From positions 310,001 to 374,000 of the forward strand of contig NZ_KB905694.1 in assembly GCF_000380985.1 (NCBI RefSeq): 64,000 nt of DNA, in the 5' to 3' direction. Shown piece by piece: positions 1-64,000 of the stretch. The translations under genes were made by a program, and so were the position numbers. This DNA comes from Proteiniphilum acetatigenes DSM 18083 (GTDB taxonomy: Bacteria > Bacteroidota > Bacteroidia > Bacteroidales > Dysgonomonadaceae). The notes below the pieces were generated by a model. The model ran no database searches and was not told the origin of the DNA. It saw nothing but the letters and a program-made list of their open reading frames with translations. Positions within the stretch are counted from its first letter, which is position 1. Each line of letters opens with the position of its first letter.

Positions 1-1218
1 CACCCGTTTTTCAAAAGTGAACTTTTCGGCAATAATCTTATCGTATACTTCATTCAGTTTTTCGGCTCTCTTGTCAATCAATCGATCCAATTCAGTATTC
101 TTGAAAAATATCACAATAAGCAGATGGTTTTTGGATATGGCTTTAAGGTACGGTAGTTGGCGTTGTAACGCATCGGTCGTTTCAAAATTGGTATAAAGTA
201 TCAACAGGCTTCGTTGTGCAATACTTTGTTTGATCTCCACATATAACCGGTTGAAATCGCTCTCGAAAAAGTTGGTCTCAATCCGGTACAGCGCATTCAT
301 GATTTTCTGCATTTGTCCTGCTTGCCGGTTAGCGGGAACACGATCTTCCACTTTTTTGGAAAAAGTAAACAGACCTGCTTTATCCTGTTTCCTTATAACA
401 ATATTGCTGAGTGCCAAGGAGGAATTTATAGCCCAATCCAACAGACTCATACCATCAAAAGGCATTTGCATGCTTCGCCCTTTATCAATGAGCAGGTAAA
501 CCGGTTGTGATTTCTCTTCCTGGTATTGGTTCACCATCAGTTGCGCCTTTTTAGAAGTTGCTTTCCAGTTGATGGTCCGTATATCATCCCCCTGCACATA
601 TTCTTTGATCTGTTCAAATTCCATGGTGTGCCCGATCCGTCGGATTTTTTTTAATCCGTATTCAAACGGATTGTGCGAGAAAGCAATCAGGTCATATTTT
701 TTCATTTGGATGAACGAGGGATAGGCCGCAACGATGGCGTTTTCCGAGAAAATATAGCGCCTCATGGCCAGCTGGAGCGGGGAAAGCACGAAAATATTGA
801 GCTTTCCGAACAGGTATTCACCCCGCTGAACCGGGCGTAGAGTGTATTCGTATTCTTTTTCTGAAAATTTCCCGATACGGCTTTTTAGTAAAAAATCTCG
901 CTTCTGATATTGACAGGGAACTTCGTCGATGATACGTAGATAAACAGGAATACGGTAATTGTTGCAGATTTTTATCCATACAGAATTCTTATCGCCGTTC
1001 GAAAGCATCTCGGGCAAAACACGCGATGCCGATATACTGTTCTTACCCGAGAAAAGAACGAATATATCCACCAGAAGCAGCAACAGCAGAAGGGCAAGTA
1101 ATCCTGCGGCAACAGGATACAACCAATCCACAAAAAAGGAAACGAAAGAGAGCACTGCAATGCCAAGCAGCGACCAGAAGAACATATCGTTGATGTATAA
1201 TGACTTTAATATCTTCAT
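1..1218 (-). CDS. DUF58 domain protein, partial
   Basis: The reading frame starts at an ATG at 1218 and stays open past the left edge, so about 406 residues are visible and the C-terminus is missing. Two hydrophobic helices lie near residues 12-55, followed by a beta-rich stretch. The DUF58 core carries the family motif GDDIRTINWKAT near residue 209, and the vWA-like part follows it. DUF58 proteins are typically encoded beside MoxR AAA+ ATPases, as here, and are thought to act with them in folding or activating envelope targets. The gene is last in the visible MoxR-type block. The family call is sure; the function is not. Confidence 0.88.
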   Translation of the reverse strand, partial: MKILKSLYINDMFFWSLLGIAVLSFVSFFVDWLYPVAAGLLALLLLLLLVDIFVLFSGKNSISASRVLPEMLSNGDKNSVWIKICNNYRIPVYLRIIDEVPCQYQKRDFLLKSRIGKFSEKEYEYTLRPVQRGEYLFGKLNIFVLSPLQLAMRRYIFSENAIVAAYPSFIQMKKYDLIAFSHNPFEYGLKKIRRIGHTMEFEQIKEYVQGDDIRTINWKATSKKAQLMVNQYQEEKSQPVYLLIDKGRSMQMPFDGMSLLDWAINSSLALSNIVIRKQDKAGLFTFSKKVEDRVPANRQAGQMQKIMNALYRIETNFFESDFNRLYVEIKQSIAQRSLLILYTNFETTDALQRQLPYLKAISKNHLLIVIFFKNTELDRLIDKRAEKLNEVYDKIIAEKFTFEKRV

Positions 1219-1291
1219 CCGTATATATTTATTTTGACACTGGTCTCATTGCTTTTTCGTTTCAATGGGAATAGACAAAGAACAATCTGTT

Positions 1292-2290
1292 CTATCGTGG
1301 AACTTCTATATTAGCTACGATCTCCGAAATGATTTGTTCTGCCTTCAGGCCTTCCATCTCTTTCTCGGGCGATACGATCACACGGTGGCGTAACACCGGA
1401 ACCACCACATCCTTGATGTCTTCAGGCGTCACGAAATCGCGCCCGTTGAGGGCTGCCATTCCTTTGGCCGTGTTCAAAATAGCGATTGAAGCACGAGGCG
1501 ATGCTCCCAGGTAAAGGAACGGTGTCTGTCGCGTTTGCTGCACAATATTCGCAATATAAGCCATTAAGTGGCTTTCTACGACAACTTCACGAACCAGTAA
1601 TTGAAATTTCACAACCTGTTCGCCCGACACCACACTGTGAATGTTGTCGGTTTTGTTGAAACCCTTTGTTTCATGCTCCCTGCGGATGATCTCAAATTCC
1701 TCTGCTACATTCGGATAATCGACGACGATCTTGAAAAGGAAACGGTCTAACTGTGCTTCCGGCAGACGGTAAGTACCCTCCTGTTCTATGGGATTCTGCG
1801 TGGCGATGACGATAAACGGTTCTTCCATACAATAAGTTTCACCGTCGAGTGTAACCTGCCGCTCCTCCATTACTTCGAACATAGCCGCCTGCGTTTTCGC
1901 CGGGGCCCTGTTTACCTCATCCACCAGAATAAGATTGGCAAAAACAGGGCCTCTCCTGAACTGAAAATCCGAGGTCTTCATATCGAAAACCGATGTACCG
2001 AGAATGTCGGAAGGCATTAAATCGGGGGTGAATTGTATCCGGCTGAAAGAGGTATCCACTGCTTTGGCCAACAGTCTCACGGCAAGCGTCTTTGCAATAC
2101 CCGGCACCCCTTCCAGGAGTACATGACCGTTGGCAAGGAGTGCAACCAGCAGGAAATCCACTAATTTATCCTGTCCTACAATTACTTTTTGCAATTCCGC
2201 TCTCACGGCGTCCATTGTCTGACGCAACTCGCTTAAGTCGAGCCTTGATTCAAACCGGATATTATTCTCTAAATTTTCGTTCGATTCCAT
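1292..2290 (-). CDS. MoxR family AAA+ ATPase
   Basis: 332 residues, usual length for MoxR proteins. Walker A GVPGIAKT and Walker B LILVDEVNRAPAK are present, as is the sensor-type IATQNPIEQEGTY motif, and the C-terminal helical lid contains a GASPRAS segment. MoxR ATPases act as chaperone-like motors, often paired with DUF58 and vWA proteins; the DUF58 gene follows 73 bases downstream. The substrate cannot be told from the sequence. Confidence 0.93.
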   Translation of the reverse strand: MESNENLENNIRFESRLDLSELRQTMDAVRAELQKVIVGQDKLVDFLLVALLANGHVLLEGVPGIAKTLAVRLLAKAVDTSFSRIQFTPDLMPSDILGTSVFDMKTSDFQFRRGPVFANLILVDEVNRAPAKTQAAMFEVMEERQVTLDGETYCMEEPFIVIATQNPIEQEGTYRLPEAQLDRFLFKIVVDYPNVAEEFEIIRREHETKGFNKTDNIHSVVSGEQVVKFQLLVREVVVESHLMAYIANIVQQTRQTPFLYLGASPRASIAILNTAKGMAALNGRDFVTPEDIKDVVVPVLRHRVIVSPEKEMEGLKAEQIISEIVANIEVPR

Positions 2291-2407
2291 ATTTTGTATA
2301 TTTTAATAGAGTAAAGACTTTATAAGTGAAAAGTGAAAAACTTAATTTCATTATTCACATTGGCAAATTAGTCTCATTAGTCACATTAATCTCATTGGCA
2401 CCACCTG

Positions 2408-2423
2408 TCCCGACTTGTCGGGA
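2408..2423. repeat. Perfect palindrome in a low-complexity intergenic tract
   Basis: The 142-base gap between the DUF4350 and MoxR genes holds phrases built from variants of ATTAGTCACATTAATC, and inside it the perfect inverted repeat TCCCGACTTGTCGGGA (7-base arms, TT spacer). The gap interrupts an operon whose other genes overlap or nearly touch. No T-run follows on either strand, so it is not a clear terminator. It resembles dispersed intergenic elements of Bacteroidetes genomes. Confidence 0.6.
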
Positions 2424-2432
2424 TTAGTCACA

Positions 2433-3659
2433 TTAATCACTGTCCCAGAAACGATCCATCAGCAGACTTAATTGTATAAGTTCCTGTTTACTGCATTGAT
2501 CCCGGTCATTTATCTCTGCGATCAAAGAAAGGATCTCTTTGACCAGTTCCACATCCTTTCCCGATTTGAGATGTAATCGATGAATCAGCTTATCTTCGGG
2601 CAACCGGGTGTCTATATTGTATGTTCTTCGCACTCTGTCCAGAAAATAAATAATTTTCTTTCGGGCGATATCTGAAATGTCTCCTTCCTGAAAATAGAGA
2701 TTCCCTATTGTCTGTACAAATTCGACTGTGGTATTCCTCACCGGTTTTATGACAGGGACAACGCGTTGTTTGCGTTTGGCAGTAAAGAGAATAAACACAA
2801 CCAGTCCGTATAGGAAGATCAGCCATGTCATCCGTAACGCAGGATACCGGAAAACAATACTCAGTTGATTTCTCCCCATATTCTCATCATGCTGTTGCGA
2901 TGCAACGAACCAAACAACCGGCTGATCGGGAAGATAACTTAATACTCTCTCGGCATACTCCTGCGACAGCTTATTCGAAAGTAACGAGTAATTGGAGAAA
3001 ACAACCGGCTGGTTATGCAGGATGATTTTACCTTTCCCAACTCCAAACTCAATAAAATTGATGTATTCCGCCCCATCGGGAAACGTCATATAACCTAATG
3101 CCGTAGCAGAAGCGCTATCGGCTGACAAGAACGCGTATCGCCCGAAAACAGGAGAATAGGAATACTCTTCACCACTCCATATACCTTTTGAAAATTTAAG
3201 TTTCAATTCAGGTCTCTCATCGATTTTAGAGTTAAAACTAACCGGATTATCATAAGAGACGTATTCACAGGTAGCACGTAATGTATCGGTTAAATAGGGA
3301 TCAAATCCGTCGGAAACAATAAAAAGTGTATTGCCTCGTTCCACGGCCTTCAATATTTTGTTAGTCGATGATTCATCAATATATACTGATTCCCTGATAA
3401 ACAAATAGGTCTCTTTTCTTATATTCAGACTGTCCTGCTGCTGAAAATATTCAAACGGATTTTTGCCGTAACGGACAACACTGTCACTGAATAAATGATC
3501 GATTTCCCCATTCAACACATATAAATCCAGTGGCTTTTTTTCATCCAGATAGTAGCTTGGAAACCAGTCCAACGGTCTTTGACGCGTCTGGTCTATTACA
3601 ATCATTACGGCAATGAGTACCGCAAAAGCAAACAGATATATTTTCAGCGTCTTACTCAT
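2433..3659 (-). CDS. DUF4350 domain protein
   Basis: 408 residues. An N-terminal transmembrane helix lies near residues 7-23. A periplasmic GATase-like DUF4350 domain follows (phrases such as GNTLFIVSDGFDP and HNQPVVFSNYSLLSN), then a second helix near 280-297 and a basic cytoplasmic tail. It overlaps the start of the upstream DUF4129 gene by 8 bases, so the two are probably translationally coupled. Proteins of this type recur in MoxR/DUF58/DUF4129 loci; no enzymatic role is established. Confidence 0.8.
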   Translation of the reverse strand: MSKTLKIYLFAFAVLIAVMIVIDQTRQRPLDWFPSYYLDEKKPLDLYVLNGEIDHLFSDSVVRYGKNPFEYFQQQDSLNIRKETYLFIRESVYIDESSTNKILKAVERGNTLFIVSDGFDPYLTDTLRATCEYVSYDNPVSFNSKIDERPELKLKFSKGIWSGEEYSYSPVFGRYAFLSADSASATALGYMTFPDGAEYINFIEFGVGKGKIILHNQPVVFSNYSLLSNKLSQEYAERVLSYLPDQPVVWFVASQQHDENMGRNQLSIVFRYPALRMTWLIFLYGLVVFILFTAKRKQRVVPVIKPVRNTTVEFVQTIGNLYFQEGDISDIARKKIIYFLDRVRRTYNIDTRLPEDKLIHRLHLKSGKDVELVKEILSLIAEINDRDQCSKQELIQLSLLMDRFWDSD

Positions 3660-4500
3660 TTTCCAATTTTATTTTTATATGACGGAGAAACGTTTCGCGG
3701 GCGTTCCGGTATTCCGAATCGTTAATAGAAAACTCGCCGTACCAGATGTAATTGTACAGATAGGAAAGATATCTGAATTGTTCCTGCAATACCTTATCCT
3801 CTATTTCGGAAAGATAGTCAATGTTCGTTTTATCCGGATTCCATCGGATGATATGATTGTCTGTAAACGTCTTAAGCACCCATAAATAGAGCAACCGGAC
3901 GGATTGGCGGGTATCTGCGTTCTGCTCCGCCTCATTGAGAAGAGCTTCAAAATCTGCTTCGTGAATATGTTTTTCAACGTTTAAGAGATTGACAGCAACC
4001 GTTTCGTTCTTCTTTTCAAAAAACCACCGCCCACGGTGATTCATGAACAAGCGCACAGCGACATACACGGCAGCCAGGAAAATCGTCACCAATACAATAT
4101 TCAATATTTTATCAGAGAGATTATTGACCCTGGAAGTATCCGGCGTTCCGAACAGTTTTCTAAGCCACGCAGAGATAGTCTCTTTAAGTCGCTGAAAGAA
4201 ACTTTTATTGATATTTCTTTCATAATTCAGCTCGCTATCCGATGCATATTTTTCGGTAAGGTGTCCGTTAAAATGCCGCAACGTAGTCAGGGAAGTAGTG
4301 TCTTTCGGGATAGCATCTATAATGCTGTCACGTTGAAACCGGGTTAAAGCATCCGGGTCTATAAATTGAATGTCCGGTATAATGTGCAGGGAGTCGGCAA
4401 ACGTTTCTTCGGTTGCAACTACAACACTATCCTGCGGAAAAACTTCAAAAAATGAGATAAATCCGGCAATAAAGATTATGGATAACAATTTATTCCACAT
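3652..4500 (-). CDS. DUF4129 domain protein
   Basis: 282 residues. A signal or anchor helix lies at residues 4-20, a long extracytoplasmic segment follows, one transmembrane helix lies near 128-148, and the C-terminal DUF4129 domain holds the typical tail phrase YLYNYIWYGEFSIN. It overlaps both neighbours (11 and 8 bases). DUF4129 is a standard member of the MoxR/DUF58 locus. The family assignment is fairly sure; the function is unknown. Confidence 0.8.
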   Translation of the reverse strand: MWNKLLSIIFIAGFISFFEVFPQDSVVVATEETFADSLHIIPDIQFIDPDALTRFQRDSIIDAIPKDTTSLTTLRHFNGHLTEKYASDSELNYERNINKSFFQRLKETISAWLRKLFGTPDTSRVNNLSDKILNIVLVTIFLAAVYVAVRLFMNHRGRWFFEKKNETVAVNLLNVEKHIHEADFEALLNEAEQNADTRQSVRLLYLWVLKTFTDNHIIRWNPDKTNIDYLSEIEDKVLQEQFRYLSYLYNYIWYGEFSINDSEYRNARETFLRHIKIKLENE

Positions 4501-5419
4501 TCTGTCCTATTAAATCAATTTCCGACAATGCCTGAGTATGGTTCTTCTGTTCCAGCGTACTATAATACACGATACCCTGATTCACCGTTAAAATATTGGA
4601 TAATATGTACGATAATACGAGTGATACGATATACAATATGGATACATAAATTCCAAATTCCGGGTTTAATTGTCCGTTTCCGGTTGCCAATACCGAAAAC
4701 ACCATGATAATATAGGGGATCATCGTTACCATGCCCTGAAGAATACTCAATATAAAATAAATAACTACTGCAGAGCCGATAATATGCCAGAATTTCTTTG
4801 AAAACAGAATTTTCCACCCTTGTCTCATCGCATCTGTAAACGATACTTCATTGAGCATATAAACATAAAACGTCTGCGTAATCCAAACCGATGCCACAGG
4901 TATAAGCAGTATCAGAATAAAGACACCTACTACTAACAAGACCAAAACGCTTGCCAGCAAGGTTGCCACGATAATAAGCGGGAAGAATGTAATGAGCGAA
5001 TAAAGCCCGAAACGGATAATTCTCGGCAAGAACTTCTTAATCCGGTCAAAAATTTCTGACGAAGTAAAGTCCTTTCTCCCTGTTTCTTCAATCAATTTCA
5101 GATAAACAACAGGATAGGCTACGGCAAAAATGGAAAAAAGGATACTCAACACTATCACCATCATCAACATGGATATGAACAACACAGGATTATCTGAGAA
5201 ATAATAACTTATATCATATCCCACCCCGTCATTGACCGTGTTAAACAATGCTGTGAAAAGATCGCGGAAGACAAAGAAATAAATCACACAGAGCAGAGCC
5301 AGGATTCCACCCGTGATTACAATATAATTCCCGAAAAAATTCTTCCAGTAAACTTTAAAAAATACGATAGTGTCACTGATATACGCACTGAAATCCCGTT
5401 GTTTATATAACTGAAACAT
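4490..5419 (-). CDS. Polytopic membrane protein of the MoxR/SpoIIM locus
   Basis: 309 residues with about six hydrophobic segments (roughly 31-52, 79-105, 132-155, 157-180, 213-246, 258-282). The layout resembles DUF4013 or glycerophosphodiester-phosphodiesterase-type membrane domains, but no motif was recognised with certainty. It lies 10 bases after the SpoIIM gene and overlaps the DUF4129 gene. Its place in the block suggests an envelope complex with SpoIIM and the RDD protein; this is inference. Confidence 0.7.
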   Translation of the reverse strand: MFQLYKQRDFSAYISDTIVFFKVYWKNFFGNYIVITGGILALLCVIYFFVFRDLFTALFNTVNDGVGYDISYYFSDNPVLFISMLMMVIVLSILFSIFAVAYPVVYLKLIEETGRKDFTSSEIFDRIKKFLPRIIRFGLYSLITFFPLIIVATLLASVLVLLVVGVFILILLIPVASVWITQTFYVYMLNEVSFTDAMRQGWKILFSKKFWHIIGSAVVIYFILSILQGMVTMIPYIIMVFSVLATGNGQLNPEFGIYVSILYIVSLVLSYILSNILTVNQGIVYYSTLEQKNHTQALSEIDLIGQNVE

Positions 5420-5429
5420 GTGATTTATA

Positions 5430-6428
5430 TTAATTTATTGATTGTATATAATGTGATAGTTCCTTTCCCTTTTCCGATTTCTTCGCAACAATAAAGGGAT
5501 AAACCATATAATAGAAAAAAATGAATAAAAAAGACCCCAGAATAATTACCAGATTCAACCACAGCGACATACTGTCGGAAAGTCTCGTAACAAAACCTTC
5601 AATAAAACCCGCCGCAACAAAGAATGGAACAGTACTCACTATGATGTACAAACTCTCTTTGAATCCACTCCGGAAGGAGTTGAAACGGGAATATGTCCCT
5701 GGAAAAAGGACAGATGCCGCCAGAATAAATCCCGAAGCTGTAGCCACGATGATGCTGAATATTTCCATTGCGCCATGAAGCCAGATCCCCTGCAAACTTT
5801 CTACGAAAACACCATGCTCATAAAAGAAATACTGAAACGAACCTACCATAATGCCGTTCGTCATGGCAATATAGAAAGTGGGAATACCGGCCAGGACACC
5901 GAAAATAAAGGCACGTAATGCCACATAAACGTTGTTTACAGTGATACCGATAAACGATCCCATACGCCCGCCCGACTTATACACTGCCATCGGATCACCC
6001 TTTTCAATATTCTCCAGTGTCATATTCACATAGCCGTCACCAAGGATCATGCGGACAAATGTATCGTCATATCTTGCTGAAACAGCACCAAGAATAATGA
6101 AAAACAGAAACATCGCAAATGCAAACCACATGGTTTTTCTGTACTTATAGAGAGTGAGCGGGACGTCGGTTTTGAAAAATTTCCAGAATCTGTTCTTTTC
6201 CAAACGCTTCGTTTTATAAATTTTGCGGTATATTTGTGAAACCAGAAAATTGAGGTAATCGGTCGTCTTGCTTTTCGGATAATAAGTCTGTGCGAAAGAT
6301 AAGTCATTAAGCAAATGGATATAAAGGTTAGCCATTTCATCCGGGTTCTGGGGATGATTTGAGGCTAACAATTGCTCAAATTCCAGCCATTTGCTTTTGT
6401 TTTGCTTTATGAATGCGACTTCCTTCAT
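5430..6428 (-). CDS. Stage II sporulation protein M family membrane protein
   Basis: 332 residues. A cytoplasmic N-terminal helical segment of about 105 residues is followed by several membrane helices, with the SpoIIM-type phrases NNVYVALRAFIFGVLAGIPT and HGAMEIFSIIVATASGF. SpoIIM of Bacillus acts in peptidoglycan remodelling at engulfment, but the homologue is widespread in non-spore-formers next to MoxR and RDD genes. It starts 24 bases from the divergent RDD gene, so its promoter must overlap that gene. Confidence 0.88.
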   Translation of the reverse strand: MKEVAFIKQNKSKWLEFEQLLASNHPQNPDEMANLYIHLLNDLSFAQTYYPKSKTTDYLNFLVSQIYRKIYKTKRLEKNRFWKFFKTDVPLTLYKYRKTMWFAFAMFLFFIILGAVSARYDDTFVRMILGDGYVNMTLENIEKGDPMAVYKSGGRMGSFIGITVNNVYVALRAFIFGVLAGIPTFYIAMTNGIMVGSFQYFFYEHGVFVESLQGIWLHGAMEIFSIIVATASGFILAASVLFPGTYSRFNSFRSGFKESLYIIVSTVPFFVAAGFIEGFVTRLSDSMSLWLNLVIILGSFLFIFFYYMVYPFIVAKKSEKGKELSHYIQSIN

Positions 6429-6452
6429 ACAGTTCGCTAAATTAATTATAAA

Positions 6453-7202
6453 ATGTCAAAGTTATACATTACTACTACACAAAATGTACCGCTTTTTTTT
6501 ATTCCGGCATCGGTAGGCGAACGGATGCTGGGCTATATCATCGATATGATAGTAAAGGCTTCTTACATTATAAGCATATATTACTTATTTAAATACCTGA
6601 AATTGTTGGATTTATTCATCAATATGGAAACGTGGGGACAGATTGCGCTATTTCTGGCAATATACTCACCCGTTGCATTTTATTCGCTTCTAAGCGAGAG
6701 TTTAATGGAAGGAAGAACCCTCGGGAAAATTTTGGTTAAAACGCGTGTAGTGAAAATCGATGGTTATCAGGCGTCCTTTAGTGATTATTTTACACGGTGG
6801 ATATTCAGGCTGGTAGATATTGACATGGGGTTTATGCCTGGTGTGCTCTCTATGTTGCTGACCAGGCACACGCAACGTTTGGGCGACCTGGCTGCAGGCA
6901 CAGCCGTCATTTCTGAAAAATCGAAATACAACCTGTCTCACACGATCCTGGCTGACATAAGGGGGGATTACCAGCCTTACTTTTCAAGGACACAGATACT
7001 GCAATTTAACGATAACGATATGCGCATCATCAAAGAAAACGCCCTCGATGCCATCCAAAACAGGGACATGGTATTAATGGAAAAGCTTACGACAAAAATA
7101 GAAGAGGTACTCCGTATAGAGAATAAATTCTCCAGTCGGGAACAATTTATCCGGAAAGTAATCGAAGACTATAACTATTATACCGGCGAACAGACGAAAT
7201 AA
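6453..7202 (+). CDS. RDD family membrane protein
   Basis: 249 residues. RDD domain: the first helix holds GERMLGYIIDMIVKASY, and the second block holds MEGRTLGKILVKTRVV and the TRHTQRLGDLAAGT ending typical of the family. About four hydrophobic segments fill the first 150 residues, and a charged cytoplasmic tail of about 100 residues follows. It is transcribed away from the SpoIIM gene. RDD proteins are linked to transport or envelope functions; here it is probably a partner of the SpoIIM/MoxR block. Confidence 0.88.
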   Translation: MSKLYITTTQNVPLFFIPASVGERMLGYIIDMIVKASYIISIYYLFKYLKLLDLFINMETWGQIALFLAIYSPVAFYSLLSESLMEGRTLGKILVKTRVVKIDGYQASFSDYFTRWIFRLVDIDMGFMPGVLSMLLTRHTQRLGDLAAGTAVISEKSKYNLSHTILADIRGDYQPYFSRTQILQFNDNDMRIIKENALDAIQNRDMVLMEKLTTKIEEVLRIENKFSSREQFIRKVIEDYNYYTGEQTK

Positions 7203-7214
7203 ATATTACTCCCT

Positions 7215-8189
7215 TTATTCTTTTCGGGCTGAGAATATAAAATCAAAAAGCAATGTATTATCAGATTCCTCTGTCATTTTCCTTTTAATGTAATATTTCC
7301 GTTGCTTGATTACGTTAATTTCTGTAGACCCAAAACACAAAGCTTTTCCGAAAGAACTTATAGGCAACAATGAAAGACAACATAATTTAATATCATTTTG
7401 CGAAAGCCTGGCATCAATACAACGTAAATCTTTTTGAAAATTCTCAAAAAGGATATCGAGTTCTCGTTGTAGATGATCCTGCTTTTCATAAGTCAACACT
7501 TTAATATTTTTGCTCTTATCCTGTTTTTCAAGTTCTTTAATTTCTGCATAAATTGTAGTTTGCTTAAATATCTCTGCCTGTAAAAGATAAGTATTGTAGC
7601 TTAATGACTGATTTATGTCTTTTTTTGATAGAATGGTTGAGTTCAATTTCTCTAATTCAGCTTTTTTCCTTTTAGAAAAAACAGATAATCCTTTATGCTG
7701 CAGATATATCATTAAAAGGATGATAGTTAATAAGATTACACATAAAAAAATAACAACGTAAAGTCTTGTTTTATTCTGACGATTTATAGAATAAATTATA
7801 TTATCTATATTTTCTTTATGGTTTCGAACCGAATCTTCAATTTCCAGGGAACGGTGAAAAAGGAGCATTGCATTTTTATGATATTGTTCCAGATAATTTA
7901 GAGCGATATCATAGTTTTGAAGCCGGGTTTCTATAAAATTCAAATATAAATATGATTCAGTCTTTATCGGAATATTATCAGAGTTAGCACTTTTCAGTAA
8001 ATAAATGGCGGCTGAATCATAATCCAATTTTTCTATAAACTCCATTCCTTTACGCAGATATAAAGAATCCCGGGAAAGAACACACTCACTCCTAAGCACT
8101 TTCGTTTTGGGAATATTTTCTTCACAAATACTCCCAAAACAAAAATGAACAGATATTAAAATACAATATGCGATATTCAGAACTCTCAC
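7215..8189 (-). CDS. TPR-transmembrane-HTH regulator
   Basis: 324 residues from a GTG start, the only start that keeps the signal-like helix (residues 3-20). An extracytoplasmic TPR-like helical region spans about 40-125, one transmembrane helix lies at 142-163, and a coiled coil follows (about 172-250). The C-terminal HTH-like segment (262-305, with LSQNDIKLCCLSLLPIS) matches a LuxR-like DNA-binding type common in Bacteroidetes TPR membrane regulators. It lies 30 bases downstream of a small secreted-protein gene, which may share its operon. The target is unknown. Confidence 0.72.
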   Translation of the reverse strand: MRVLNIAYCILISVHFCFGSICEENIPKTKVLRSECVLSRDSLYLRKGMEFIEKLDYDSAAIYLLKSANSDNIPIKTESYLYLNFIETRLQNYDIALNYLEQYHKNAMLLFHRSLEIEDSVRNHKENIDNIIYSINRQNKTRLYVVIFLCVILLTIILLMIYLQHKGLSVFSKRKKAELEKLNSTILSKKDINQSLSYNTYLLQAEIFKQTTIYAEIKELEKQDKSKNIKVLTYEKQDHLQRELDILFENFQKDLRCIDARLSQNDIKLCCLSLLPISSFGKALCFGSTEINVIKQRKYYIKRKMTEESDNTLLFDFIFSARKE

Positions 8190-8219
8190 ATCCGAATCGT
8201 GTGTTTTTACACAGTCAAA

Positions 8220-8621
8220 TTATTCCACTCTTTCCCAATTTTCGGAATTTTTTACTTTCTGGTTTTGGTCAAATTCAAGATATCCTGAAATTGACATTCT
8301 TTTCCCTTCTATTTTCACCTCATAAACAGCATTTTTCCCTTTCCAGTTTTGCATTCCCGGTAACGTATATAAGATAGTTTCAGTATAAATACCATCTTTC
8401 AGGGTATAAGTTCCTCCTGCACCGGAAATTATATTTCCATCTTTATCAGACATCGTCCAAATAAAATGAGTGGACGTTATATGCTTCAAAGTAGTATACC
8501 CTTCAGGTGAATTACGACCTGAACTCTCTAACGATTTCCATGTACCTTCTAAACTCTGAGCGCCTAAAATAAAACTTGTTGTCATCAGCAACAGTGTGAG
8601 AAAAAATGTTTTTGTTTTCAT
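8220..8621 (-). CDS. Small secreted lipocalin-like protein
   Basis: 133 residues. A clear signal peptide (MKTKTFFLTLLLMTTSFILG, cleavage after GAQ) is followed by a beta-rich domain starting SLEGTWKS, the usual opening of lipocalin-like and DUF4488-type domains. No catalytic residues are evident. It is encoded just upstream of, and on the same strand as, the TPR-HTH regulator. The family call is tentative. Confidence 0.6.
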   Translation of the reverse strand: MKTKTFFLTLLLMTTSFILGAQSLEGTWKSLESSGRNSPEGYTTLKHITSTHFIWTMSDKDGNIISGAGGTYTLKDGIYTETILYTLPGMQNWKGKNAVYEVKIEGKRMSISGYLEFDQNQKVKNSENWERVE

Positions 8622-8817
8622 ACAATAAAATTTATTTTTAACATTAAGGTCATTTACAACAGCTATTTTTGATAATACAAAGATCGAAATAGAATTGGTA
8701 TAATCAATAGAAAGAAGGTTATATTACCTTTTCATAAGGTACTATATATCAAACAAAAAGAAAACCAGAAGTAATATAAATAAAATAATTATCGATATTT
8801 CTCAATAGTGCACAGAA

Positions 8818-9378
8818 TTATCTCACTGTTCTGATCCTGTATTCGCAAGCTACTTTCCCTTTTTCCATATTGGCAAGTTTCCCTTTGACCATTCGTTTAC
8901 GAAGCGGCGAAATCTTATCGATAAACAATATTCCTTCTATATGATCATATTCATGCTGGATTACACGTGCCATATAGCCGGAGTAGGTCTCATCACGTGG
9001 TTGCAGGTTTTCATCTATATACTGAATACGGATCTCACCTTCACGGGATACTTTCTCGTGAATACCGGGAATACTCAGACATCCTTCTTCGGCGGACACT
9101 AACTCCCCTCCCCGTTCAATAATATGAGCGTTGATAAATGCTTTTTTGAAATCTTTGAACTCAGGATGTTCTTCGTCGGCAAGCGGGGAAAGATCCACTA
9201 CAAAGATGCGGTCTTCCAGTCCCACCTGCGGGCCGGCAAGCCCAACCCCGTCAGCACCGTACATGGTCTCGAACATATTGTCGATCAACTCTTGTAAATT
9301 GGGATAATTTTCCGGATCGATATCCTGTGCCACTTTTCGTAAAACCGGGTGTCCGTAAATATATATAGGTAAAATCAT
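8818..9378 (-). CDS. def: Peptide deformylase
   Basis: 186 residues. Removes the formyl group from the N-terminal methionine of new proteins. All three motifs are intact: [10 protein letters not shown] (Gln51), EEGCLSIPG (metal ligand Cys100) and QHEYDHIEG (ligands His142 and His146, catalytic Glu143). It ends the lptB-ruvX-def gene group, a common Bacteroidales arrangement, 70 bases after ruvX. The 14-base palindrome AATCAATATTGATT lies 11 bases upstream of the start. Confidence 0.97.
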
Positions 9379-9388
9379 AATCTTTTAA

Positions 9389-9402
9389 AATCAATATTGA
9401 TT
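9389..9402. promoter_or_regulatory. Palindrome upstream of def
   Basis: AATCAATATTGATT is a perfect 14-base palindrome ending 10 bases before the def start codon. It could be an operator or a chance AT-rich palindrome. No Bacteroidetes promoter boxes were seen in this gap. Confidence 0.3.
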
Positions 9403-9440
9403 CTCGTTGAGGCAATTTTAGTTTCTAGTTTTATCATCAA

Positions 9441-9465
9441 TCAGCAAATCATTTAATCAACAAAT
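9441..9465. repeat. AATCA-rich simple repeat overlapping the end of ruvX
   Basis: The stretch consists of AATCATTTAATCAACAAATC-type phrases and contains the ruvX stop codon. The complementary motif GATTTGTTGATT occurs twice in the gap at 25362-25420, so this is a dispersed intergenic simple-sequence motif. Confidence 0.45.
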
Positions 9466-9886
9466 CATTTTGCATCCTCCTGCTCTCCATATATCCCTGC
9501 AGGATGATAGCAGCACTGATTTCATCAACCAACTCTTTATTCTGACGGTCTTTCTTTTTCAGTCCGGCATCCCTCATTGTCTGCTCGGCCATTTTGGATG
9601 AAAATCGCTCATCCCAATATTCCACGGAAATTTGCGGATATAATTTTCTTAATCGGTTTACAAAAGGCTCTACCCTTTTCATATTTTCCGAAGGTTCATT
9701 GTTCATCTGTTTGGGTAGCCCTACCACGATGCACGACACCTCCTCCTTCTGAAGATATTCATTCAGGAAATCGAAAATTTTGGATGTCTCCACTGTAGTC
9801 AAACCGTTGGCAATGATTTGCAATGGATCACTTACCGCCAAGCCGGTACGTTTTTTCCCGTAATCGATAGATAGAAGCCGACCCAT
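9449..9886 (-). CDS. ruvX: Putative pre-16S rRNA nuclease / RuvX (YqgF family)
   Basis: 145 residues from the ATG at 9886. The longer frame would add 16 residues that overlap lptB. The start SIDYGKKRTGLAVSD is the RNase H-like first strand with the catalytic Asp; VVGLPKQMNNEPS and WDERFSSKMAEQ are the second and third family motifs. It acts in 16S rRNA 5'-end maturation and was earlier called a Holliday junction resolvase. It lies 7 bases downstream of lptB. Confidence 0.93.
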   Translation of the reverse strand: MGRLLSIDYGKKRTGLAVSDPLQIIANGLTTVETSKIFDFLNEYLQKEEVSCIVVGLPKQMNNEPSENMKRVEPFVNRLRKLYPQISVEYWDERFSSKMAEQTMRDAGLKKKDRQNKELVDEISAAIILQGYMESRRMQNDLLIK

Positions 9887-9893
9887 TATCAAT

Positions 9894-10727
9894 TTATTGA
9901 ATGTCAAACGTACGCTTGCGTAACTCGAAGTCACGGCCCAGATACTTTTCCCTTACCACCGGATTGGCCGCCAGCTCCTCGGCTGTCCCCTGAAACAGCA
10001 CTTTTCCTTCAAAAAGCAGGTAAGCACGATCGGTGATACTCAACGTCTCATCCACATTATGATCAGTAATTAAAATACCGATATTCCTGTATTTCAACTG
10101 GGCCACAATCGACTGAATATCCTGCACAGCTATAGGATCGATACCGGCAAACGGTTCATCGAGCATAATAAACTTCGGATCAATAGCCAGACAACGGGCA
10201 ATCTCCGCACGACGGCGTTCACCACCCGAGAGACGATCACCCGTATTCTTTCTCACTTTTCCAAGTCCGAACTCACTGATGAGACTCTCCAGCTTTTTCT
10301 TTTGCTCCTGGGGTGATTTATCGGTAAATTCCAATACCGATTTGATATTATCCTCCACCGTCATTTTCCGGAAGATAGATGCCTCCTGTGCCAGATAACC
10401 AATTCCGTTCTGCGCACGTTTATAGACCGGAAAGCGGGTGATATTCCGCTCACCAATAAATATTTCACCTTCATTCGGCACAATCAACCCCACTGTCATA
10501 TAGAAAGTGGTAGTCTTACCTGCTCCGTTAGGGCCTAGCAACCCGACGATCTCCCCTTGCTTCACGTCAATAGAGACATGATTCACCACCGTCCGTTTGC
10601 CGTATTTCTTCACCAGATTCTCGGTACGCAACGTCAGCGACTCTTCCTGCTGCTGGCTTTCCTTTGCTATTGTTTCCAGCTCTTCGGTCTTGGCGCCGGG
10701 TACAATGTCATCTCTCGTCTCGTCCAT
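9894..10727 (-). CDS. lptB: LPS export ABC transporter ATP-binding protein
   Basis: 277 residues. ATPase of the LptB2FGC machine that extracts lipopolysaccharide from the inner membrane. Walker [10 protein letters not shown], signature [12 protein letters not shown], Walker [13 protein letters not shown] and the H-loop ITDHN are intact. An acidic N-terminal extension of about 30 residues precedes the usual LptB start ([11 protein letters not shown]). It is first gene of the lptB-ruvX-def group, and the promoter-like end of an intergenic repeat lies directly upstream. Confidence 0.95.
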
Positions 10728-10744
10728 TTACTCGAAATATTTCT

Positions 10745-10987
10745 GCAAATATAGTGAAAGCCGAGAGAAAAGCCAAGCTTGCTTGAACTTTTCCGTTAAG
10801 AGAGAGCAGAACGAGTTTACTCGTTTTGCCGAACGTAGGAAAAGTCTAACTCGTTGAATGTTTTCGATAAGCGAGCACAGAGGCAAAATTTGTTTTGACT
10901 ATGTCGAGCGTAGAATTGGAAATCGAGGAGCGAAGGCGACTCAAAACAACTAACTTGTTGAGATTTTCCGAGGCACATCCTATATTA
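10745..10987 (-). repeat. Intergenic repeat, copy A (long form)
   Basis: It begins on the plus strand with GCAAATATAGTGAAAGCCGA, continues with AAGCCAAGCTTGCTTGAAC and ends with CCGAGGCACATCCTATATT. Copies B and C share the same two ends. This copy is expanded in the middle by about 170 bases of short phrases containing AACGAG, CTCGTT and GAGCG. Read on the minus strand, the 10746-10753 end gives TATATTTG, a perfect Bacteroidetes -7 box, with TTGG 19 bases upstream; it faces lptB. Confidence 0.7.
10746..10776 (-). promoter_or_regulatory. Candidate lptB promoter inside repeat A
   Basis: Minus-strand TTGG, 19 bases, then TATATTTG (10746-10753) fits the Bacteroidetes pattern TTTG-N19-TAnnTTTG with one mismatch in the -33 box. 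The -7 box ends about 18 bases before the lptB start codon. The same arrangement is conserved in repeat copy B. Confidence 0.45.
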
Positions 10988-11193
10988 TGGAAAGTTAGGA
11001 AAAAGTTGGAAGATAGGAGACACAGATAATAGAAAGGTTATAAAATTCACAGTTTTAAGAGTGGAAATTTACATGTTACCTGAAAGCAACATACTTTTAT
11101 TGTGGCCCATTGGTAACAATGACGATAAAATGCCCAACCGGGTTCATTGGTCAAATGCCACATTAATTTTCATACAATTAAAATATTTAATTT
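10988..11193. other. Rest of the lptB-folB gap, with a possible structured RNA
   Basis: Between repeat A and the folB stop codon there is no gene. Bases 11101-11162 can fold as a three-way junction: closing stem TGTGGC / GCCACA, hairpin CATTG-GTAA-CAATG with a GNRA-type loop, and a short hairpin GCCC-AACC-GGGT. On the minus strand it lies in the 3' region of folB. The remainder is AT-rich and shows nothing else. Confidence 0.35.
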
Positions 11194-11547
11194 TTATTCT
11201 GAAATAGTGATTGCCGAATAATCCATCCGACCGGCTACGGGGGGATTCATTTTTGCCAACTTCACTTCAATCCGTTCGATCTGAGGAAACGCCTCCTTTA
11301 CTCTCCGTAAAATACGGTATGCTGCATTTTCGATCAATCTGGAAGGTTTTGCCATTTCCTCTTTTATCAGATCATACACTTCCGCATAATTGACTGTATC
11401 CGCCACGTCATCGCTGAGACAGGCCTCTGACAAATCGGCTGAAAACCGCAATGTCACGGAAAAATTGTTTCCGTGAATTGTCTCGTGTTCCAACACACCA
11501 TGATAGGCAAAAAAATGCATATTTTTTAATTCGATGGATGTCTTCAT
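11194..11547 (-). CDS. folB: Dihydroneopterin aldolase
   Basis: 117 residues, usual length. Folate pathway enzyme that cleaves 7,8-dihydroneopterin to 6-hydroxymethyl-dihydropterin and glycolaldehyde. The N-terminal FAYHGVLEHE motif and the C-terminal EVKLAKMNPPV with the catalytic Lys are present. It is transcribed alone on the minus strand, with repeat copies B and C in its upstream region. Confidence 0.95.
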   Translation of the reverse strand: MKTSIELKNMHFFAYHGVLEHETIHGNNFSVTLRFSADLSEACLSDDVADTVNYAEVYDLIKEEMAKPSRLIENAAYRILRRVKEAFPQIERIEVKLAKMNPPVAGRMDYSAITISE

Positions 11548-11610
11548 TAATTTATTCTCGTTTTTAATAGTTCAAATGTAAGAACATTTCGTTATTTTTG
11601 TTGATCTAAA

Positions 11611-11680
11611 TACAAATATAATGAAAGTCGAGAGGTAAGCCAAGCTTGCTTAAGCTTGCCCGAGGCGCATCTTATATTCT
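11611..11680 (-). repeat. Intergenic repeat, copy B
   Basis: Short form: TACAAATATAATGAAAGTCG, then AAGCCAAGCTTGCTTAAGC, ending GAGGCGCATCTTATATTCT. It is directly followed by copy C. The minus strand reads TTGG-N19-TATATTTG (-7 box 11613-11620), pointing to folB 66 bases away. Confidence 0.75.
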
Positions 11681-11748
11681 ACAAATATAGTGAAAGCCGA
11701 GAGACAAAAAAACTGTTTGAATTTGCCCGAGGCGCATCCTATATTCTA
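11681..11748 (-). repeat. Intergenic repeat, copy C
   Basis: Head-to-tail with copy B: ACAAATATAGTGAAAGCCGA through GAGGCGCATCCTATATTCTA. The internal AAGCCAAGCTTGC part is diverged. An upstream GTG-started extension of the aminopeptidase frame runs through this repeat and is not coding. Confidence 0.75.
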
Positions 11749-11773
11749 TAAAAATACAAAAAAATCTGCGATA

Positions 11774-13564
11774 ATGAAGACAAACGAAATCCCCGAAAGA
11801 CTTTCAGCCATAAGACAATTTATGGAGGAGAAACAACTGGATGTATTCATCGTTCCCAGCACCGATGCCCATCTGAGTGAATATCCGCCCAAACATTGGG
11901 AATCCAGGAAATGGATCAGCGGCTTCACCGGTTCGGCCGGAACGGCTGTGGTAACCAAAAAGAAAGCAGGTGTATGGACCGACTCGCGTTATTTCCTACA
12001 GGCTGCCGACGAATTGAAAGATACTGGATTCGAGTTGTTTAAAATGGGACAATCCGGCACACCCGATATGACGGACTGGATTATCGAACAGGCCGGTAAT
12101 AGTGGAACGGTAGGAATCGACGGGTTGGTCTACGCGGCTTCCGAGGCAAAAGCGTTAAAAACAAAACTCGATGCAAAAGGTATCCGGCTGGAAACCTCTC
12201 TCGATCCTTTTGCGACAATATGGAACGATCGCCCGGAAATCCCTAAGAATGAAGCTTTCACTTTGCCGGATACAGTAGCCGGAGAATCGGTCCCAGGCAA
12301 AATTAAACGCATCAATGCCGAGTTGAAAAAAGTGGATGCAGATGGGTTGATCATTGTGACCCTCGATGCGGTGGCATGGACTTTCAACTTACGTGGAAAC
12401 GATGTAGATTACAACCCGGTAGCTGTTGCCTATGCCTACGTATCGGGGAAAGAAACAGTATTGTTTATCGATCCGGAGAAGTTATCCGAAGAAGTAAGTG
12501 AAACTTACAAAAAACAGGGGATCAAGATTACCGATTACAATGATATTTTCGAATATGTTGCCGGACTACCCGAAAACAGCTCTGTATGTATCACCGGTAA
12601 TAAAATCAATTACAAGTTGCTACAAACTATTCCGTTTTCATGCAGGATCGTAGACGTGCCGTCGCCGGTGGATCTGATGAAAAGCGTGAAAAACGAAACA
12701 GAGTTGAAAGGGTTCAGGAACGCCATGATCAAAGATGGTGTGGCCCTCGTGAAATTCTATATGTGGCTGGAAAGAGCGGTTCCGGCAGGAGAAGTGACTG
12801 AAGTGACCGTAGAGGAAAAACTGTACGAGTATCGTTCACAACAGGATCTCTTTGTAGGAGAGAGTTTCGGAACTATTGCCGGATATGCCGGGAATGGAGC
12901 CGTTATTCATTATCATGCCTCTCCCGAAACCTGCCTGCAGGTGCAACCCGAAGGATTACTGCTGATCGACTCCGGTGCCCAGTATAAAGACGGGACGACC
13001 GATATCACCCGTACGGTGACTGTCGGCAGGTTGAGCCGACAGATGAAAAAAGATTATACCCTGGTGCTCAAAGGACATATTGCCCTTGCTACCGTTATCT
13101 ATCCCGAAGGAACACGCGGGTCGCAACTCGATATTCTTGCCAGAAAAGCACTGTGGGAGAACGAACTCACTTACTGGCACGGTACCGGACACGGTATCGG
13201 GCATTTCCTTAATGTCCACGAAGGGCCTCAAAGCATCCGTCTGGAAGAAAACCCAACCCAACTCATACCGGGAATGGTCACTTCCAATGAACCCGGAATA
13301 TATCGTGCCAATCAATATGGTATCCGTATCGAGAACCTGATTGTTACGCAAGAGTATAAGAAGACCAAAGAATTCGGTACTTTCTATAATTTTGAGACCA
13401 TCACGCTTTGTCCTATCGATACCAAGCCGATTACGAAGAAACTGCTCACAAAAAAAGAGATTAAATGGCTCAATAATTATCATAAGATGGTATACCGGAA
13501 ACTTAAGAGATATCTCAACGAAGAGGAAAGAGTATGGTTGAAACGTAAAACAAAAGCGATATAA
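11774..13564 (+). CDS. Xaa-Pro aminopeptidase, M24B family
   Basis: 596 residues from the ATG at 11774; the earlier in-frame GTG at 11690 lies in repeat copy C. Layout is that of long aminopeptidase P: two creatinase-like N-terminal domains and a C-terminal pita-bread domain. Metal ligands are visible in DSGAQYKDGTTDITRT, HGTGHGIGHFLNVHEGP, NEPGIY and RIENL. It removes N-terminal residues that precede proline. It is followed after 6 bases by the gamma-carbonic anhydrase gene, so the two are probably co-transcribed. Confidence 0.94.
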   Translation: MKTNEIPERLSAIRQFMEEKQLDVFIVPSTDAHLSEYPPKHWESRKWISGFTGSAGTAVVTKKKAGVWTDSRYFLQAADELKDTGFELFKMGQSGTPDMTDWIIEQAGNSGTVGIDGLVYAASEAKALKTKLDAKGIRLETSLDPFATIWNDRPEIPKNEAFTLPDTVAGESVPGKIKRINAELKKVDADGLIIVTLDAVAWTFNLRGNDVDYNPVAVAYAYVSGKETVLFIDPEKLSEEVSETYKKQGIKITDYNDIFEYVAGLPENSSVCITGNKINYKLLQTIPFSCRIVDVPSPVDLMKSVKNETELKGFRNAMIKDGVALVKFYMWLERAVPAGEVTEVTVEEKLYEYRSQQDLFVGESFGTIAGYAGNGAVIHYHASPETCLQVQPEGLLLIDSGAQYKDGTTDITRTVTVGRLSRQMKKDYTLVLKGHIALATVIYPEGTRGSQLDILARKALWENELTYWHGTGHGIGHFLNVHEGPQSIRLEENPTQLIPGMVTSNEPGIYRANQYGIRIENLIVTQEYKKTKEFGTFYNFETITLCPIDTKPITKKLLTKKEIKWLNNYHKMVYRKLKRYLNEEERVWLKRKTKAI

Positions 13565-13570
13565 GAAACA

Positions 13571-14098
13571 ATGCCCCTTATAAAATCAGTTCGCGGCTTC
13601 ACACCCGAAATCGGCGAAAACACATATATGGCAGAAAATGCCACTATCATTGGAGACGTGATCATCGGCCGCGATTGCAGCATTTGGTTCAATACCGTAC
13701 TGCGCGGCGATGTGAACTCCATCCGTATCGGAGATAGAGTGAATGTGCAGGACGGTACGGTCATTCATACCTTATACCAGAAATCGGTATCTATCATTGG
13801 TAACGATGTATCCATCGGTCATAATGCAGTCATCCACGGTGCTGAAGTGAAGGATGGTGCACTCATCGGGATGGGAGCCATCGTACTCGATCATGCTGTG
13901 GTAGGTGAAGGCGCTATTATCGCTGCAGGTTCCGTAGTGCTCAGTGGTACACAGGTAGAACCGGGTAGTATCTATGCCGGCGTACCGGCCAAATTCGTCA
14001 AGAAGGTCGATCCGGAGCAATCCAAAGAGATGAACCAGAAAATAGCCGGCAACTATTTAATGTACGCGAGTTGGTTCACCTCAGATCCACGAACTTAA
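13571..14098 (+). CDS. Gamma-carbonic anhydrase-like hexapeptide protein
   Basis: 175 residues of left-handed beta-helix repeats with a C-terminal helix. The His positions that bind zinc in gamma-carbonic anhydrases are visible in DGTVIHTLY and SIGHNAVIHG. Proteins of this size (YrdA/PaaY/CaiE type) are trimeric and may be carbonic anhydrases or thioesterases. The last 23 bases overlap the convergent PaaK-like gene. Confidence 0.9.
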   Translation: MPLIKSVRGFTPEIGENTYMAENATIIGDVIIGRDCSIWFNTVLRGDVNSIRIGDRVNVQDGTVIHTLYQKSVSIIGNDVSIGHNAVIHGAEVKDGALIGMGAIVLDHAVVGEGAIIAAGSVVLSGTQVEPGSIYAGVPAKFVKKVDPEQSKEMNQKIAGNYLMYASWFTSDPRT

Positions 14099-15371
14099 TG
14101 GCCTTACGGCTCGTTTCGGGATATTTGATTTTGGCGATGTATTCGGGTGAAGCAAACTGAATAGTGGGTGCTACCCGCACACGGGAGCGGAAGAGGTCTT
14201 TCAGCTCCTTTTCAAATTTTTCCGAAGGGTGTTCGCAACCCACACGCACCACGATCTCATCAGTACCCAGATCGTTGGTATAGACATCTATTATATAATC
14301 CTTTATCTGCGGTATATTGTCGAGTATATCGTAAAGTGCTGGCGGATAGAGCGAAGTGCCTTTGAATTTGATAAGTTGTCCTTTCCGCCCCACAATGGCA
14401 CTCAACCGGATGCTGTTTCTGCCGCATGTACAAGGTGAAGTGTAATGACAGCAAATGTCTCCCGTCCGAAATCGCAGAAGTGGCATACCCGTAACACCCA
14501 GCGTAGTAATAGTGACTTCTCCGGGTTCACCTTCCGGGACAGGATTTCCGCCATCATCCAGAAATTCGGTGATAATCAGTTCGGGTTGCAGATGTCCTCC
14601 GTTCTGGTGCTCACATTCGGTAAACGATGCCTGCATTTCGGTTGAGGCATAGGTACTCAAAAGCATAGGTACATGCCACTTTTCATGGATGCGTTGTCCC
14701 AGTGTATTCAGCGTAAAATCAGGATTCCGGAGATTTTCGCCGATACAAATGGCTTTCTTTAGTGAACTTGCATTGTAATCAATGCCATTCTGCTCGGCGT
14801 AGTCAATAAGTTTCAGTAGAAATGAAGGCACTACCATGCAAAATGTGGGCTTCACACTACGAATGCTATCCCATTGCAATTGGGGAATTCCGTTACCTAC
14901 ACGTATAATTCCCGCACCGAGCAGACGTGCACCCATATAATATGCCAATCCGGCCATAAACCGGCGATCGAGTGTGGTCATCAGTTGCATCACATCGTCA
15001 GCCGAACAACCAGCAGTGGAAAATGAGAGATACTCATTATAAGCCAGCCGGTCGAGATCGTTATTGGTCAGTGCAAACATTACCGGTTCACCCAATGTGC
15101 CGGATGTAGTGACGTAATCGATTATTTCCGATCGCTCCACACAGATAAAATCCTGATTGTATTTTTGCAGATCTACCTTATCAGTAGTGGGCAACAAACG
15201 CAAATCCTCCAGCCTTTGAATTTTCCGAAAATCGATATTGTTTTCGGTAAACATCTTTTGATAGAATGGTGAACGTGCTGCCAGATATTCGATATTTTCT
15301 ACCAGTAATTTCTCTTGAAATTTCTTGATGGTATCTTCTGTTTCAAACTGAATATGCGTGTGATGTTTCAT
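14076..15371 (-). CDS. PaaK-like adenylate-forming CoA ligase of the pigment cluster
   Basis: 431 residues, homologous to phenylacetate-CoA ligase / coenzyme F390 synthetase. The ATP-binding loop VTTSGTLGEP, the STEMQAS segment and the FRTGDICC motif are present. In aryl polyene clusters a ligase activates the aromatic starter acid for loading on an ACP. By position at the end of this cluster it would activate 4-coumarate or a related acid; this is inference, since typical ApeH ligases are of another branch. It starts 2 bases after the C45 gene. Confidence 0.85.
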   Translation of the reverse strand: MKHHTHIQFETEDTIKKFQEKLLVENIEYLAARSPFYQKMFTENNIDFRKIQRLEDLRLLPTTDKVDLQKYNQDFICVERSEIIDYVTTSGTLGEPVMFALTNNDLDRLAYNEYLSFSTAGCSADDVMQLMTTLDRRFMAGLAYYMGARLLGAGIIRVGNGIPQLQWDSIRSVKPTFCMVVPSFLLKLIDYAEQNGIDYNASSLKKAICIGENLRNPDFTLNTLGQRIHEKWHVPMLLSTYASTEMQASFTECEHQNGGHLQPELIITEFLDDGGNPVPEGEPGEVTITTLGVTGMPLLRFRTGDICCHYTSPCTCGRNSIRLSAIVGRKGQLIKFKGTSLYPPALYDILDNIPQIKDYIIDVYTNDLGTDEIVVRVGCEHPSEKFEKELKDLFRSRVRVAPTIQFASPEYIAKIKYPETSRKAIKFVDLR

Positions 15372-15373
15372 TT

Positions 15374-17050
15374 TTAGTTGTTTTTCCTGATCTTTTTCTC
15401 AATATTTTCCTTATCTCCCAGTCGTGGAATTTCCTTTGTCAATGCCGTTTGCCAGTAACTAAGCGCTTCTGCAGGTTTATCTTGTGAAAAGTAATAATCC
15501 CCTAACAGTTCATAGGTGTAAAAATACTCGGCATTGGTTTGCAGGAATACTTCCAACCTCTTTGAATCGACTGTTTCTCCCTGTTTTATGGCGTTACTAA
15601 TTTCATCCTTCAACCGACGGTAATCCTGTACCCGGATGTAAGTACCTGAAGTGAGCCCGGCATCAGGTTCAATTGTCAGATCAGTATCTACACTGGAAAC
15701 AGTAATTTTTGCACTATCCATTTTCCCGAAAATTTCACCCAGATCATACATCACAAATTCACCCATCTGCCATGGTGAGGTGGTAACCCACATTTTTAAT
15801 TCCTGTGGTTTAAAAACCATCGAGTGATGAGCAATAAACTGGTTAATAGCCTTTTCATTGGTTAGTCCGATAAGTTTGTCCTGCAGGCCCAGTGTATCCC
15901 TTAGGATCCCGGCAGCCTTTTGATAGTTGACCTTTCCGGCGCGATCGAGTAATTCGTTCATTCGGTGCAGACGGTAATCGCTGTCCGTCGTACGGATATT
16001 TTCCACATTTTTCGGATCATTCCTGAAAACGTCGGATTGATAATGGTTCGTGCATACGATTCGCCCGGACGATGATTGGTGCATGCCTATTTTATCTGGT
16101 GATTTCTCGATAATTACAGCTTTCCCATCCTTTGCAGAACCGATAAGCAGGCTTTCAGCCACAAATGTTTTGTGAGATTCGGCTATTCTGTAGGCTTCAT
16201 CGATAGTGCCGGCATACTGCAAAATAATGCGCGCCAGGATCGAAATAGGTGTCGCAGAACCGATAGGCACAGACGCCTGTGAAGCGTTGATAGTAACGGT
16301 GAGTCCCACTTCATTCATTCCCGAAAGCACGCCTGTCATCCCAATCCAGCAAACCGATGCAAATTTATAGCCTTCATCAGGATTATAGAATGCCACCACT
16401 TTGTTTTTGGCAAAATCATCTCCCACGAAAAAGTCGAAATTTCGCCCGATAATCAACATGGAGTCGGCACTCTCACTCCCCCAGGTGCCAAACGAACTGC
16501 ATCCCACCAACATGTATGCCTGCATCATATGTCCGATGTCGTGTGCAGCATGATAATTGAGCTGACGCTCGTAGGGTGTGCCGATGGCGTCAAACTCGTC
16601 TGTACACGAAAGTGAAATACCGTAAATCTCTTCGCGGTTTTCTTCGGGCACCTGTTTACCCAAATTGCGGTTGAAAATGACCAGGAAATAACGCAGGAAT
16701 TTCAGGTATTTTTCCGAAGGGATGATTTTCCTGATTTCATCCACAAACACTTTTTCCTGATAATAAAGCAGATCTTCCGAAATTCGTCCAATAGCCACTC
16801 CTCTTTCAAAAGGTGTACCCTTCACATATAATTCCCAGAGACCTTGCCGGTTTAGGATGAGCGTATTGTCTCCGTACGAACGGAGACTGTCGGTGATGGA
16901 AAACGGAAGGTCAGATAGATCGGACACGTCCAGATCGGGTTGTTTCATGTCAGCCGTGGAGTAGAGAATATACGAACCTGCAATGAGGATTATCACCAAA
17001 GTTATAAATCCGATTGCCAACCATTTCAATATTTTCATCAGGAGGTGCAT
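15374..17050 (-). CDS. C45 family autoproteolytic acyltransferase/hydrolase with N-terminal anchor
   Basis: 558 residues (or 554 from the second Met). A membrane anchor spans about 10-32. An Ntn-hydrolase domain of the acyl-CoA:6-aminopenicillanate acyltransferase type follows, with the expected nucleophile Cys184 in VGCSSFGTWGSES and a following IIGRNFDF strand. The C-terminal 90 residues look like TPR helices. Related enzymes occur in flexirubin-type clusters. A role in transferring or releasing the acyl chain in the periplasm is inferred. It abuts the FAD oxidoreductase gene. Confidence 0.85.
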   Translation of the reverse strand: MHLLMKILKWLAIGFITLVIILIAGSYILYSTADMKQPDLDVSDLSDLPFSITDSLRSYGDNTLILNRQGLWELYVKGTPFERGVAIGRISEDLLYYQEKVFVDEIRKIIPSEKYLKFLRYFLVIFNRNLGKQVPEENREEIYGISLSCTDEFDAIGTPYERQLNYHAAHDIGHMMQAYMLVGCSSFGTWGSESADSMLIIGRNFDFFVGDDFAKNKVVAFYNPDEGYKFASVCWIGMTGVLSGMNEVGLTVTINASQASVPIGSATPISILARIILQYAGTIDEAYRIAESHKTFVAESLLIGSAKDGKAVIIEKSPDKIGMHQSSSGRIVCTNHYQSDVFRNDPKNVENIRTTDSDYRLHRMNELLDRAGKVNYQKAAGILRDTLGLQDKLIGLTNEKAINQFIAHHSMVFKPQELKMWVTTSPWQMGEFVMYDLGEIFGKMDSAKITVSSVDTDLTIEPDAGLTSGTYIRVQDYRRLKDEISNAIKQGETVDSKRLEVFLQTNAEYFYTYELLGDYYFSQDKPAEALSYWQTALTKEIPRLGDKENIEKKIRKNN

Positions 17051-17051
17051 A

Positions 17052-18548
17052 TCAACTGTTTCCTATTTTCTTTGCCAGATATTCTTCGCCCAATAACTCG
17101 CTGCAACTAAGCAGAGAAGTGAGTGTAACCCCGAGTACGCCGTGCATGTTCACATTTTGTCCGGCAAACATGAGATTTTTCACCTTGCTCCGTATCGGAA
17201 TAAGTGTGGAAAGGGGGTTCTGGTAATTTTTCATTATACCGTATGCCGAACCTTCCGGTGAACCGGTATAGTCGCGATACGAAAGCGGAGTGGTAGTCAC
17301 TATCCGTTCCGTATTGTCCAGGATATCAGGATCAAACTGTCTCACAAACCGGATAATATCTTCGGTTTTCCGTTCTTTGAATTGCCTGTAATCATCGCCA
17401 CGCCGCTCGTAAAGCGTATCTTTCCACGGTTCCACTTCTCTGTAAAGCATCGGCGTCAGCAACTCTACCACATTGGTATAGCGGAGATCTTCTTCGCTGG
17501 GGCGCATCGACGTCAGTACACCAACCACACCTTTATCATCCGGAAACGATGTTCTGTGCCACGCATCCTGCCCGTCAGCATAAAAATAAATATTGTGATT
17601 GATATACCTTGAAGAATTTTTCTTCTTAATCAGATACACCGTAAAAAAACCATAAGAATTAGGCAACGCACTCAGTCTCGACAGATACGCCTTACGAATA
17701 TTAGTGGTTCTGTCGGTGATTTCGAGCGTTTTCATCGGATGCATCGTAGAAATGACATTCTTTGCCTGAATCAATTCACTGTTATTCACTTCCACACCAC
17801 TTACAATGTTTTGGTCGCAACGAATAGCTGTAGCCTGGGCTCGGGTGATCACTTTTCCGCCGTTACTTTCAATCTTATGCACGAGGGCATCGGTCAGTTG
17901 CATACTGCTCCCGACAAAACGATAGGAGCCATGCAGGTATGACGATGTGGTCATAGCATGAATATAAAATGTGGACACCCCCTTATCGCCTCCGTAAAGC
18001 ATGGCAGGATTTGAAAGCACGTGACGAAGACGCTCGTTTTGAGTGATCCCGGCAATGGTTTTCCAGGCCGAGAGAGAAAAAATATCCAGGTTTGACGTTG
18101 AAATCCTACCCTTTCTGAAGCCCTCCACTGTGACGGCACTTGCAATATCCGAGATCACTTTCATATAACGTTGCAGGTTCTCCCTTTCGTCAGGAAAATC
18201 TTTGGCAAGTGTCTCAATAAACCGCTTTTCTCCCATGGCATAGGAATATGATTTATCGGGATATACAATCCGATCGAAACCATCTTCATCCAATCGTACA
18301 AGTTTTATCTCGTTCATGATACCAAGGTAGGAAAAGCAACGGTTCAATGGCTCATCTTCGTCCATACTCCCGATGTAGTGCACACCAGTATCAAGTGTTC
18401 GTCCGAAACGTCTGAATCCCTGAAAACAACCGCCCGGTATGGCGTTTTTCTCAAGTACGCATACCGAATAACCTTCTTTGGATAGCACTGCGCCGCAAAG
18501 CAAACCACCCAATCCGCTACCGATAATGACGATATCATATTTCTGCAT
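17052..18548 (-). CDS. CrtI/CrtISO-like FAD-dependent oxidoreductase
   Basis: 498 residues. The N-terminal dinucleotide-binding motif is IIGSGLGGLLCGAVLSKEG followed by LEKNAIPGGCFQ, and the C-terminal FAD contact is FAGQNVNMHGVLGVTLTS. It belongs to the phytoene desaturase / carotenoid isomerase superfamily. No other carotenoid gene is nearby, so in this cluster it more likely desaturates or isomerises the polyene chain. It lies 6 bases after the MMPL fusion gene. Confidence 0.87.
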   Translation of the reverse strand: MQKYDIVIIGSGLGGLLCGAVLSKEGYSVCVLEKNAIPGGCFQGFRRFGRTLDTGVHYIGSMDEDEPLNRCFSYLGIMNEIKLVRLDEDGFDRIVYPDKSYSYAMGEKRFIETLAKDFPDERENLQRYMKVISDIASAVTVEGFRKGRISTSNLDIFSLSAWKTIAGITQNERLRHVLSNPAMLYGGDKGVSTFYIHAMTTSSYLHGSYRFVGSSMQLTDALVHKIESNGGKVITRAQATAIRCDQNIVSGVEVNNSELIQAKNVISTMHPMKTLEITDRTTNIRKAYLSRLSALPNSYGFFTVYLIKKKNSSRYINHNIYFYADGQDAWHRTSFPDDKGVVGVLTSMRPSEEDLRYTNVVELLTPMLYREVEPWKDTLYERRGDDYRQFKERKTEDIIRFVRQFDPDILDNTERIVTTTPLSYRDYTGSPEGSAYGIMKNYQNPLSTLIPIRSKVKNLMFAGQNVNMHGVLGVTLTSLLSCSELLGEEYLAKKIGNS

Positions 18549-18554
18549 AAAACG

Positions 18555-21500
18555 TTATCCTTTTTTCTTCCTGAAAATAAAAATCTGATTGGATGTCAGC
18601 TTGTCATTCGAATGCCGCTCCAAATCCAGTCGGTGTTTCCGGGCAAATGCTTCAAACTGCTTCGCCGTAGGGAATTGTAACTGCTGTTCCGTTTTGTTGA
18701 ATTTGAAAAAACGGGTGGAAAGCATTTCGGTAAACCGTGTTATTTTATGCTCCCGACGTCGATCGGCATCACTGTCACGTACGATAATCATACCGCTATC
18801 GTTTATCTTTTCCACGCATTTCTCCAATAAAATTTCCTGCGAACCATAATCCATATAATGCAGCATATCATTTACCACAAACACATCGGCATACGGATAT
18901 TCATATTGCAACGCATCAGTGCATTCAAAGCGGATTTGCGGTGTTTTGGAGAAATTGTGATTGGCTATCGCAATTTTGTCATCGTCGTAATCGATACCTA
19001 AAACTGTACGTTCAGGCGAAGTTGTGGACAGCATGTAGGCGAGCATACCATATCCGCAACCCACATCTACCACCGATGCACAACGGGGAATAATACGTTC
19101 GAAATAAGCGTAATATTTCTCCATTGCCGATTTCACCCGCACGTACCACTCTTCCACCGGCCCTTTGTACACATAGTTTTGTACCAGTTTATGCCTGAAA
19201 TAGAGGTTATCGGGTCGATTGTAGCACTCCTGTAAACGATGGTATTCGTTGCTTATAATAGTTTTCACCGCTTTTGCGGCATCATGCGATGAACCGTATT
19301 CCGATAGCTTTTCAGCCGAAATTCTCGGTAGGAAGCTTGCTCCGTAAGTACCCGGCTTCACATAAAACATCTGTCGCTTATTGAGTATCTGTCCGGTACC
19401 GTAAATCACCATTGGAACCACATCTAACTGTAGGCTCTCAGCCAGCATAAATGCGCCTTTGTGGAACCGTTTGATCTGTCCGTCCGCCGAGCGGGTACCT
19501 TCAGGAAATACTACAACCGAATAGCCGTCGGCAACTTTTTCACGAAGTATTTCACCCATATTTTCAAACCCTTTCTGCGTAGGTATAAATCCGGCATAAC
19601 GCACCACGTGCCCGAAAACAGGTGAGTTCCACACCCACTGATTGGTTACCATGACAATCTTCGGCGAAAGCGAAAGCATGATCAGGATATCGATCATGGA
19701 TTGATGGTTAGCCACAATAACAGCCTGTTTTTTTAAATCTTCATCACTGTCATTAATAATTCTCTTTCTCGTATAGAAAATAAAGAATAGGAACAGCCGT
19801 GTACTGTACATGATCATCCGGCTGAACAGTACTTTTTTCTTTCTGATTGAGACGGGCACTAAAGCCAGCAGAAGTCTTGCAATAAACAGAAGCAGGCTTC
19901 CCAAAACAAATGATACATAAATCAGTGTGGTGCAAACCAGATAAAAAAGCGTGTAGGGATAATTTCCTTTGCGTGCGGGACGGGTAATGAAAGTGCGGAA
20001 CAGAACCGGGATCACCGTGTATGAAACCAGCAAAACAGACATCATGCCCAGAATGCTGATCAACGAAATGGATTTCAGGGCGGGATGTCTGGCGAAGATC
20101 AGTACACCCATCCCTACCGTAGCAGTAAATGCTGAAAACAGAATAGCTATTTTATGTGAATTGACCAGTTTCTTACCTGTACGGTATTCCTGCTGTACAC
20201 CATCCATCATAAAGATGGAGAAATCGTCTCCCAATCCAAAAATAAACGTAGACAATATGATATTGATGATATTGAATTCGATACCGAAGATAGCCATCAG
20301 ACCCTGAATAATCACCCAACTGATTGCCATCGGAGCAAAAGCCATCAACGTAAGTTCGAACCGCCCATAGGAAATAAGCAACGCCAGAAAAATAATCAGC
20401 GATGAGAGAAATAAAATGGTGTTGAAATCGTCATTGATCACCGAAACCCATTTATTGATAAAAAATGCTCGGTCAAAAATTACCAGGTCGGGATCAGTGC
20501 CCATTGTATTGTACACGAAATCTTTCTGATTGTCCGACAACTGTACCTGGGTGATGCACATCAGCGAATTGCCGTCACTCACTACCCAATCCGCCAGGAA
20601 AGGGATATTCTCACCCAGCTCTTCCGGTGAGAACGGTTTGAATTCTTTATCCAACAGGTTAAAAAACGGCTCAAAGGCATCAGGAGAAAATCCATACTTC
20701 ATTCCGCTCTCCCGGATTTCGGCTTTTAGCCATTGTTTTCTGTCATCCGTCCAGAAATCGTTCCATCGGCGGATGCGCTCTTGCTGCTGTTGCGGTGAGA
20801 TCATCAGTTTTTCCGACGATACAAAATCCTGAATCTTCCCTTGTGCTTTTAATAGGGCCAATGAACTGTTATTTTCAGCATAATTGTGCAGGGCCTCCTC
20901 CACCGTTTTGCCTATCGAAACAAACATGATTTGTTGACGGTCACCTGTCATAAAAAGATGGCTCATTTTATGCTCGGCTTGTCTGATATGCGCAGGTTCG
21001 TAATTCAGGTTAGACATATCACTGTCGAACTTCACATTACGCATGGTGAAAAGTCCGGCAACAAAAAGCGCCAGGATCACCCCTAATAGGATTTTGTTTT
21101 TCTCAAAAGGATAGGATGTGATTTTTTCGACTACCTTCAGCGCTCTCCGGGAAGTTTGCGAATCAGTCTTTCTACCCAGAAGATGAGGCAGAAAAATCAG
21201 GCAGAACAAGGTGGTACCCACCAACGAAAGGGCGGAAAACAACCCGAAATCGCGCAACATGTCGGACGAAGTGAACAACAGCGAAAGGAATGCACCAATG
21301 GTGGTGAATCCGCCCACGACCAGCGGATAGGAGAGTTCTTCGATTAATTGGCGGCGCGATTGTACGTGGTTATAATGGGTAAGCACATGAATAGAATAGC
21401 TCAGCGCGATACCCAACACTACTGCTCCTACTCCTATGGCAATAGCAGAAATGGATCCTTTAATGAAAAAAATCATTGCCAAAGCAAAAATTCCACCGTA

Positions 21501-22418
21501 AACGACCGGTGTAAGCAAAAGAGGGATCGCACTCCGGCTTCTGAACATCACCGACATAAACAGGATGATGATAAGCAACGCCGCTCCGAGTGTAAGATAG
21601 GTATCTTTTTTCACCTGTCGGGCATTGTACACCGCTACCGAGGGACCACCAAAGAACTGTACATGCACACCGGAATATTCCTGCTCCACTTCGGTAGAAA
21701 GTCTTTCCAATTCAGCAATCAAATTGTCATTTTTCCCGGTTTCTCCCGTACCGTATTTTGGCGAAAGAATAAGCAAAAGCGTAGATAGATCGGATGAGAA
21801 GATATGGTTGTCGTATATTTCGTAATTCGAGATATTTTCAAAATCTTTCAGTCCCAGCATTACATTTCCGCCAAAGCCGAGCGGATCTTGCGGAATAGTC
21901 GATTTAAGCGCCAGTCCGGCAGGCGACATCAGGTTAGCAAAGTTTTGCTGCATCCGAAGGTCAACCGCATCTGCCGTCAGCAACGTATCCATATGCCGGT
22001 AATCGTCGTCCATCAGGAAAACAGGTAAATAGCTATACAGAAAATCACCTGTCTGGGACACTACATCCTCACCCACTTCAGAAAGGATATTAAGCAGATA
22101 ATCCGTAGCAATACCCGTACTGATGAGCTCACTCATCCGGTCGCCTGCGAGCACGATCGAATCGAGCAGTTCGTCTCCCCTGAGCGAATCACGCGCCGAG
22201 ATCATCACAATGATCTTATCTTTTACTTTCAGGTTTTGAAAAACCAGTTCATTGTTTTTTGAACCCGCATTGTCGGGAAAAAAACGGGTAAATTCTTCTT
22301 CAAACCGCAGTTGAACGGCAAAAAGAAGCAACAGCGCAAAACTGCCGAACATCAGTATATTTCGCAAAATCCTCTTTTGCGATAAATATTCGTAGATATT
22401 GACAAAAATTTTGCTCAT
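18555..22418 (-). CDS. Trifunctional MMPL exporter / PlsC acyltransferase / SAM methyltransferase
   Basis: 1287 residues in three parts. Residues 1 to about 830 form an RND-type MMPL transporter with a first helix near 19-36, a large periplasmic loop, two blocks of membrane helices, and GDDFSIFMMDG in the second block. About 870-1060 form a PlsC acyltransferase with HQSMID (His905) and PEGTRS near 970. About 1070-1287 form a class I methyltransferase with VVDVGCGYG near 1115. Such fusions are known from Bacteroidetes pigment clusters. It probably exports and acylates the polyene; it starts in an ATGA overlap with the glycosyltransferase gene. Confidence 0.93.
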   Translation of the reverse strand: MSKIFVNIYEYLSQKRILRNILMFGSFALLLLFAVQLRFEEEFTRFFPDNAGSKNNELVFQNLKVKDKIIVMISARDSLRGDELLDSIVLAGDRMSELISTGIATDYLLNILSEVGEDVVSQTGDFLYSYLPVFLMDDDYRHMDTLLTADAVDLRMQQNFANLMSPAGLALKSTIPQDPLGFGGNVMLGLKDFENISNYEIYDNHIFSSDLSTLLLILSPKYGTGETGKNDNLIAELERLSTEVEQEYSGVHVQFFGGPSVAVYNARQVKKDTYLTLGAALLIIILFMSVMFRSRSAIPLLLTPVVYGGIFALAMIFFIKGSISAIAIGVGAVVLGIALSYSIHVLTHYNHVQSRRQLIEELSYPLVVGGFTTIGAFLSLLFTSSDMLRDFGLFSALSLVGTTLFCLIFLPHLLGRKTDSQTSRRALKVVEKITSYPFEKNKILLGVILALFVAGLFTMRNVKFDSDMSNLNYEPAHIRQAEHKMSHLFMTGDRQQIMFVSIGKTVEEALHNYAENNSSLALLKAQGKIQDFVSSEKLMISPQQQQERIRRWNDFWTDDRKQWLKAEIRESGMKYGFSPDAFEPFFNLLDKEFKPFSPEELGENIPFLADWVVSDGNSLMCITQVQLSDNQKDFVYNTMGTDPDLVIFDRAFFINKWVSVINDDFNTILFLSSLIIFLALLISYGRFELTLMAFAPMAISWVIIQGLMAIFGIEFNIINIILSTFIFGLGDDFSIFMMDGVQQEYRTGKKLVNSHKIAILFSAFTATVGMGVLIFARHPALKSISLISILGMMSVLLVSYTVIPVLFRTFITRPARKGNYPYTLFYLVCTTLIYVSFVLGSLLLFIARLLLALVPVSIRKKKVLFSRMIMYSTRLFLFFIFYTRKRIINDSDEDLKKQAVIVANHQSMIDILIMLSLSPKIVMVTNQWVWNSPVFGHVVRYAGFIPTQKGFENMGEILREKVADGYSVVVFPEGTRSADGQIKRFHKGAFMLAESLQLDVVPMVIYGTGQILNKRQMFYVKPGTYGASFLPRISAEKLSEYGSSHDAAKAVKTIISNEYHRLQECYNRPDNLYFRHKLVQNYVYKGPVEEWYVRVKSAMEKYYAYFERIIPRCASVVDVGCGYGMLAYMLSTTSPERTVLGIDYDDDKIAIANHNFSKTPQIRFECTDALQYEYPYADVFVVNDMLHYMDYGSQEILLEKCVEKINDSGMIIVRDSDADRRREHKITRFTEMLSTRFFKFNKTEQQLQFPTAKQFEAFARKHRLDLERHSNDKLTSNQIFIFRKKKG

Positions 22419-23578
22419 AGCACGGCCGTTTTGGGTTTACGGAAAATTACCAACAGCGTATAGCAAACCAATCCGGCAGCCAAACCACATGCCACGGCAA
22501 ATACGATACTTCCCAACACGTATTGCAGGAGCGAGCTCATCACAAACTCAAGCGACATATTTTCGACGGAGAAATTCAACGCTCTTCCCAACAACCACGC
22601 TCCGGTAGCATAACTGCCGAACAGGATAAGCGGGATCATCGGCGGAATACTGATGTTCGACGCCACCAGCGTGATCACTTTGTTAAGTTTAAGCAAATGT
22701 GCCAGAAGAAAAGCAAGCACCATCTGATAGCCCCATACCGGCACGATACCCATAAAAACACCCAGCATCACGGCACCGGTAATTCGTTCGTTACTTTCGT
22801 TGGAATGAGTGATATTGTTCCGGATAAACTTCCGGATATTTTCTTTTGTCAGACTGCGTACCGTTTTCCACGGATAGTACCAAAGCAGTGCCACCAATAC
22901 CAAAACGGTATTGAGCAGGCTGATGCGGGTAAAATCACGCCACGGATGGAAATGGCTCACCCGTTCACCTTCGGGCGGATAATATACACGTACGGGCACA
23001 TTACGGACATTCACTCCACGCCAGGCCGATTGCACAATAATCTCTAACTCAAATTCATATTTTCCGGTGAAAAGTGTCAGATTTTTTATTTTTTCTAAGG
23101 GGTAGAGGCGGTAACCCGATTGTGTATCCTCCATTTTTTTACCCGTTTCGATCCTGAACCAGAAATTGGAAAATTTATTGGCAAAAGTATTCTTGCCGGG
23201 CATATTGTCGGCTTGCAGATTGCGTGCCCCTATAAGCAGGGCATCGGGTGTTTTTTCGACCTCTTCCAAAAAGACGGGAATATCTTCGGGATAATGCTGC
23301 CCGTCGGAATCAAGTGTGATGGCATAGCGGAAATTCTCTTTGGCCGCAGTTTTCAATCCGGCTTTCAGCACGGCTCCCTTGCCCTTATTTTTAGGAAAAT
23401 GGATAACACGGATCGTGGGGAATTGTGTCAACACTTCCCGTGTGTTATCTGTTGAACCGTCGTTTACTACCAGCACAGGAAGCCCGAAAGGAAGGGTACG
23501 CTCAATCACATCACCTACTGTGGCAGCGTTATTATATGTAGGAATAATTATAATCGTATTTTTCAGATATCCTTCCAT
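22415..23578 (-). CDS. GT2 glycosyltransferase with C-terminal DUF2062
   Basis: 387 residues from the ATG at 23578; a start 33 bases earlier would overlap the upstream gene more. GT2 domain (about 5-225): IIIIPTYNN, VNDGSTDNT and the LDSDGQH metal motif, similar to dolichyl-phosphate-glucose-type transferases. DUF2062 domain (about 255-380) has two to three membrane helices and the GVFMGIVPVWGYQ phrase. A GT2 enzyme belongs to many aryl polyene clusters and may build the glycan or lipid anchor. The acceptor is unknown. Confidence 0.9.
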   Translation of the reverse strand: MEGYLKNTIIIIPTYNNAATVGDVIERTLPFGLPVLVVNDGSTDNTREVLTQFPTIRVIHFPKNKGKGAVLKAGLKTAAKENFRYAITLDSDGQHYPEDIPVFLEEVEKTPDALLIGARNLQADNMPGKNTFANKFSNFWFRIETGKKMEDTQSGYRLYPLEKIKNLTLFTGKYEFELEIIVQSAWRGVNVRNVPVRVYYPPEGERVSHFHPWRDFTRISLLNTVLVLVALLWYYPWKTVRSLTKENIRKFIRNNITHSNESNERITGAVMLGVFMGIVPVWGYQMVLAFLLAHLLKLNKVITLVASNISIPPMIPLILFGSYATGAWLLGRALNFSVENMSLEFVMSSLLQYVLGSIVFAVACGLAAGLVCYTLLVIFRKPKTAVL

Positions 23579-23934
23579 TCGCAAGACAAAGTCGCTTTCA
23601 GTTTCATACATCGCGTGTCGCCTATAAAAACCGCGGCACGCACTTCCTGTTCACCGGTCAACCCGAATTCTATATCAAATACCTTATTCTCCATAGGATT
23701 TATTGCCGACAAAAATTTGCATTCCCTGATTTTCCAAAACGAAACTTCACGATCGAGCTTTTGGGAAACCGCACGCTTCACCACGTTGAGCAAACACACA
23801 CCCGGTACTATAGGCATTCCGGGAAAATGCCCGGCAAACAGAGGATGCCCGGCATCTGTTTTGCAATGGAAACGGGAAACACCCCCGGCCTCGCTTTGAA
23901 ACTCGAGTTGAAAAAGTTCTTCCAGTTTATTCAT
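23563..23934 (-). CDS. Hot-dog fold 3-hydroxyacyl-ACP dehydratase-like (ApeI-like)
   Basis: 123 residues from the ATG at 23934; an upstream TTG adds three residues. The FabZ/FabA-type helix phrase HPLFAGHFPGMPIVPGVCLL contains the catalytic His of the hot-dog family. It would remove water from the 3-hydroxyacyl-ACP made by the ketoreductase. Its end overlaps the GT2 gene start by 16 bases. Confidence 0.87.
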   Translation of the reverse strand: MNKLEELFQLEFQSEAGGVSRFHCKTDAGHPLFAGHFPGMPIVPGVCLLNVVKRAVSQKLDREVSFWKIRECKFLSAINPMENKVFDIEFGLTGEQEVRAAVFIGDTRCMKLKATLSCEWKDI

Positions 23935-24125
23935 AAGAAACAAGCATGAATTACAAAGTAATCGACGTAGTCAAAATTGTTCTCACACAAGAATATGATT
24001 AAAAGCGACTTCCATATGACACCTCTAAAAATAATAGTTATAATCATATGAAAATGCAACTCTTAGATCACACAAATGTACATGAAATTTTTGATTTTAC
24101 CCGTTTCAGAATCAATGATCTTCCT
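23935..24125. other. Only sizeable gap inside the cluster's second half
   Basis: 191 bases of AT-rich sequence in a region where other genes overlap. Minus-strand TACATTTG at 24073-24080 is a possible -7 box, but no TTTG lies 19-21 bases upstream. No small gene was recognised. Confidence 0.35.
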
Positions 24126-24749
24126 TTATTCCATTTCCCTGATCACTATCGCAGGGCTAAAGATACCGCGGTGTTTGAGGGTGATAGTGCGCGGATAGGT
24201 ATAGTGCGGGATTTCAACGTTTACGCCGGGAGCTTTTATTTGGTTAATATATTGATTTTCAACATTTATCCTGTATTGATATTTTCCATTTACAGTTTCA
24301 ACAGAGATCAATTGTTCAGGATGGCTGCATAACGATTTTTGAGCAGTAAATTGTTCCGGCAGATGGATCCCAAGCAATAATCCGAAATCGTTTTTGAAGA
24401 GGTTCACCACCGCCGGTTTATCCATGGCGTCGAGCAGATAATGCACTGTAAAAGTACCAGGTTGTAATTCAAAATCGGCCATACTCATCCCGAAGTAGCT
24501 ATTGATAAGTATTCGGACAGTCTCGGGATCTTGCCTCTTCACAAGCATCATTCCATTCAGGTGTTTTCCAAAAAATGATATTTCTATGTCGAAAGTTTGC
24601 AGGCTATCGTTCGCTTCTATCACCGACGGAATATCTGTACGGTTAAGAGACACCGTTTCGGTTTGCCTGCATCCACTGCGTATGGAGGATCCACACGAAG
24701 TAGCGAGCAGACAAAAAGCTGCAATACTAACGAACAGTGAATTTCTCAT
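24126..24749 (-). CDS. Cluster lipoprotein (ApeN/DUF3261-like position)
   Basis: 207 residues from the ATG at 24749, giving the signal MRNSLFVSIAAFCLLATSCG with a lipobox (LATSC). The rest is beta-rich (DIEISFFGKHLNGMMLVKR, FTVHYLLDAMDKP), a layout compatible with LolB- or DUF3261-like proteins. It overlaps the LolA-like gene by 23 bases. Aryl polyene clusters carry a LolA-like and a lipoprotein gene pair that is thought to carry the lipidated product to the outer membrane. The family call is tentative. Confidence 0.65.
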   Translation of the reverse strand: MRNSLFVSIAAFCLLATSCGSSIRSGCRQTETVSLNRTDIPSVIEANDSLQTFDIEISFFGKHLNGMMLVKRQDPETVRILINSYFGMSMADFELQPGTFTVHYLLDAMDKPAVVNLFKNDFGLLLGIHLPEQFTAQKSLCSHPEQLISVETVNGKYQYRINVENQYINQIKAPGVNVEIPHYTYPRTITLKHRGIFSPAIVIREME

Positions 24750-25359
24750 CCGATTGAAGTGTGTTGTATTGAGAATTGATGAAAATGTAATCAGTGTAAT
24801 CATCGTTGTTTTCAGCCATTCGAAGCCTTCTTACCTCCATAGTTTGCCTGTCGAACGTAATCCCGATCTCCTTGATATAGGCTTTTACGGCCTTGCTTGT
24901 CGGGGATATCCTTACAAAATATTCCGAATCCGATTGAAAATACTGCAAGTCATATTCCTTGCCCAATGCTGAAATGTTGCCTATCATACTCGCTTCGATC
25001 AGGCCTCTCATTTGTGCCATCATTTTGTTCGAACCCAGATTGACGGTTGTCTTTTTCCCGCCTGTAACGGTTTGCAGCTTGTCGCCATTGATAGTAACTG
25101 TGTACTGCATTGGCTTGTCGTATTGCAGACTGATTTTATTGGGTTTGCGGTAGTAGAACATACCAGTCGAAACCATTTTCTCGGAAAAGACTTTCATGAA
25201 TTTCTCCTGCCGGAAGTTGCTTTCCACCGATTGGATCTTTTCAGCAGCATCCTTCAGGTTCTTCTCAAAATCCACGGTATTTGTGATGGGTTGCATCTCC
25301 TGACTGAAGATGACAAAAGAGAGTGAAAGGGTATATAACAGGGCTGTAATTTTATACAT
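24727..25359 (-). CDS. LolA-like outer-membrane lipoprotein carrier (ApeL-like)
   Basis: 210 residues. The signal peptide is within residues 1-19. The LolA-type fold is seen in SNFRQEKFMKVFSEKMVSTG, FYYRKPNKISLQYDKP and the C-terminal EKFTVR strand. Inside an aryl polyene cluster it should bind the polyene lipid in the periplasm rather than lipoproteins; this follows from the known family context and is not shown here. An 86-base repeat-rich gap separates it from the deacetylase gene downstream of it on the plus map. Confidence 0.85.
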   Translation of the reverse strand: MYKITALLYTLSLSFVIFSQEMQPITNTVDFEKNLKDAAEKIQSVESNFRQEKFMKVFSEKMVSTGMFYYRKPNKISLQYDKPMQYTVTINGDKLQTVTGGKKTTVNLGSNKMMAQMRGLIEASMIGNISALGKEYDLQYFQSDSEYFVRISPTSKAVKAYIKEIGITFDRQTMEVRRLRMAENNDDYTDYIFINSQYNTLQSDEKFTVR

Positions 25360-25361
25360 AT

Positions 25362-25420
25362 ATTGATTTGTTGATTTACTGGTTTACTGGTTTACTGATT
25401 TGTTGATTTAACGATTTATC
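25362..25420. repeat. Degenerate tandem simple repeat
   Basis: Units of GATTTGTTGATT and TTACTGGT alternate: a TGATTTGTTGATTTA phrase flanks three TTTACTG-type units. The unit length varies and there is no spacer, so it is not a CRISPR array. The same motif in inverse orientation occurs at 9441-9465. Confidence 0.6.
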
Positions 25421-25445
25421 ATCACATCTTCAAATTATTAAATCA

Positions 25446-26117
25446 TCACATCGTTATTGGTACGACCTTATATCCGTTTTCTTTGAGATATATCAACAAT
25501 TTCTCGGTCAATTCGGCAGAGAACGGCATCCGGTCATGCAACAAAATAATGACTCCCGGTTTCAGTTTTCGTTTAATCCGGTGCAGCACTTTGTCAGCTG
25601 TTTGGGTTTGCGTGTCGAACGAGCGGATACTCCATCCTATGGCTGTCCATCCGAGTTCTTTGACCACACTCCCTATCGTAGGGTTTGTCACACCGAAAGG
25701 GGGACGGAAAAGGCGGACTTCCTGTCCTGAAATTCCTTCCAGTATTTGCTGAGCTTTCAGTAAATCCTCCTTCATCTTACGCTTTCCATAAAGTGGAAAT
25801 TTACTTTCATGATGATATGAGTGGTTCCCTATTTTGTGTCCTTCGTCCACTATCCGCCTGACAATATCGGGATACTGTTCCGCTTTTTGTCCGATACAAA
25901 AAAAACAGGCTTTGGCATTATGTTTTTTCAGCACTTCGAGTAGAGGTAGTGTTGCAGCAGGTTCCGGACCGTCGTCATAAGTGAGTGCTACCACCTTATC
26001 TTTTGTGTTGAGTCTACAAACCGCTTTCACATACACCCCTGCTGAAATGGAATAAGAAGCGTAAAACAACATAAACGCCAGGATAAGAACCAAACTACCA
26101 ATACCAAGCCAGATCAT
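25446..26117 (-). CDS. Polysaccharide deacetylase (NodB) family protein
   Basis: 223 residues. An N-terminal membrane anchor spans about 4-24. The NodB motifs are intact: LTYDDGPEP (catalytic base and metal Asp), GHKIGNHSYHHES (metal His pair), RPPFGVTNP, and ILLHDR near the C-terminus. The usual substrates are acetylated glycans or chitin-like oligomers. In a pigment cluster it could trim an N- or O-acetylated sugar carrier; this is a guess. It overlaps the upstream half-ketosynthase gene by 4 bases. Confidence 0.9.
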   Translation of the reverse strand: MIWLGIGSLVLILAFMLFYASYSISAGVYVKAVCRLNTKDKVVALTYDDGPEPAATLPLLEVLKKHNAKACFFCIGQKAEQYPDIVRRIVDEGHKIGNHSYHHESKFPLYGKRKMKEDLLKAQQILEGISGQEVRLFRPPFGVTNPTIGSVVKELGWTAIGWSIRSFDTQTQTADKVLHRIKRKLKPGVIILLHDRMPFSAELTEKLLIYLKENGYKVVPITM

Positions 26118-26983
26118 TCTTTTGTAAATTTTTCGATCAGGACTGCCGTATAATTATTCAGCCAAGAGTTGGTAATCAGCACAAAACCGTTACCGCTCAA
26201 TTGCGTGCAGGCATACCATAAACCAAACGAGGATGCGGTTTGGTATTCGCCGCAAATGGGTTTGAACATTTCCTCGGAAACAATACGAGCGTCGGAGACA
26301 CCATTTCTTTGCAGAAGATCTGACTGCTTTTGGGTCAATTGCTCCTGCGAGAAATTCCCGCTTTGCATATCCACTGCCACAAGGCGGGCAACGGTTTGCA
26401 TTGTTTTTTTATTGCCAAGCAAAAAGAAGGATGCCCCTTCACCTGCCGGAAATTTTCGCCATGCCCCCATTCGTTCCAGAATATGAAAAACGGTGGGTGT
26501 CAGTTCATCCACCGCACCCACAAGCACGCTTCCGGCATCTCCGGCCTGCAACCGCATCATCCCGTCGAGCAGGGCACTCTCGAATGAAAACGCACGATGG
26601 ACATAGGTGCTATTGTAGGCTTTGTTGCCCGACAGCAGGGCGATCTGTGCGCCGATGGTGTTGAACGTGGACTGGATAAACGGTGTGGGCGACAGCAATT
26701 CCTCGTTTTGCGAACCGATCGATTGCAAAAACTTCTCCGTATCGGCCAGACAGCCCAGTCCAGTAGCGGTGATAATGGCTTCTGGTTTTACAGGTATATT
26801 TTGCAGGCATTGCAGACCGGCGGTAACACCCATTTTCACAATACGGCTCATGCGGCGGCGCAATCCCGCGTCTTTGATCCATTCTTTGTAATCGGGTTCA
26901 CAGGCTGAAAAACGGCCTTCCGACGGCTCCCCTTGCGGGTAAATGGATGCAAGAGACTGTATGTAAACAGGATATACGTTCAT
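26114..26983 (-). CDS. Chain-length-factor-like half ketosynthase without nucleophile
   Basis: 289 residues, about the N-terminal two thirds of a ketosynthase (Ketoacyl-synt_2-like). Around residue 128, where the active Cys is expected, the sequence is YNSTYVHRAFSFESALLDG, with no Cys. GSVLVGAVDELTP is the conserved core strand that follows. In aryl polyene systems ApeC is a chain-length-factor partner of the ketosynthase ApeO. The adjacent full ketosynthase is the likely partner; there are 23 bases between them. Confidence 0.8.
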   Translation of the reverse strand: MNVYPVYIQSLASIYPQGEPSEGRFSACEPDYKEWIKDAGLRRRMSRIVKMGVTAGLQCLQNIPVKPEAIITATGLGCLADTEKFLQSIGSQNEELLSPTPFIQSTFNTIGAQIALLSGNKAYNSTYVHRAFSFESALLDGMMRLQAGDAGSVLVGAVDELTPTVFHILERMGAWRKFPAGEGASFFLLGNKKTMQTVARLVAVDMQSGNFSQEQLTQKQSDLLQRNGVSDARIVSEEMFKPICGEYQTASSFGLWYACTQLSGNGFVLITNSWLNNYTAVLIEKFTKE

Positions 26984-27006
26984 GAGACCTTTATTTCTGA
27001 AAAACT

Positions 27007-28191
27007 TTATTTCTGAAAAATTAATGACGCGTTGTTTCCGCCAAATCCGAATGAATTGGAAAGCACAGTGGTTATATCCTGATCCTCCCTCATCTCCGTA
27101 ACAGGTGATAATCCGGTTTGCATGATAGGCGTTTTGAAATTGAGATTGGGAAAAATTGCCCTTTCATTAAGGGCCAGTACACTGAAAACGGCTTCCAATC
27201 CTCCGGCTGCGCCAAGCGTATGTCCGGTAAACGGTTTGGTGGAACTAAACGGCGGTACGCGCTCGCCGAAAAGCCGTTTGATCGCAGTACTTTCGGATAG
27301 GTCGTTATTGTTCGTTCCCGTTCCGTGAGCATTGATATAATCTACGGCTGCAGATTCGATCCCCGCTTTCTCCAGAGCGTGCTGCATCGCCAGAAACGCC
27401 CCTTCCCCTTCAGGAGATGAAGCCGTTTGGTGATAAGCGTCGTTGGCATTGGCATAACCCGTAAGCCGGCAATACACCTTCGTGCCGGGCGTGAACGACT
27501 TTTCCGATTGCAGCACCAGATAGCCTGCGCCTTCTCCCAGATTAAGACCTGCCCGACTTTCATCAAACGGGCGACAGGGAGCATTGTCCAGGATCATCAG
27601 CGAATTGAAACCGTTGAGCGTAAAACGGCATAATGCATCGGTTCCACCTGCTATCACGGCATCGAGCAAACCCTGCTCAATCATCCGCGCACCAAACATA
27701 ATGGCGTTGGCCGACGACGAACAGGCGGTGCTGATACTCGTCCGAAAACCGTCCAACTGAAGATAATCAGCGATGCACTCGGTATGGTCGCCTATATCGT
27801 GATGAGCAACCATACGCAAACGACCTTTTCTGGGATTGACGGAATATTCGATGAAAAACTGCTCACTCAGATCCATTCCGCCTACCGATGACGATGAGAT
27901 CAGTCCTATGCGTAGACGACCGTTAGAAAGTCCTGCATCCTGAAAAGCCTGCTTGCCTGCCGTCATTCCGAGCAAAGCGGTTCGGGAAAACAACCGGTCA
28001 GAATCCAGACCGAGTTGGTTCTTCAACTGTTTGTTGCTCATTTTCACCTCTGCAACGGACATCTGAAGTTTGGTCTGAAAAAGCGTAACCTTTCCCAATC
28101 CACTCCGTCCGGACCTGAATGCCTGCAAATGCTCATCAGCACCGCACCCCAAGCCCGACACACACCCTATTCCGGTAACGGCAACACTCAT
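27007..28191 (-). CDS. Beta-ketoacyl-ACP synthase (ApeO-like)
   Basis: 394 residues, FabF-type thiolase fold. The full catalytic triad is visible: Cys157 in STACSSSAN, His289 in NAHGTGT, His324 in FTGHTLGAAG. It elongates ACP-bound chains with malonyl-ACP. It overlaps the ACP gene by 4 bases and precedes the nucleophile-free partner, giving an ACP-KS-CLF order like type II polyketide systems. Confidence 0.92.
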   Translation of the reverse strand: MSVAVTGIGCVSGLGCGADEHLQAFRSGRSGLGKVTLFQTKLQMSVAEVKMSNKQLKNQLGLDSDRLFSRTALLGMTAGKQAFQDAGLSNGRLRIGLISSSSVGGMDLSEQFFIEYSVNPRKGRLRMVAHHDIGDHTECIADYLQLDGFRTSISTACSSSANAIMFGARMIEQGLLDAVIAGGTDALCRFTLNGFNSLMILDNAPCRPFDESRAGLNLGEGAGYLVLQSEKSFTPGTKVYCRLTGYANANDAYHQTASSPEGEGAFLAMQHALEKAGIESAAVDYINAHGTGTNNNDLSESTAIKRLFGERVPPFSSTKPFTGHTLGAAGGLEAVFSVLALNERAIFPNLNFKTPIMQTGLSPVTEMREDQDITTVLSNSFGFGGNNASLIFQK

Positions 28192-28445
28192 TTTTTACGG
28201 TTCTTGCCGATAAAATCGGCCAGCGTATCAATCGAGTAAAAAATCTCCTTTGCTTCTTCGGGTTTTGTCAGGCGGATACCATAGTTGCGTTCGAGAATAA
28301 GGATAATTTCAAGTGCATCGATAGAATCCAGCCCCAGCCCGTCACCAAAAAGCGGTTCCTCGTCCACGATTTCCTCTGCGGTTATATCTTCCAGGTTCAG
28401 CGCCTGAATCAGCGCTTCTTTTAGTTCTTGTTTCAGTTGATCCAT
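28188..28445 (-). CDS. Acyl carrier protein 1 of the cluster
   Basis: 85 residues, acidic helical bundle. Ser41 in GLGLDSIDALEI is the phosphopantetheine site. It is the first gene after the internal promoter and overlaps the ketosynthase gene by 4 bases. Confidence 0.93.
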   Translation of the reverse strand: MDQLKQELKEALIQALNLEDITAEEIVDEEPLFGDGLGLDSIDALEIILILERNYGIRLTKPEEAKEIFYSIDTLADFIGKNRKK

Positions 28446-28471
28446 AAATAAAGGTAATATTTTTTATAAGA

Positions 28472-28503
28472 CAAAGGTAACAAACCCTCACCTTTCCATC
28501 AAA
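28472..28503 (-). promoter_or_regulatory. Internal cluster promoter in front of ACP 1
   Basis: On the minus strand TTTG (28500-28503), 20 bases, then TACCTTTG (28472-28479). This matches the Bacteroidetes primary-sigma pattern. It overlaps the end of the 601-residue ketosynthase gene (stop at 28488) and sits about 27 bases before the ACP start codon. It would let the downstream half of the cluster be transcribed on its own. Confidence 0.65.
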
Positions 28504-30293
28504 TAAAATTCCGACAGAAAGTTATTGTCTAACAAGTCACACCATCCCACAATACAATAATTCAAATCCTGCTCATTCATCACCATTCCGGCATATTGAA
28601 TTAAAAAATCCTTATCGAATTCCCGTTGGATAAAAAAGGTGTTTTCACCTTTCATTTTCCAATAAATGCAGATCTCACCCAACATAACATTGGGCAATGT
28701 GTAGACGAAAATGGCAGGGCTTGCTTCCCGGTCGCCCACCGCATCGAGGTTTTGTCGATAGTGAATGTCCGTATCGAGCGATGATGAACGATTGGCTATA
28801 ATGATACCTTTTGATTCCGGTGGGAGCCCTGAAAAACCATCCACCGAACGGGTGATCCAGGCTGTGGTGATAAAGCCCAGTTTCGACAGATCGTCCATCT
28901 TGTAAAACTTGCGATAAGACAGATTGAGTGATGCGTAAGCCTTTCTTATAAAAGTAGGAAAATCATCTGTCGGTTCGTTTGCAAGCACACGTTCATCATT
29001 CAGTTCCACCCCCAAAGCACTTATATTACATTTGGAGACAATTTTCGCTCTTTTTAGTATTTGAGAAGAGGTTTCCTCCAGCTGTTTTCCCTGGAGTGGT
29101 GCGCTCCCGGACAGGGGTTTATTCCCCGGCACAGATTCTTTACCTATCACGATGGTCGCATTACAACCGCCAAAACCAGAGGCTGTTTTCAGGCAATAAG
29201 TCAAATTCATCGGGCGATGCAGAGCATCGATATTGAGCGGATATGGTACACCGATGGTTTCAAACCCCGGCACACCAAACACGATATCGTTTTCGAGCTG
29301 TTGTTTACAGATGATCGTCTCAATTACTCCGGCCGCTCCGAGCGTATGCCCGAAATAGGGTTTCAGGCTTTGCAAAGGTTTGCCGGAAAGTCCTGAGAGA
29401 TACAGTGCCTTGCTTTCCATTTCGTCGTTGTAAATAGTGGCTGTCCCGTGTGCATTGACAAAAGATACATCATTTGCAGAAATTCCGGCTTGAAGCAAAG
29501 CCTGTTCTATGGCCATATGCAACTCTTCTCCCGTACGTGATGGCCCTGAGATATGGTTTGCATCATTGGTGATCGCCCCACCGAGCAGCATCGCAGGTTG
29601 TTGCTCTGTCACATGCTTTTTATCACTGGTAAGTAAAAGCGACCCAATGGCTTCACCCAAAGAAAGTCCATCGCGACCGGCATCGTAAGGTTTACAGATA
29701 CCTGTGCTTACCGATTTGAACGCATGGAACCCACTGACGATAAAATCCGATAGTTCGTCGCCTCCGGCCACTACCATATGTGTAAACATACCGTTCTCAA
29801 TCAACCTTTTTGCAACAATCATAGCCGAAATACCCGAAATACAGGCATTACAGAGCACGACAGGTTTGGCTGAAAATCCAAAGTATGCGGCAATTTTTTC
29901 GGCAGAATGAGAAAGGAGAAGTTCATCTCCGGTCTCGTTTCCGGCAGAAAGCCGACCAATATTGCCTTTGGTGGAAGCCAGTATAAATCCGCAATTATTT
30001 TGACGTATATCCACACCACTTTGTCCAAGCGTCTGACGGATAGAAAGTATAAGAAGCTGCTCAAAACGGGAAAAATCATATAAATTGTGTTCCGGGACAA
30101 GTAATTGTAAACGATTATCATCAATTTTTGCCCCGTAAAACAATTCGGAATAAAACTGCGAATCACGGATAGGTTGCACTCCCGATTGATACTTAAACAT
30201 ACGTTCCCGGCATTCCCCGGAAGAAAACCCCAGTGAACTGATCAAGGCATCTGCCGTCAGATAAATCACCGGATGTTCCATTTCTCTTTCCAT
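28488..30293 (-). CDS. Beta-ketoacyl-ACP synthase with an extra C-terminal domain
   Basis: 601 residues; a normal ketosynthase ends near 400. The first part has an intact triad: Cys151 in VVLCNACISGIS, His282 in NAHGTAT, His316 in YFGHTLGAAG. The last 190 residues (from about 410) include IIIANRSSSLDTD and TLPNVMLGEICIYWKMKG, which look like a degenerate half ketosynthase without nucleophile. Thus one protein may hold a KS and a chain-length-factor-like part. It overlaps the thioesterase gene by 28 bases. Confidence 0.85.
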   Translation of the reverse strand: MEREMEHPVIYLTADALISSLGFSSGECRERMFKYQSGVQPIRDSQFYSELFYGAKIDDNRLQLLVPEHNLYDFSRFEQLLILSIRQTLGQSGVDIRQNNCGFILASTKGNIGRLSAGNETGDELLLSHSAEKIAAYFGFSAKPVVLCNACISGISAMIVAKRLIENGMFTHMVVAGGDELSDFIVSGFHAFKSVSTGICKPYDAGRDGLSLGEAIGSLLLTSDKKHVTEQQPAMLLGGAITNDANHISGPSRTGEELHMAIEQALLQAGISANDVSFVNAHGTATIYNDEMESKALYLSGLSGKPLQSLKPYFGHTLGAAGVIETIICKQQLENDIVFGVPGFETIGVPYPLNIDALHRPMNLTYCLKTASGFGGCNATIVIGKESVPGNKPLSGSAPLQGKQLEETSSQILKRAKIVSKCNISALGVELNDERVLANEPTDDFPTFIRKAYASLNLSYRKFYKMDDLSKLGFITTAWITRSVDGFSGLPPESKGIIIANRSSSLDTDIHYRQNLDAVGDREASPAIFVYTLPNVMLGEICIYWKMKGENTFFIQREFDKDFLIQYAGMVMNEQDLNYCIVGWCDLLDNNFLSEFYLMER

Positions 30294-30709
30294 CTCAGAT
30301 AAAAATCGGGATTATTCAGCTCTAATAAATTAGAGTTTAGATGGGTGAAAACCTGTATGGTAGATGCTTCGGCAACCACGGCGCCGTCGCTTTTGCGATA
30401 AATAGTATAGTCGAACTGGATCTTTGCCGCATCGCAATCCACATAACGCGTTTCTACAATGGCCTGTTCGTTGAACGAGAGCGAGAGTTTGTAATCAATA
30501 TTCAGCTTCACGATCGGCGCTGCAAAACCGGCTTTCCTCATATCCATATAGCTGAGTCCGTAGTGTTGGCCAAAGGATTCCCGTCCGTCTTCGATGTATT
30601 TCACATACTCGCCGTGCCATACTATCTGCAATGCATCCACTTCGCTAAACCGCACCTGAATTTCCACACGGTCGGTAAGCGACGCTTCCCGTTTTTGTTT
30701 TCGCTTCAT
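30266..30709 (-). CDS. Acyl-CoA/ACP thioesterase, 4HBT type (ApeK-like)
   Basis: 147 residues. The hot-dog fold has the 4-hydroxybenzoyl-CoA thioesterase motif: VRFSEVDALQIVWHGEYVKY (Asp in the usual catalytic position, then the NH/WH pair) and a YEDGRE-like helix IEDGRESFG. It may clear stalled chains or release the product. Start and stop codons overlap with the neighbouring dehydratase gene by one base. Confidence 0.9.
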   Translation of the reverse strand: MKRKQKREASLTDRVEIQVRFSEVDALQIVWHGEYVKYIEDGRESFGQHYGLSYMDMRKAGFAAPIVKLNIDYKLSLSFNEQAIVETRYVDCDAAKIQFDYTIYRKSDGAVVAEASTIQVFTHLNSNLLELNNPDFYLRWKEKWNIR

Positions 30710-31167
30710 TATTTGTTCAAGTATATTTTGAGTTCACCTTCGGCAATCAATTCATCTTCCACCCACGACTTTACACCCGCAAGCGTGATATTTCCCACCT
30801 CCTGGATTATGCTAACTACTGTCAACAATTCATTACCAACCCGGGGATGTGCATGGATGGAAAATTTGCTCACTGCGCCGATAAATCCGACAGGGACAGT
30901 TTCGTTATTTTGTACGAAAAGAAAACCTATCCGGGCTGCTGCCGACTGTGCAAAATGCTCGATCACCCCTTCCTCGGTGAGTATACCATTGTAACAGAAA
31001 AGGTTTCCTTCCGTGACCGTAAGCCCTGAAAATGAATCACGATCGTCTATACCGAAGAACTTATCGACCATCACCATCGGTTCGCGCTGTGGGATCAACT
31101 CCCAGACAGCAGCACCAGAATAAACCGGATATTGAAAATGAGATATGTAAGGCTCTTCACTCTTCAT
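30709..31167 (-). CDS. 3-hydroxyacyl-ACP dehydratase-like (ApeP-like)
   Basis: 152 residues of hot-dog fold: WELIPQREPMVMVDKFFGID is the FabZ-type opening, and the central helix is EEGVIEHFAQSAAARIG, with Glu-His in the family position. It is the second dehydratase of the cluster besides that at 23563-23934, as expected for an ApeI/ApeP pair. It overlaps the methyltransferase gene by 4 bases. Confidence 0.85.
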   Translation of the reverse strand: MKSEEPYISHFQYPVYSGAAVWELIPQREPMVMVDKFFGIDDRDSFSGLTVTEGNLFCYNGILTEEGVIEHFAQSAAARIGFLFVQNNETVPVGFIGAVSKFSIHAHPRVGNELLTVVSIIQEVGNITLAGVKSWVEDELIAEGELKIYLNK

Positions 31168-32255
31168 TCTTCACTCTTTACGCATTCCAGAATACTATGC
31201 CCCAGTCCGATATTATCATGAATCTTATCGATCTTCAGACCGGCTTTCTCAATAATCCGTATCATATCCCCGGAATAGTACATTTTACTGTTTCCGTTTG
31301 CCATGGCAGTGAAATAAACACTGGTCTGTGCCAGACAGAATGCCGAAGTCTCAAACCGTTGCCGGTCCCAAAATGTTTCCATCACGAACAGGCGGGTACT
31401 TCCGGTCATGGAATTTGCCGCACGGGAAACAATGCTGAAAACCTGTTCCTCCGAAAAACAATCCAGGAACTGACTCATCCAGATGGCATCAAAAGGGCCG
31501 GGAAACGAAGTTTCAGTATCCAATAAATCAGCCGGATATCCGTGAATACGATCAGCCTCCGGCAGATGTTCAGTTTGTGATTTCATCAATCCTATCTGCT
31601 GTGGTAAATCCATGATGGTAACCTGTACATCGGGTGAATGATTCACGCATTGTAATGACCAACGACCAGTATTTCCTCCCACGTCGAGCAACGTTTTGGG
31701 CGAATGGGCAAAAACCACTTCAAGCGCCTGGGGAAATGAGTTGTCGGAATAAAAATGGTCGAACCCGAACCAGCTTTTCTGCACATGGTCAGGTAGCGAC
31801 GAAAGTCCTTCATAAATGGTCGGCCAGTCACCAAAAACTTTCAATCCTTCAGGTTTACCGTTCAACAAAGCTTCTTCAAGCGAAAAGAGTCCCAGATAAT
31901 TCACATCGTGGTTGAAGCTCATGTTCACTTCAATCATCGGATCGGTCAGGAAAAACCAGCCCGTCTTACTTAGGTGAAAACGTTCATCTTTCAGCAGAAC
32001 CGTTCCGGCAGTAAGTGACGACTCCAGTAAGACCTGTGCCGCATAACGTGAAATCCTCACCCGTTCAGCCATCTCATCCATACTCAGCCCGTTATCGCTG
32101 TCACGCAAAAGCGAAAAAATCCCGAATTTGTACATCAGTCTGGCAACCTGAAAGACCACCGGTGCAAATGCGATCAAATGTGCCATCCGCTGCGCCTCAG
32201 AGGCTGTAAGATGGTCGCTTTCATAAGCTTGTTTTAGTGGCGCTTCTAATTTCAT
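31164..32255 (-). CDS. Class I SAM-dependent O-methyltransferase
   Basis: 363 residues. The N-terminal winged-helix dimerisation domain (LLRDSDNGLSMDEMAERVRI) and C-terminal Rossmann domain with motif I LLDVGGNTGRW resemble plant-type and polyketide O-methyltransferases. It could methylate the aryl hydroxyl or ring of the polyene head. Methyltransferases are common in aryl polyene and flexirubin clusters. Confidence 0.88.
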   Translation of the reverse strand: MKLEAPLKQAYESDHLTASEAQRMAHLIAFAPVVFQVARLMYKFGIFSLLRDSDNGLSMDEMAERVRISRYAAQVLLESSLTAGTVLLKDERFHLSKTGWFFLTDPMIEVNMSFNHDVNYLGLFSLEEALLNGKPEGLKVFGDWPTIYEGLSSLPDHVQKSWFGFDHFYSDNSFPQALEVVFAHSPKTLLDVGGNTGRWSLQCVNHSPDVQVTIMDLPQQIGLMKSQTEHLPEADRIHGYPADLLDTETSFPGPFDAIWMSQFLDCFSEEQVFSIVSRAANSMTGSTRLFVMETFWDRQRFETSAFCLAQTSVYFTAMANGNSKMYYSGDMIRIIEKAGLKIDKIHDNIGLGHSILECVKSEE

Positions 32256-32310
32256 TATTTTCTATTATCGAAAAATATAAATCTTCATAAAAATAGTCAT
32301 CACAATAACC

Positions 32311-33216
32311 TCATTTCCCCCAGAACCGGTAATAGTTGAACCATTGGTGCGGATATCTTTGCACAATGGTTTCAAGTGCTTGTACGTATTGTTCCAAAAG
32401 CCGGAATTCAGGTTTTGATCCGAGGCCCCCGGGTACAGGTTCGGCTATCCGGAAATGAAATTTGTATTTCATCCCCCGTTCACGCATGGAGAAATAGAAA
32501 ATTACGGGAACCTGTAAGCGCGAAGCCAGCAGAAAAGGACCGATGGGAAAACGGGCTGTTTTACCAAGAAACCCGACTTCAGCAGTCTGTGTATTTTCTA
32601 AAAAACGGTCACCCTGAAAACAGATATATTCATGACGGTCGAGTATAGCTTTCGCCCGGAGGATATTCGATAACCCGTCCGTTTCATCAAGGGGGAGCAC
32701 GTTATAGTTGCGGCTTTCACTATGCTGCTCAAGCATTTCCTTGATTTTCCGGTACTCGGCATCGAGCATGGCGATATACATTTTCTTACCGTATTTATCA
32801 AAAAAAGGGGATCCGATTTCCCAGTTCCCGACATGTGCACTCACCATGATAGCCCCTCTCTCCTGATTCAGAATTTCCAGAAAACGGGAATACGATTCAT
32901 CAAAAACAAACTGATACCGGTCTTTTTTTCCTGCCGAAACAGCGACTTTATCGATGAGTGTCTGTCCGAAACGGTAATAATTCGCAAACAGGAAAAGGAA
33001 CGATTGAAAGGCGCCTTTCTTCAAAATATTCCGCGCGTACCACCATGATGCTGCAGTAGCTTTCGGAGCAAAAGGAATGAAATAGACAACGACAAAAGCC
33101 AAAAAAATATACGCGAACCGCACTCCCAATCGGTCAATCAGAAAAATAAAGAAACCATAACCGAAAGAGCCTCCACGCGTTTTCCCGCTCCATTCCTTGT
33201 CGTTATTGTCGCCCAT
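32311..33216 (-). CDS. LpxL/HtrB-like lysophospholipid acyltransferase
   Basis: 301 residues. One N-terminal membrane helix lies near 17-50. The acyltransferase motif is HX4E in VSAHVGNWEIG, and CFQGDRFLENT and RLQVPVIFYFSMRERG are the later blocks. It belongs to the lipid A acyltransferase family. In this context it may transfer the polyene from ACP to a lipid, as proposed for similar genes in aryl polyene clusters. It overlaps ACP 2 by 14 bases. Confidence 0.9.
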   Translation of the reverse strand: MGDNNDKEWSGKTRGGSFGYGFFIFLIDRLGVRFAYIFLAFVVVYFIPFAPKATAASWWYARNILKKGAFQSFLFLFANYYRFGQTLIDKVAVSAGKKDRYQFVFDESYSRFLEILNQERGAIMVSAHVGNWEIGSPFFDKYGKKMYIAMLDAEYRKIKEMLEQHSESRNYNVLPLDETDGLSNILRAKAILDRHEYICFQGDRFLENTQTAEVGFLGKTARFPIGPFLLASRLQVPVIFYFSMRERGMKYKFHFRIAEPVPGGLGSKPEFRLLEQYVQALETIVQRYPHQWFNYYRFWGK

Positions 33217-33454
33217 TCATTTTTGATTCTATAAAATCATAGAAGTCTTGAAAAGTGGCTATTTCCCTGAAATCAGTCGCTTTGGGTGTGAAGTGAAAAT
33301 TTTGCTCTATCAGCACTACCATATCCACCAGATCGAGACTGTCCAGATCGAGCGTTTCCATAAGGTGTGCCCCGGGCGTAATTGTCTCGATATCCACTTC
33401 GAACTCCTCTGCAAGATTTTCGTTAATGAGTTTGATAAGTTCCGTTTTATCCAT
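33203..33454 (-). CDS. Acyl carrier protein 2 of the cluster
   Basis: 83 residues. Ser39 in ETLDLDSLDLVDM is the phosphopantetheine site. Unlike ACP 1 (DSIDALE) it has the more FabACP-like DSLDLVD helix. Two different ACPs are also present in the Gammaproteobacterial aryl polyene clusters (ApeE, ApeF). Confidence 0.93.
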   Translation of the reverse strand: MDKTELIKLINENLAEEFEVDIETITPGAHLMETLDLDSLDLVDMVVLIEQNFHFTPKATDFREIATFQDFYDFIESKMNGRQ

Positions 33455-33486
33455 GATTCAATATAAGATGATTGCGTTCATTAAAA

Positions 33487-34719
33487 TTAGTCATTTTCTT
33501 GCTTGAATTTCCTGATTACCAACGATGAATTGGTACCTCCAAAACCAAATGAATTCGATAAAAAAGTATCAAAAGAATGATGTATTGTTTTTGTTGGAAT
33601 GTTGAGTTGGGGGGCATCGTCATCTGCCTGTTCAAAGTTGATAGTCGGAGCGATAAAATCATTTTGCATCATCAACATCGAATAGATCACTTCGCTCGCA
33701 CCCGCCATCCACATTTCGTGCCCGGTCATCGCTTTGGTAGATCCCACATAGGGTTTATGATCGCCAAAAACGGCATCGATCGCTTTCGCCTCGTTCAGGT
33801 CGCCTACGGGCGTGGAAGTAGCGTGTGCATTGAGATAACTGATTTCTTCAAGCGAAATGCCGGCATCGCGTATCGCCATCTCCAAAGAACGTTTCGGGCC
33901 ATCTACATTGGGTACGGAAATGTGGTTCCCATTGGATGAAAACCCATAACCCGCCACTTCGGCAAGGATGGGTGCACCACGCCTGACTGCCGACTCATAA
34001 CTTTCGAGAATGACCGTAGCCCCACCACCGCTTGGCACTAATCCGTCGCGGTTTCTATCGAACGGGCGGGATGCTTTTGCCGGTTCGTCTTCGCGTACCG
34101 AAAACGCCGAAAGCCCGTCAAAACTGCCTATGGAAAACAGATTTACCTCCTGCGCCCCACCACATACAATGCAATCCTGAAGTCCCTGTTTAATAAGCAG
34201 ATAACCTATACCGATAGCGTGCGAACCACTTGCGCAAGCGCCCGACACAGTAAAATTGATCCCTTTCAGTTTGAATATAACCGACAAGTTCATTGTGATG
34301 GTAGAGTTCATACTCTGAAAAATAGAACCTGAACCCACCAACGCAGTATTTCTTTTTTGACGAATGATATCGCAGGCCTCAATAACCGGTTGAGCAGAAC
34401 TGTCGTTGCCGTAGAGAATTCCTACTTCGTTATTTTCCAGAAAATCATTGTCGATCTTTGCCTGTTCAAAAGCTTCTAAAGTGGCTACGTAAGCATATTT
34501 TCCCTGCTCGGGAATCCCTGCACGTTGACGGCGGTCGAGCTGAGTTTTCAGGTCGGGCACTTCGAGCAGACCCGTGAGTCCTGAACGAAAGCCAAATTCC
34601 TTCCGGACAGGATCAAACCCGATACCTGATTTCCCTTCATATAAAGATTGACGAACTTCGTCTTTGTTTTTTCCGATACAGGAATAAATACCCATTCCTG
34701 TGATAACTACTCTGTTCAT
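33487..34719 (-). CDS. Beta-ketoacyl-ACP synthase (FabF-like)
   Basis: 410 residues with a complete triad: Cys162 in VSGACASGSHA, His299 in NAHATSTPVGD, His334 in MTGHEMWMAG. It is the closest to ordinary FabF of the three active ketosynthases, so it may start the chain on the aromatic unit or elongate it as ApeR/ApeO do. It lies between fabG-like and ACP 2 genes. Confidence 0.92.
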   Translation of the reverse strand: MNRVVITGMGIYSCIGKNKDEVRQSLYEGKSGIGFDPVRKEFGFRSGLTGLLEVPDLKTQLDRRQRAGIPEQGKYAYVATLEAFEQAKIDNDFLENNEVGILYGNDSSAQPVIEACDIIRQKRNTALVGSGSIFQSMNSTITMNLSVIFKLKGINFTVSGACASGSHAIGIGYLLIKQGLQDCIVCGGAQEVNLFSIGSFDGLSAFSVREDEPAKASRPFDRNRDGLVPSGGGATVILESYESAVRRGAPILAEVAGYGFSSNGNHISVPNVDGPKRSLEMAIRDAGISLEEISYLNAHATSTPVGDLNEAKAIDAVFGDHKPYVGSTKAMTGHEMWMAGASEVIYSMLMMQNDFIAPTINFEQADDDAPQLNIPTKTIHHSFDTFLSNSFGFGGTNSSLVIRKFKQEND

Positions 34720-34734
34720 ATAATGAATTGACGA

Positions 34735-35466
34735 TTACGTATAAATCCCCCCGTTGATTGAAATCACTTCGCCCGTGATGTAACCGGCTTCATTGGAAAC
34801 AAGAAATCCGACGAGGGACGCCACCTCTTCAGGCGTCCCGAATCTTCCGCAGGGGATCATTTTTTTCAGTTCGTTTTCATCCAAATCCTGTGTCATATCC
34901 GATTTGATGAAACCCGGCGCCACTGCATTCACAGTAACTCCTTTTTTTGCCACTTCCTGTGCAAGCGCTTTGGTTCCGGCAATTACACCGGCTTTGGATG
35001 CGGAGTAATTTGTCTGACCCGGCATGCCTTTTATACCGGACAAAGATACAATATTCACAATCCGGCCAAAACGTTTTACAAGCATATTCTTCACCAACAG
35101 ACGTGTAATATTATAAAATCCGTTAAGACTGACATTGATCACGCTGTCCCATTCGTGTGGTTCCATCCAAAGCATCAGGTTGTCTTTACGGATGCCGGCA
35201 TTGTTGACAAGCACTTCGATATAATGGTCGGGATGATTGGCTGCCCATTCATTAAGTACGAAAGCCACCTGTTCGCGGTCAGCCACATCAAAACGCAGCA
35301 GTTCACCATCAGATCCCGCATTACGGACAGCTTCCAATGTCTGCCCTGCTTCCTGCGGGCTGTTGTTATAATTGATCAAAACGCTGTACCCCATCGATGC
35401 CAGGCGAATGCAGATTGCCCGTCCGATACCCCGGCTTCCGCCCGTTACGAGTGCATATTTTGTCAT
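34735..35466 (-). CDS. 3-oxoacyl-ACP reductase, FabG/SDR family (ApeQ-like)
   Basis: 243 residues. Cofactor motif TGGSRGIG, NNAGIRKD, catalytic Ser at about 141-143, Tyr154 and Lys158 in NYSASKAG, and the C-terminal GEVISINGG. It reduces the 3-keto group before dehydration. It overlaps the lyase gene by 4 bases, so reductase and lyase are coupled. Confidence 0.93.
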   Translation of the reverse strand: MTKYALVTGGSRGIGRAICIRLASMGYSVLINYNNSPQEAGQTLEAVRNAGSDGELLRFDVADREQVAFVLNEWAANHPDHYIEVLVNNAGIRKDNLMLWMEPHEWDSVINVSLNGFYNITRLLVKNMLVKRFGRIVNIVSLSGIKGMPGQTNYSASKAGVIAGTKALAQEVAKKGVTVNAVAPGFIKSDMTQDLDENELKKMIPCGRFGTPEEVASLVGFLVSNEAGYITGEVISINGGIYT

Positions 35467-37007
35467 GATACAATACTTTTGGTTTTCAGATATTCAACAA
35501 TCCGGTTAATATCTTTGTATCTGGGTTTATCATCCACAAATGTAGGAAAAAAACTTCTTGTTTCATGATAAATTTCCTGGCTTTTTGGGGATAACTTCTC
35601 CGCCGCCTGCAAACAATCAACAGCCTGAACAATAGCCATATAATGAATTGCCATTACCTGAAAGCCGTTTTCGATAACCGTCTTGGCGAGCAACGCAGAG
35701 TTGGTCCCCATACTTACGATATCCTGGTTGTCGTTATTGTTGGGGATGCTGTGTAGATACATCGGATAAGAAAGGGTCTGGTTTTCAGCTGTGGTGGATG
35801 TAGCAGTAAACTGCATGGCTTGCATCCCATAGTTGAGCCCGAGCGTGCCGAGATTGACGAACGGAGGAAGAATTTCGTTCACTTTATCATGCATCAGGTA
35901 GTTGAGTTGACGCTCCATCAGCATAATCATTTTGGTAACGGCAATTTTCAGTTTATCCATTTCGAAAGAGATATAATCGCCATGAAAATTCCCACCATGA
36001 TAGATATTTTCCGAAGAACAATCTATGATTGGATTGTCACTCACCGAATTAAGTTCATCTATAATCACTTTCCGGGCAATTTTCACTGTATCCCACACAG
36101 GTCCGAGCACTTGCGGCACACACCTGAGCGAATAATAGGGTTGCACTTTCTGTTTGAAATGCGAAGCTTTTGTACCGTTATAGAGTTCTTTCTTACGGTT
36201 TCGGAGCAATTTGCTATCCTTAAGCCACTCGCGCATAAACGCTGCCGTCTCGACCTGGCCGTTATGCTGCTTAACACCATTGAGTTCAGGTGCCAGAAAA
36301 TCGTCGTATGATTGGGCAATTTCATTCATCATGGCTGATGCCACGAGTGCGTGGTGGAGCAGTTTCCTGGCAAGAATGAGATTGACCAGCCCTACACCGG
36401 TCATCATAGATGTACCGTTTGTGAGCGCCAATCCTTCACGAATATGCAGTTTGAACGGCTCGATGCCGGTTTGCTTCATCACATCAGCCGTGGATTGCAG
36501 TGTACCATTGAAAAATACTTCCCCTTCACCGATCAGTGCAAGTGCAATGTGTGCTAATTGGACCAGATCACCGCTGGCTCCTACACTTCCGTGTGAGGGC
36601 ACATAAGGGCAGATATCGAAGTTGATAAAATCAATCAGCGTCTGGATCAGTGCGGGATGAATGCCGGAGTAACCCTGGGCAAATGTACACAGTCGGTCTA
36701 TCATTGCCGATTTCACGTAAATGGGCTCAATGGGTGACCCCACCCCTACAGAATGACTCCGGATGATATTATACTGAAGTTGATTAATTTCCTCATCCTT
36801 AATGTGATATTGCGCCATTGGACCAAAACCGGTATTGACACCATAAATCACTTTATCGATGGAAAACTCTTGTAAGAAATGAAAACTTTTTGTAACCTTG
36901 TCTTTTAACTTTGATGACACTTCTACTTTTGCACCACCAAAGAGCAATTGCTCAATTTCATCTATATCAACACTTTTCTCACTTATTTCTACAATTTTTA
37001 ACGGCAT
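35463..37007 (-). CDS. Aromatic amino acid lyase, probable tyrosine ammonia-lyase
   Basis: 514 residues from the ATG at 37007; a TTG at 37034 lies inside the promoter. The MIO cofactor triad is Ala144-Ser145-Gly146 in GSVGASGDLVQ, the catalytic Tyr is Y55 in VIYGVNTGFGP, and LQYNIIRSHSVG is the substrate-selectivity loop. These phrases closely match the characterised Flavobacterium johnsoniae tyrosine ammonia-lyase from memory, more than hutH enzymes. No hut genes are nearby. It would supply 4-coumarate as the aromatic starter. Histidine lyase activity remains possible. Confidence 0.88.
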   Translation of the reverse strand: MPLKIVEISEKSVDIDEIEQLLFGGAKVEVSSKLKDKVTKSFHFLQEFSIDKVIYGVNTGFGPMAQYHIKDEEINQLQYNIIRSHSVGVGSPIEPIYVKSAMIDRLCTFAQGYSGIHPALIQTLIDFINFDICPYVPSHGSVGASGDLVQLAHIALALIGEGEVFFNGTLQSTADVMKQTGIEPFKLHIREGLALTNGTSMMTGVGLVNLILARKLLHHALVASAMMNEIAQSYDDFLAPELNGVKQHNGQVETAAFMREWLKDSKLLRNRKKELYNGTKASHFKQKVQPYYSLRCVPQVLGPVWDTVKIARKVIIDELNSVSDNPIIDCSSENIYHGGNFHGDYISFEMDKLKIAVTKMIMLMERQLNYLMHDKVNEILPPFVNLGTLGLNYGMQAMQFTATSTTAENQTLSYPMYLHSIPNNNDNQDIVSMGTNSALLAKTVIENGFQVMAIHYMAIVQAVDCLQAAEKLSPKSQEIYHETRSFFPTFVDDKPRYKDINRIVEYLKTKSIVS

Positions 37008-37031
37008 ACATGAAGAAGTTCTAATTGTCCA

Positions 37032-37062
37032 CAAAAGTACTCAATTTTTTCGGGATGTCAAA
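37032..37062 (-). promoter_or_regulatory. Main pigment-cluster promoter
   Basis: Minus-strand TTTG (37059-37062), exactly 19 bases, then TACTTTTG (37032-37039): a perfect match to the Bacteroidetes TTTG-N19-TAnnTTTG pattern. The lyase start codon follows 24 bases after the -7 box, so the leader is very short. It is back to back with the DUF5686 promoter. Confidence 0.75.
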
Positions 37063-37086
37063 TAACGATTCCACAAAGGAAATTTG

Positions 37087-37094
37087 TATTTTTG
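37087..37094 (+). promoter_or_regulatory. -7 box for the DUF5686 gene
   Basis: TATTTTTG followed by CAC fits TAnnTTTG. A matching -33 TTTG is not obvious. It lies about 52 bases before the chosen TTG start at 37147 and makes the earlier in-frame TTG at 37084 impossible as a start. Confidence 0.5.
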
Positions 37095-37146
37095 CACTCA
37101 ACCGTTTCATACACCGACATCACCTATTTGTAAAACTGATTCAATT

Positions 37147-39690
37147 TTGAAACTACTTCCTACATATATTTTCTATTTTCTCACTCTTATTTTCTGCTTT
37201 TCAGCAGCACCCTTCCTGTCTCAGGCACAGCAATCTGGCTTCATTCACGGGGTTGTGGTGGACAGCATAACCGGGGAGCCGGTCTCGTTTGCCTCGGTAC
37301 AATTGGAAAACACCACCATCGGTACCGCCACAGATATCGACGGGTATTTTAGCATAAGATACTTACCTGGAAACCGGAAGATTATAATCTCATCGATTGG
37401 CTTTGAAACAAAAACCGAGACATTACCGGAGCGAATCGGCACAGGAGAGATTATCCGGATCCGCCTCAATCCGTCTACCATCGGACTGGCCGAGGTAGTG
37501 GTAAGACCCGATAAACCGCGTTATTCGCGTAAAAACAATCCGGCGGTGGAACTCATGAAGCAGGTGATTGCAAACAAAGAACAAAACCGGATAAAAAACA
37601 TCCCTGGGATAGAGTATGAACAATACGAAAAGTTGACGCTTTACTGGGATAATTTCAAACTGGAAAACCGTTTACTGAAGAAGAACTTCGGATTTATCGA
37701 GAATCATCTGGATACTTCTATTTTCACCGGTAAACAGGTATTGACCCTCTCAATGCGTGAGATGCTTACAAATGTACGTACCGATAACATCTCCGGCGGT
37801 CTGAAAAAAAATATTATTGCCAGACGAAGCGAAGGAGTGGAAGAAACATTTAACGACGGATCGATGGATGTTTTTCTGGAGCAGGTGTTCCGGGAAGTGG
37901 ACATCTACGATGATAATATCGATGTGCTGCTCAATCAATTCGTCAGCCCTACCTCATCGGCATTGGCTACGCTTTATTACAAATTTTTTATCCAGGACAC
38001 GTTGACGATTGACAATATCCGGTGTGTGAACGTAGCATTTTTCCCGTTCAATCCTGAGAGTTACAGCTTCAACGGAAATCTCTACATCGCCATCGACAAC
38101 AATTTTGCCATCAAGCGGGCCGACCTGTCCATACCCCGAAATATGAATATCAATTTCCTCGAAAATTTACGGGTCATACAGCATTTCAACCTGCAGGAAA
38201 ACGGATTATGGACAAAAGAAAAAGAAAATGTATATACCAATTTCGCCATGAGTGATTTTCTCACCAAAGTGTATGCACATCAGGTTCGTTCGTACCGCTA
38301 TATTGAAAACGGAAAGATGGATTATCCGGAAAAAACAGATGAAGCGTTCTGGCAAGACCATCGGCATGTAGCGCTGAAAAGGGTCGAATCCGATTTACCC
38401 AAACTAATGGATGAACTGCAGGACGTTCCTATGTACAGGAGATTTGAGAAATTCCTTGAAATAATCATTACAGGCTACATCAAAACATCAAACGAACGGC
38501 AGTCGAAAAGTAAAATAGACATTGGGCAGGTGTGGACATTTTATGGTAATAACCCCATCGAAGGACAACGCCTTCGGCTCGGTGCCATGACCACAGCACA
38601 TTTTCATTCCCGCATTTTTCTTTCGGGATATGGTGCCTACGGGTTCAAAGACCAAAAATGGAAATATTCGGCTACCGCCGGCTATTCTTTTGTAAAAAAA
38701 CAAAACTACTGGCAGGAGTTTCCACGCAACGATTTATCGTTCACAACCGAATACGACCTTTATTCATTGGGTATGCAAATGAACGACGCCCTGAAAGACA
38801 ACCTGTTCGTGGCGCTTGGCACAGCCGGAATCTCCAACCGGAGTTATCAGAACCGGTATAAACTGGCATACACCGTCGACTGGATGTCGGGACTGGGCGT
38901 TTCGGCATGGTGGAAACACACCAAAGACACACCTGCCGGCGCATTGGAATATCGTTTACAGGTTAATGAAAATGAACTGATAGATATTTCCGGTTTCACA
39001 TTATCGAAAGTGGGAGGCGAGATTTCATTCGCACCAGGGATGCAGGATTATGGTGCAAACAGGGGCGGGCGCAACGCCAAAATAAATTTCATCAACGACA
39101 ACATCCAATTGAAACTGATGCACGAATATGCCTATCGCGGATTTTCAGGTGGCGATTATGCCTATCATCAATCACAGGCAACTGTTTCAGACAGGTTTTG
39201 GCTGTCGTCGTTCGGCCATATCGACGGCTATGTCTCCGCAGGGAAAGTATGGAATCAGGTGCCGTTCCCAATGCTTGCCAGTCCGGAAGTGAACCCATCC
39301 GTCTTTATGGAAAAAAACCGGTTTCACTTGATACAACCGTTCGAATTCGTATCGGATGAATATATTGCCTTGCACACAAGTTATTTCCTGAAGGGATGGA
39401 TCCTGAATCGGATTCCGCTGATCAAAAAGTTGCAGTTGCGTGAAGTGGTGACCTTCAGTGGTTACTACGGTAACCTGACCGATAAAAATAACCCGGCGAA
39501 AACTTATGGACTGTTTCTCTTTCCCCGGTCGGCACACCCGATGAATGGCGATATATATATGGAGGGAAGTGTGGGAATAGAGAATATATTCAAAGTCTTC
39601 CGGGTGGATTATTACCGGCGGTTCACTCATCTTGACCTGCCCGGAGCAAAAAAACAGGGTATAAAAATAGGCTTTCGGTTTGCCTTTTAG
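37147..39690 (+). CDS. DUF5686 family outer-membrane protein with carboxypeptidase-regulatory domain
   Basis: 847 residues from a TTG at 37147; no ATG is available, and this start gives a clean signal peptide (KLLPTYIFYFLTLIF, cleavage near SQAQQ). Residues about 33-115 form the CarboxypepD_reg-like beta-sandwich (GVVVDSITGEPVSFASVQL). The rest is DUF5686, ending in beta-barrel-like strands with a terminal aromatic (IGFRFAF). These proteins are abundant in Bacteroidetes outer membranes; function unknown. The gene is divergent from the pigment cluster and may not belong to it. Confidence 0.88.
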   Translation: MKLLPTYIFYFLTLIFCFSAAPFLSQAQQSGFIHGVVVDSITGEPVSFASVQLENTTIGTATDIDGYFSIRYLPGNRKIIISSIGFETKTETLPERIGTGEIIRIRLNPSTIGLAEVVVRPDKPRYSRKNNPAVELMKQVIANKEQNRIKNIPGIEYEQYEKLTLYWDNFKLENRLLKKNFGFIENHLDTSIFTGKQVLTLSMREMLTNVRTDNISGGLKKNIIARRSEGVEETFNDGSMDVFLEQVFREVDIYDDNIDVLLNQFVSPTSSALATLYYKFFIQDTLTIDNIRCVNVAFFPFNPESYSFNGNLYIAIDNNFAIKRADLSIPRNMNINFLENLRVIQHFNLQENGLWTKEKENVYTNFAMSDFLTKVYAHQVRSYRYIENGKMDYPEKTDEAFWQDHRHVALKRVESDLPKLMDELQDVPMYRRFEKFLEIIITGYIKTSNERQSKSKIDIGQVWTFYGNNPIEGQRLRLGAMTTAHFHSRIFLSGYGAYGFKDQKWKYSATAGYSFVKKQNYWQEFPRNDLSFTTEYDLYSLGMQMNDALKDNLFVALGTAGISNRSYQNRYKLAYTVDWMSGLGVSAWWKHTKDTPAGALEYRLQVNENELIDISGFTLSKVGGEISFAPGMQDYGANRGGRNAKINFINDNIQLKLMHEYAYRGFSGGDYAYHQSQATVSDRFWLSSFGHIDGYVSAGKVWNQVPFPMLASPEVNPSVFMEKNRFHLIQPFEFVSDEYIALHTSYFLKGWILNRIPLIKKLQLREVVTFSGYYGNLTDKNNPAKTYGLFLFPRSAHPMNGDIYMEGSVGIENIFKVFRVDYYRRFTHLDLPGAKKQGIKIGFRFAF

Positions 39691-39720
39691 CGTGCCGAAA
39701 GCCTCTCTTCTATATTTTTA
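39670..39720 (+). terminator. Intrinsic terminator after the DUF5686 gene
   Basis: Stem GGCTTTCGG (39670-39678) / CCGAAAGCC (39695-39703), followed by a T-rich run ending ATATTTTTA. The left arm lies inside the last codons of the gene. Confidence 0.75.
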
Positions 39721-39729
39721 CGATAAAAA

Positions 39730-40311
39730 CTATCTCACATTTTTCATCGCTCCCCGAAGCGCGCCTGCCCAAAAATTGCGAAGGCCGAAGCCACGTGCCT
39801 TACCGGTCGCTTCCTGCTGAAAGATAACCTCTTTGGTATCCTGGTCAAAAACCACGAAAGTGAATGTACCGTGATTGCCCGTTTTGTTGAGCAACCCGGC
39901 AACAATTACGGCGCCATATTGGCTGTCACCTTGTTTCTCAATCTTTGCTACTACCTGATCAATATCGGCATCAGTTACAGCATACTTGTTATCGTCTGTA
40001 AATAATTCACTTCGCGGGATATTGTCCACATCCTGTTTCACCTGCCTGTTAAAAAGTTCGTCGCTTCTGACGCCGAACGCTTTACTCGCACTATATGTTT
40101 TAGGTTCCGACTCAAACAGATCATTGATCCTTATAAATGCGTCCAGGAACTGGTGGGCAGTCTCATCTGCGCCGTAAACTTTGGCATAGGTAAAATCAAC
40201 ACCGTAGAAACTCAAATGGTCGATATCTTTTAAATCTCCCTTCTGGGCGCTCGCATTCTGTGATGCTCCCATACAAACCAATACGATTGCGACTAATAGA
40301 TTTTTTTTCAT
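39730..40311 (-). CDS. Secreted protein of unknown function
   Basis: 193 residues. A signal peptide is evident (MKKNLLVAIVLVCMGASQ, cleavage near ASAQ). The mature part opens with HLSFYGVDFTYAKVYGADET and ends with a Gly-rich, basic segment (GFGLRNFWAGALRGAMKNV). Similar small secreted proteins occur in Bacteroidales, but I do not recognise a family. A -7 box TACCTTTG lies at 40358-40365 upstream on the same strand. Confidence 0.7.
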   Translation of the reverse strand: MKKNLLVAIVLVCMGASQNASAQKGDLKDIDHLSFYGVDFTYAKVYGADETAHQFLDAFIRINDLFESEPKTYSASKAFGVRSDELFNRQVKQDVDNIPRSELFTDDNKYAVTDADIDQVVAKIEKQGDSQYGAVIVAGLLNKTGNHGTFTFVVFDQDTKEVIFQQEATGKARGFGLRNFWAGALRGAMKNVR

Positions 40312-40357
40312 GATGAATGATGTTTTGTTAGTTACATGAGATACAATATTTATAGGA

Positions 40358-40365
40358 CAAAGGTA
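40358..40365 (-). promoter_or_regulatory. -7 box for the 39730-40311 gene
   Basis: Minus-strand TACCTTTG, 46 bases before the start codon. The nearest TTTG (40389-40392) is 23 bases upstream, longer than the usual 19-21, so the promoter is tentative. Confidence 0.4.
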
Positions 40366-40431
40366 AATAAATAATAACTGAATTTTTACAAAAATCAGAT
40401 AGAACTTATTTATTATGAAAGCCGGAATTCC

Positions 40432-41700
40432 CTATCTCTCATGAGCCGTCCCTTGCCGGTTGGCAGCTACCATTTTATAAAGTTGATCGTTAGGGCGGAT
40501 CTTTTCATTGGTTCTGATAGAAAAGTGGTCTCCTTTCACCGCTTCGGGAACGGTGGTAAGATCTACCCTGATATCATCGGCAGTAATAAAGATGGCACCG
40601 GTGGTAGGTCCTGTGATTAATAGTTCGTCTCCCGGTTTTACCGATTGGGTTTCCACCAGGAACTCTGTTACGCCGAGTTTTCCGAAATGCTTGACGGCTT
40701 TCCCAACGTACACTTTTCGTTTGGTGGCACCCGATCCGTAGCGGTGTGTCCACTCTCCTAACCGCTGCCCGAGGTAATAGCCGTCCCAGAACCCACGATT
40801 GAATACGGTGGAGAGACGCTCGTTCCAGTTATTTATCTTCTCTTCCGTATATGTGTCGTTACAGTAAGCCTGTACCGCCTCCTTGTAGCATGAAGTAACC
40901 ACCCTTACATATTCCGGGCCTCGTGCACGTCCTTCAATTTTGAATACCCGTACGCCGGCATCCATCATTTTGTTCATAAAGTGGATAGTCTTGAGATCTT
41001 TAGGCGACATAATATATTCATTATCGATCTCCAGTTCTATCTCGCTGGTTTTATCCTTGACAATATATCCTCGTCGACAAATCTGGTTACAGGCTCCCCG
41101 GTTGGCCGAGAGATCCTTTTCATGCAGGCTGAGATAACACTTCCCTGAAACCGCCATACACAGGGCTCCGTGACAAAACATCTCGATACGGATCAACTCA
41201 CCCGACGGTCCCTTGATTTGCTGGTCGACTATATCCCGATAAATAGAAGCCACCTGATCCATATTCAACTCACGTGCCAGCACCACCACATCGGCAAACT
41301 GCGCGTAGAACTTCAACGACTCGGTATTACTAATATTCAATTGGGTGGATAAGTGTACCTCCACTCCAATACTCCGCGCATACATCAACACCGCCACATC
41401 GGCGGCAATAACAGCCGACAGATTTGCCTCCTTCGCTGCATCCACCACCTTTCGCATCAGTTCCATGTCGTTGTCGTAGATGATGGTGTTAACTGTAAGA
41501 TAGCTTCTTATATTATGATCGTAACAAATAGCCGCGATGTTGTGCAAATCGGCAATGGTGAAATTATTGGAAGATTTTGCGCGCATATTCAACCCTTCGA
41601 TGCCGAAGTAGATGGAATCCGCACCGCCCTGTATAGCCGCCGTCAGCGATTCATAAGATCCTGCCGGTGCCATTATTTCATAATCCTGAATATTCTTCAT
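40432..41700 (-). CDS. U32 family peptidase / tRNA hydroxylation protein (TrhP-like)
   Basis: 422 residues from the ATG at 41700; the longer frame runs through the promoter and a terminator hairpin. The U32 signature EMFCHGALCMAVSGKCYLS is present, and four Cys (with GACNQICRR) could hold an iron-sulfur cluster. Members such as E. coli YegQ/TrhP take part in 5-hydroxyuridine formation in tRNA; RlhA acts on 23S rRNA. It was historically called a collagenase-like protease. The exact substrate is open. Confidence 0.88.
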   Translation of the reverse strand: MKNIQDYEIMAPAGSYESLTAAIQGGADSIYFGIEGLNMRAKSSNNFTIADLHNIAAICYDHNIRSYLTVNTIIYDNDMELMRKVVDAAKEANLSAVIAADVAVLMYARSIGVEVHLSTQLNISNTESLKFYAQFADVVVLARELNMDQVASIYRDIVDQQIKGPSGELIRIEMFCHGALCMAVSGKCYLSLHEKDLSANRGACNQICRRGYIVKDKTSEIELEIDNEYIMSPKDLKTIHFMNKMMDAGVRVFKIEGRARGPEYVRVVTSCYKEAVQAYCNDTYTEEKINNWNERLSTVFNRGFWDGYYLGQRLGEWTHRYGSGATKRKVYVGKAVKHFGKLGVTEFLVETQSVKPGDELLITGPTTGAIFITADDIRVDLTTVPEAVKGDHFSIRTNEKIRPNDQLYKMVAANRQGTAHER

Positions 41701-41723
41701 TCGTAAGCTGTAAACTGAGAGTA

Positions 41724-41731
41724 CAAAGGTA
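41724..41731 (-). promoter_or_regulatory. -7 box for the U32 gene
   Basis: Minus-strand TACCTTTG lies 23 bases before the chosen ATG and supports that start. A -33 box is weak (GTTTTA at about 41752-41757). Confidence 0.5.
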
Positions 41732-41752
41732 CAAAAAATCAGCCAATCAGAT

Positions 41753-41793
41753 AAAACATAAAACGGATGCAACTCATACGAGTACATCCGTTT
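41753..41793 (-). terminator. Terminator of the thiol-redox operon
   Basis: Stem AAACGGATG (41761-41769) / CATCCGTTT (41785-41793) with an inner ACTC/GAGT stem. Read on the minus strand it is followed by TTTTATGTTTTAT. It ends the DUF302 operon about 100 bases past the DUF302 stop and directly precedes the U32 promoter. Confidence 0.65.
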
Positions 41794-41894
41794 ACCATTA
41801 TTACTATTGGATCATTTCCCTGAGAACCTTAACCACAAGAAGGAAACATCCGTTCTGTATCCGTCGAGGAGATCTATTAATACCATTATTAGAA

Positions 41895-42293
41895 TTAATT
41901 ATCCTCTGTTTTCACTATAAAACTCTCTGCATCGCGATATGCCTGAGACATTACATCCTCTACCACACCTCCTATCATCGAACTAAGCATGGCTGAATTC
42001 AACCGTGATACGTAGATCTTACCATCCTTTTTTTCATAGACCGAGATACGACAGGGCATCATGTTGGAATAAATGCGAAGAGTATCTTCCGACAAAAGCC
42101 GGTAAGCATAATCGGGCTTGCATAGTTCGATCACTTTTACTCGATTCACATCTTTACCGTTCTTTCTCATCGTTTCCTGCAGATCGTGAATGTAAATCAC
42201 TTTCCATCCACTTTCCGAAATTATTTCGGAGAGCTTGCTTACGGTTTCTTCGAATTCGTATTTACTTTTACTCTCAAAAAACATCTGATCCAT
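41895..42293 (-). CDS. DUF302 domain protein
   Basis: 132 residues from the ATG at 42293; a TTG three codons earlier is also possible. DUF302 layout: FEETVSKLSEIISESGWKV, then CKPDYAYRLLSEDTLRIYSNMMPCRISVYEKKDGKIYV with the family's Pro-Cys-Arg phrase. DUF302 proteins are small and often occur with thiol and sulfur redox genes. It lies 11 bases after the thioredoxin gene. Confidence 0.88.
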   Translation of the reverse strand: MDQMFFESKSKYEFEETVSKLSEIISESGWKVIYIHDLQETMRKNGKDVNRVKVIELCKPDYAYRLLSEDTLRIYSNMMPCRISVYEKKDGKIYVSRLNSAMLSSMIGGVVEDVMSQAYRDAESFIVKTEDN

Positions 42294-42304
42294 CTCTCCC
42301 AAAT

Positions 42305-42817
42305 TTATGACTTTTTCAACAGTACCTCTTCGATAGCCTGTTTGAAAGCATCTTTCGGAAGTGCGCCCTGTGCCATCTGCGGGGCTTCATCCATCGGGAC
42401 AAAGAGTAAGGAGGGAATACTCCGGATACCGAATTCGGCAGCCAACTGCTGTTCAGCTTCGGTATCCACTTTGTAGATATAGATTTCACCATCATATTCA
42501 CTGGCTAATTCTTCCAAAATGGGAGAGATCATTTTACACGGGCCGCACCAGTCAGCATAAAAATCGATAATACAGGGTTTATCTCCAAGATAAACCCACT
42601 TGTCGGGATTTTCTTCGAAATTGGCCACTTTCGTCAAAAATTCGGCTCTTGTTAACTGGATTGTCTTTTTTGTTGTTGTCATACTATTTTCTGTTTTTGT
42701 TATATTCGTGTCCAAATTTGTTTCCGCACTCTCCGAAGAGTTTTTCTGCGCGGTGTTGCCGCATGACGACAAGACAAATACCAGGGTTGCTGCCGCCATT
42801 AAAAAATTCGTTCTCAT
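42305..42817 (-). CDS. Thioredoxin-family lipoprotein
   Basis: 170 residues. The N-terminal signal ends in a lipobox (VLSSC, Cys19), followed by a Ser/Thr-rich linker and a thioredoxin domain from about 55, with the active site WCGPCK (Cys91, Cys94) and the cis-Pro in SIPSLLF. It should act as a membrane-tethered periplasmic dithiol oxidoreductase. It is flanked by DUF6132 and DUF302 genes in one operon. Confidence 0.92.
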   Translation of the reverse strand: MRTNFLMAAATLVFVLSSCGNTAQKNSSESAETNLDTNITKTENSMTTTKKTIQLTRAEFLTKVANFEENPDKWVYLGDKPCIIDFYADWCGPCKMISPILEELASEYDGEIYIYKVDTEAEQQLAAEFGIRSIPSLLFVPMDEAPQMAQGALPKDAFKQAIEEVLLKKS

Positions 42818-42829
42818 TGCTTGATATTT

Positions 42830-43078
42830 TTAGTCATTTTTTTTGAAGTCATTCTCTGATATTTCCTTTACTCCCCCCAGTTTCTTATCTTTTGAGAAGA
42901 GGTCGAAAAGAAGGTAACCAACCAGCGCCCCGTAAATCATCATCCTATAGGGATTGGAAGTGATAGGGCAGGTTCCGCTCAGACATCCCACGTAATGGTA
43001 ATAAATATAACCAACCATTGCCCCGACTAATATTCCGGCTATCCTCAACCAGTGTTTCTTAAAAAAATCTTTCATCAT
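42830..43078 (-). CDS. DUF6132 family small membrane protein
   Basis: 82 residues from the first of two adjacent ATGs (43078); the longer frame adds 23 residues of simple-sequence upstream DNA. Two membrane helices span about 10-30 and 47-65, and the loop YHYVGCLSGTCPITSNPY carries the family's Cys pair. DUF6132 is common in Bacteroidetes beside thioredoxin-type genes and may act in thiol or sulfur transfer across the membrane. The function is not established. Confidence 0.82.
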   Translation of the reverse strand: MMKDFFKKHWLRIAGILVGAMVGYIYYHYVGCLSGTCPITSNPYRMMIYGALVGYLLFDLFSKDKKLGGVKEISENDFKKND

Positions 43079-43099
43079 ATTTATATTATTTCCTGCTAA

Positions 43100-43165
43100 A
43101 ATCTCCAATCTCTTACTATTTCTTACTTCCGACTCGCACTTCTTCACTTCTCAACTTCTATCCTT
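43100..43165. repeat. Simple-sequence intergenic tract
   Basis: Plus-strand phrases CTTCACTTCTCAACTTCT and TTACTATTTCTTACTTCC. The same kind of tract occurs at 43675-43770, 54793-54890 and 60668-60720, always between genes. Confidence 0.45.
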
Positions 43166-43198
43166 TATTGCGCAAAACACACTATCCTACCCATTTTT

Positions 43199-43540
43199 TC
43201 AACATTCCACCTTATTCTCGCCACAGTGCATAATACATTTCAATACATTCGAGAATCGCTTATCGCTAAGCGAATAGAAACTGTTCTTTCCACTTTTACG
43301 ACACCGGAGTATCCCTTTTGCCCTCATATCTGTCAGATGGTGAGACAGCAGCGATTGCTCACAGTCCATTTGCTCCATCAATTCAGTCACCGACTTTTCA
43401 TCGGCTTGAGTAAGCTGCATAATCACACACAGGCGGGTTTCATTAGCCAGTGCCTTCAGAATATATGCCGCCTCCTCAAATTGGGAACGATCTATTTTAT
43501 TTCTTTCCAATACAACTGTTTCTTTTTCCATTTTTATCAT
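43199..43540 (-). CDS. ArsR/SmtB family transcriptional repressor
   Basis: 113 residues. Winged helix with ILKALANETRLCVIMQL, recognition helix SLLSHHLTDMRAKGIL and wing CRKSGKNSFYSLSD. Cys residues are in TRLC, in MDCEQS and in the tail CIMHCGENKVEC. They could bind metal or sense persulfide and thiol oxidants, as in SqrR/BigR proteins, though the spacing differs. It heads the DUF6132-thioredoxin-DUF302 operon and has an operator-like site in its own leader. Confidence 0.92.
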   Translation of the reverse strand: MIKMEKETVVLERNKIDRSQFEEAAYILKALANETRLCVIMQLTQADEKSVTELMEQMDCEQSLLSHHLTDMRAKGILRCRKSGKNSFYSLSDKRFSNVLKCIMHCGENKVEC

Positions 43541-43561
43541 ACTGAAAATTTAAACAAATAT

Positions 43562-43577
43562 ATGAACATATATTCAT
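43562..43577. promoter_or_regulatory. ArsR/SmtB-type operator
   Basis: ATGAACATATATTCAT is an imperfect palindrome of the ATGAACA-N2-TATTCA form known for SmtB-type sites. It lies between the -7 box (43592-43599) and the arsR start, about where transcription would begin, so repressor binding would block the operon. Confidence 0.6.
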
Positions 43578-43591
43578 TCATTTTTGTTCAC

Positions 43592-43622
43592 CAAAAGTAC
43601 AATACTTTTTCTCATTCACAAA
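43592..43622 (-). promoter_or_regulatory. Promoter of the arsR thiol-redox operon
   Basis: Minus-strand TTTG (43619-43622), exactly 19 bases, then TACTTTTG (43592-43599), identical in spacing and -7 box to the pigment-cluster promoter. Confidence 0.72.
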
Positions 43623-43817
43623 ATTTTATCTGATTATTTTATTGAAGGAATAATTACTAATGAAGAGTGAAGAACTAAAAATTAAAAGTGAAACGATTAA
43701 ACAATTAAATGCTACAAAAGACTTCTCAACTTTTGATTTCCCAGTTCTAAGTTCTCAACTTCTTATTTGACTACGTCGATTTTCAATTTTAACTTCTTTA
43801 TTAGTCCCACTGGCTCA

Positions 43818-44525
43818 TTAAAACACTTTAATATAGTAGGTCAGTTTCGCCTCGATCACACGGGAGGCCGAACGGGAAAAATAGGCTTCCTCGCTACGAC
43901 GACTGGTAAAAATATCACCCAGTCCGAAATAGTAGCGTCCCTCCAGGTCAAAATCACCAATACCGGTTTTCAACTCCATCCCTATTCCTCCGACTAAGCC
44001 ATAATCTATCCGTTTCAGTTCATATATTCCCTCGTACTGCATCCCGATTCTCAGTTCGGGATCTTCAGCTCTCCTTGCCTCCAGATCCTCCGCCAATGCC
44101 TGGCTCATTTTCTGGCTATCGCCAACCAGCAGAGATATCTGCGGACCGAGATTCAGGATAAAGCGTGTTTTTTCTCCAGCATAGATGTGCGTCATAAATG
44201 GTATTTCAACATAGTTCAGTGTCCTGCTGTAAGAAAAATCAGAAGCCGGATCAAATTCCTCTTTCCACCCCCGTTGTGCATAGTTGACCTCCACAACAAG
44301 TCCCAGATTTTTTTCAGAAATATATTTCGCCGAGATACCTCCAAAGACTCCCTGCTTGAAAGCCAATGGTACAGCCGGTACAAAATCCACTTTCGAGAAA
44401 AGGGGACCTCCTCCGGCTCCAATATACAATTCGCCTTTGAATGTTTCCTTCTTCTGGGCATACGATGAGGAAACACCGAGAAAGAGTAAAAAACATACAA
44501 CAACAGGTTTAAGAAAGGATTTCAT
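43818..44525 (-). CDS. PorT-type outer-membrane beta-barrel protein
   Basis: 235 residues. A signal peptide (MKSFLKPVVVCFLLFLGVS, cleavage near SSYAQ) is followed by alternating beta-strands (LYIGAGGGPLFSKVDF, EVNYAQRGWKEEF) and a C-terminal strand KLTYYIKVF, as in small Bacteroidetes porin-like barrels. It lies 61-97 bases downstream of the LysM gene on the same strand, so it is probably co-transcribed. The role is unknown. Confidence 0.82.
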   Translation of the reverse strand: MKSFLKPVVVCFLLFLGVSSSYAQKKETFKGELYIGAGGGPLFSKVDFVPAVPLAFKQGVFGGISAKYISEKNLGLVVEVNYAQRGWKEEFDPASDFSYSRTLNYVEIPFMTHIYAGEKTRFILNLGPQISLLVGDSQKMSQALAEDLEARRAEDPELRIGMQYEGIYELKRIDYGLVGGIGMELKTGIGDFDLEGRYYFGLGDIFTSRRSEEAYFSRSASRVIEAKLTYYIKVF

Positions 44526-44586
44526 CGGTTTTGTCTGTTTTGATGATTTGGGAATGTTCCCGGTTTATTACTCAGGCTTCAATATT

Positions 44587-46623
44587 CTATCGGCTTTTAT
44601 CTGTCTTGATGATTCGGCCGTCTGTACCATAATTAATCAGATACAATCCGGTATTAATGAAACCGCCCCAATTATTGGGTCGCTCGAAATAGAACGGGAA
44701 TTGTAATGAATTTACATTCACCCGTTCGATATTTTGCTCGAAATTATTGCCATATCTATGCAGTGCCGTCAGAAAAAACAGCCCCGTATCGTATCCCCAC
44801 ATACCGTAGCTCGGGAATGTTTCCAGAAGATCTCTGCCGTACCATTTGCGGAAATTGGTTTTGAATGCTTCCACATCACGACTTTGCTCATTGGCAAAGA
44901 AAGGTGCAAAGATATAAGTATCAAACAGGCTGTAATCCTCTTTCAGGTTAGAATAGGCCTGCCAGTCAGGATAACCGAACAGGCGTATGGCAAAACCGGA
45001 ATCAGATTCCATAGTCTTCTTTAACTCATCCGTTATCTGACGCAGCAACCCGGAGTCACCGCTGGTAGGCACAATTACATTCTCCTTACTCCTGCTCAGC
45101 AACGCAAGGATTGTGCTACCAAGTGTAGTTGTGGCGTTCAGCGTCTCATATCTGACGTTATTCTTGCGAAGATCATTTTGCAACAAGGAAACGAACTCAT
45201 TCTTATCATTTCCTCCTCCCTGCACAAATATGATATTGGCATTGCGGAACGTCTGTAGGAAAACAGAAGAGGCTTTCGTATAGGTCAGATGCTGCATCGG
45301 ATTCACCTGGAATATATTCCCGTTGTTTAACACCTCTCCGTTACTCTGCGAGAACGGTACCACATATTTCATATTGTGGGATATTGAAAAATCTGAAAGG
45401 ATCTTGATTTGTGCATCATTTACACCTCCGATAATCAGATTGAGCGATTGCATCTCCATTGTACCGAGCAAACTCTGCAACTTCTTCGTATCATCCCCCT
45501 TACCGATCTCAAAAACATACAACTCTATATTGGCTCCGTCGTTTTTCATTTTTTCCACCGCCAGCAAAAAGCCCTCGTAATACTCCTGGAGTCGCAGGTG
45601 CGATCCCCTTGTCTCATCGAGGAATGGCAACAGTAATCCCACTTTCATCACATTGACCCTCTCCGACGGAATAGGTTGGCTAAGTAATCGGTTCGCTTCA
45701 TTTGCATTCGATCTGGAATCATCTTCGACAAGACTCCTTTTCACAGGAACAAACAACTCCATATTGGTCTTCAGTCCTCCCGAGAGCATTGGATTCAACC
45801 GTTGGATCTCCTGAACTTCCACATTATACCGTCTTGCAATACTATAGAGGGTTTCGCCTCTGTTGACTGTATGGATAATATTGGTGGTCTGCTCTTCATA
45901 GGGTAAGATCACCTCATACGATTCGAAAAAAGGAATGCGAATGGTCTTCCCAATCTGGAATGTCTCTACCGACAGTCCGGGGTTTGCCCTCATCACATCC
46001 TCCGGCTTCAGGGAATAGGTTCTCGATACAGAATAAAGCGTCTCTTTAGGGAGTATGGTATGGTAGCGATAGTTTTCTTCCTTTTCCTGACTGATAACAC
46101 GGCGTTGCGGGATAATAAGCACCTGGCCTTCGGCAATTCCTTCCCTGGCTCCCGGATTAAGACGGAATATCTCATCTACTGTAGTATGATACATCTTGGC
46201 AATACCATACACTGTTTCTCCAATGACTACGGTATGTTGAAATGCCGTATTCTGGTCTGCCGGCGGCGACTGGGGAGAACGGAAAGCCTGGGGGGACGAG
46301 GGGGACTGGGGTGAGTTTGAACGCGGGGAAACGGACGTACCCTGGCTTCTGCCCTCTCGGGCGACCGGGATTAATAGTTTCTGACCGTTTTGCAGACCTC
46401 TCTCCGCTCCGGGGTTATGACGCAGAATATCGGCTACTGATACCGAAAATGTACGTGAAATAGCATAGAGCCCTTCTCCCGATTGAACGTTGTATTCATA
46501 ATAAGTCTGCCCGTTCACTTCTACTGTCTTGTACTTTAGATCCTGTGCCTGAAGTGAAAAAAGTGATATGCTTAAGAAAAGAACAACCGAAAATATTTTA
46601 CTCAGATTAAACCTGTTATGCAT
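44587..46623 (-). CDS. Four-LysM protein with periplasmic ligand-binding domain
   Basis: 678 residues from the ATG at 46623; the frame four codons longer starts at TTG. A signal peptide is followed by four LysM repeats (about 30-75, 125-170, 185-230, 248-292; e.g. RGETLYSIARRYNVEVQEI) and a Pro/Ser linker between the first two. The C-terminal 370 residues resemble type I amino-acid/branched-chain periplasmic binding proteins (MKVGLLLPFLDETRG, NLIIGGVNDAQIKIL). No ABC transporter is next to it. It probably binds peptidoglycan and a muropeptide or related ligand; this is inference. Confidence 0.87.
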   Translation of the reverse strand: MHNRFNLSKIFSVVLFLSISLFSLQAQDLKYKTVEVNGQTYYEYNVQSGEGLYAISRTFSVSVADILRHNPGAERGLQNGQKLLIPVAREGRSQGTSVSPRSNSPQSPSSPQAFRSPQSPPADQNTAFQHTVVIGETVYGIAKMYHTTVDEIFRLNPGAREGIAEGQVLIIPQRRVISQEKEENYRYHTILPKETLYSVSRTYSLKPEDVMRANPGLSVETFQIGKTIRIPFFESYEVILPYEEQTTNIIHTVNRGETLYSIARRYNVEVQEIQRLNPMLSGGLKTNMELFVPVKRSLVEDDSRSNANEANRLLSQPIPSERVNVMKVGLLLPFLDETRGSHLRLQEYYEGFLLAVEKMKNDGANIELYVFEIGKGDDTKKLQSLLGTMEMQSLNLIIGGVNDAQIKILSDFSISHNMKYVVPFSQSNGEVLNNGNIFQVNPMQHLTYTKASSVFLQTFRNANIIFVQGGGNDKNEFVSLLQNDLRKNNVRYETLNATTTLGSTILALLSRSKENVIVPTSGDSGLLRQITDELKKTMESDSGFAIRLFGYPDWQAYSNLKEDYSLFDTYIFAPFFANEQSRDVEAFKTNFRKWYGRDLLETFPSYGMWGYDTGLFFLTALHRYGNNFEQNIERVNVNSLQFPFYFERPNNWGGFINTGLYLINYGTDGRIIKTDKSR

Positions 46624-46643
46624 CTTTAGTTTCAATTTATATG

Positions 46644-46660
46644 AGTTGTTATATACAACT
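46644..46660. promoter_or_regulatory. Palindrome between promoter and LysM gene
   Basis: AGTTGTTATATACAACT has perfect 6-base arms around TATAT. It lies between a minus-strand -7 box TATTTTTG (46670-46677) and the start codon at 46623, a position suitable for an operator or a leader hairpin. The -33 region is weak. Confidence 0.4.
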
Positions 46661-46839
46661 TTTAACGCACAAAAATAGAAATATTATTTGGATTTATACT
46701 TTATGGTGATGAAATGCAATGAACAGTTTGACAGTAATTATAACAATTTAAACACAATTAGGTTTGTTGTTAGACTTTCGCGAATATAACAAGAAAAATG
46801 TATTTCAACTAAAGCGTCGCCTTTTAGATGAATTTGTCA

Positions 46840-48375
46840 TTAAAAAGGCAATGGGTCATTTCCCTGCGGTACAAGACCCGGGGAGGAGAAAGATGAATCC
46901 ACGGATGAGTCGGCCGGTTTAGACTGTGCATTCATCCTCGAAGGACGTTCTACATAATTCCTGCCTACAGCATAATCATCCAGATTCTGGAAACGGGCAT
47001 ACTCATTATCGAAACGCATACTGGCAATACCGGTAGGTCCGTTACGATGCTTTGCCACAATGATCTCGGCGATACCTACCAACGAATTGCCCCGCTCATC
47101 TTCAGTAATCCTGTAATATTCGGGACGGTGAATGAAACATACAATGTCGGCATCCTGCTCAATCGCACCCGACTCACGCAGGTCAGCTAACTGCGGCCTT
47201 TTGCCTTCATGCCCCTGGCGTGATTCTACTCCACGGTTCAACTGCGACAGGGCGATAATGGGGATATTCAGCTCTTTGGCTAACCCTTTCAATGACCGGG
47301 AGATCATACTTACCTCCTGCTCACGGCTACCAAAACTCATTCCACTTGCATTCATCAACTGCAGGTAGTCGATGATCAGTATTTGCACACCATGTTCGCG
47401 GACTAACCGTCGCGCTTTGGTACGCAACTCAAACACCGACAAACTGGGTGTATCGTCGATATAAATAGGCGCATTATAAAGAAACTTATGGTTCTTGTCG
47501 AGCCGTTCCCATTCATCTTCCGAAAGGCGACCGCTTTTGATACTCTCTCCCTTTATCTGGCATACATTCACGATTAACCTGTTGACCAACTGCACGTTCG
47601 ACATCTCAAGCGAAAAAACACCGACTGGCTGCTCGAAATCGAGCGCCATATTTTTCGCCATCGACAATACAAAGGCAGTCTTCCCCATGGCAGGACGTGC
47701 AGCAATAATCACCAAATCGGATCTCTGCCATCCCGACGTAAGTTTATCCAATTCCTTGAAACCGGTGGGCAAACCGCTCATCCCGTCTTTCCGGTTAGCC
47801 GCCAGCTGAATATTATTCATCGCTTCACGGATAACCGGATTGATCTGGATCACATCCTTTTTCACATTCCGCTGCGAAATTTCAAACAGGCGCCCTTCGG
47901 TCTCCTGCATGAGATCATCCACATCCACCGTCTCATCAAAAGCCTGCTGCGACACATCCGAAGAGAAAGCAATCAATTCTCTCGCCATGGATTTCTGCGC
48001 AATAATACGGGCATGATATTCTATATGTGCGGCAGAGGCTACTTTTTCCGACAGTTCGGCAATATAGACCGCCCCTCCGGCAGTCTCCAACTCACCCCGA
48101 CGCTTCAGTTCCTCTACAACCGTCAGCACATCCACCGGCTTTTGTTGCATAGCAAGCCCCTGAATGGAATCATAGATCAACTGGTGAGAAGGGTCATAAA
48201 AGCTTTCCGGCTTCAATATCTCACTGACAACTGAATAGGCATCTTTTTCGAGCATCAGCGCCCCCAGCACTGCTTCCTCCAATTCTCTCGCCTGAGGGGG
48301 TAACTTGCCGATATCAGGTGCAGCAACCGCTTTTTCAACTACTTTTACCGCGGATTTTCTTTTTTGTCTTTCCAT
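46840..48375 (-). CDS. dnaB: Replicative DNA helicase
   Basis: 511 residues. N-terminal primase-binding helical domain (about 20-125: PPQARELEEAVLGALML), linker, and RecA-like domain with Walker A ARPAMGKTAF and Walker B ILIIDYLQLM; the arginine-finger/DNA-binding region includes KHRNGPTG. The length is normal, with no intein. A Ser/Pro-rich tail follows. It is transcribed alone; upstream lies a possible -7 box TACCTTTA (48403-48410). Confidence 0.97.
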   Translation of the reverse strand: MERQKRKSAVKVVEKAVAAPDIGKLPPQARELEEAVLGALMLEKDAYSVVSEILKPESFYDPSHQLIYDSIQGLAMQQKPVDVLTVVEELKRRGELETAGGAVYIAELSEKVASAAHIEYHARIIAQKSMARELIAFSSDVSQQAFDETVDVDDLMQETEGRLFEISQRNVKKDVIQINPVIREAMNNIQLAANRKDGMSGLPTGFKELDKLTSGWQRSDLVIIAARPAMGKTAFVLSMAKNMALDFEQPVGVFSLEMSNVQLVNRLIVNVCQIKGESIKSGRLSEDEWERLDKNHKFLYNAPIYIDDTPSLSVFELRTKARRLVREHGVQILIIDYLQLMNASGMSFGSREQEVSMISRSLKGLAKELNIPIIALSQLNRGVESRQGHEGKRPQLADLRESGAIEQDADIVCFIHRPEYYRITEDERGNSLVGIAEIIVAKHRNGPTGIASMRFDNEYARFQNLDDYAVGRNYVERPSRMNAQSKPADSSVDSSFSSPGLVPQGNDPLPF

Positions 48376-48730
48376 CTCTATAGGTTTTTGCTAAAAGGAC
48401 TGTAAAGGTAGGGAGTAATTTGTTCCTGCGGGAATTTTTAATCTCTATTCTTTCCTAAAAGTTATAAACACGGTGTTGAAAACTTGTTGAACTATCAAAA
48501 GATGGAAAGGTGGAAAGGTGGAATGGGAAAGGTGGGAAGATTGACTTGCCTGTTGATGAAAGACAAGGGGGTTGTAAAGGAGTAAGAAGCAAGGAGAGTA
48601 AGAGGTATAAGGAAGAAAATAAATAAAAAATGAAGAATTTTCCAAGGATAATTTTGTATCTTTACGCATCATCATCTGTTCATTCAGGATTATACAATAT
48701 AGAGGACTACAACACTTTAAAATTAAATTT
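48376..48730. other. dnaB-catalase intergenic region
   Basis: 355 bases without a gene, between divergent genes. It holds a purine-rich tract at about 48497-48610 made of GGAAAGGT- and AAGGAG-type phrases. Upstream of the catalase gene lies TTTTGTATCTTTACG (about 48652-48666), a weak -7-like TATCTTTA on the plus strand. Confidence 0.45.
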
Positions 48731-50239
48731 ATGGATGCAGAAGAATTGAAAAAACAGAAAGACAAGACGGATCAACGGAAAATGACCACCGTTGCAGGTG
48801 CGCCGGTCGGCAACAACCAGGATTCAATGACGGCAGGCCCGCGGGGGCCAATGATGCTGCAGGATGTATGGTTTTTGGAAAAAATGGCACACTTCGACCG
48901 GGAGGTAATTCCCGAAAGGCGTATGCATGCGAAAGGATCGGGTGCATTCGGCACGTTTACCGTAACCCATGACATTACTCAGTACACGAAAGCCAGGATC
49001 TTTTCGGAAATAGGCAAAAAGACGGAAATGTTCGTTCGGTTTTCTACTGTTGCTGGTGAGCGTGGCGCGGCAGATGCCGAGAGAGACATCCGCGGTTTCG
49101 CAATGAAATTCTATACGGAAGAAGGCAACTGGGATTTGGTAGGCAACAACACACCGGTCTTCTTTTTCCGGGATCCGTTGAAATTTATCGACCTGAACCA
49201 TGCGGTAAAACGTGATCCGCACACCAATCTGCGCAGTCCCAACAACAACTGGGACTTCTGGACGAACCTCCCCGAAGCGCTCCATCAGGTAACCATCACC
49301 ATGAGCGACAGGGGCATTCCCCGCAGCTATCGTCACATGCACGGATTCGGAAGCCATACGTTCAGCTTTATCAACGCCGAAAACGTACGCCATTGGGTAA
49401 AATTCCATTTTGTCTCGCAGCAGGGAATAGAGAACCTTACTGACGCGGAAGCTGAAATGGTGGTGGGAAAAGACCGGGAAAGTCATCAGCGGGATCTGTT
49501 CGAAGCCATCGGCAACGGCAATTTCCCGAAATGGAAACTCTATGTGCAGATCATGACCGAAGAACAGGCTGAAAATATGCCATACAACCCGTTCGATCTT
49601 ACCAAGGTATGGTATAAAGGAGACTTTCCACTTATTCCGGTAGGGGAATTTGAATTGAACCGTAATCCCGATAATTATTTCCAAGATGTGGAACAGGCTG
49701 CCTTTAACCCGGCCAATGTGGTACCGGGTATAGGCTTCTCTCCCGACAGGATGCTGCAGGGACGCCTTTTCTCTTACGGTGACGCTCATCGCTACCGTCT
49801 CGGGGTGAACCATCACCAGATTCCGGTAAACTATCCCAAAGGCGTCGATAAAGCAAACTACCATCCCTTCCACCGCGACGGACAAATGCGCGTAGATGGA
49901 AACCAGGGCGCTACCCTGCATTATGAGCCGAACAGCTACAATGTATGGCAGGAGCAACCCGAATATGATGAACCAATACAAAAGGTAGACGGTGACATCA
50001 AACGGTGGAATTTCCGCGAAGACGATGATAACTACTACGAACAGCCGGGCAAACTGTTCCGACTGATGACGCCCGATGCACAGCAACGTCTTTTTGAAAA
50101 CACGGCACGGAACATGGGTTCCAGTGACGAGATTATCAAGATCCGGCATATCGGCAACTGCTATAAGGCCGATCCGGCCTACGGAAGAGGGGTGGCAGAC
50201 GCGCTGGGTATCCCGTACGGAAAAGCAGGTATCGAATAG
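48731..50239 (+). CDS. kat: Monofunctional heme catalase
   Basis: 502 residues, clade of small-subunit catalases. Catalytic His66 in [12 protein letters not shown], the distal Asn in [12 protein letters not shown] near 139, [10 protein letters not shown], and the heme-ligand Tyr in [14 protein letters not shown] are all present. It breaks down hydrogen peroxide in the cytoplasm. A 484-codon open frame on the other strand is a shadow. A strong terminator follows. Confidence 0.97.
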
Positions 50240-50261
50240 AAGTAACGTTGACATACCGGGT

Positions 50262-50301
50262 AAAAGAGGATATATCACTATGTGATTTTATCCTCTTTTT
50301 T
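50262..50301 (+). terminator. Terminator of the catalase gene
   Basis: Stem AAAAGAGGATA (50262-50272) / TATCCTCTTTT (50289-50299) with an inner ATCAC/GTGAT stem, followed by a T-run. Confidence 0.85.
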
Positions 50302-50416
50302 ATTACTAATTTCGATAGACGACATGAATAAAATACAAACGAATTTCAATTCGACATTGGGCAGATACATCCTATGATTTATTTTGCTAATTTTACAAGT
50401 AAAAAAGATCACACTC

Positions 50417-51130
50417 ATGAAAGAGATTCCATCCTTTACGGGATTTAAGCCCGAAACCGTACGGTTTTTACAGGAGCTGAAAGAAAACAATTATAAACAA
50501 TGGTTCGACGAACACAAAACCGTCTATCAGGAAGTGCTGCTGGAACCGTTCCGCGCGCTGGGAGCCATGCTCTCACCCGCCATGTACAATATTGATCCGA
50601 TGTTCGACCTGAGACCGCAAAAAATGCTTTCACGCATTTACCGCGATATCCGGTTTTCTTCGAACAAAGACCCGTACAAAACCAGTATGTGGCTGAATTT
50701 TCAGCGTATGACCACACATTGGGAGAATTTTCCCGGTTATTTTGCCGAATTCAGCGACGAATATTTCATGTACGGAATGGGGCTTTTTATGCCCAAACGG
50801 AAAGTAATAGACCATCTGAGAGAGGAGATTGGATATAATCCCGAATCGTTCAAAGAGATGGCACAAACAGCATTGGATACGGGATTCGAGGTAGCCGGAG
50901 AAACCTATAAACGTCCGCTGTCCAATGATCTCCCCGAGTTCTATCAGCCCTGGATGCAACGCAAAAACGTATATGTGATCAAAACCCTGCCACTGACGGA
51001 CAAACGGTTGTTCAACGAAGCTATCGCACTTCAGTTGATAGAGGACTTCACACAAATTGCCGACCTCTACCATTTTATGGCGGAAATCGTACAGGAAACG
51101 GTATCTCCAGACCATTACAAAGATATTTAA
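50417..51130 (+). CDS. DUF2461 (TIGR02453 family) protein
   Basis: 237 residues from the ATG at 50417; the frame extends 11 codons further upstream without support. Family phrases: FLQELKENNYKQWFDEHK at the N-terminus, RIYRDIRFSSNKDPYKT, and a C-terminal ...LPLTDKRLFNEAIALQLIEDF region. The function is unknown; the fold is alpha/beta and the protein is widespread in bacteria. Confidence 0.9.
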   Translation: MKEIPSFTGFKPETVRFLQELKENNYKQWFDEHKTVYQEVLLEPFRALGAMLSPAMYNIDPMFDLRPQKMLSRIYRDIRFSSNKDPYKTSMWLNFQRMTTHWENFPGYFAEFSDEYFMYGMGLFMPKRKVIDHLREEIGYNPESFKEMAQTALDTGFEVAGETYKRPLSNDLPEFYQPWMQRKNVYVIKTLPLTDKRLFNEAIALQLIEDFTQIADLYHFMAEIVQETVSPDHYKDI

Positions 51131-51184
51131 CGCGTCAAAACTCTTTATAACTGATATTAACTTAGGATATCAACCCCGGTATAT

Positions 51185-51192
51185 TAACTTTG
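51185..51192 (+). promoter_or_regulatory. -7 box for the DsbD-like gene
   Basis: TAACTTTG followed by TC fits TAnnTTTG, 33 bases before the start codon. The -33 region (TTAACTTAGG at about 51157) is poor. Confidence 0.5.
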
Positions 51193-51224
51193 TCGCTTAA
51201 TTTCAAAAGAATATAGTCATCGTT

Positions 51225-53255
51225 ATGAAAAAAATAGCAACCATTCTCTTTGGTTTTCTCTTTCTCTTTACGGCTTTTATATCTGCCCAGGATATAATCA
51301 CCTGGGATTTCGCCCTTGAAGATGCCGGAAACGGGGAGGTCAACATCATTGCCAAGGTTTCTGTCCAGCAGGGATGGTATATGTACGACACGAAGATACC
51401 GGATGGAGGTCCCAACCCCACCATGATCGAATTCGACAAGATAACCGGCGCGGAAGCGGTCGGCGAATTCCAGTCAGTCGATAAGAAAGCGACAGTGAAA
51501 CATGACGAGATTTTCGGAATGGAGATTGGCACCTTTACCGGTTCCGTCACTTTTGCCCAACGGATGAAAATAACCAACAAGGCCGGCTTTTCCATCGAAG
51601 GGAACGTGCGTGCACAGGCATGTAACGACCAGACATGCACACCTCCGTTACCGGTAGATTTCTCATTCGCTGCATCCGACCTGCCCGCTTCGGTAACAGT
51701 AGCCGGAAGCACATCCACCGGAGAGAGCACCTTGCCTTCCACTCCTGCGGAAACAGAAGTATCGGCAGATACAACAGAAGAAATAATTGGCCCGGATACC
51801 CCGGTCTCTTTAACCAGTGCCGACAGGGAACAGCTCTGGTCGCCGGTCATTGAAGAGCTGAACGCGCTTGGGGCGGACGATCATGCCGACGCCTCCCTGT
51901 GGAGCATCTTCCTGAAAGGTCTTTTGTGGGGCTTTGCCGCACTGATTACCCCCTGTGTCTGGCCGATGATCCCCATTACGGTCAGTTTCTTCCTGAACAG
52001 GAACAAGAAGAGCCGTAGGAAAGCCATACAGGATGCCACGATATACGGTCTCTCCATCATCATCATCTATGTGACGCTGGGGCTGATCATCACCGCTATC
52101 TTCGGTGCCGCCGCACTGAATAATATCGCTACGAGCCCGGTATTCAACCTGATCTTCTTCGCCCTGCTCATCACCTTTGCCTTTTCCTTCATGGGAGCTT
52201 TCGAGATCGTGCTTCCCTCGTCATGGACCAATAAGATGGACAGTAAGGTGGACAGCACCACGGGGATTATCAGCCTGTTTTTCATGGCATTTACCCTGGC
52301 ACTGGTTTCCTTCTCCTGCACAGGTCCGATCATTGGATGGTTGTTGGTGGATGCCGCCACACAGGGCAACTTCCTGGCTCCTGCCCTGGGCATGTTCGGC
52401 TTCGCCTTTGCCCTGGCTATACCGTTCACACTGTTTGCCATCTTCCCCTCCTGGCTCAAGACATTACCCAAGTCGGGAAGCTGGCTCAACGCTGTGAAGG
52501 TGGTGCTCGGATTCATCGTGCTGGCCGTATCCCTGAAATTTTTATCGGTGGCCGACCTCTCCGGCGGATGGGGTATCCTCAACCGTGATATATTCCTCTC
52601 GTTGTGGATCGTCATCTTCGCATTGCTGGGACTCTACCTCCTGGGAAAGATCAAACTGCACGGCGACAGTGACCTGTCTCATGTGCCTCTTTTCAGGCTC
52701 TTCCTGGCCATACTCTCCTTTGCCTTTACCATCTATCTGGTGCCCGGTTTATGGGGCGCACCGCTGAAACCTATCAGTTCCATCGTGCCGCCATTGTCGA
52801 CGCAGGATTTTAAGCTGGCGCACAACCCGATGAACCAGGTCTTCGACGATTATGAAACCGGAATGGCCTATGCCACACAGACGGGCAAGCCGGTACTGCT
52901 GGAATTTGGTGGTCACGGCTGTGTGAACTGCCACAAGATGGATGCCACCGTGCTGGCTGACGACCGTGTAAGGGAACTGATCGACGAGGAGTTCGTTTTT
53001 ATCGTGCTCATGGTGGACGAACGTACACGGCTGCCCGAGACAATCGAAGTCGATGAAAACGGAAGGACGTCAAAGCTGCGTACAGTAGGCGACAAGTGGA
53101 GTTACCTGCAGCGCCACAAGTTCGGTACCCAGTCACAACCGTTTTACGTGGTACTCGACCATAAGGGAAAACCGCTCTCCCCTTCACACGCTTATGACGA
53201 GAGTGTGGATAACTATGTGGAATTCCTGCAGACAGGATTAAAAAACTTCAAATAA
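51225..53255 (+). CDS. DsbD-like thiol:disulfide interchange protein
   Basis: 676 residues. A signal peptide is followed by an N-terminal DsbD-alpha-like domain (about 22-145, Cys pair in RAQACNDQTC), a linker, and a transmembrane CcdA-type domain (about 230-510) with the two Cys sites TPCVWPM and FSCTGP. A C-terminal thioredoxin-like domain has GCVNCHKM (CXXC). It carries electrons from the cytoplasm to periplasmic thiols. Together with the ArsR operon thioredoxin it marks an active periplasmic thiol system. Confidence 0.93.
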   Translation: MKKIATILFGFLFLFTAFISAQDIITWDFALEDAGNGEVNIIAKVSVQQGWYMYDTKIPDGGPNPTMIEFDKITGAEAVGEFQSVDKKATVKHDEIFGMEIGTFTGSVTFAQRMKITNKAGFSIEGNVRAQACNDQTCTPPLPVDFSFAASDLPASVTVAGSTSTGESTLPSTPAETEVSADTTEEIIGPDTPVSLTSADREQLWSPVIEELNALGADDHADASLWSIFLKGLLWGFAALITPCVWPMIPITVSFFLNRNKKSRRKAIQDATIYGLSIIIIYVTLGLIITAIFGAAALNNIATSPVFNLIFFALLITFAFSFMGAFEIVLPSSWTNKMDSKVDSTTGIISLFFMAFTLALVSFSCTGPIIGWLLVDAATQGNFLAPALGMFGFAFALAIPFTLFAIFPSWLKTLPKSGSWLNAVKVVLGFIVLAVSLKFLSVADLSGGWGILNRDIFLSLWIVIFALLGLYLLGKIKLHGDSDLSHVPLFRLFLAILSFAFTIYLVPGLWGAPLKPISSIVPPLSTQDFKLAHNPMNQVFDDYETGMAYATQTGKPVLLEFGGHGCVNCHKMDATVLADDRVRELIDEEFVFIVLMVDERTRLPETIEVDENGRTSKLRTVGDKWSYLQRHKFGTQSQPFYVVLDHKGKPLSPSHAYDESVDNYVEFLQTGLKNFK

Positions 53256-53274
53256 TAAACAACCAATAACATCA

Positions 53275-53308
53275 CAGAGGCGGTTCGAAACAATCGCCTC
53301 TGATTTTT
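53275..53308 (+). terminator. Terminator of the DsbD-like gene
   Basis: Stem CAGAGGCG (53275-53282) / CGCCTCTG (53295-53302) followed by ATTTTTAA. Confidence 0.8.
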
Positions 53309-53407
53309 AATATATAAGACAACCATCAGAGCTGAACTCTCCCACAACTACATAGTCTGAAAAGTCTTGGCTCTTGATTCTTGGTTCTTGTATCTATTCT
53401 CAATCAT

Positions 53408-54202
53408 ATGAACACGAAAGAACAAAAACTGGAAGCATTCGGCCGTTTGCTTGACATCATGGATGAACTGCGGGTGAAATGCCCCTGGGACAGGGAACAG
53501 ACCAACGAGAGCCTCCGGGCAAACACCATAGAGGAAACGTATGAACTGGCGGAAGCCATCCTGAGCAACGATAACAGCGAAATCAAAAAAGAACTTGGTG
53601 ACCTGTTACTGCATGTGGTATTTTATGCAAAAATAGGAGAAGAGAAACAGGCGTTCGACATAGCCGATATCTGTAATTCCCTGTGCGAGAAACTGATCTT
53701 TCGCCATCCGCATGTTTTCGGTGATCAACAGGCCGATTCCGCCGGCATGGTGGAGCAGTCGTGGGAGCAACTCAAACTGAAAGAAAAAGGAAGGAAACAT
53801 TCGGTATTGGAGGGCGTACCTGCTGCCCTTCCCGCACTGGTGAAAGCCTACCGGATCCAGGACAAAGCACGCAATGCCGGATTCGACTGGAACCAACGTC
53901 ATGATGTGTGGGATAAGGTAAAAGAGGAGTTAGGAGAATTAGAGGTCGAGATTGAAAAAATGAATAGTGACCGGATCGAAGCCGAATTCGGCGACCTGCT
54001 TTTCAGTGTCATCAACGCCGCCCGCCTCTACAAGGTAAATCCTGATAATGCGCTGGAACGCACCAACCGGAAATTCATCTACCGTTTCGACTATATGGAG
54101 AAGAAGGTAAAAGAACAGGGACGAGCGCTGAAAGATATGACGCTGGACGAGATGGAAGTGATCTGGCAAGAGGCGAAGAGAATGCAGGCGGACGACCTTT
54201 AG
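53408..54202 (+). CDS. mazG: Nucleoside triphosphate pyrophosphohydrolase
   Basis: 264 residues from the ATG at 53408, the typical long two-domain MazG. The first domain carries CPWDREQTNESLR, EETYELAEAI and ELGDLLLHVVFYA; the second has EELGELEVEI and EFGDLLFSVINAARL, with the EExxE and ExxD metal sites. It hydrolyses NTPs and dNTPs to monophosphates. It converges on the DUF2179 gene with 18 bases between. Confidence 0.95.
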   Translation: MNTKEQKLEAFGRLLDIMDELRVKCPWDREQTNESLRANTIEETYELAEAILSNDNSEIKKELGDLLLHVVFYAKIGEEKQAFDIADICNSLCEKLIFRHPHVFGDQQADSAGMVEQSWEQLKLKEKGRKHSVLEGVPAALPALVKAYRIQDKARNAGFDWNQRHDVWDKVKEELGELEVEIEKMNSDRIEAEFGDLLFSVINAARLYKVNPDNALERTNRKFIYRFDYMEKKVKEQGRALKDMTLDEMEVIWQEAKRMQADDL

Positions 54203-54220
54203 CGCCACCTTCTTCTTTCT

Positions 54221-54784
54221 TCATTTCCCGACTCGCCAGCGCGACAGGATCGTCTTCCGTTTCGGGAAAATACCGTTCTTCTTGGTGCGTACATCTTCCA
54301 CCACATAAAAAATATTGCTGTCGAATTGAGTCAGCATAAGCGCCAGCGTCTTCATCTCCTTCCGGTCCACAACGGTCTCTATGATATCCACTTCATTGGT
54401 CGAACCCGTACCGTGAGTCATCGTTGCCCCGAAATTCACCTGATTGAGCATCTGCACCAGTTCTTTTCCGTTTTTCTGTGTATAAATACGGCAGAGCAAA
54501 ATACCATAAGCGATCCGGTTCTCGATAAGGATACCTACGTAATTTCCCGTGGCATAACCGGCGGCATACGACAAATAGGAAACTATGTCGTTGGCACGGA
54601 CCAGAATTTGTGAGATAATCACTATCCAGATAAAGACCTCTACAAAGCCGATGATAGGGGCTATATTTTTTGCCCCTTTGGAAACGAAAATAATTCGCAG
54701 GGTACCCAGAGTAACATCGATAATACGGCCAAAGAAAATGATAAAAGGCAACAGCCAGGGGTAAACGTCTAAAAATTCGAACAT
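54221..54784 (-). CDS. DUF2179/UPF0316 membrane protein
   Basis: 187 residues. Three N-terminal membrane helices (about 8-30, 40-62, 68-88; FFGRIIDVTLGTLRIIFVSKG) are followed by a cytoplasmic ferredoxin-like DUF2179 domain (IVDVVDRKEMKTLALML-type strand, DSNIFYVVEDV). The function is unknown; it may be a small-ligand sensor. Confidence 0.9.
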   Translation of the reverse strand: MFEFLDVYPWLLPFIIFFGRIIDVTLGTLRIIFVSKGAKNIAPIIGFVEVFIWIVIISQILVRANDIVSYLSYAAGYATGNYVGILIENRIAYGILLCRIYTQKNGKELVQMLNQVNFGATMTHGTGSTNEVDIIETVVDRKEMKTLALMLTQFDSNIFYVVEDVRTKKNGIFPKRKTILSRWRVGK

Positions 54785-54792
54785 ATTTTTTA

Positions 54793-54890
54793 TTTAAGAA
54801 ATTGGAACTAAGAAATTAGAAATAAAGAAGTTTTAAATTATGAGTTACGAATCTTTGAATCTTGAATCTTGAAATCTTCACTTTTAGTTT
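54793..54890. repeat. Simple-sequence intergenic tract
   Basis: Runs of AAGAAATTGGAACT-, AAGAAATTAGAAAT- and GAATCTTGAATCTTG-type phrases fill the gap between the DUF2179 and threonine aldolase genes. No gene or terminator was seen. Confidence 0.5.
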
Positions 54891-55916
54891 TTAACTGATC
54901 AATTCTTTCAAATAATCTACAAAATCCCGGATATCTTCATCGGTAGTATCCCATGAACACACAAGGCGGACCTCGTTCCGGGATTCATCCCAATCGTAAA
55001 AGAAATACCTCTCCCGCAATTTATCAGTAATCTCCCGGGGAAGGATCAGAAAGAGAGCATTCGACTGTACCGGTTGTGTAATCTCTATCCCTCCAATCCT
55101 GTCTATCTCATCATAGAGTTTCTGGGCCGCATCGTTGGATCTTTTCGCGTTCTCCAGCCAGATGTTTTCATTCAGGTAAGGAATAAACTGCGCGGAGATA
55201 AACCGCATTTTAGAATAGAGCTGAGTGATCTGCTTCCGGTAATACCTGATGTTTTCAGCCAATTTCTTACGCAGCGGTATAAGCGCCTCACCGAACATCA
55301 GTCCGTTTTTCGTACCTCCCAGTGTAAAAATATCCACGCCGGCGTCAATGGTCATCTCCCTCAACGAGACATCCAGAAAAGCACAGGCGTTGGCCACACG
55401 TGTTCCATCCATAAAAAGAAACATATCATGACTGTGCGCCAGGTGAGCAAGCGCTTTTATCTCCTGGAGAGTATAGATAGTACCCAGTTCCGTGGTCTGC
55501 GAAATGGCAATCACTTTTGGCTGGGAATGGTGTTCGAAGCCAAAGCCATGCAGATAAGGACGCACCAGATCCGGAGTGAGCTTACCATCGGGTGTGGGAA
55601 TCTCTTTCAACGCTGCACCTGTCATTTTCACGGGTGCGCCGCACTCATCCACTGCTATATGGGCAGTAGCGGCACAAAGGATTGAATGAAACGGTAATGT
55701 ACAAGCCTGCAAAGCCACTACATTGGCTCCCGTCCCGTTAAAGAGAAAGAAAGATTCCACCCCTTTATCTCCGAGGAGCGCACGAACAGCCTCCTCCGCC
55801 TCGCGGGTCCATGGGTCATCGCCATAGGCTATGGTATGGTTGTTGTTGGCACTCATCAGTGCCTGCATGATTCGCGGATCTACACCGGAATTATTGTCGC
55901 TTCCGAAACTTCGCAT
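54891..55916 (-). CDS. Threonine aldolase family PLP enzyme
   Basis: 341 residues, beta-eliminating lyase type. N-terminal SFGSDNNSGVDPRI, catalytic-loop YGDDPWT, PLP-binding Asp region FLFMDGTRVANA and Schiff-base Lys in LGGTKNGLM are present. It cleaves threonine or allo-threonine to glycine and acetaldehyde. A minus-strand -7 box TATCTTTG lies at 55938-55945, 21 bases before the ATG. Confidence 0.92.
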   Translation of the reverse strand: MRSFGSDNNSGVDPRIMQALMSANNNHTIAYGDDPWTREAEEAVRALLGDKGVESFFLFNGTGANVVALQACTLPFHSILCAATAHIAVDECGAPVKMTGAALKEIPTPDGKLTPDLVRPYLHGFGFEHHSQPKVIAISQTTELGTIYTLQEIKALAHLAHSHDMFLFMDGTRVANACAFLDVSLREMTIDAGVDIFTLGGTKNGLMFGEALIPLRKKLAENIRYYRKQITQLYSKMRFISAQFIPYLNENIWLENAKRSNDAAQKLYDEIDRIGGIEITQPVQSNALFLILPREITDKLRERYFFYDWDESRNEVRLVCSWDTTDEDIRDFVDYLKELIS

Positions 55917-55937
55917 GATATCTCTGAATTATGTGTA

Positions 55938-55945
55938 CAAAGATA
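55938..55945 (-). promoter_or_regulatory. -7 box for the threonine aldolase gene
   Basis: Minus-strand TATCTTTG close to the start codon. The nearest upstream TTTG is 23 bases away and lies at the 3' end of metH, so the aldolase may have its own promoter overlapping the metH stop codon. Confidence 0.45.
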
Positions 55946-55962
55946 CAAAACCTTTCTGTCAA

Positions 55963-58900
55963 CTATGCCAAATTAGCCAGCAGGAACTTGCGAATCTCGT
56001 CGGGTGTCACATTTCTACGACGGGCATAGTCTTCCATTTGCTTTTCCGATATCTCCCCTATGGCGAAATATTTTGATTGCGGATGGGCAAAGAACAATCC
56101 GCTGACCGATGCATTAGGGTACATCACACCGTTCTCGGTGAGAGATATACCAATTTCAGGAGTACCCAGTACACCATGCAACAAAAAGTTCATTGTCTGA
56201 TCCGGGATAGAGGGGTAACCCACCGCGGGGCGTATCCCTTCATACTTCACAGCGAACATCTCGGCAATCGAGATGTTTTCTTCTGCTGCATGCCCCCAGT
56301 ATTCACGACGCACTTTGGCATGCAACCACTCTGTAGCTGCCTCCGCAAGCCGGTCGAGCAACGACTTCATCAACAGGGCTGCATATTCGTCTCCTTCCGC
56401 CTCATAACGGCCCATCTGCTCTTCCGCTCCCACTCCGGCAGTGACGGCGAAAGCGCCGATATAATCTTTCTTCCCCGTATGGTGTGGCGCAATAAAATCA
56501 CTCAGGCAGAAGTACTCATTCTTATCGTTCTTCTTCTGCTGGCGCAGGAACGGGAAAGGCGCACCGCCGACGAAAATTGTATCGTTTTCACTGTATGCTT
56601 CATATATCCCGAAAACCGCTTTGACATATTCAGCCTTTTCATCGACGAATTTTTGCAGCATGTCTGCGGCATCGTCATACAGTTTTTCAGCTTCCCGCCC
56701 TTTTTCACGGTCGTCCTCGCGGTATCCGCCCAACCATGCGTCACGAGCCTCTTTGGTACGTTCCGTTTTGGTGACAGTATGGAATTTGGCCGACATATTC
56801 CAGGCATGGAAAAAGAATTTCCAGTCGATATAGGGAGTAATCTCAGCCATATCGATATGTTCCAGCTTCACACGTCCTAATGTGCGGGGAACGACAGCCT
56901 CATATCCGCTCCAGTCGATACTGAAAGCATTCTTTCTGGCCTCTTCCAATGAAACCAGTTCGACCACTTTCCGTGTACTGTTCTCCCTCAACACCGTATA
57001 CTCATCCTTTACTTTCCGGATATAGTCATTCCTGTTACCGGGGCTCATCAGGTTGGCAACCGCCGATGGGCTTTGCGAGGCATCTTTGACATAAACTACG
57101 GGACCCAGGCTGTATTTCGGTTCTATCTTTAGTGCCGTATGCAGTTTCGAAGTAGTAGCTCCACCGATCAGCAGGGGGAGACTGAAACCTGCCTTTTCCA
57201 TCTCAGTGGCGACGATGGCCATCTCTTCGAGCGACGGAGTGATCAATCCGCTTAACCCTACAATATCGGGTTGTTCCCTGATTACCGTTTCGATAATCTT
57301 TTCGGGAGGCACCATTACCCCCAGGTCGATAATTTCATAATTATTGCAGGCCAATACGATGGAGACAATATTCTTACCAATATCATGCACATCTCCCTTC
57401 ACTGTGGCGAGCACTATCTTTCCTGCTTTCCGCTGCGAATCACCGGTCGCTTTCTCGGCTTCAATGGTAGGTTGCAGGATCGCAACTGCTTTTTTCATGG
57501 TGCGTGCCGCCTTTACTACCTGCGGAAGGAACATCTTTCCCGCACCGAAGAGGTCGCCCACCCGGTTCATTCCATCCATCAACGGTTTATCGATAATATC
57601 CACCGCACGGGGATAGGCTCGCAGCGCTTCGGCAAGATCCTCTTCCATGTAATCCCCTATCCCTTTTACCAATGCGTGACTCAACCGTTCTTCAAGGGGA
57701 AGCGTACGCCACTCCTCTGTTTTGCCTTTTTCCGCTTCCGGATTCTTTTCTCCTTTGATCTTTTCGGCATAAGCCATCATCCGCTCGGTAGCGTCATCGC
57801 GCCTGTTCAGCACCGCATCTTCGGCCAGTTCTTTCACATCGGCAGGGATATCTTCATAGATCACCGACTGCGCCGGATTCACGATACCCATATCCATCCC
57901 GGCACGAATGGCATGATAAAGAAAAACGGAATGCATCACTTCCCGCACATAATCGTTCCCGCGAAATGAGAAAGAAAGGTTGCTCACTCCTCCGCTCACT
58001 TTGGCATACGGCAGGTTTTCCTTGATCCATCGTGCGGTATTAATGAAATCCACCGCGTAATTCTTATGTTCATCGATCCCCGTAGCAATAGCCAGCACGT
58101 TAGGGTCGAAAATAATATCTTTCGGATCAAAATCATTTTCGGTAAGTAATCTATAAGCACGACCGCATATCTCGATACGGCGTTCGAAGGTGTCGGCCTG
58201 TCCCGTCTCATCGAAAGCCATTACCACTACTGCCGCCCCATAGCGCTGCGCCAACCGCGCCTGATGCAGGAACTCCGCCTCTCCGTTCTTCAACGAAATG
58301 GAGTTGGCAATTGATTTTCCCTGTACACATTTCAAGCCGGCTTCCAATACCTCCCATTTTGAGGAGTCGATCATGATGGGTACGCGCGACACATCGGGAT
58401 CAGATGCCAACAGATTCAGGAAGCTGGTCATTTCCTCCACCCCATCGAGCAGCCCGTCATCCATGTTGATATCGAGCACCTGCGCTCCGTCCTCTACCTG
58501 CTTACGGGCAATATCGAGCGCTTCCTCATAGTTCTTTTGCTGAATCAATCGCAGAAACCTCTTCGATCCGGCTACGTTACACCGCTCCCCGATATTCATA
58601 AAATTAATCTGGGGCGACACCTCCAGCATCTCCAATCCCGAAAGCCGCAGGTATTCCGGAGAAGAAGCCTTTTGATGAGGTACACCGTTTTCTACTATAC
58701 GTACATATTCGGCGATATGGGCAGGCGTCGTACCGCAACATCCGCCAATGATATTTACCAGACCTTCGTCCACAAACTCTTTGATCTGTGCAGCCATCTT
58801 TTCCGGGGTCTCGTCATACTCACCCAGTTGATTGGGTAATCCGGCATTGGGATAAGTGCTGATATAGAAAGGAGCAATGCGCCCCAGTTCCTTCACATAA

Positions 58901-59661
58901 GGCTTCAGTTCAGCCGCTCCCAGCGAGCAGTTCAACCCGATAGCCAACGGATTGGCATGACTGACGGAAGCGACAAAAGCGCCAAGCGTCTGCCCCGAAA
59001 GGGTTCGTCCTGCTCTGTCGGAAATAGTAACAGAAAGGATGACAGGCGTTTTTATACCGGTCTCTTCCGCTACTTCCTCAGCAGCAAAAATAGCAGCTTT
59101 TGCGTTGAGCGTATCGAAAATAGTCTCTATCAGAAGGATGTCTACTCCACCTTCTACCAATGCGCTGATCTGTTCTTTATAAGCTGCTTTGAAATCGTCA
59201 AAGACTGCCGAGCGGAACATGGGATTCTCTACCTGAGGACTCATCGACGCCGTCTTGTTGGTTGGTCCGATGGATCCCGCCACAAACCGGGGTTTCTCAG
59301 GCGTTTTCCGGGTAAACTCATCGGCTGCTTCACGTGCCAGCCGGGCTGCCGCCAGATTGATCTCACGGGCCAGATGGCTCATATGGTAATCCTGCATCGA
59401 GATCGACGTGGAATTGAATGTATTGGTCTCTATGATATCGGCACCGGCAGCCAGGTACTCCCGGTGTATCTCCCCGATTACATCGGGACGGGTAAGCGAA
59501 AGCAGGTCGTTATTGCCTTTAAGCAACCGATCGAAATCTTTGAACCGCTCACCCCGGAAATCGGCTTCAGCAAGGCCGTAACGTTGTATCATTGTACCCA
59601 TCGCACCATCCAGGATCAGAATGCGCCCGGGCAAAATATCCTCTATTTTCTTCTTTGTCAT
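55963..59661 (-). CDS. metH: Cobalamin-dependent methionine synthase
   Basis: 1232 residues from the ATG at 59661, full length with all four modules: homocysteine domain (about 1-330, zinc Cys in [10 protein letters not shown]), methyltetrahydrofolate domain (about 350-620, [15 protein letters not shown]), cobalamin domain (about 640-880, [10 protein letters not shown] with the lower axial His) and AdoMet reactivation domain (about 890-1232). No cobalamin riboswitch was seen in the short upstream gap. Confidence 0.97.
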
Positions 59662-59694
59662 ATTTTGTTTCAATTAGGCTCAAAATGAACTGTC

Positions 59695-59712
59695 CTGATG
59701 GTCCACCATCAG
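59695..59712. other. Inverted repeat upstream of metH
   Basis: CTGATGG-TCCA-CCATCAG, 7-base arms with a 4-base loop. It is not followed by a T-run on either strand. It may be a leader hairpin of metH or a weak 3' element of the nucleoside-recognition gene. Confidence 0.35.
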
Positions 59713-59725
59713 AAGTCTTCCATTT

Positions 59726-60673
59726 TCAATTTTCAACTTTCAATTCTGAACTGCCAAACCTCAAATTCAAAATAATTCTTCTCCCCCATACCACAATCCA
59801 AGCCGCCAACAATCGTACACCCAGTATCCACCACACGGATACGCCAAGCGCTATGAAAAGGATATTATCTTCCAGTACGGAATGAGACATGGCAAGATGA
59901 TAGTTCAACAAATTAGCATCGGTTCTGTTCACCTTTCCCTCCTTCATCTGATCCATCATCAGCGCACCCCCGTATGCCAGCCCCACAATATAGCCGATAA
60001 GCCAGAGAAATCCGGTACTTGCCGGCAGGCCGAAAAACCTCAGTAACGGCTCAATACCCTTGCTCAGTTTAGGGATCAGTTTGTAAGCATGAAGGAGACT
60101 GTAAAGCAGATTCAGTGAGAAAACAATTACGGCAATAAGAAGCATTACGTGCAATGAGCTTTTCAGCCAAAGCAGCAACAGATCGCCCAGTGAGGTTATT
60201 ACGGCTACATCTGTCTGCACAAAAACAGGATTTCCCATATCCTGCGGCAGGATCAGATTCAACCCAAGACCTACGACAATGCTCATTGTGATCCGCAAAG
60301 CAGTGACCGTCCAGAACGGCGTTCCGGTCTTCGCCTGAATAGCGCTTTCTACAGGAAGATTATGCGAGATCTGACACATCAGCGCCAGAATAGTGAGTTC
60401 CCTCAGGGTGACCGACATGGAGGTGATAATAGCCAGCGGCGCGTAGAGCGGAAGGAAAATACTGGTGATAAAAACAATGGCGGTACTGCCGGGCAATCCC
60501 AGATAGGTAAAAACGGGATCGAGCAAGCCGGCTATAAACACGAGTATGCCGTAATAATCCAGCAATCTCACGATCAGGGATACAGGCAAAATGATCTTAA
60601 GCAACCATAATGTAGTGTATCCCGATTTCCTGAACGCCGGAAAAAATATATCGTTACGAAACCGCTTCTCCAC
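59726..60673 (-). CDS. Nucleoside recognition (Gate) domain membrane protein
   Basis: 315 residues from a GTG start; an in-frame stop lies just before and no ATG exists. About eight membrane helices, with the Gate-domain pattern SGYTTLWLLKIILPVSLIVR and LGLPGSTAIVFITSIFLPLY, resembling the spore maturation SpmA/SpmB family and concentrative nucleoside transporters. The start abuts an AACTTCTCACTTC-type simple tract. The substrate is unknown. Confidence 0.85.
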   Translation of the reverse strand: MEKRFRNDIFFPAFRKSGYTTLWLLKIILPVSLIVRLLDYYGILVFIAGLLDPVFTYLGLPGSTAIVFITSIFLPLYAPLAIITSMSVTLRELTILALMCQISHNLPVESAIQAKTGTPFWTVTALRITMSIVVGLGLNLILPQDMGNPVFVQTDVAVITSLGDLLLLWLKSSLHVMLLIAVIVFSLNLLYSLLHAYKLIPKLSKGIEPLLRFFGLPASTGFLWLIGYIVGLAYGGALMMDQMKEGKVNRTDANLLNYHLAMSHSVLEDNILFIALGVSVWWILGVRLLAAWIVVWGRRIILNLRFGSSELKVEN

Positions 60674-60720
60674 TTCTCAACTTCTTCACTTCTTCTGAGT
60701 TCTTATTTCTAAGTTCTTAT
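60668..60720. repeat. Simple-sequence intergenic tract at a gene start
   Basis: Plus-strand CACTTCTCAACTTCTTCACT and a TTCTTATTTCTAAGTTC run. It contains the GTG start of the nucleoside-recognition gene. Confidence 0.5.
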
Positions 60721-60723
60721 TAA

Positions 60724-61176
60724 TCATTTCTTAAACATCCTGTCCATAGATCTCTTATCCTCTTTCTCTTTCAGGGACTGACGCTTATCGTACTGCTTTT
60801 TCCCTCTCGCTACCGCAATCACAATTTTGGCCAATCCTTTTTCGTTAATGAACAGACGGATGGGAATAATAGTAAATCCGGTCTCTTTGGTAAGACGGGA
60901 AAGTTTGCGCAGTTCGTTTCTATTGAGGAGCAGTTTACGGTCGCGCCGGGCACTGTGATTATTATAGGTGCCGTAAAAGTATTCGGCAATATGCATATTA
61001 CGCACCCATAATTCTCCCCGCTCGAAGAAACAATAGGTATCTACCAGGCTCGCCTTTCCCAGCCGGATCGATTTGATCTCGGTACCGGTAAGTACAATAC
61101 CTGCAGTAAAGGTTTCAACCAGTTCATAATCGAACGTGGCACGCTTGTTCTTTATATTGATAGCTGCTTGCTTCAT
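60724..61176 (-). CDS. smpB: SsrA-binding protein
   Basis: 150 residues, normal length. Oligonucleotide-binding barrel with the family phrases [32 protein letters not shown] and [13 protein letters not shown], and the basic tail [10 protein letters not shown]...[15 protein letters not shown] that enters the ribosome. It acts with tmRNA in ribosome rescue. Its start overlaps the stop of the Yip1-like gene by one base (TAATG). Confidence 0.97.
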
Positions 61177-61727
61177 TACTTTATCAAATAGGAAAAAAGA
61201 GTACGGATAAGTACCGGCGACAGAATGATGATGGCAGATGCTACTGCGGTAAAATCAGCGACTCTTGCTTTCGGTACTCTCATAAAATAAAGCGCTCCGC
61301 TGTTCACCAGATAAATGGTGTAAAGCGCCAATAGCCAGAGAATAAAGAGCTCGGAGAGAAAGGGCGTGACAATAAATAAAGCATAGATCACTACAGAAGC
61401 ATACCCTGTGAATTGCTGAAAGCGGGATAAATGCTTACTCAGCCCAAAGCGGGGAGCAATTTCATTCAGCAGATAAGCAGCAATAAAATATCCGCCATAG
61501 ACCCCTACGACACTGATAATACTGCCCTTCAGCGCATTCTCCACATTCCCCTCCCGCACGAACCACAAACCACCCACAAAAGAGGTGAAAGCAATGATTC
61601 CGAATATGGGATGAAGAAAACGGTAAAGAAACTCATGCTGCGTCTTCTTTTCCTTTTCAATATCTTTCCACGCCCTGGGAGACGCGACAATGAGCTGCGC
61701 GATAGTGATAAAAATATCCCTCCACAT
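61176..61727 (-). CDS. Yip1-like membrane protein
   Basis: 183 residues from the ATG at 61727; the longer frame runs through the promoter at 61748-61778. Five or so membrane helices after a cytoplasmic start ([14 protein letters not shown] is the usual Yip1-family opening). It is co-transcribed with smpB. The function is unknown. Confidence 0.8.
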
Positions 61728-61747
61728 TCCTTTTTGATTTTGGATTG

Positions 61748-61778
61748 CAAAGGTACATGATTTTTTTGTAACCACACA
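61748..61778 (-). promoter_or_regulatory. Promoter of the Yip1-like/smpB operon
   Basis: Minus-strand TGTG (61775-61778), 19 bases, then TACCTTTG (61748-61755): one mismatch from the Bacteroidetes pattern. It lies 20 bases before the ATG at 61727 and decides that start. Confidence 0.6.
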
Positions 61779-61947
61779 GACAGATAAAAATAACCGTTCG
61801 ATTTCATCAGTCGTTTTCTGCACTCGACAAAACAAATAAATTTGTTCTACCCTCGTTTAACGAAAACGTTCAATCACACTAATCGTTTCTGCGGTCGGTA
61901 TAGCAAAAGCTTCCTTGTTGATACCCAGAAGTCAGAATAAAAGACAA

Positions 61948-61980
61948 CAGCTCCTCTGTGAGAAGGAGCTGCCGTTTTTT
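61948..61980. terminator. Terminator of the NigD-like gene
   Basis: Stem CAGCTCCT (61948-61955) / AGGAGCTG (61964-61971). On the minus strand it is followed by TTGTCTTTTATT; on the plus strand by CCGTTTTTT. It could work in both directions; the NigD-like gene ends 28 bases upstream on the minus strand. Confidence 0.65.
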
Positions 61981-61998
61981 ATTATATGACAGGAGAAA

Positions 61999-62760
61999 TT
62001 ACTCTTGTGCGCCAATCTTCCACTGATAAGCGTTTTGCATTTCAACCTGCTCCGGCTCATCGTTACCACTATTATTTTTATAGTATACAAACCTTATCTT
62101 TAGACCCTCTCCTCCGGAACTTCCTTCCGACATGGCACGCAACTGAGACATATTCAGCGCTATGGCATCTCCCCGCCTTTCATCGGAAGTACCTTCCGGC
62201 GTACCTGTCAAAGTAAGATGGATATCGATTACTATCTCACCGCGATCGTTCAATTCATCTCTTTTATAGAATTCAACATTGGCTGTTTCGCCTTTCTTTG
62301 CCTTATAAGAATACTCGACCACCCAGTAATCATTCATAAAATCCTTGTAATCAGAATAAAGAGGCGCCAGTATTTCATCAAAACCGACCGGATCGTCTAC
62401 CCCAGGAAACTCTGTCATACGCAGAGAAGTGGAAGCTATATCTATAGGTTCATCTAACAACTGCACATTATCAGCCTGAACAACTTGATCGCCGACTGTG
62501 ATTTGTGTAGTTCCCCTATCCTCGTCCCAGCTATAGACCATAAATTTCACTGTACGGGCATCCATTCCCATCATGGAATTGGAAGTAATGATGCGTGTTG
62601 GGGAATAACGGGAAAAAGTCTTTCCATAGACCTGCCCTCTCTCATCGGTATCCAAATATACAAAAGAATTATCAGTGTAGTTACTGGTCGTGTCTCCCAA
62701 ACAAGAGGTCATCAGAAGGGTAGCTCCGATAACACTCAAAAATAAAATTACTTTTTTCAT
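61999..62760 (-). CDS. NigD-like lipoprotein
   Basis: 253 residues. The lipoprotein signal MKKVILFLSVIGATLLMTSC is followed by a beta-rich mature part with WVVEYSYKAKKGETANVEFY, typical of NigD-like Bacteroidales proteins, and a C-terminal RFVYYKNNSG strand. It follows the partial beta-barrel gene by 24 bases in one operon. The family call is moderate and the function is unknown. Confidence 0.65.
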   Translation of the reverse strand: MKKVILFLSVIGATLLMTSCLGDTTSNYTDNSFVYLDTDERGQVYGKTFSRYSPTRIITSNSMMGMDARTVKFMVYSWDEDRGTTQITVGDQVVQADNVQLLDEPIDIASTSLRMTEFPGVDDPVGFDEILAPLYSDYKDFMNDYWVVEYSYKAKKGETANVEFYKRDELNDRGEIVIDIHLTLTGTPEGTSDERRGDAIALNMSQLRAMSEGSSGGEGLKIRFVYYKNNSGNDEPEQVEMQNAYQWKIGAQE

Positions 62761-62784
62761 TTTTACTTCTATTTTATGTTAATA

Positions 62785-64000
62785 TTAAAATTCATACCTC
62801 ACCCCCACATTCAAATCCATCACGATCTTCCTGTCGGAATATATAGTTTTGTGTTGATTTTTTGCATCAAAATAATAAGCTCCCCCCACTTTTCCATATA
62901 ACCTCAGCCTGTCATAAATAGGATAGGAAAGCCCTACACCGGCATTAACCGATATCTGGGGGTTACGTTGGGAGATCTTTGTAATTTCCTTTTCTTCTGA
63001 CCCTTCTGATGCATTTTGCTCTGAGGCCTTATTGAAATTCGCAGTTGCCTGCCGTTCCTCAATTCTCCGGAATTCACCATATACATCTTTCTCTACCATT
63101 CCACCTATGGAAGCATACACATTCAATTGTCTAAGAGAGAAGAGATTGTAGTTTACATTCAACGGTATACCCAGATAATGGAGTTTCTGCACTTCATCCA
63201 CCTGGGAATAATTGTCGGTGTTTCTTGTTTTAGAGTGAAGATAAGAGTAAACAAGACCGGTTTCAATGGAAAGGTCGTCAAGCAGGTATTTGGACACAGT
63301 AATGCCGAATGACACCGGTTGATCATGTTCCATTTCGGAAACATTGTTTGTCGCATTACTGGTCTGAACTTGTAAGTTTTTATTGGCTTCCGTCATATAT
63401 TTATTGTCGGGAGCAACGGACATACTCCGCAAAGTCATGGGCGAATTTACCGTTTGCTGATAGCCGGTCAACCCTCCTCTCCCATTGACGGCAAGCAAAA
63501 GAGTTCCTTCACCTCTTTCAGCAGTACCTACCCCGGTGAAAAAAATTTTCTCATCTCCTCTTACCGTAATAGTTTCTTCTTCGAACTCTTCACCTTTTTG
63601 CTCCACACCTTTTTCCAGCGGCTCTACCGATAAGCGAAGTGCGTCGTTATCCATTCTCTCTCTCACGCTTTCCCTTTGTAATTTCTCACGCTCCATCCAT
63701 GCTGCCAACATTCCCGCAGGAGAAGAAGAGCGAACAACCGATTCTTTTCCGGTTCCTGCCTTTCCGGAAGTCCTTGCAGCCAAAAAACGCTCGGCTTCTG
63801 CCGGCCGGACAACCGGTTTAGGCACGGATTCCGATGCTGGGGCTATCTTTTTTGTTTCAATATCCTGAGTACTACCTGAAGGCGAAGGAGAAGTCATCTC
63901 GGAAACCATCGTCTCCGTCTGCTCCATAGGATTCTGGATAAACAGTATGCTACCGACGAGCAATATCAATACAGCGGCTACCGATCCGGCATACCACCTT
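62785..64000 (-). CDS. Inner-membrane-anchored protein with C-terminal outer-membrane barrel, partial
   Basis: The frame stays open past the right edge, so the true N-terminus is missing; the leftmost visible codons encode RWYAGSVAAVLILLVGSILF, a transmembrane helix. A long Ser/Glu/Lys-rich linker follows (about 100-150 residues), and the C-terminal 230 residues are beta-barrel-like, ending VGVRYEF. Bacteroidetes have proteins with a short cytoplasmic anti-sigma-like part, one helix and a C-terminal porin-like barrel, often beside ECF sigma genes. The barrel call is fair; the regulator part lies outside the window. Confidence 0.75.
   Translation of the reverse strand, partial: RWYAGSVAAVLILLVGSILFIQNPMEQTETMVSEMTSPSPSGSTQDIETKKIAPASESVPKPVVRPAEAERFLAARTSGKAGTGKESVVRSSSPAGMLAAWMEREKLQRESVRERMDNDALRLSVEPLEKGVEQKGEEFEEETITVRGDEKIFFTGVGTAERGEGTLLLAVNGRGGLTGYQQTVNSPMTLRSMSVAPDNKYMTEANKNLQVQTSNATNNVSEMEHDQPVSFGITVSKYLLDDLSIETGLVYSYLHSKTRNTDNYSQVDEVQKLHYLGIPLNVNYNLFSLRQLNVYASIGGMVEKDVYGEFRRIEERQATANFNKASEQNASEGSEEKEITKISQRNPQISVNAGVGLSYPIYDRLRLYGKVGGAYYFDAKNQHKTIYSDRKIVMDLNVGVRYEF

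Follow-up and report, generated by a model that had tools for sequence, protein, structure and literature searches.

A flexirubin-type aryl polyene cluster in Proteiniphilum acetatigenes, whose assembly lacks DarA, DarB and DarE

Flexirubin producers make a polyene-dialkylresorcinol (DAR) ester that shifts its colour with alkali and absorbs near 420 nm, and flexirubin serves as a chemotaxonomic marker. Annotation that sees FlxA and FlxY will label such clusters flexirubin. What does a cluster of this kind make when the DAR half is missing? The question arises for Proteiniphilum acetatigenes DSM 18083 (assembly G000), from which we analysed a stretch of 64,000 nucleotides (the window).

We consider it probable that the locus is an aryl polyene operon of the flexirubin family (flx), intact in a host free of the DAR module, and that the polyene acid most likely ends up on a lipid or glycolipid anchor.

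Genes of the cluster

The cluster comprises 21 ORFs on one strand (minus) at 14076-37034 of the window. The initial annotation had described about 20 co-directional genes that end at 37062 and overlap by 1-28 bases. The genes are indeed co-directional, but the exact count is 21 and the end is corrected to 37034 (a TTG-start ORF). Spacing between ORFs ranges from -77 to +182 bases; two overlaps exceed 28 bases (49 and 77), both dependent on the choice of start codon. GC content is 45.0% in the cluster and 44.1% in the remainder of the window. Five curated flx equivalogs lie above their NCBIfam cut-offs: FlxA, FlxB, FlxJ, FlxY and LolB2.

Starter and polyene assembly:
35463..37034, minus: FlxA, tyrosine ammonia-lyase (starter 4-coumarate); NF053541 847.7 bits, cut-off 700; PF00221; Ala-Ser-Gly MIO motif
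34735..35466, minus: FlxB, SDR ketoreductase; NF053542 419.1 bits, cut-off 340
33487..34719, minus: KS1, FabB/ApeR-like ketosynthase; top NCBIfam (below cut-off) and PDB matches FabB-type, ApeR homologue 4EWG also matched
33203..33454, minus: acyl carrier protein 1; PF00550
31164..32255, minus: FlxJ methyltransferase, predicted ring C-methylation; NF053543 615.3 bits, cut-off 560
30709..31167, minus: dehydratase 1, FabZ-like; FabZ models below cut-off, no Pfam match
30266..30709, minus: 4HBT thioesterase (ApeK role); PF13279
28488..30293, minus: KS_A, 601 aa, ketosynthase with fused C-terminal half-ketosynthase (CLF-like); PF00109/PF02801
28488-29111, minus: CLF-like half domain of KS_A; predicted fold nearest ishigamide CLF 6kxe_B, then ApeC 6qsp_B
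28188..28445, minus: acyl carrier protein 2; NF006617 86.7 bits, cut-off 70
27007..28191, minus: KS_B, FabF/ApeO-like ketosynthase; NF006618 346 bits, below cut-off 407; ApeO 6qsp_A among PDB matches, behind FabF chains
26114..26983, minus: half ketosynthase, chain length factor (ApeC role); PF13723; predicted fold nearest ishigamide CLF
23563..23943, minus: dehydratase 2, FabA-like; PF07977 24.4 bits, cut-off 23
14076..15371, minus: FlxY, 4-coumarate-CoA ligase; NF053551 708.6 bits, cut-off 520

Anchoring, tailoring and export:
32311..33216, minus: LpxL/LpxM-like acyltransferase; PF03279
25446..26117, minus: polysaccharide deacetylase; PF01522
24727..25359, minus: LolA-like carrier (ApeL role); PF03548
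24126..24803, minus: LolB2 (ApeN role); NF053540 75.9 bits, cut-off 60
22415..23611, minus: GT2 glycosyltransferase fused to DUF2062 (ApeJ-like role); PF00535, PF09835
18555..22418, minus: MMPL transporter-PlsC-like acyltransferase-methyltransferase fusion (ApeM/ApeD-like roles); PF03176, PF01553, PF13649
17052..18548, minus: CrtI/CrtD-like FAD oxidoreductase; PF13450; TIGR02733 121 bits, far below cut-off
15374..17050, minus: C45-family autoproteolytic acyltransferase/hydrolase; NF040521 235.2 bits, cut-off 85

The first reading, an aryl polyene cluster of the flexirubin type that starts from tyrosine, holds, with FlxA and FlxY over their cut-offs. Pfam and NCBIfam also confirm the earlier gene list: lyase, PaaK-like ligase, two ACPs, three ketosynthases, half ketosynthase, ketoreductase, thioesterase, LolA, MMPL fusion, acyltransferases and methyltransferases. 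Both dehydratases it named are present, with weak matches to FabA/FabZ models. The list had missed that ORF 28488-30293 ends in another half-ketosynthase domain. The C45 protein, the polysaccharide deacetylase, GT2-DUF2062, the CrtI-like FAD enzyme and LolB2 are further members of the cluster.

Read by eye, all three ketosynthases have Cys-His-His. The predicted folds of both half-ketosynthase domains match CLFs first, with moderate TM-scores (Foldseek); many other KS/CLF fold kinds follow close behind, with large rmsd. For the half ketosynthase at 26114-26983, ApeC itself is not among the 50 fold matches listed and a sequence search gave no PDB relative. In the Flavobacterium-type genome G208, the half domain of KS_A has an ORF of its own (L068:15421-16038).

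From chemistry established for homologues, FlxA would deaminate tyrosine to 4-coumarate and FlxY would convert this to 4-coumaroyl-CoA; FlxY of Chitinophaga pinensis is a 4-coumarate-CoA ligase (PMC3992019). A type II system of two ACPs, KS1, KS_A with its in-chain CLF, KS_B with the separate half-KS, FlxB and two dehydratases would then extend and dehydrate the starter to an aryl polyene acid, although the details of chain assembly are our reconstruction. FlxJ probably methylates the ring.

Ordinary fatty acid synthesis, which FabF/FabB/FabG/FabZ-like families could suggest, is for practical purposes ruled out by the presence of FlxA and FlxY and by a separate PF00109 ketosynthase at G000:C5 (183.7 bits versus 112, 97 and 44 for those of the cluster).

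DAR genes in the whole genome

The initial annotation had seen no darA or darB in the cluster or its flanks. By itself this means little, because C. pinensis keeps its dar genes elsewhere, about 5,000 locus tags distant from flx (PMC3992019). DarB is also far from FlxA in G307, G055, G501 and G572. Hence we dropped absence from the cluster as a test. The same remoteness speaks for a true flexirubin in Proteiniphilum, its DAR pathway lying elsewhere and either unrecognised or missing from the assembly.

A genome-wide search for darA and darB, which the initial annotation had proposed, found neither in the assembly (completeness 100%), so that their absence extends from the cluster and flanks to the entire assembly. 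DarA was found neither by a single-protein search of the assembly nor by a six-row profile. Run on 45 genomes, this profile detected DarA in 17/17 DarB-positive genomes tested, G276 excepted; two of the 17 (G208 and G137) had supplied rows. G276 counts as DarB-positive by score (488.7 bits), but we treated it as dar-less because it has no DarA and no BtrH_N.

No protein of P. acetatigenes exceeds the DarB family cut-off. There is a match at E 7e-8, below cut-off, as plain KASIII genes elsewhere also give. The assembly has two PF08541 KASIII genes only: L084 matches no DarB model, and the other is FabH-like with 23% identity to DarB. For the BtrH-like DarE, the assembly yields no PF14399 (BtrH_N) match. 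Four other flx-bearing Proteiniphilum genomes (completeness 78-100%) likewise have no DarA, DarB or DarE, and dar absence holds in G003, a congener assembled as a single contig.

Known DAR genes elsewhere in the genome were thus sought and not found, and the same searches succeed in dar-bearing genomes. With the three genes missing from a complete assembly and four congeners, a true flexirubin is very unlikely. Since DarA, DarB and DarE are absent, the polyene acid would not be esterified to a resorcinol.

Weak DarA signals occur in other genomes. The congeners G001 and G013 give single-protein matches (E ~0.007, 16 bits), and G013 has no match with the profile. In the DarB-negative genomes G494, G624, G678, G428 and G546 the profile gives weak matches (E 6e-8 to 3e-4), all confined to its first 109 positions.

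Spread and layout of related clusters

With FlxA as a proxy for the cluster, 5/39 Proteiniphilum genomes carry it over cut-off, P. acetatigenes included. DarB accompanies FlxA in 22/23 sampled non-Bacteroidales genomes versus 36/93 Bacteroidales genomes (DarB was sought in all 93). The remaining 57/93 are without DarB over cut-off, which suggests that the flexirubin label is often wrong in Bacteroidales. A passage of a gut-BGC study likens an arylpolyene cluster of Bacteroides xylanisolvens to flexirubin (PMC12940132). BtrH_N, sought in 80/120 FlxA genomes, is present in 36/37 with DarB versus 8/43 without. The FlxA tree comprises 85 FlxA whose dar status is known, one whose status is not, and three HAL.

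Some observations concern the edges of these counts. In some genomes (for example G449, G462, G633, G644 and G647) few other flx genes stand beside FlxA in the fetched stretch. G314 and G292 fall just below the DarB cut-off and have no FlxA over cut-off. The control Bacteroides ihuae has FlxA over cut-off, DarB-model matches with E up to 1e-30 and no BtrH_N. Either B. ihuae or another control, Caulobacter, exceeds the DarB cut-off.

We fetched regions for 56 genomes and compared 51; G307 was inspected only, and G563, G718, G669 and G505 were left out. A cluster was called complete when FlxA, FlxY, KS_B and MMPL occurred in the fetched stretch (20/51; 31 regions dropped). These four are thus present by construction, and presence means anywhere in that stretch. 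Each of the 20 clusters so defined, of which 14 are dar-less and 6 dar-bearing, has LpxL-AT, GT2, LolA, KS_A, FlxB, DH1 and ACP2. We give such counts without Fisher p-values, which take no account of kinship. The dar-less set separates genes kept with the polyene from genes that travel with DAR, and marks the BtrH-like DarE as a likely ester-forming enzyme.

Gene order in Proteiniphilum is colinear with the G208 cluster and with Bacteroidales relatives. The DarA, DarB, BtrH and ABC block of G208 is missing, and FlxJ occupies the DarA-DarB position. Three proteins known from true flexirubin clusters, the C45 protein, the FAD enzyme and the deacetylase, are retained. The idea that the cluster stands alone is not supported: by its gene order it belongs to the flx family described in Chitinophaga and Flavobacterium, and 57 FlxA-positive Bacteroidales genomes likewise have no DarB over cut-off.

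Could it be what is left of a flexirubin cluster that has decayed or fallen silent? The missing DAR module and the patchy occurrence in the genus (5/39) would fit. Against this, all 21 ORFs are open and catalytic motifs are kept. The congener G003 has the same order and content, as does L015 over the part that it covers, and FlxA is 96, 88 and 84% identical in L015, L016 and L017. We find a remnant even less probable than a true flexirubin.

Fate of the polyene acid

In the intact operon that we favour, two acyltransferases, one LpxL-like and one PlsC-like, would together with the GT2 enzyme most likely put the acid on a lipid or glycolipid anchor. The deacetylase and the C45 protein may add further tailoring, and MMPL, LolA and LolB2 would export the product, presumably to the outer membrane. 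The dar-bearing G208 cluster also has genes for LpxL, GT2, deacetylase and MMPL, so that their presence alone is no proof of a lipid-linked product. The new aryl polyene lipid class raised by the initial annotation is possible and compatible with the genes, but unproven, since we infer the acceptor.

The C45 acyltransferase could instead esterify the acid to another phenol, alcohol or amine of separate origin in the cell, giving an ester pigment parallel to flexirubin rather than a lipid-anchored polyene. Its gene adjoins FlxY, and its Gly-Cys context (GCSSFG, read from the sequence) is kept in relatives, dar-less clusters included; it is a candidate for late acyl transfer. It occurs in 6/6 dar-bearing and 6/14 dar-less complete clusters. 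However, 8/14 dar-less clusters do without it, the BtrH-like DarE is what tracks DarB, and C45 proteins may be hydrolases. Such an ester is unlikely. A role of C45 as the DAR ester synthase is also weakened, because some dar-less clusters keep it.

The flexirubin clusters of C. pinensis (flxA-flxY) and Flavobacterium johnsoniae resemble that of Proteiniphilum in TAL starter, FlxY ligase, FlxB, the KS/ACP/DH set, deacetylase, LolA, GT2 and exporter, and the Flavobacterium-type G208 also in C45 and overall gene order. The Proteiniphilum cluster differs in having no DarA, no DarB, no BtrH-like protein and no pair of ABC transporter genes.

The ape clusters of E. coli CFT073 and Xenorhabdus doucetiae have no DAR either. 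They share with Proteiniphilum a KS with half-size CLF, two ACPs, TE, DHs, KR, acyltransferases, GT, LolA, a LolB-like protein and an RND/MMPL exporter. In the DAR-free E. coli system, anchoring and export are proposed to depend on ApeD, ApeJ, ApeL, ApeM and ApeN (PMC8253772). The ape starter is 4-hydroxybenzoate via ApeH, whereas that of Proteiniphilum is 4-coumarate via TAL and CoA ligase. Deacetylase, C45 and FAD enzyme are extra in Proteiniphilum, and no ApeG-like gene was recognised among its 21 ORFs. The mapping onto Ape roles in the initial annotation stands for the half-size CLF with its KS and for the anchoring and Lol/RND export genes; ApeH corresponds by role only, the ligase being FlxY (NF053551).

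Tentatively, we propose that many Bacteroidales make tyrosine-primed aryl polyene lipids, between flexirubins and the E. coli type, in which a lipid or glycolipid acceptor replaces the DAR half. Lineage modules (FAD-C45 versus a B12/radical-SAM-like and esterase ending) may set acceptor and tailoring. Among the literature matches listed, nothing on point concerned a Proteiniphilum pigment, or arylpolyenes in Dysgonomonadaceae or Parabacteroides.

The arcuflavin/xanthomonadin clusters of Azoarcus and Xanthomonas have polyene type II machinery, LolA, GT, acyltransferase and exporter in common with Proteiniphilum. Unlike it, they use a chorismate-derived starter (XanB2) and a halogenase, and Azoarcus has a DAR cluster, darA-darK (PMC3949708). 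The arcuflavin cluster of Azoarcus also shares the deacetylase.

Layout and identity of the flx cluster

The window (G000:C3:310001-374000) comes from an assembly of 4.78 Mb in 37 contigs that is 100% complete. It carries 21 ORFs, all on the minus strand, at window positions 14076-37034, with intergenic spacings of -77 to +182 bases. Pfam and NCBIfam recognise a tyrosine ammonia-lyase (TAL), a PaaK-like ligase and an SDR reductase, together with three full ketosynthases and one half, two ACPs and a thioesterase. The two dehydratases of the cluster are both weak matches. Further ORFs encode LolA, LolB2, a deacetylase and an LpxL-like acyltransferase. There is one stand-alone methyltransferase besides an MMPL-acyltransferase-methyltransferase fusion, and the set is completed by GT2-DUF2062, C45-family and CrtI-like FAD proteins. 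The closest named relative we found is Proteiniphilum sp. X52 (FlxA identity 96%, locus L015).

To identify the cluster we relied on NCBIfam equivalogs whose names refer to the Flx family or to making flexirubin, with their curated cut-offs. Five passed.

NCBIfam equivalogs over cut-off in the cluster (minus strand)
FlxA: 847.7 bits, cut-off 700
FlxY: 708.6 bits, cut-off 520
LolB2: 75.9 bits, cut-off 60
FlxB: 419.1 bits, cut-off 340
FlxJ: 615.3 bits, cut-off 560

The gene order from FlxA through FlxY is that of a Flavobacterium-type cluster (G208; loci L068, L069), and also that of Parabacteroides goldsteinii over the extent of its locus (L019). Hence the flexirubin-type cluster with a tyrosine starter proposed in the initial annotation is supported by the five equivalogs and by the order shared with G208. 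In Chitinophaga pinensis, purified FlxA was shown to be a tyrosine ammonia-lyase and purified FlxY a 4-coumarate-CoA ligase (PMC3992019).

In G208 the interval from the LpxL gene to that of the thioesterase contains DarA and DarB, the two genes of an ABC transporter and one for a BtrH-like protein; in the window this interval is taken up by FlxJ and one dehydratase. G208 also has additional genes elsewhere in the cluster. In the Azoarcus dar cluster, darE is described as encoding a BtrH-like protein and darF and darI as ABC genes (PMC3949708).

The divergent neighbour (37084-39690, plus strand) encodes DUF5686 with CarbopepD_reg_2. Three genomes with flx were tested (G000, G003, G013), and all have it at 95-100% identity; among 12 other genomes it is present in G010 only, at 41% identity, so it may be part of the same variable region.

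The dialkylresorcinol module within and beyond Proteiniphilum

A dar module missing from the cluster alone is uninformative, because C. pinensis carries flx (Cpin_1853-1877) and dar (Cpin_6850-6851) at separate loci (PMC3992019). Whole genomes were searched, with DarA and DarB of L069 as references; this DarB passes NF053539, and DarA was identified by its adjacency to it. In G000 neither the single DarA protein nor a six-row profile gave a match; the profile reaches E below 1e-98 in 17/17 DarB-positive genomes tested, G276 excepted. The family search of G000 found no DarB and no BtrH_N. Its only two PF08541 KASIII genes are L084, which matches neither the DarB nor the StlD model, and a FabH-like gene with 23% identity to DarB. 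Thus the absence of dar genes, first noted in the cluster and its surroundings, extends to the whole assembly for DarA, DarB and BtrH_N. The DarA profile and the DarB and BtrH_N searches were also negative in the congeners G003 (one contig), G013, and G018 and G036 (93% and 78% complete).

For wider counts FlxA served as a proxy for the cluster; the genomes are not independent of each other. Among 296 genomes of the phylum, FlxA is over cut-off in 25, two of them Bacteroidales (G000, G276), and StlD/DarB in 23. All 23 are FlxA-positive, leaving G000 and G156 with FlxA alone; outside Bacteroidales DarB accompanies FlxA in 22/23. Among 392 Bacteroidales genomes, 93 match FlxA at E up to 1e-150 (91 over cut-off), and DarB is over cut-off in 36 of these (31/75 and 5/18). 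BtrH_N occurs in 36/37 DarB-positive and 8/43 DarB-negative genomes of the 80 FlxA genomes tested. G276, one of the 36 Bacteroidales genomes with DarB over cut-off, is negative with the DarA profile. DarA, DarB and BtrH_N tend to be present or absent together.

In six of the remaining 57 Bacteroidales genomes a DarB-like gene scores lower, at 110-123 bits. Divergent DarB-like KASIII genes of about 110-122 bits lie on the same contig as FlxA, about 20-40 kb away (G506:C23:202741-203808, G629:C11, G504:C25, G573:C9:418094-419164, G419:C8). They could encode another resorcinol-type synthase.

A quick FlxA tree (89 rows) requires 13 changes of dar status. The five Proteiniphilum group together (support 100), within a set of 39 rows (support 89) of which 30 are dar-less and 8 dar-bearing. 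FlxA hardly differs between G694, G648 and G532, whose end branches are no longer than about 0.01. Of these only G694 has DarB, on a contig other than that of FlxA; DarA, sought in G694 alone, is present. This difference may reflect a recent gain, a loss or contamination.

Across a wide bacterial range, polyene clusters have been noted both accompanied by DAR genes and lacking them (PMC3949708). One paper assigned an LpxL homologue of Bacteroides vulgatus to an aryl polyene cluster (PMC5850320); another compared a cluster of Bacteroides xylanisolvens to flexirubin (PMC12940132). Among the titles and abstract openings listed by searches of open-licence PMC literature we recognised no description of dar-less flx clusters in Bacteroidales.

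Apparent ketosynthase pairs and a proposed route

Three ORFs make up the putative ketosynthase-CLF pairs:
26114-26983, minus strand, half ketosynthase (289 aa)
27007-28191, minus strand, FabF/ApeO-like ketosynthase (KS_B)
28488-30293, minus strand, ketosynthase (KS_A)

The top three predicted-structure matches of the half ketosynthase are to the ishigamide chain length factor (CLF); ApeC is absent among its best 50. The C-terminal 207 residues of KS_A have no Pfam match. Modelled with a mean pLDDT of 77.5, they come closest in fold to the ishigamide CLF, with ApeC (6qsp_B) second, and their G208 counterpart is a stand-alone ORF of 205 aa. These CLF matches are moderate, with other ketosynthase folds ranking just below. 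Since both predicted folds match CLFs, the operon seems to hold two KS-CLF pairs, one of them fused, and a FabB/ApeR-like ketosynthase. The half ketosynthase fits the ApeC-type CLF first suggested, but it is not the single half: KS_A carries a second, CLF-like one. Half-size CLFs are already published for ape systems (PMC8358021).

In the route we propose, FlxA and FlxY would use the chemistry demonstrated in their homologues. From family membership, KS-CLF, KR and DH would elongate the chain, FlxJ would methylate the ring, acyltransferases with GT2 would transfer the polyene to an anchor (a putative acceptor), and MMPL, LolA and LolB2 would export it. The E. coli ape system is a precedent for a membrane-anchored polyene without DAR; the present cluster differs from it by its TAL start and its C45, FAD and deacetylase genes.

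Gene content of complete clusters

We call a cluster complete when FlxA, FlxY, KS_B and MMPL are present. Of 51 compared regions 20 qualified, 14 dar-less (including G276) and 6 dar-bearing. LpxL-AT, GT2, LolA, KS_A, FlxB, DH1 (a dehydratase) and ACP2 occur in all 20. ApeD, ApeJ, ApeL, ApeM and ApeN are proposed to act in anchoring and export in E. coli (PMC8253772); by these counts their homologues or counterparts are retained without DAR.

FlxJ is found in 13/14 dar-less and 0/6 dar-bearing complete clusters; beyond the 20 it occurs in the dar-bearing G632, G510 and G694. In its stead, a protein with a radical SAM motif is found in 5/6 dar-bearing clusters and one dar-less (G588). The ORF at FlxJ's position in L024 (14636-15997, plus strand, about 450 aa) is identified by Pfam as radical SAM with B12 binding and may be an alternative ring methylase. 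Its same-place equivalents in G572, G573, G631, G501, G504 and G588 were recognised by length and motif. Such proteins belong mostly to dar-bearing Bacteroidales clusters.

C45 and the deacetylase are each present in 6/14 dar-less and 6/6 dar-bearing clusters. A second dar-less type (G494, G624, G576, G588, G678, G672, G715) lacks both; there the FAD enzyme and FlxY are separated by a protein of about 435 aa accompanied by one or two that are smaller. In G494 and G576 these proteins are B12/radical SAM-like and esterase-like, as judged by Pfam on one protein of each kind.

Within locus L034 no flx genes follow a 1227-aa ORF (10039-13722, plus strand) that lies directly after FlxA-FlxB. By a sequence motif, the N-terminus of this ORF may be Cas12a-like.
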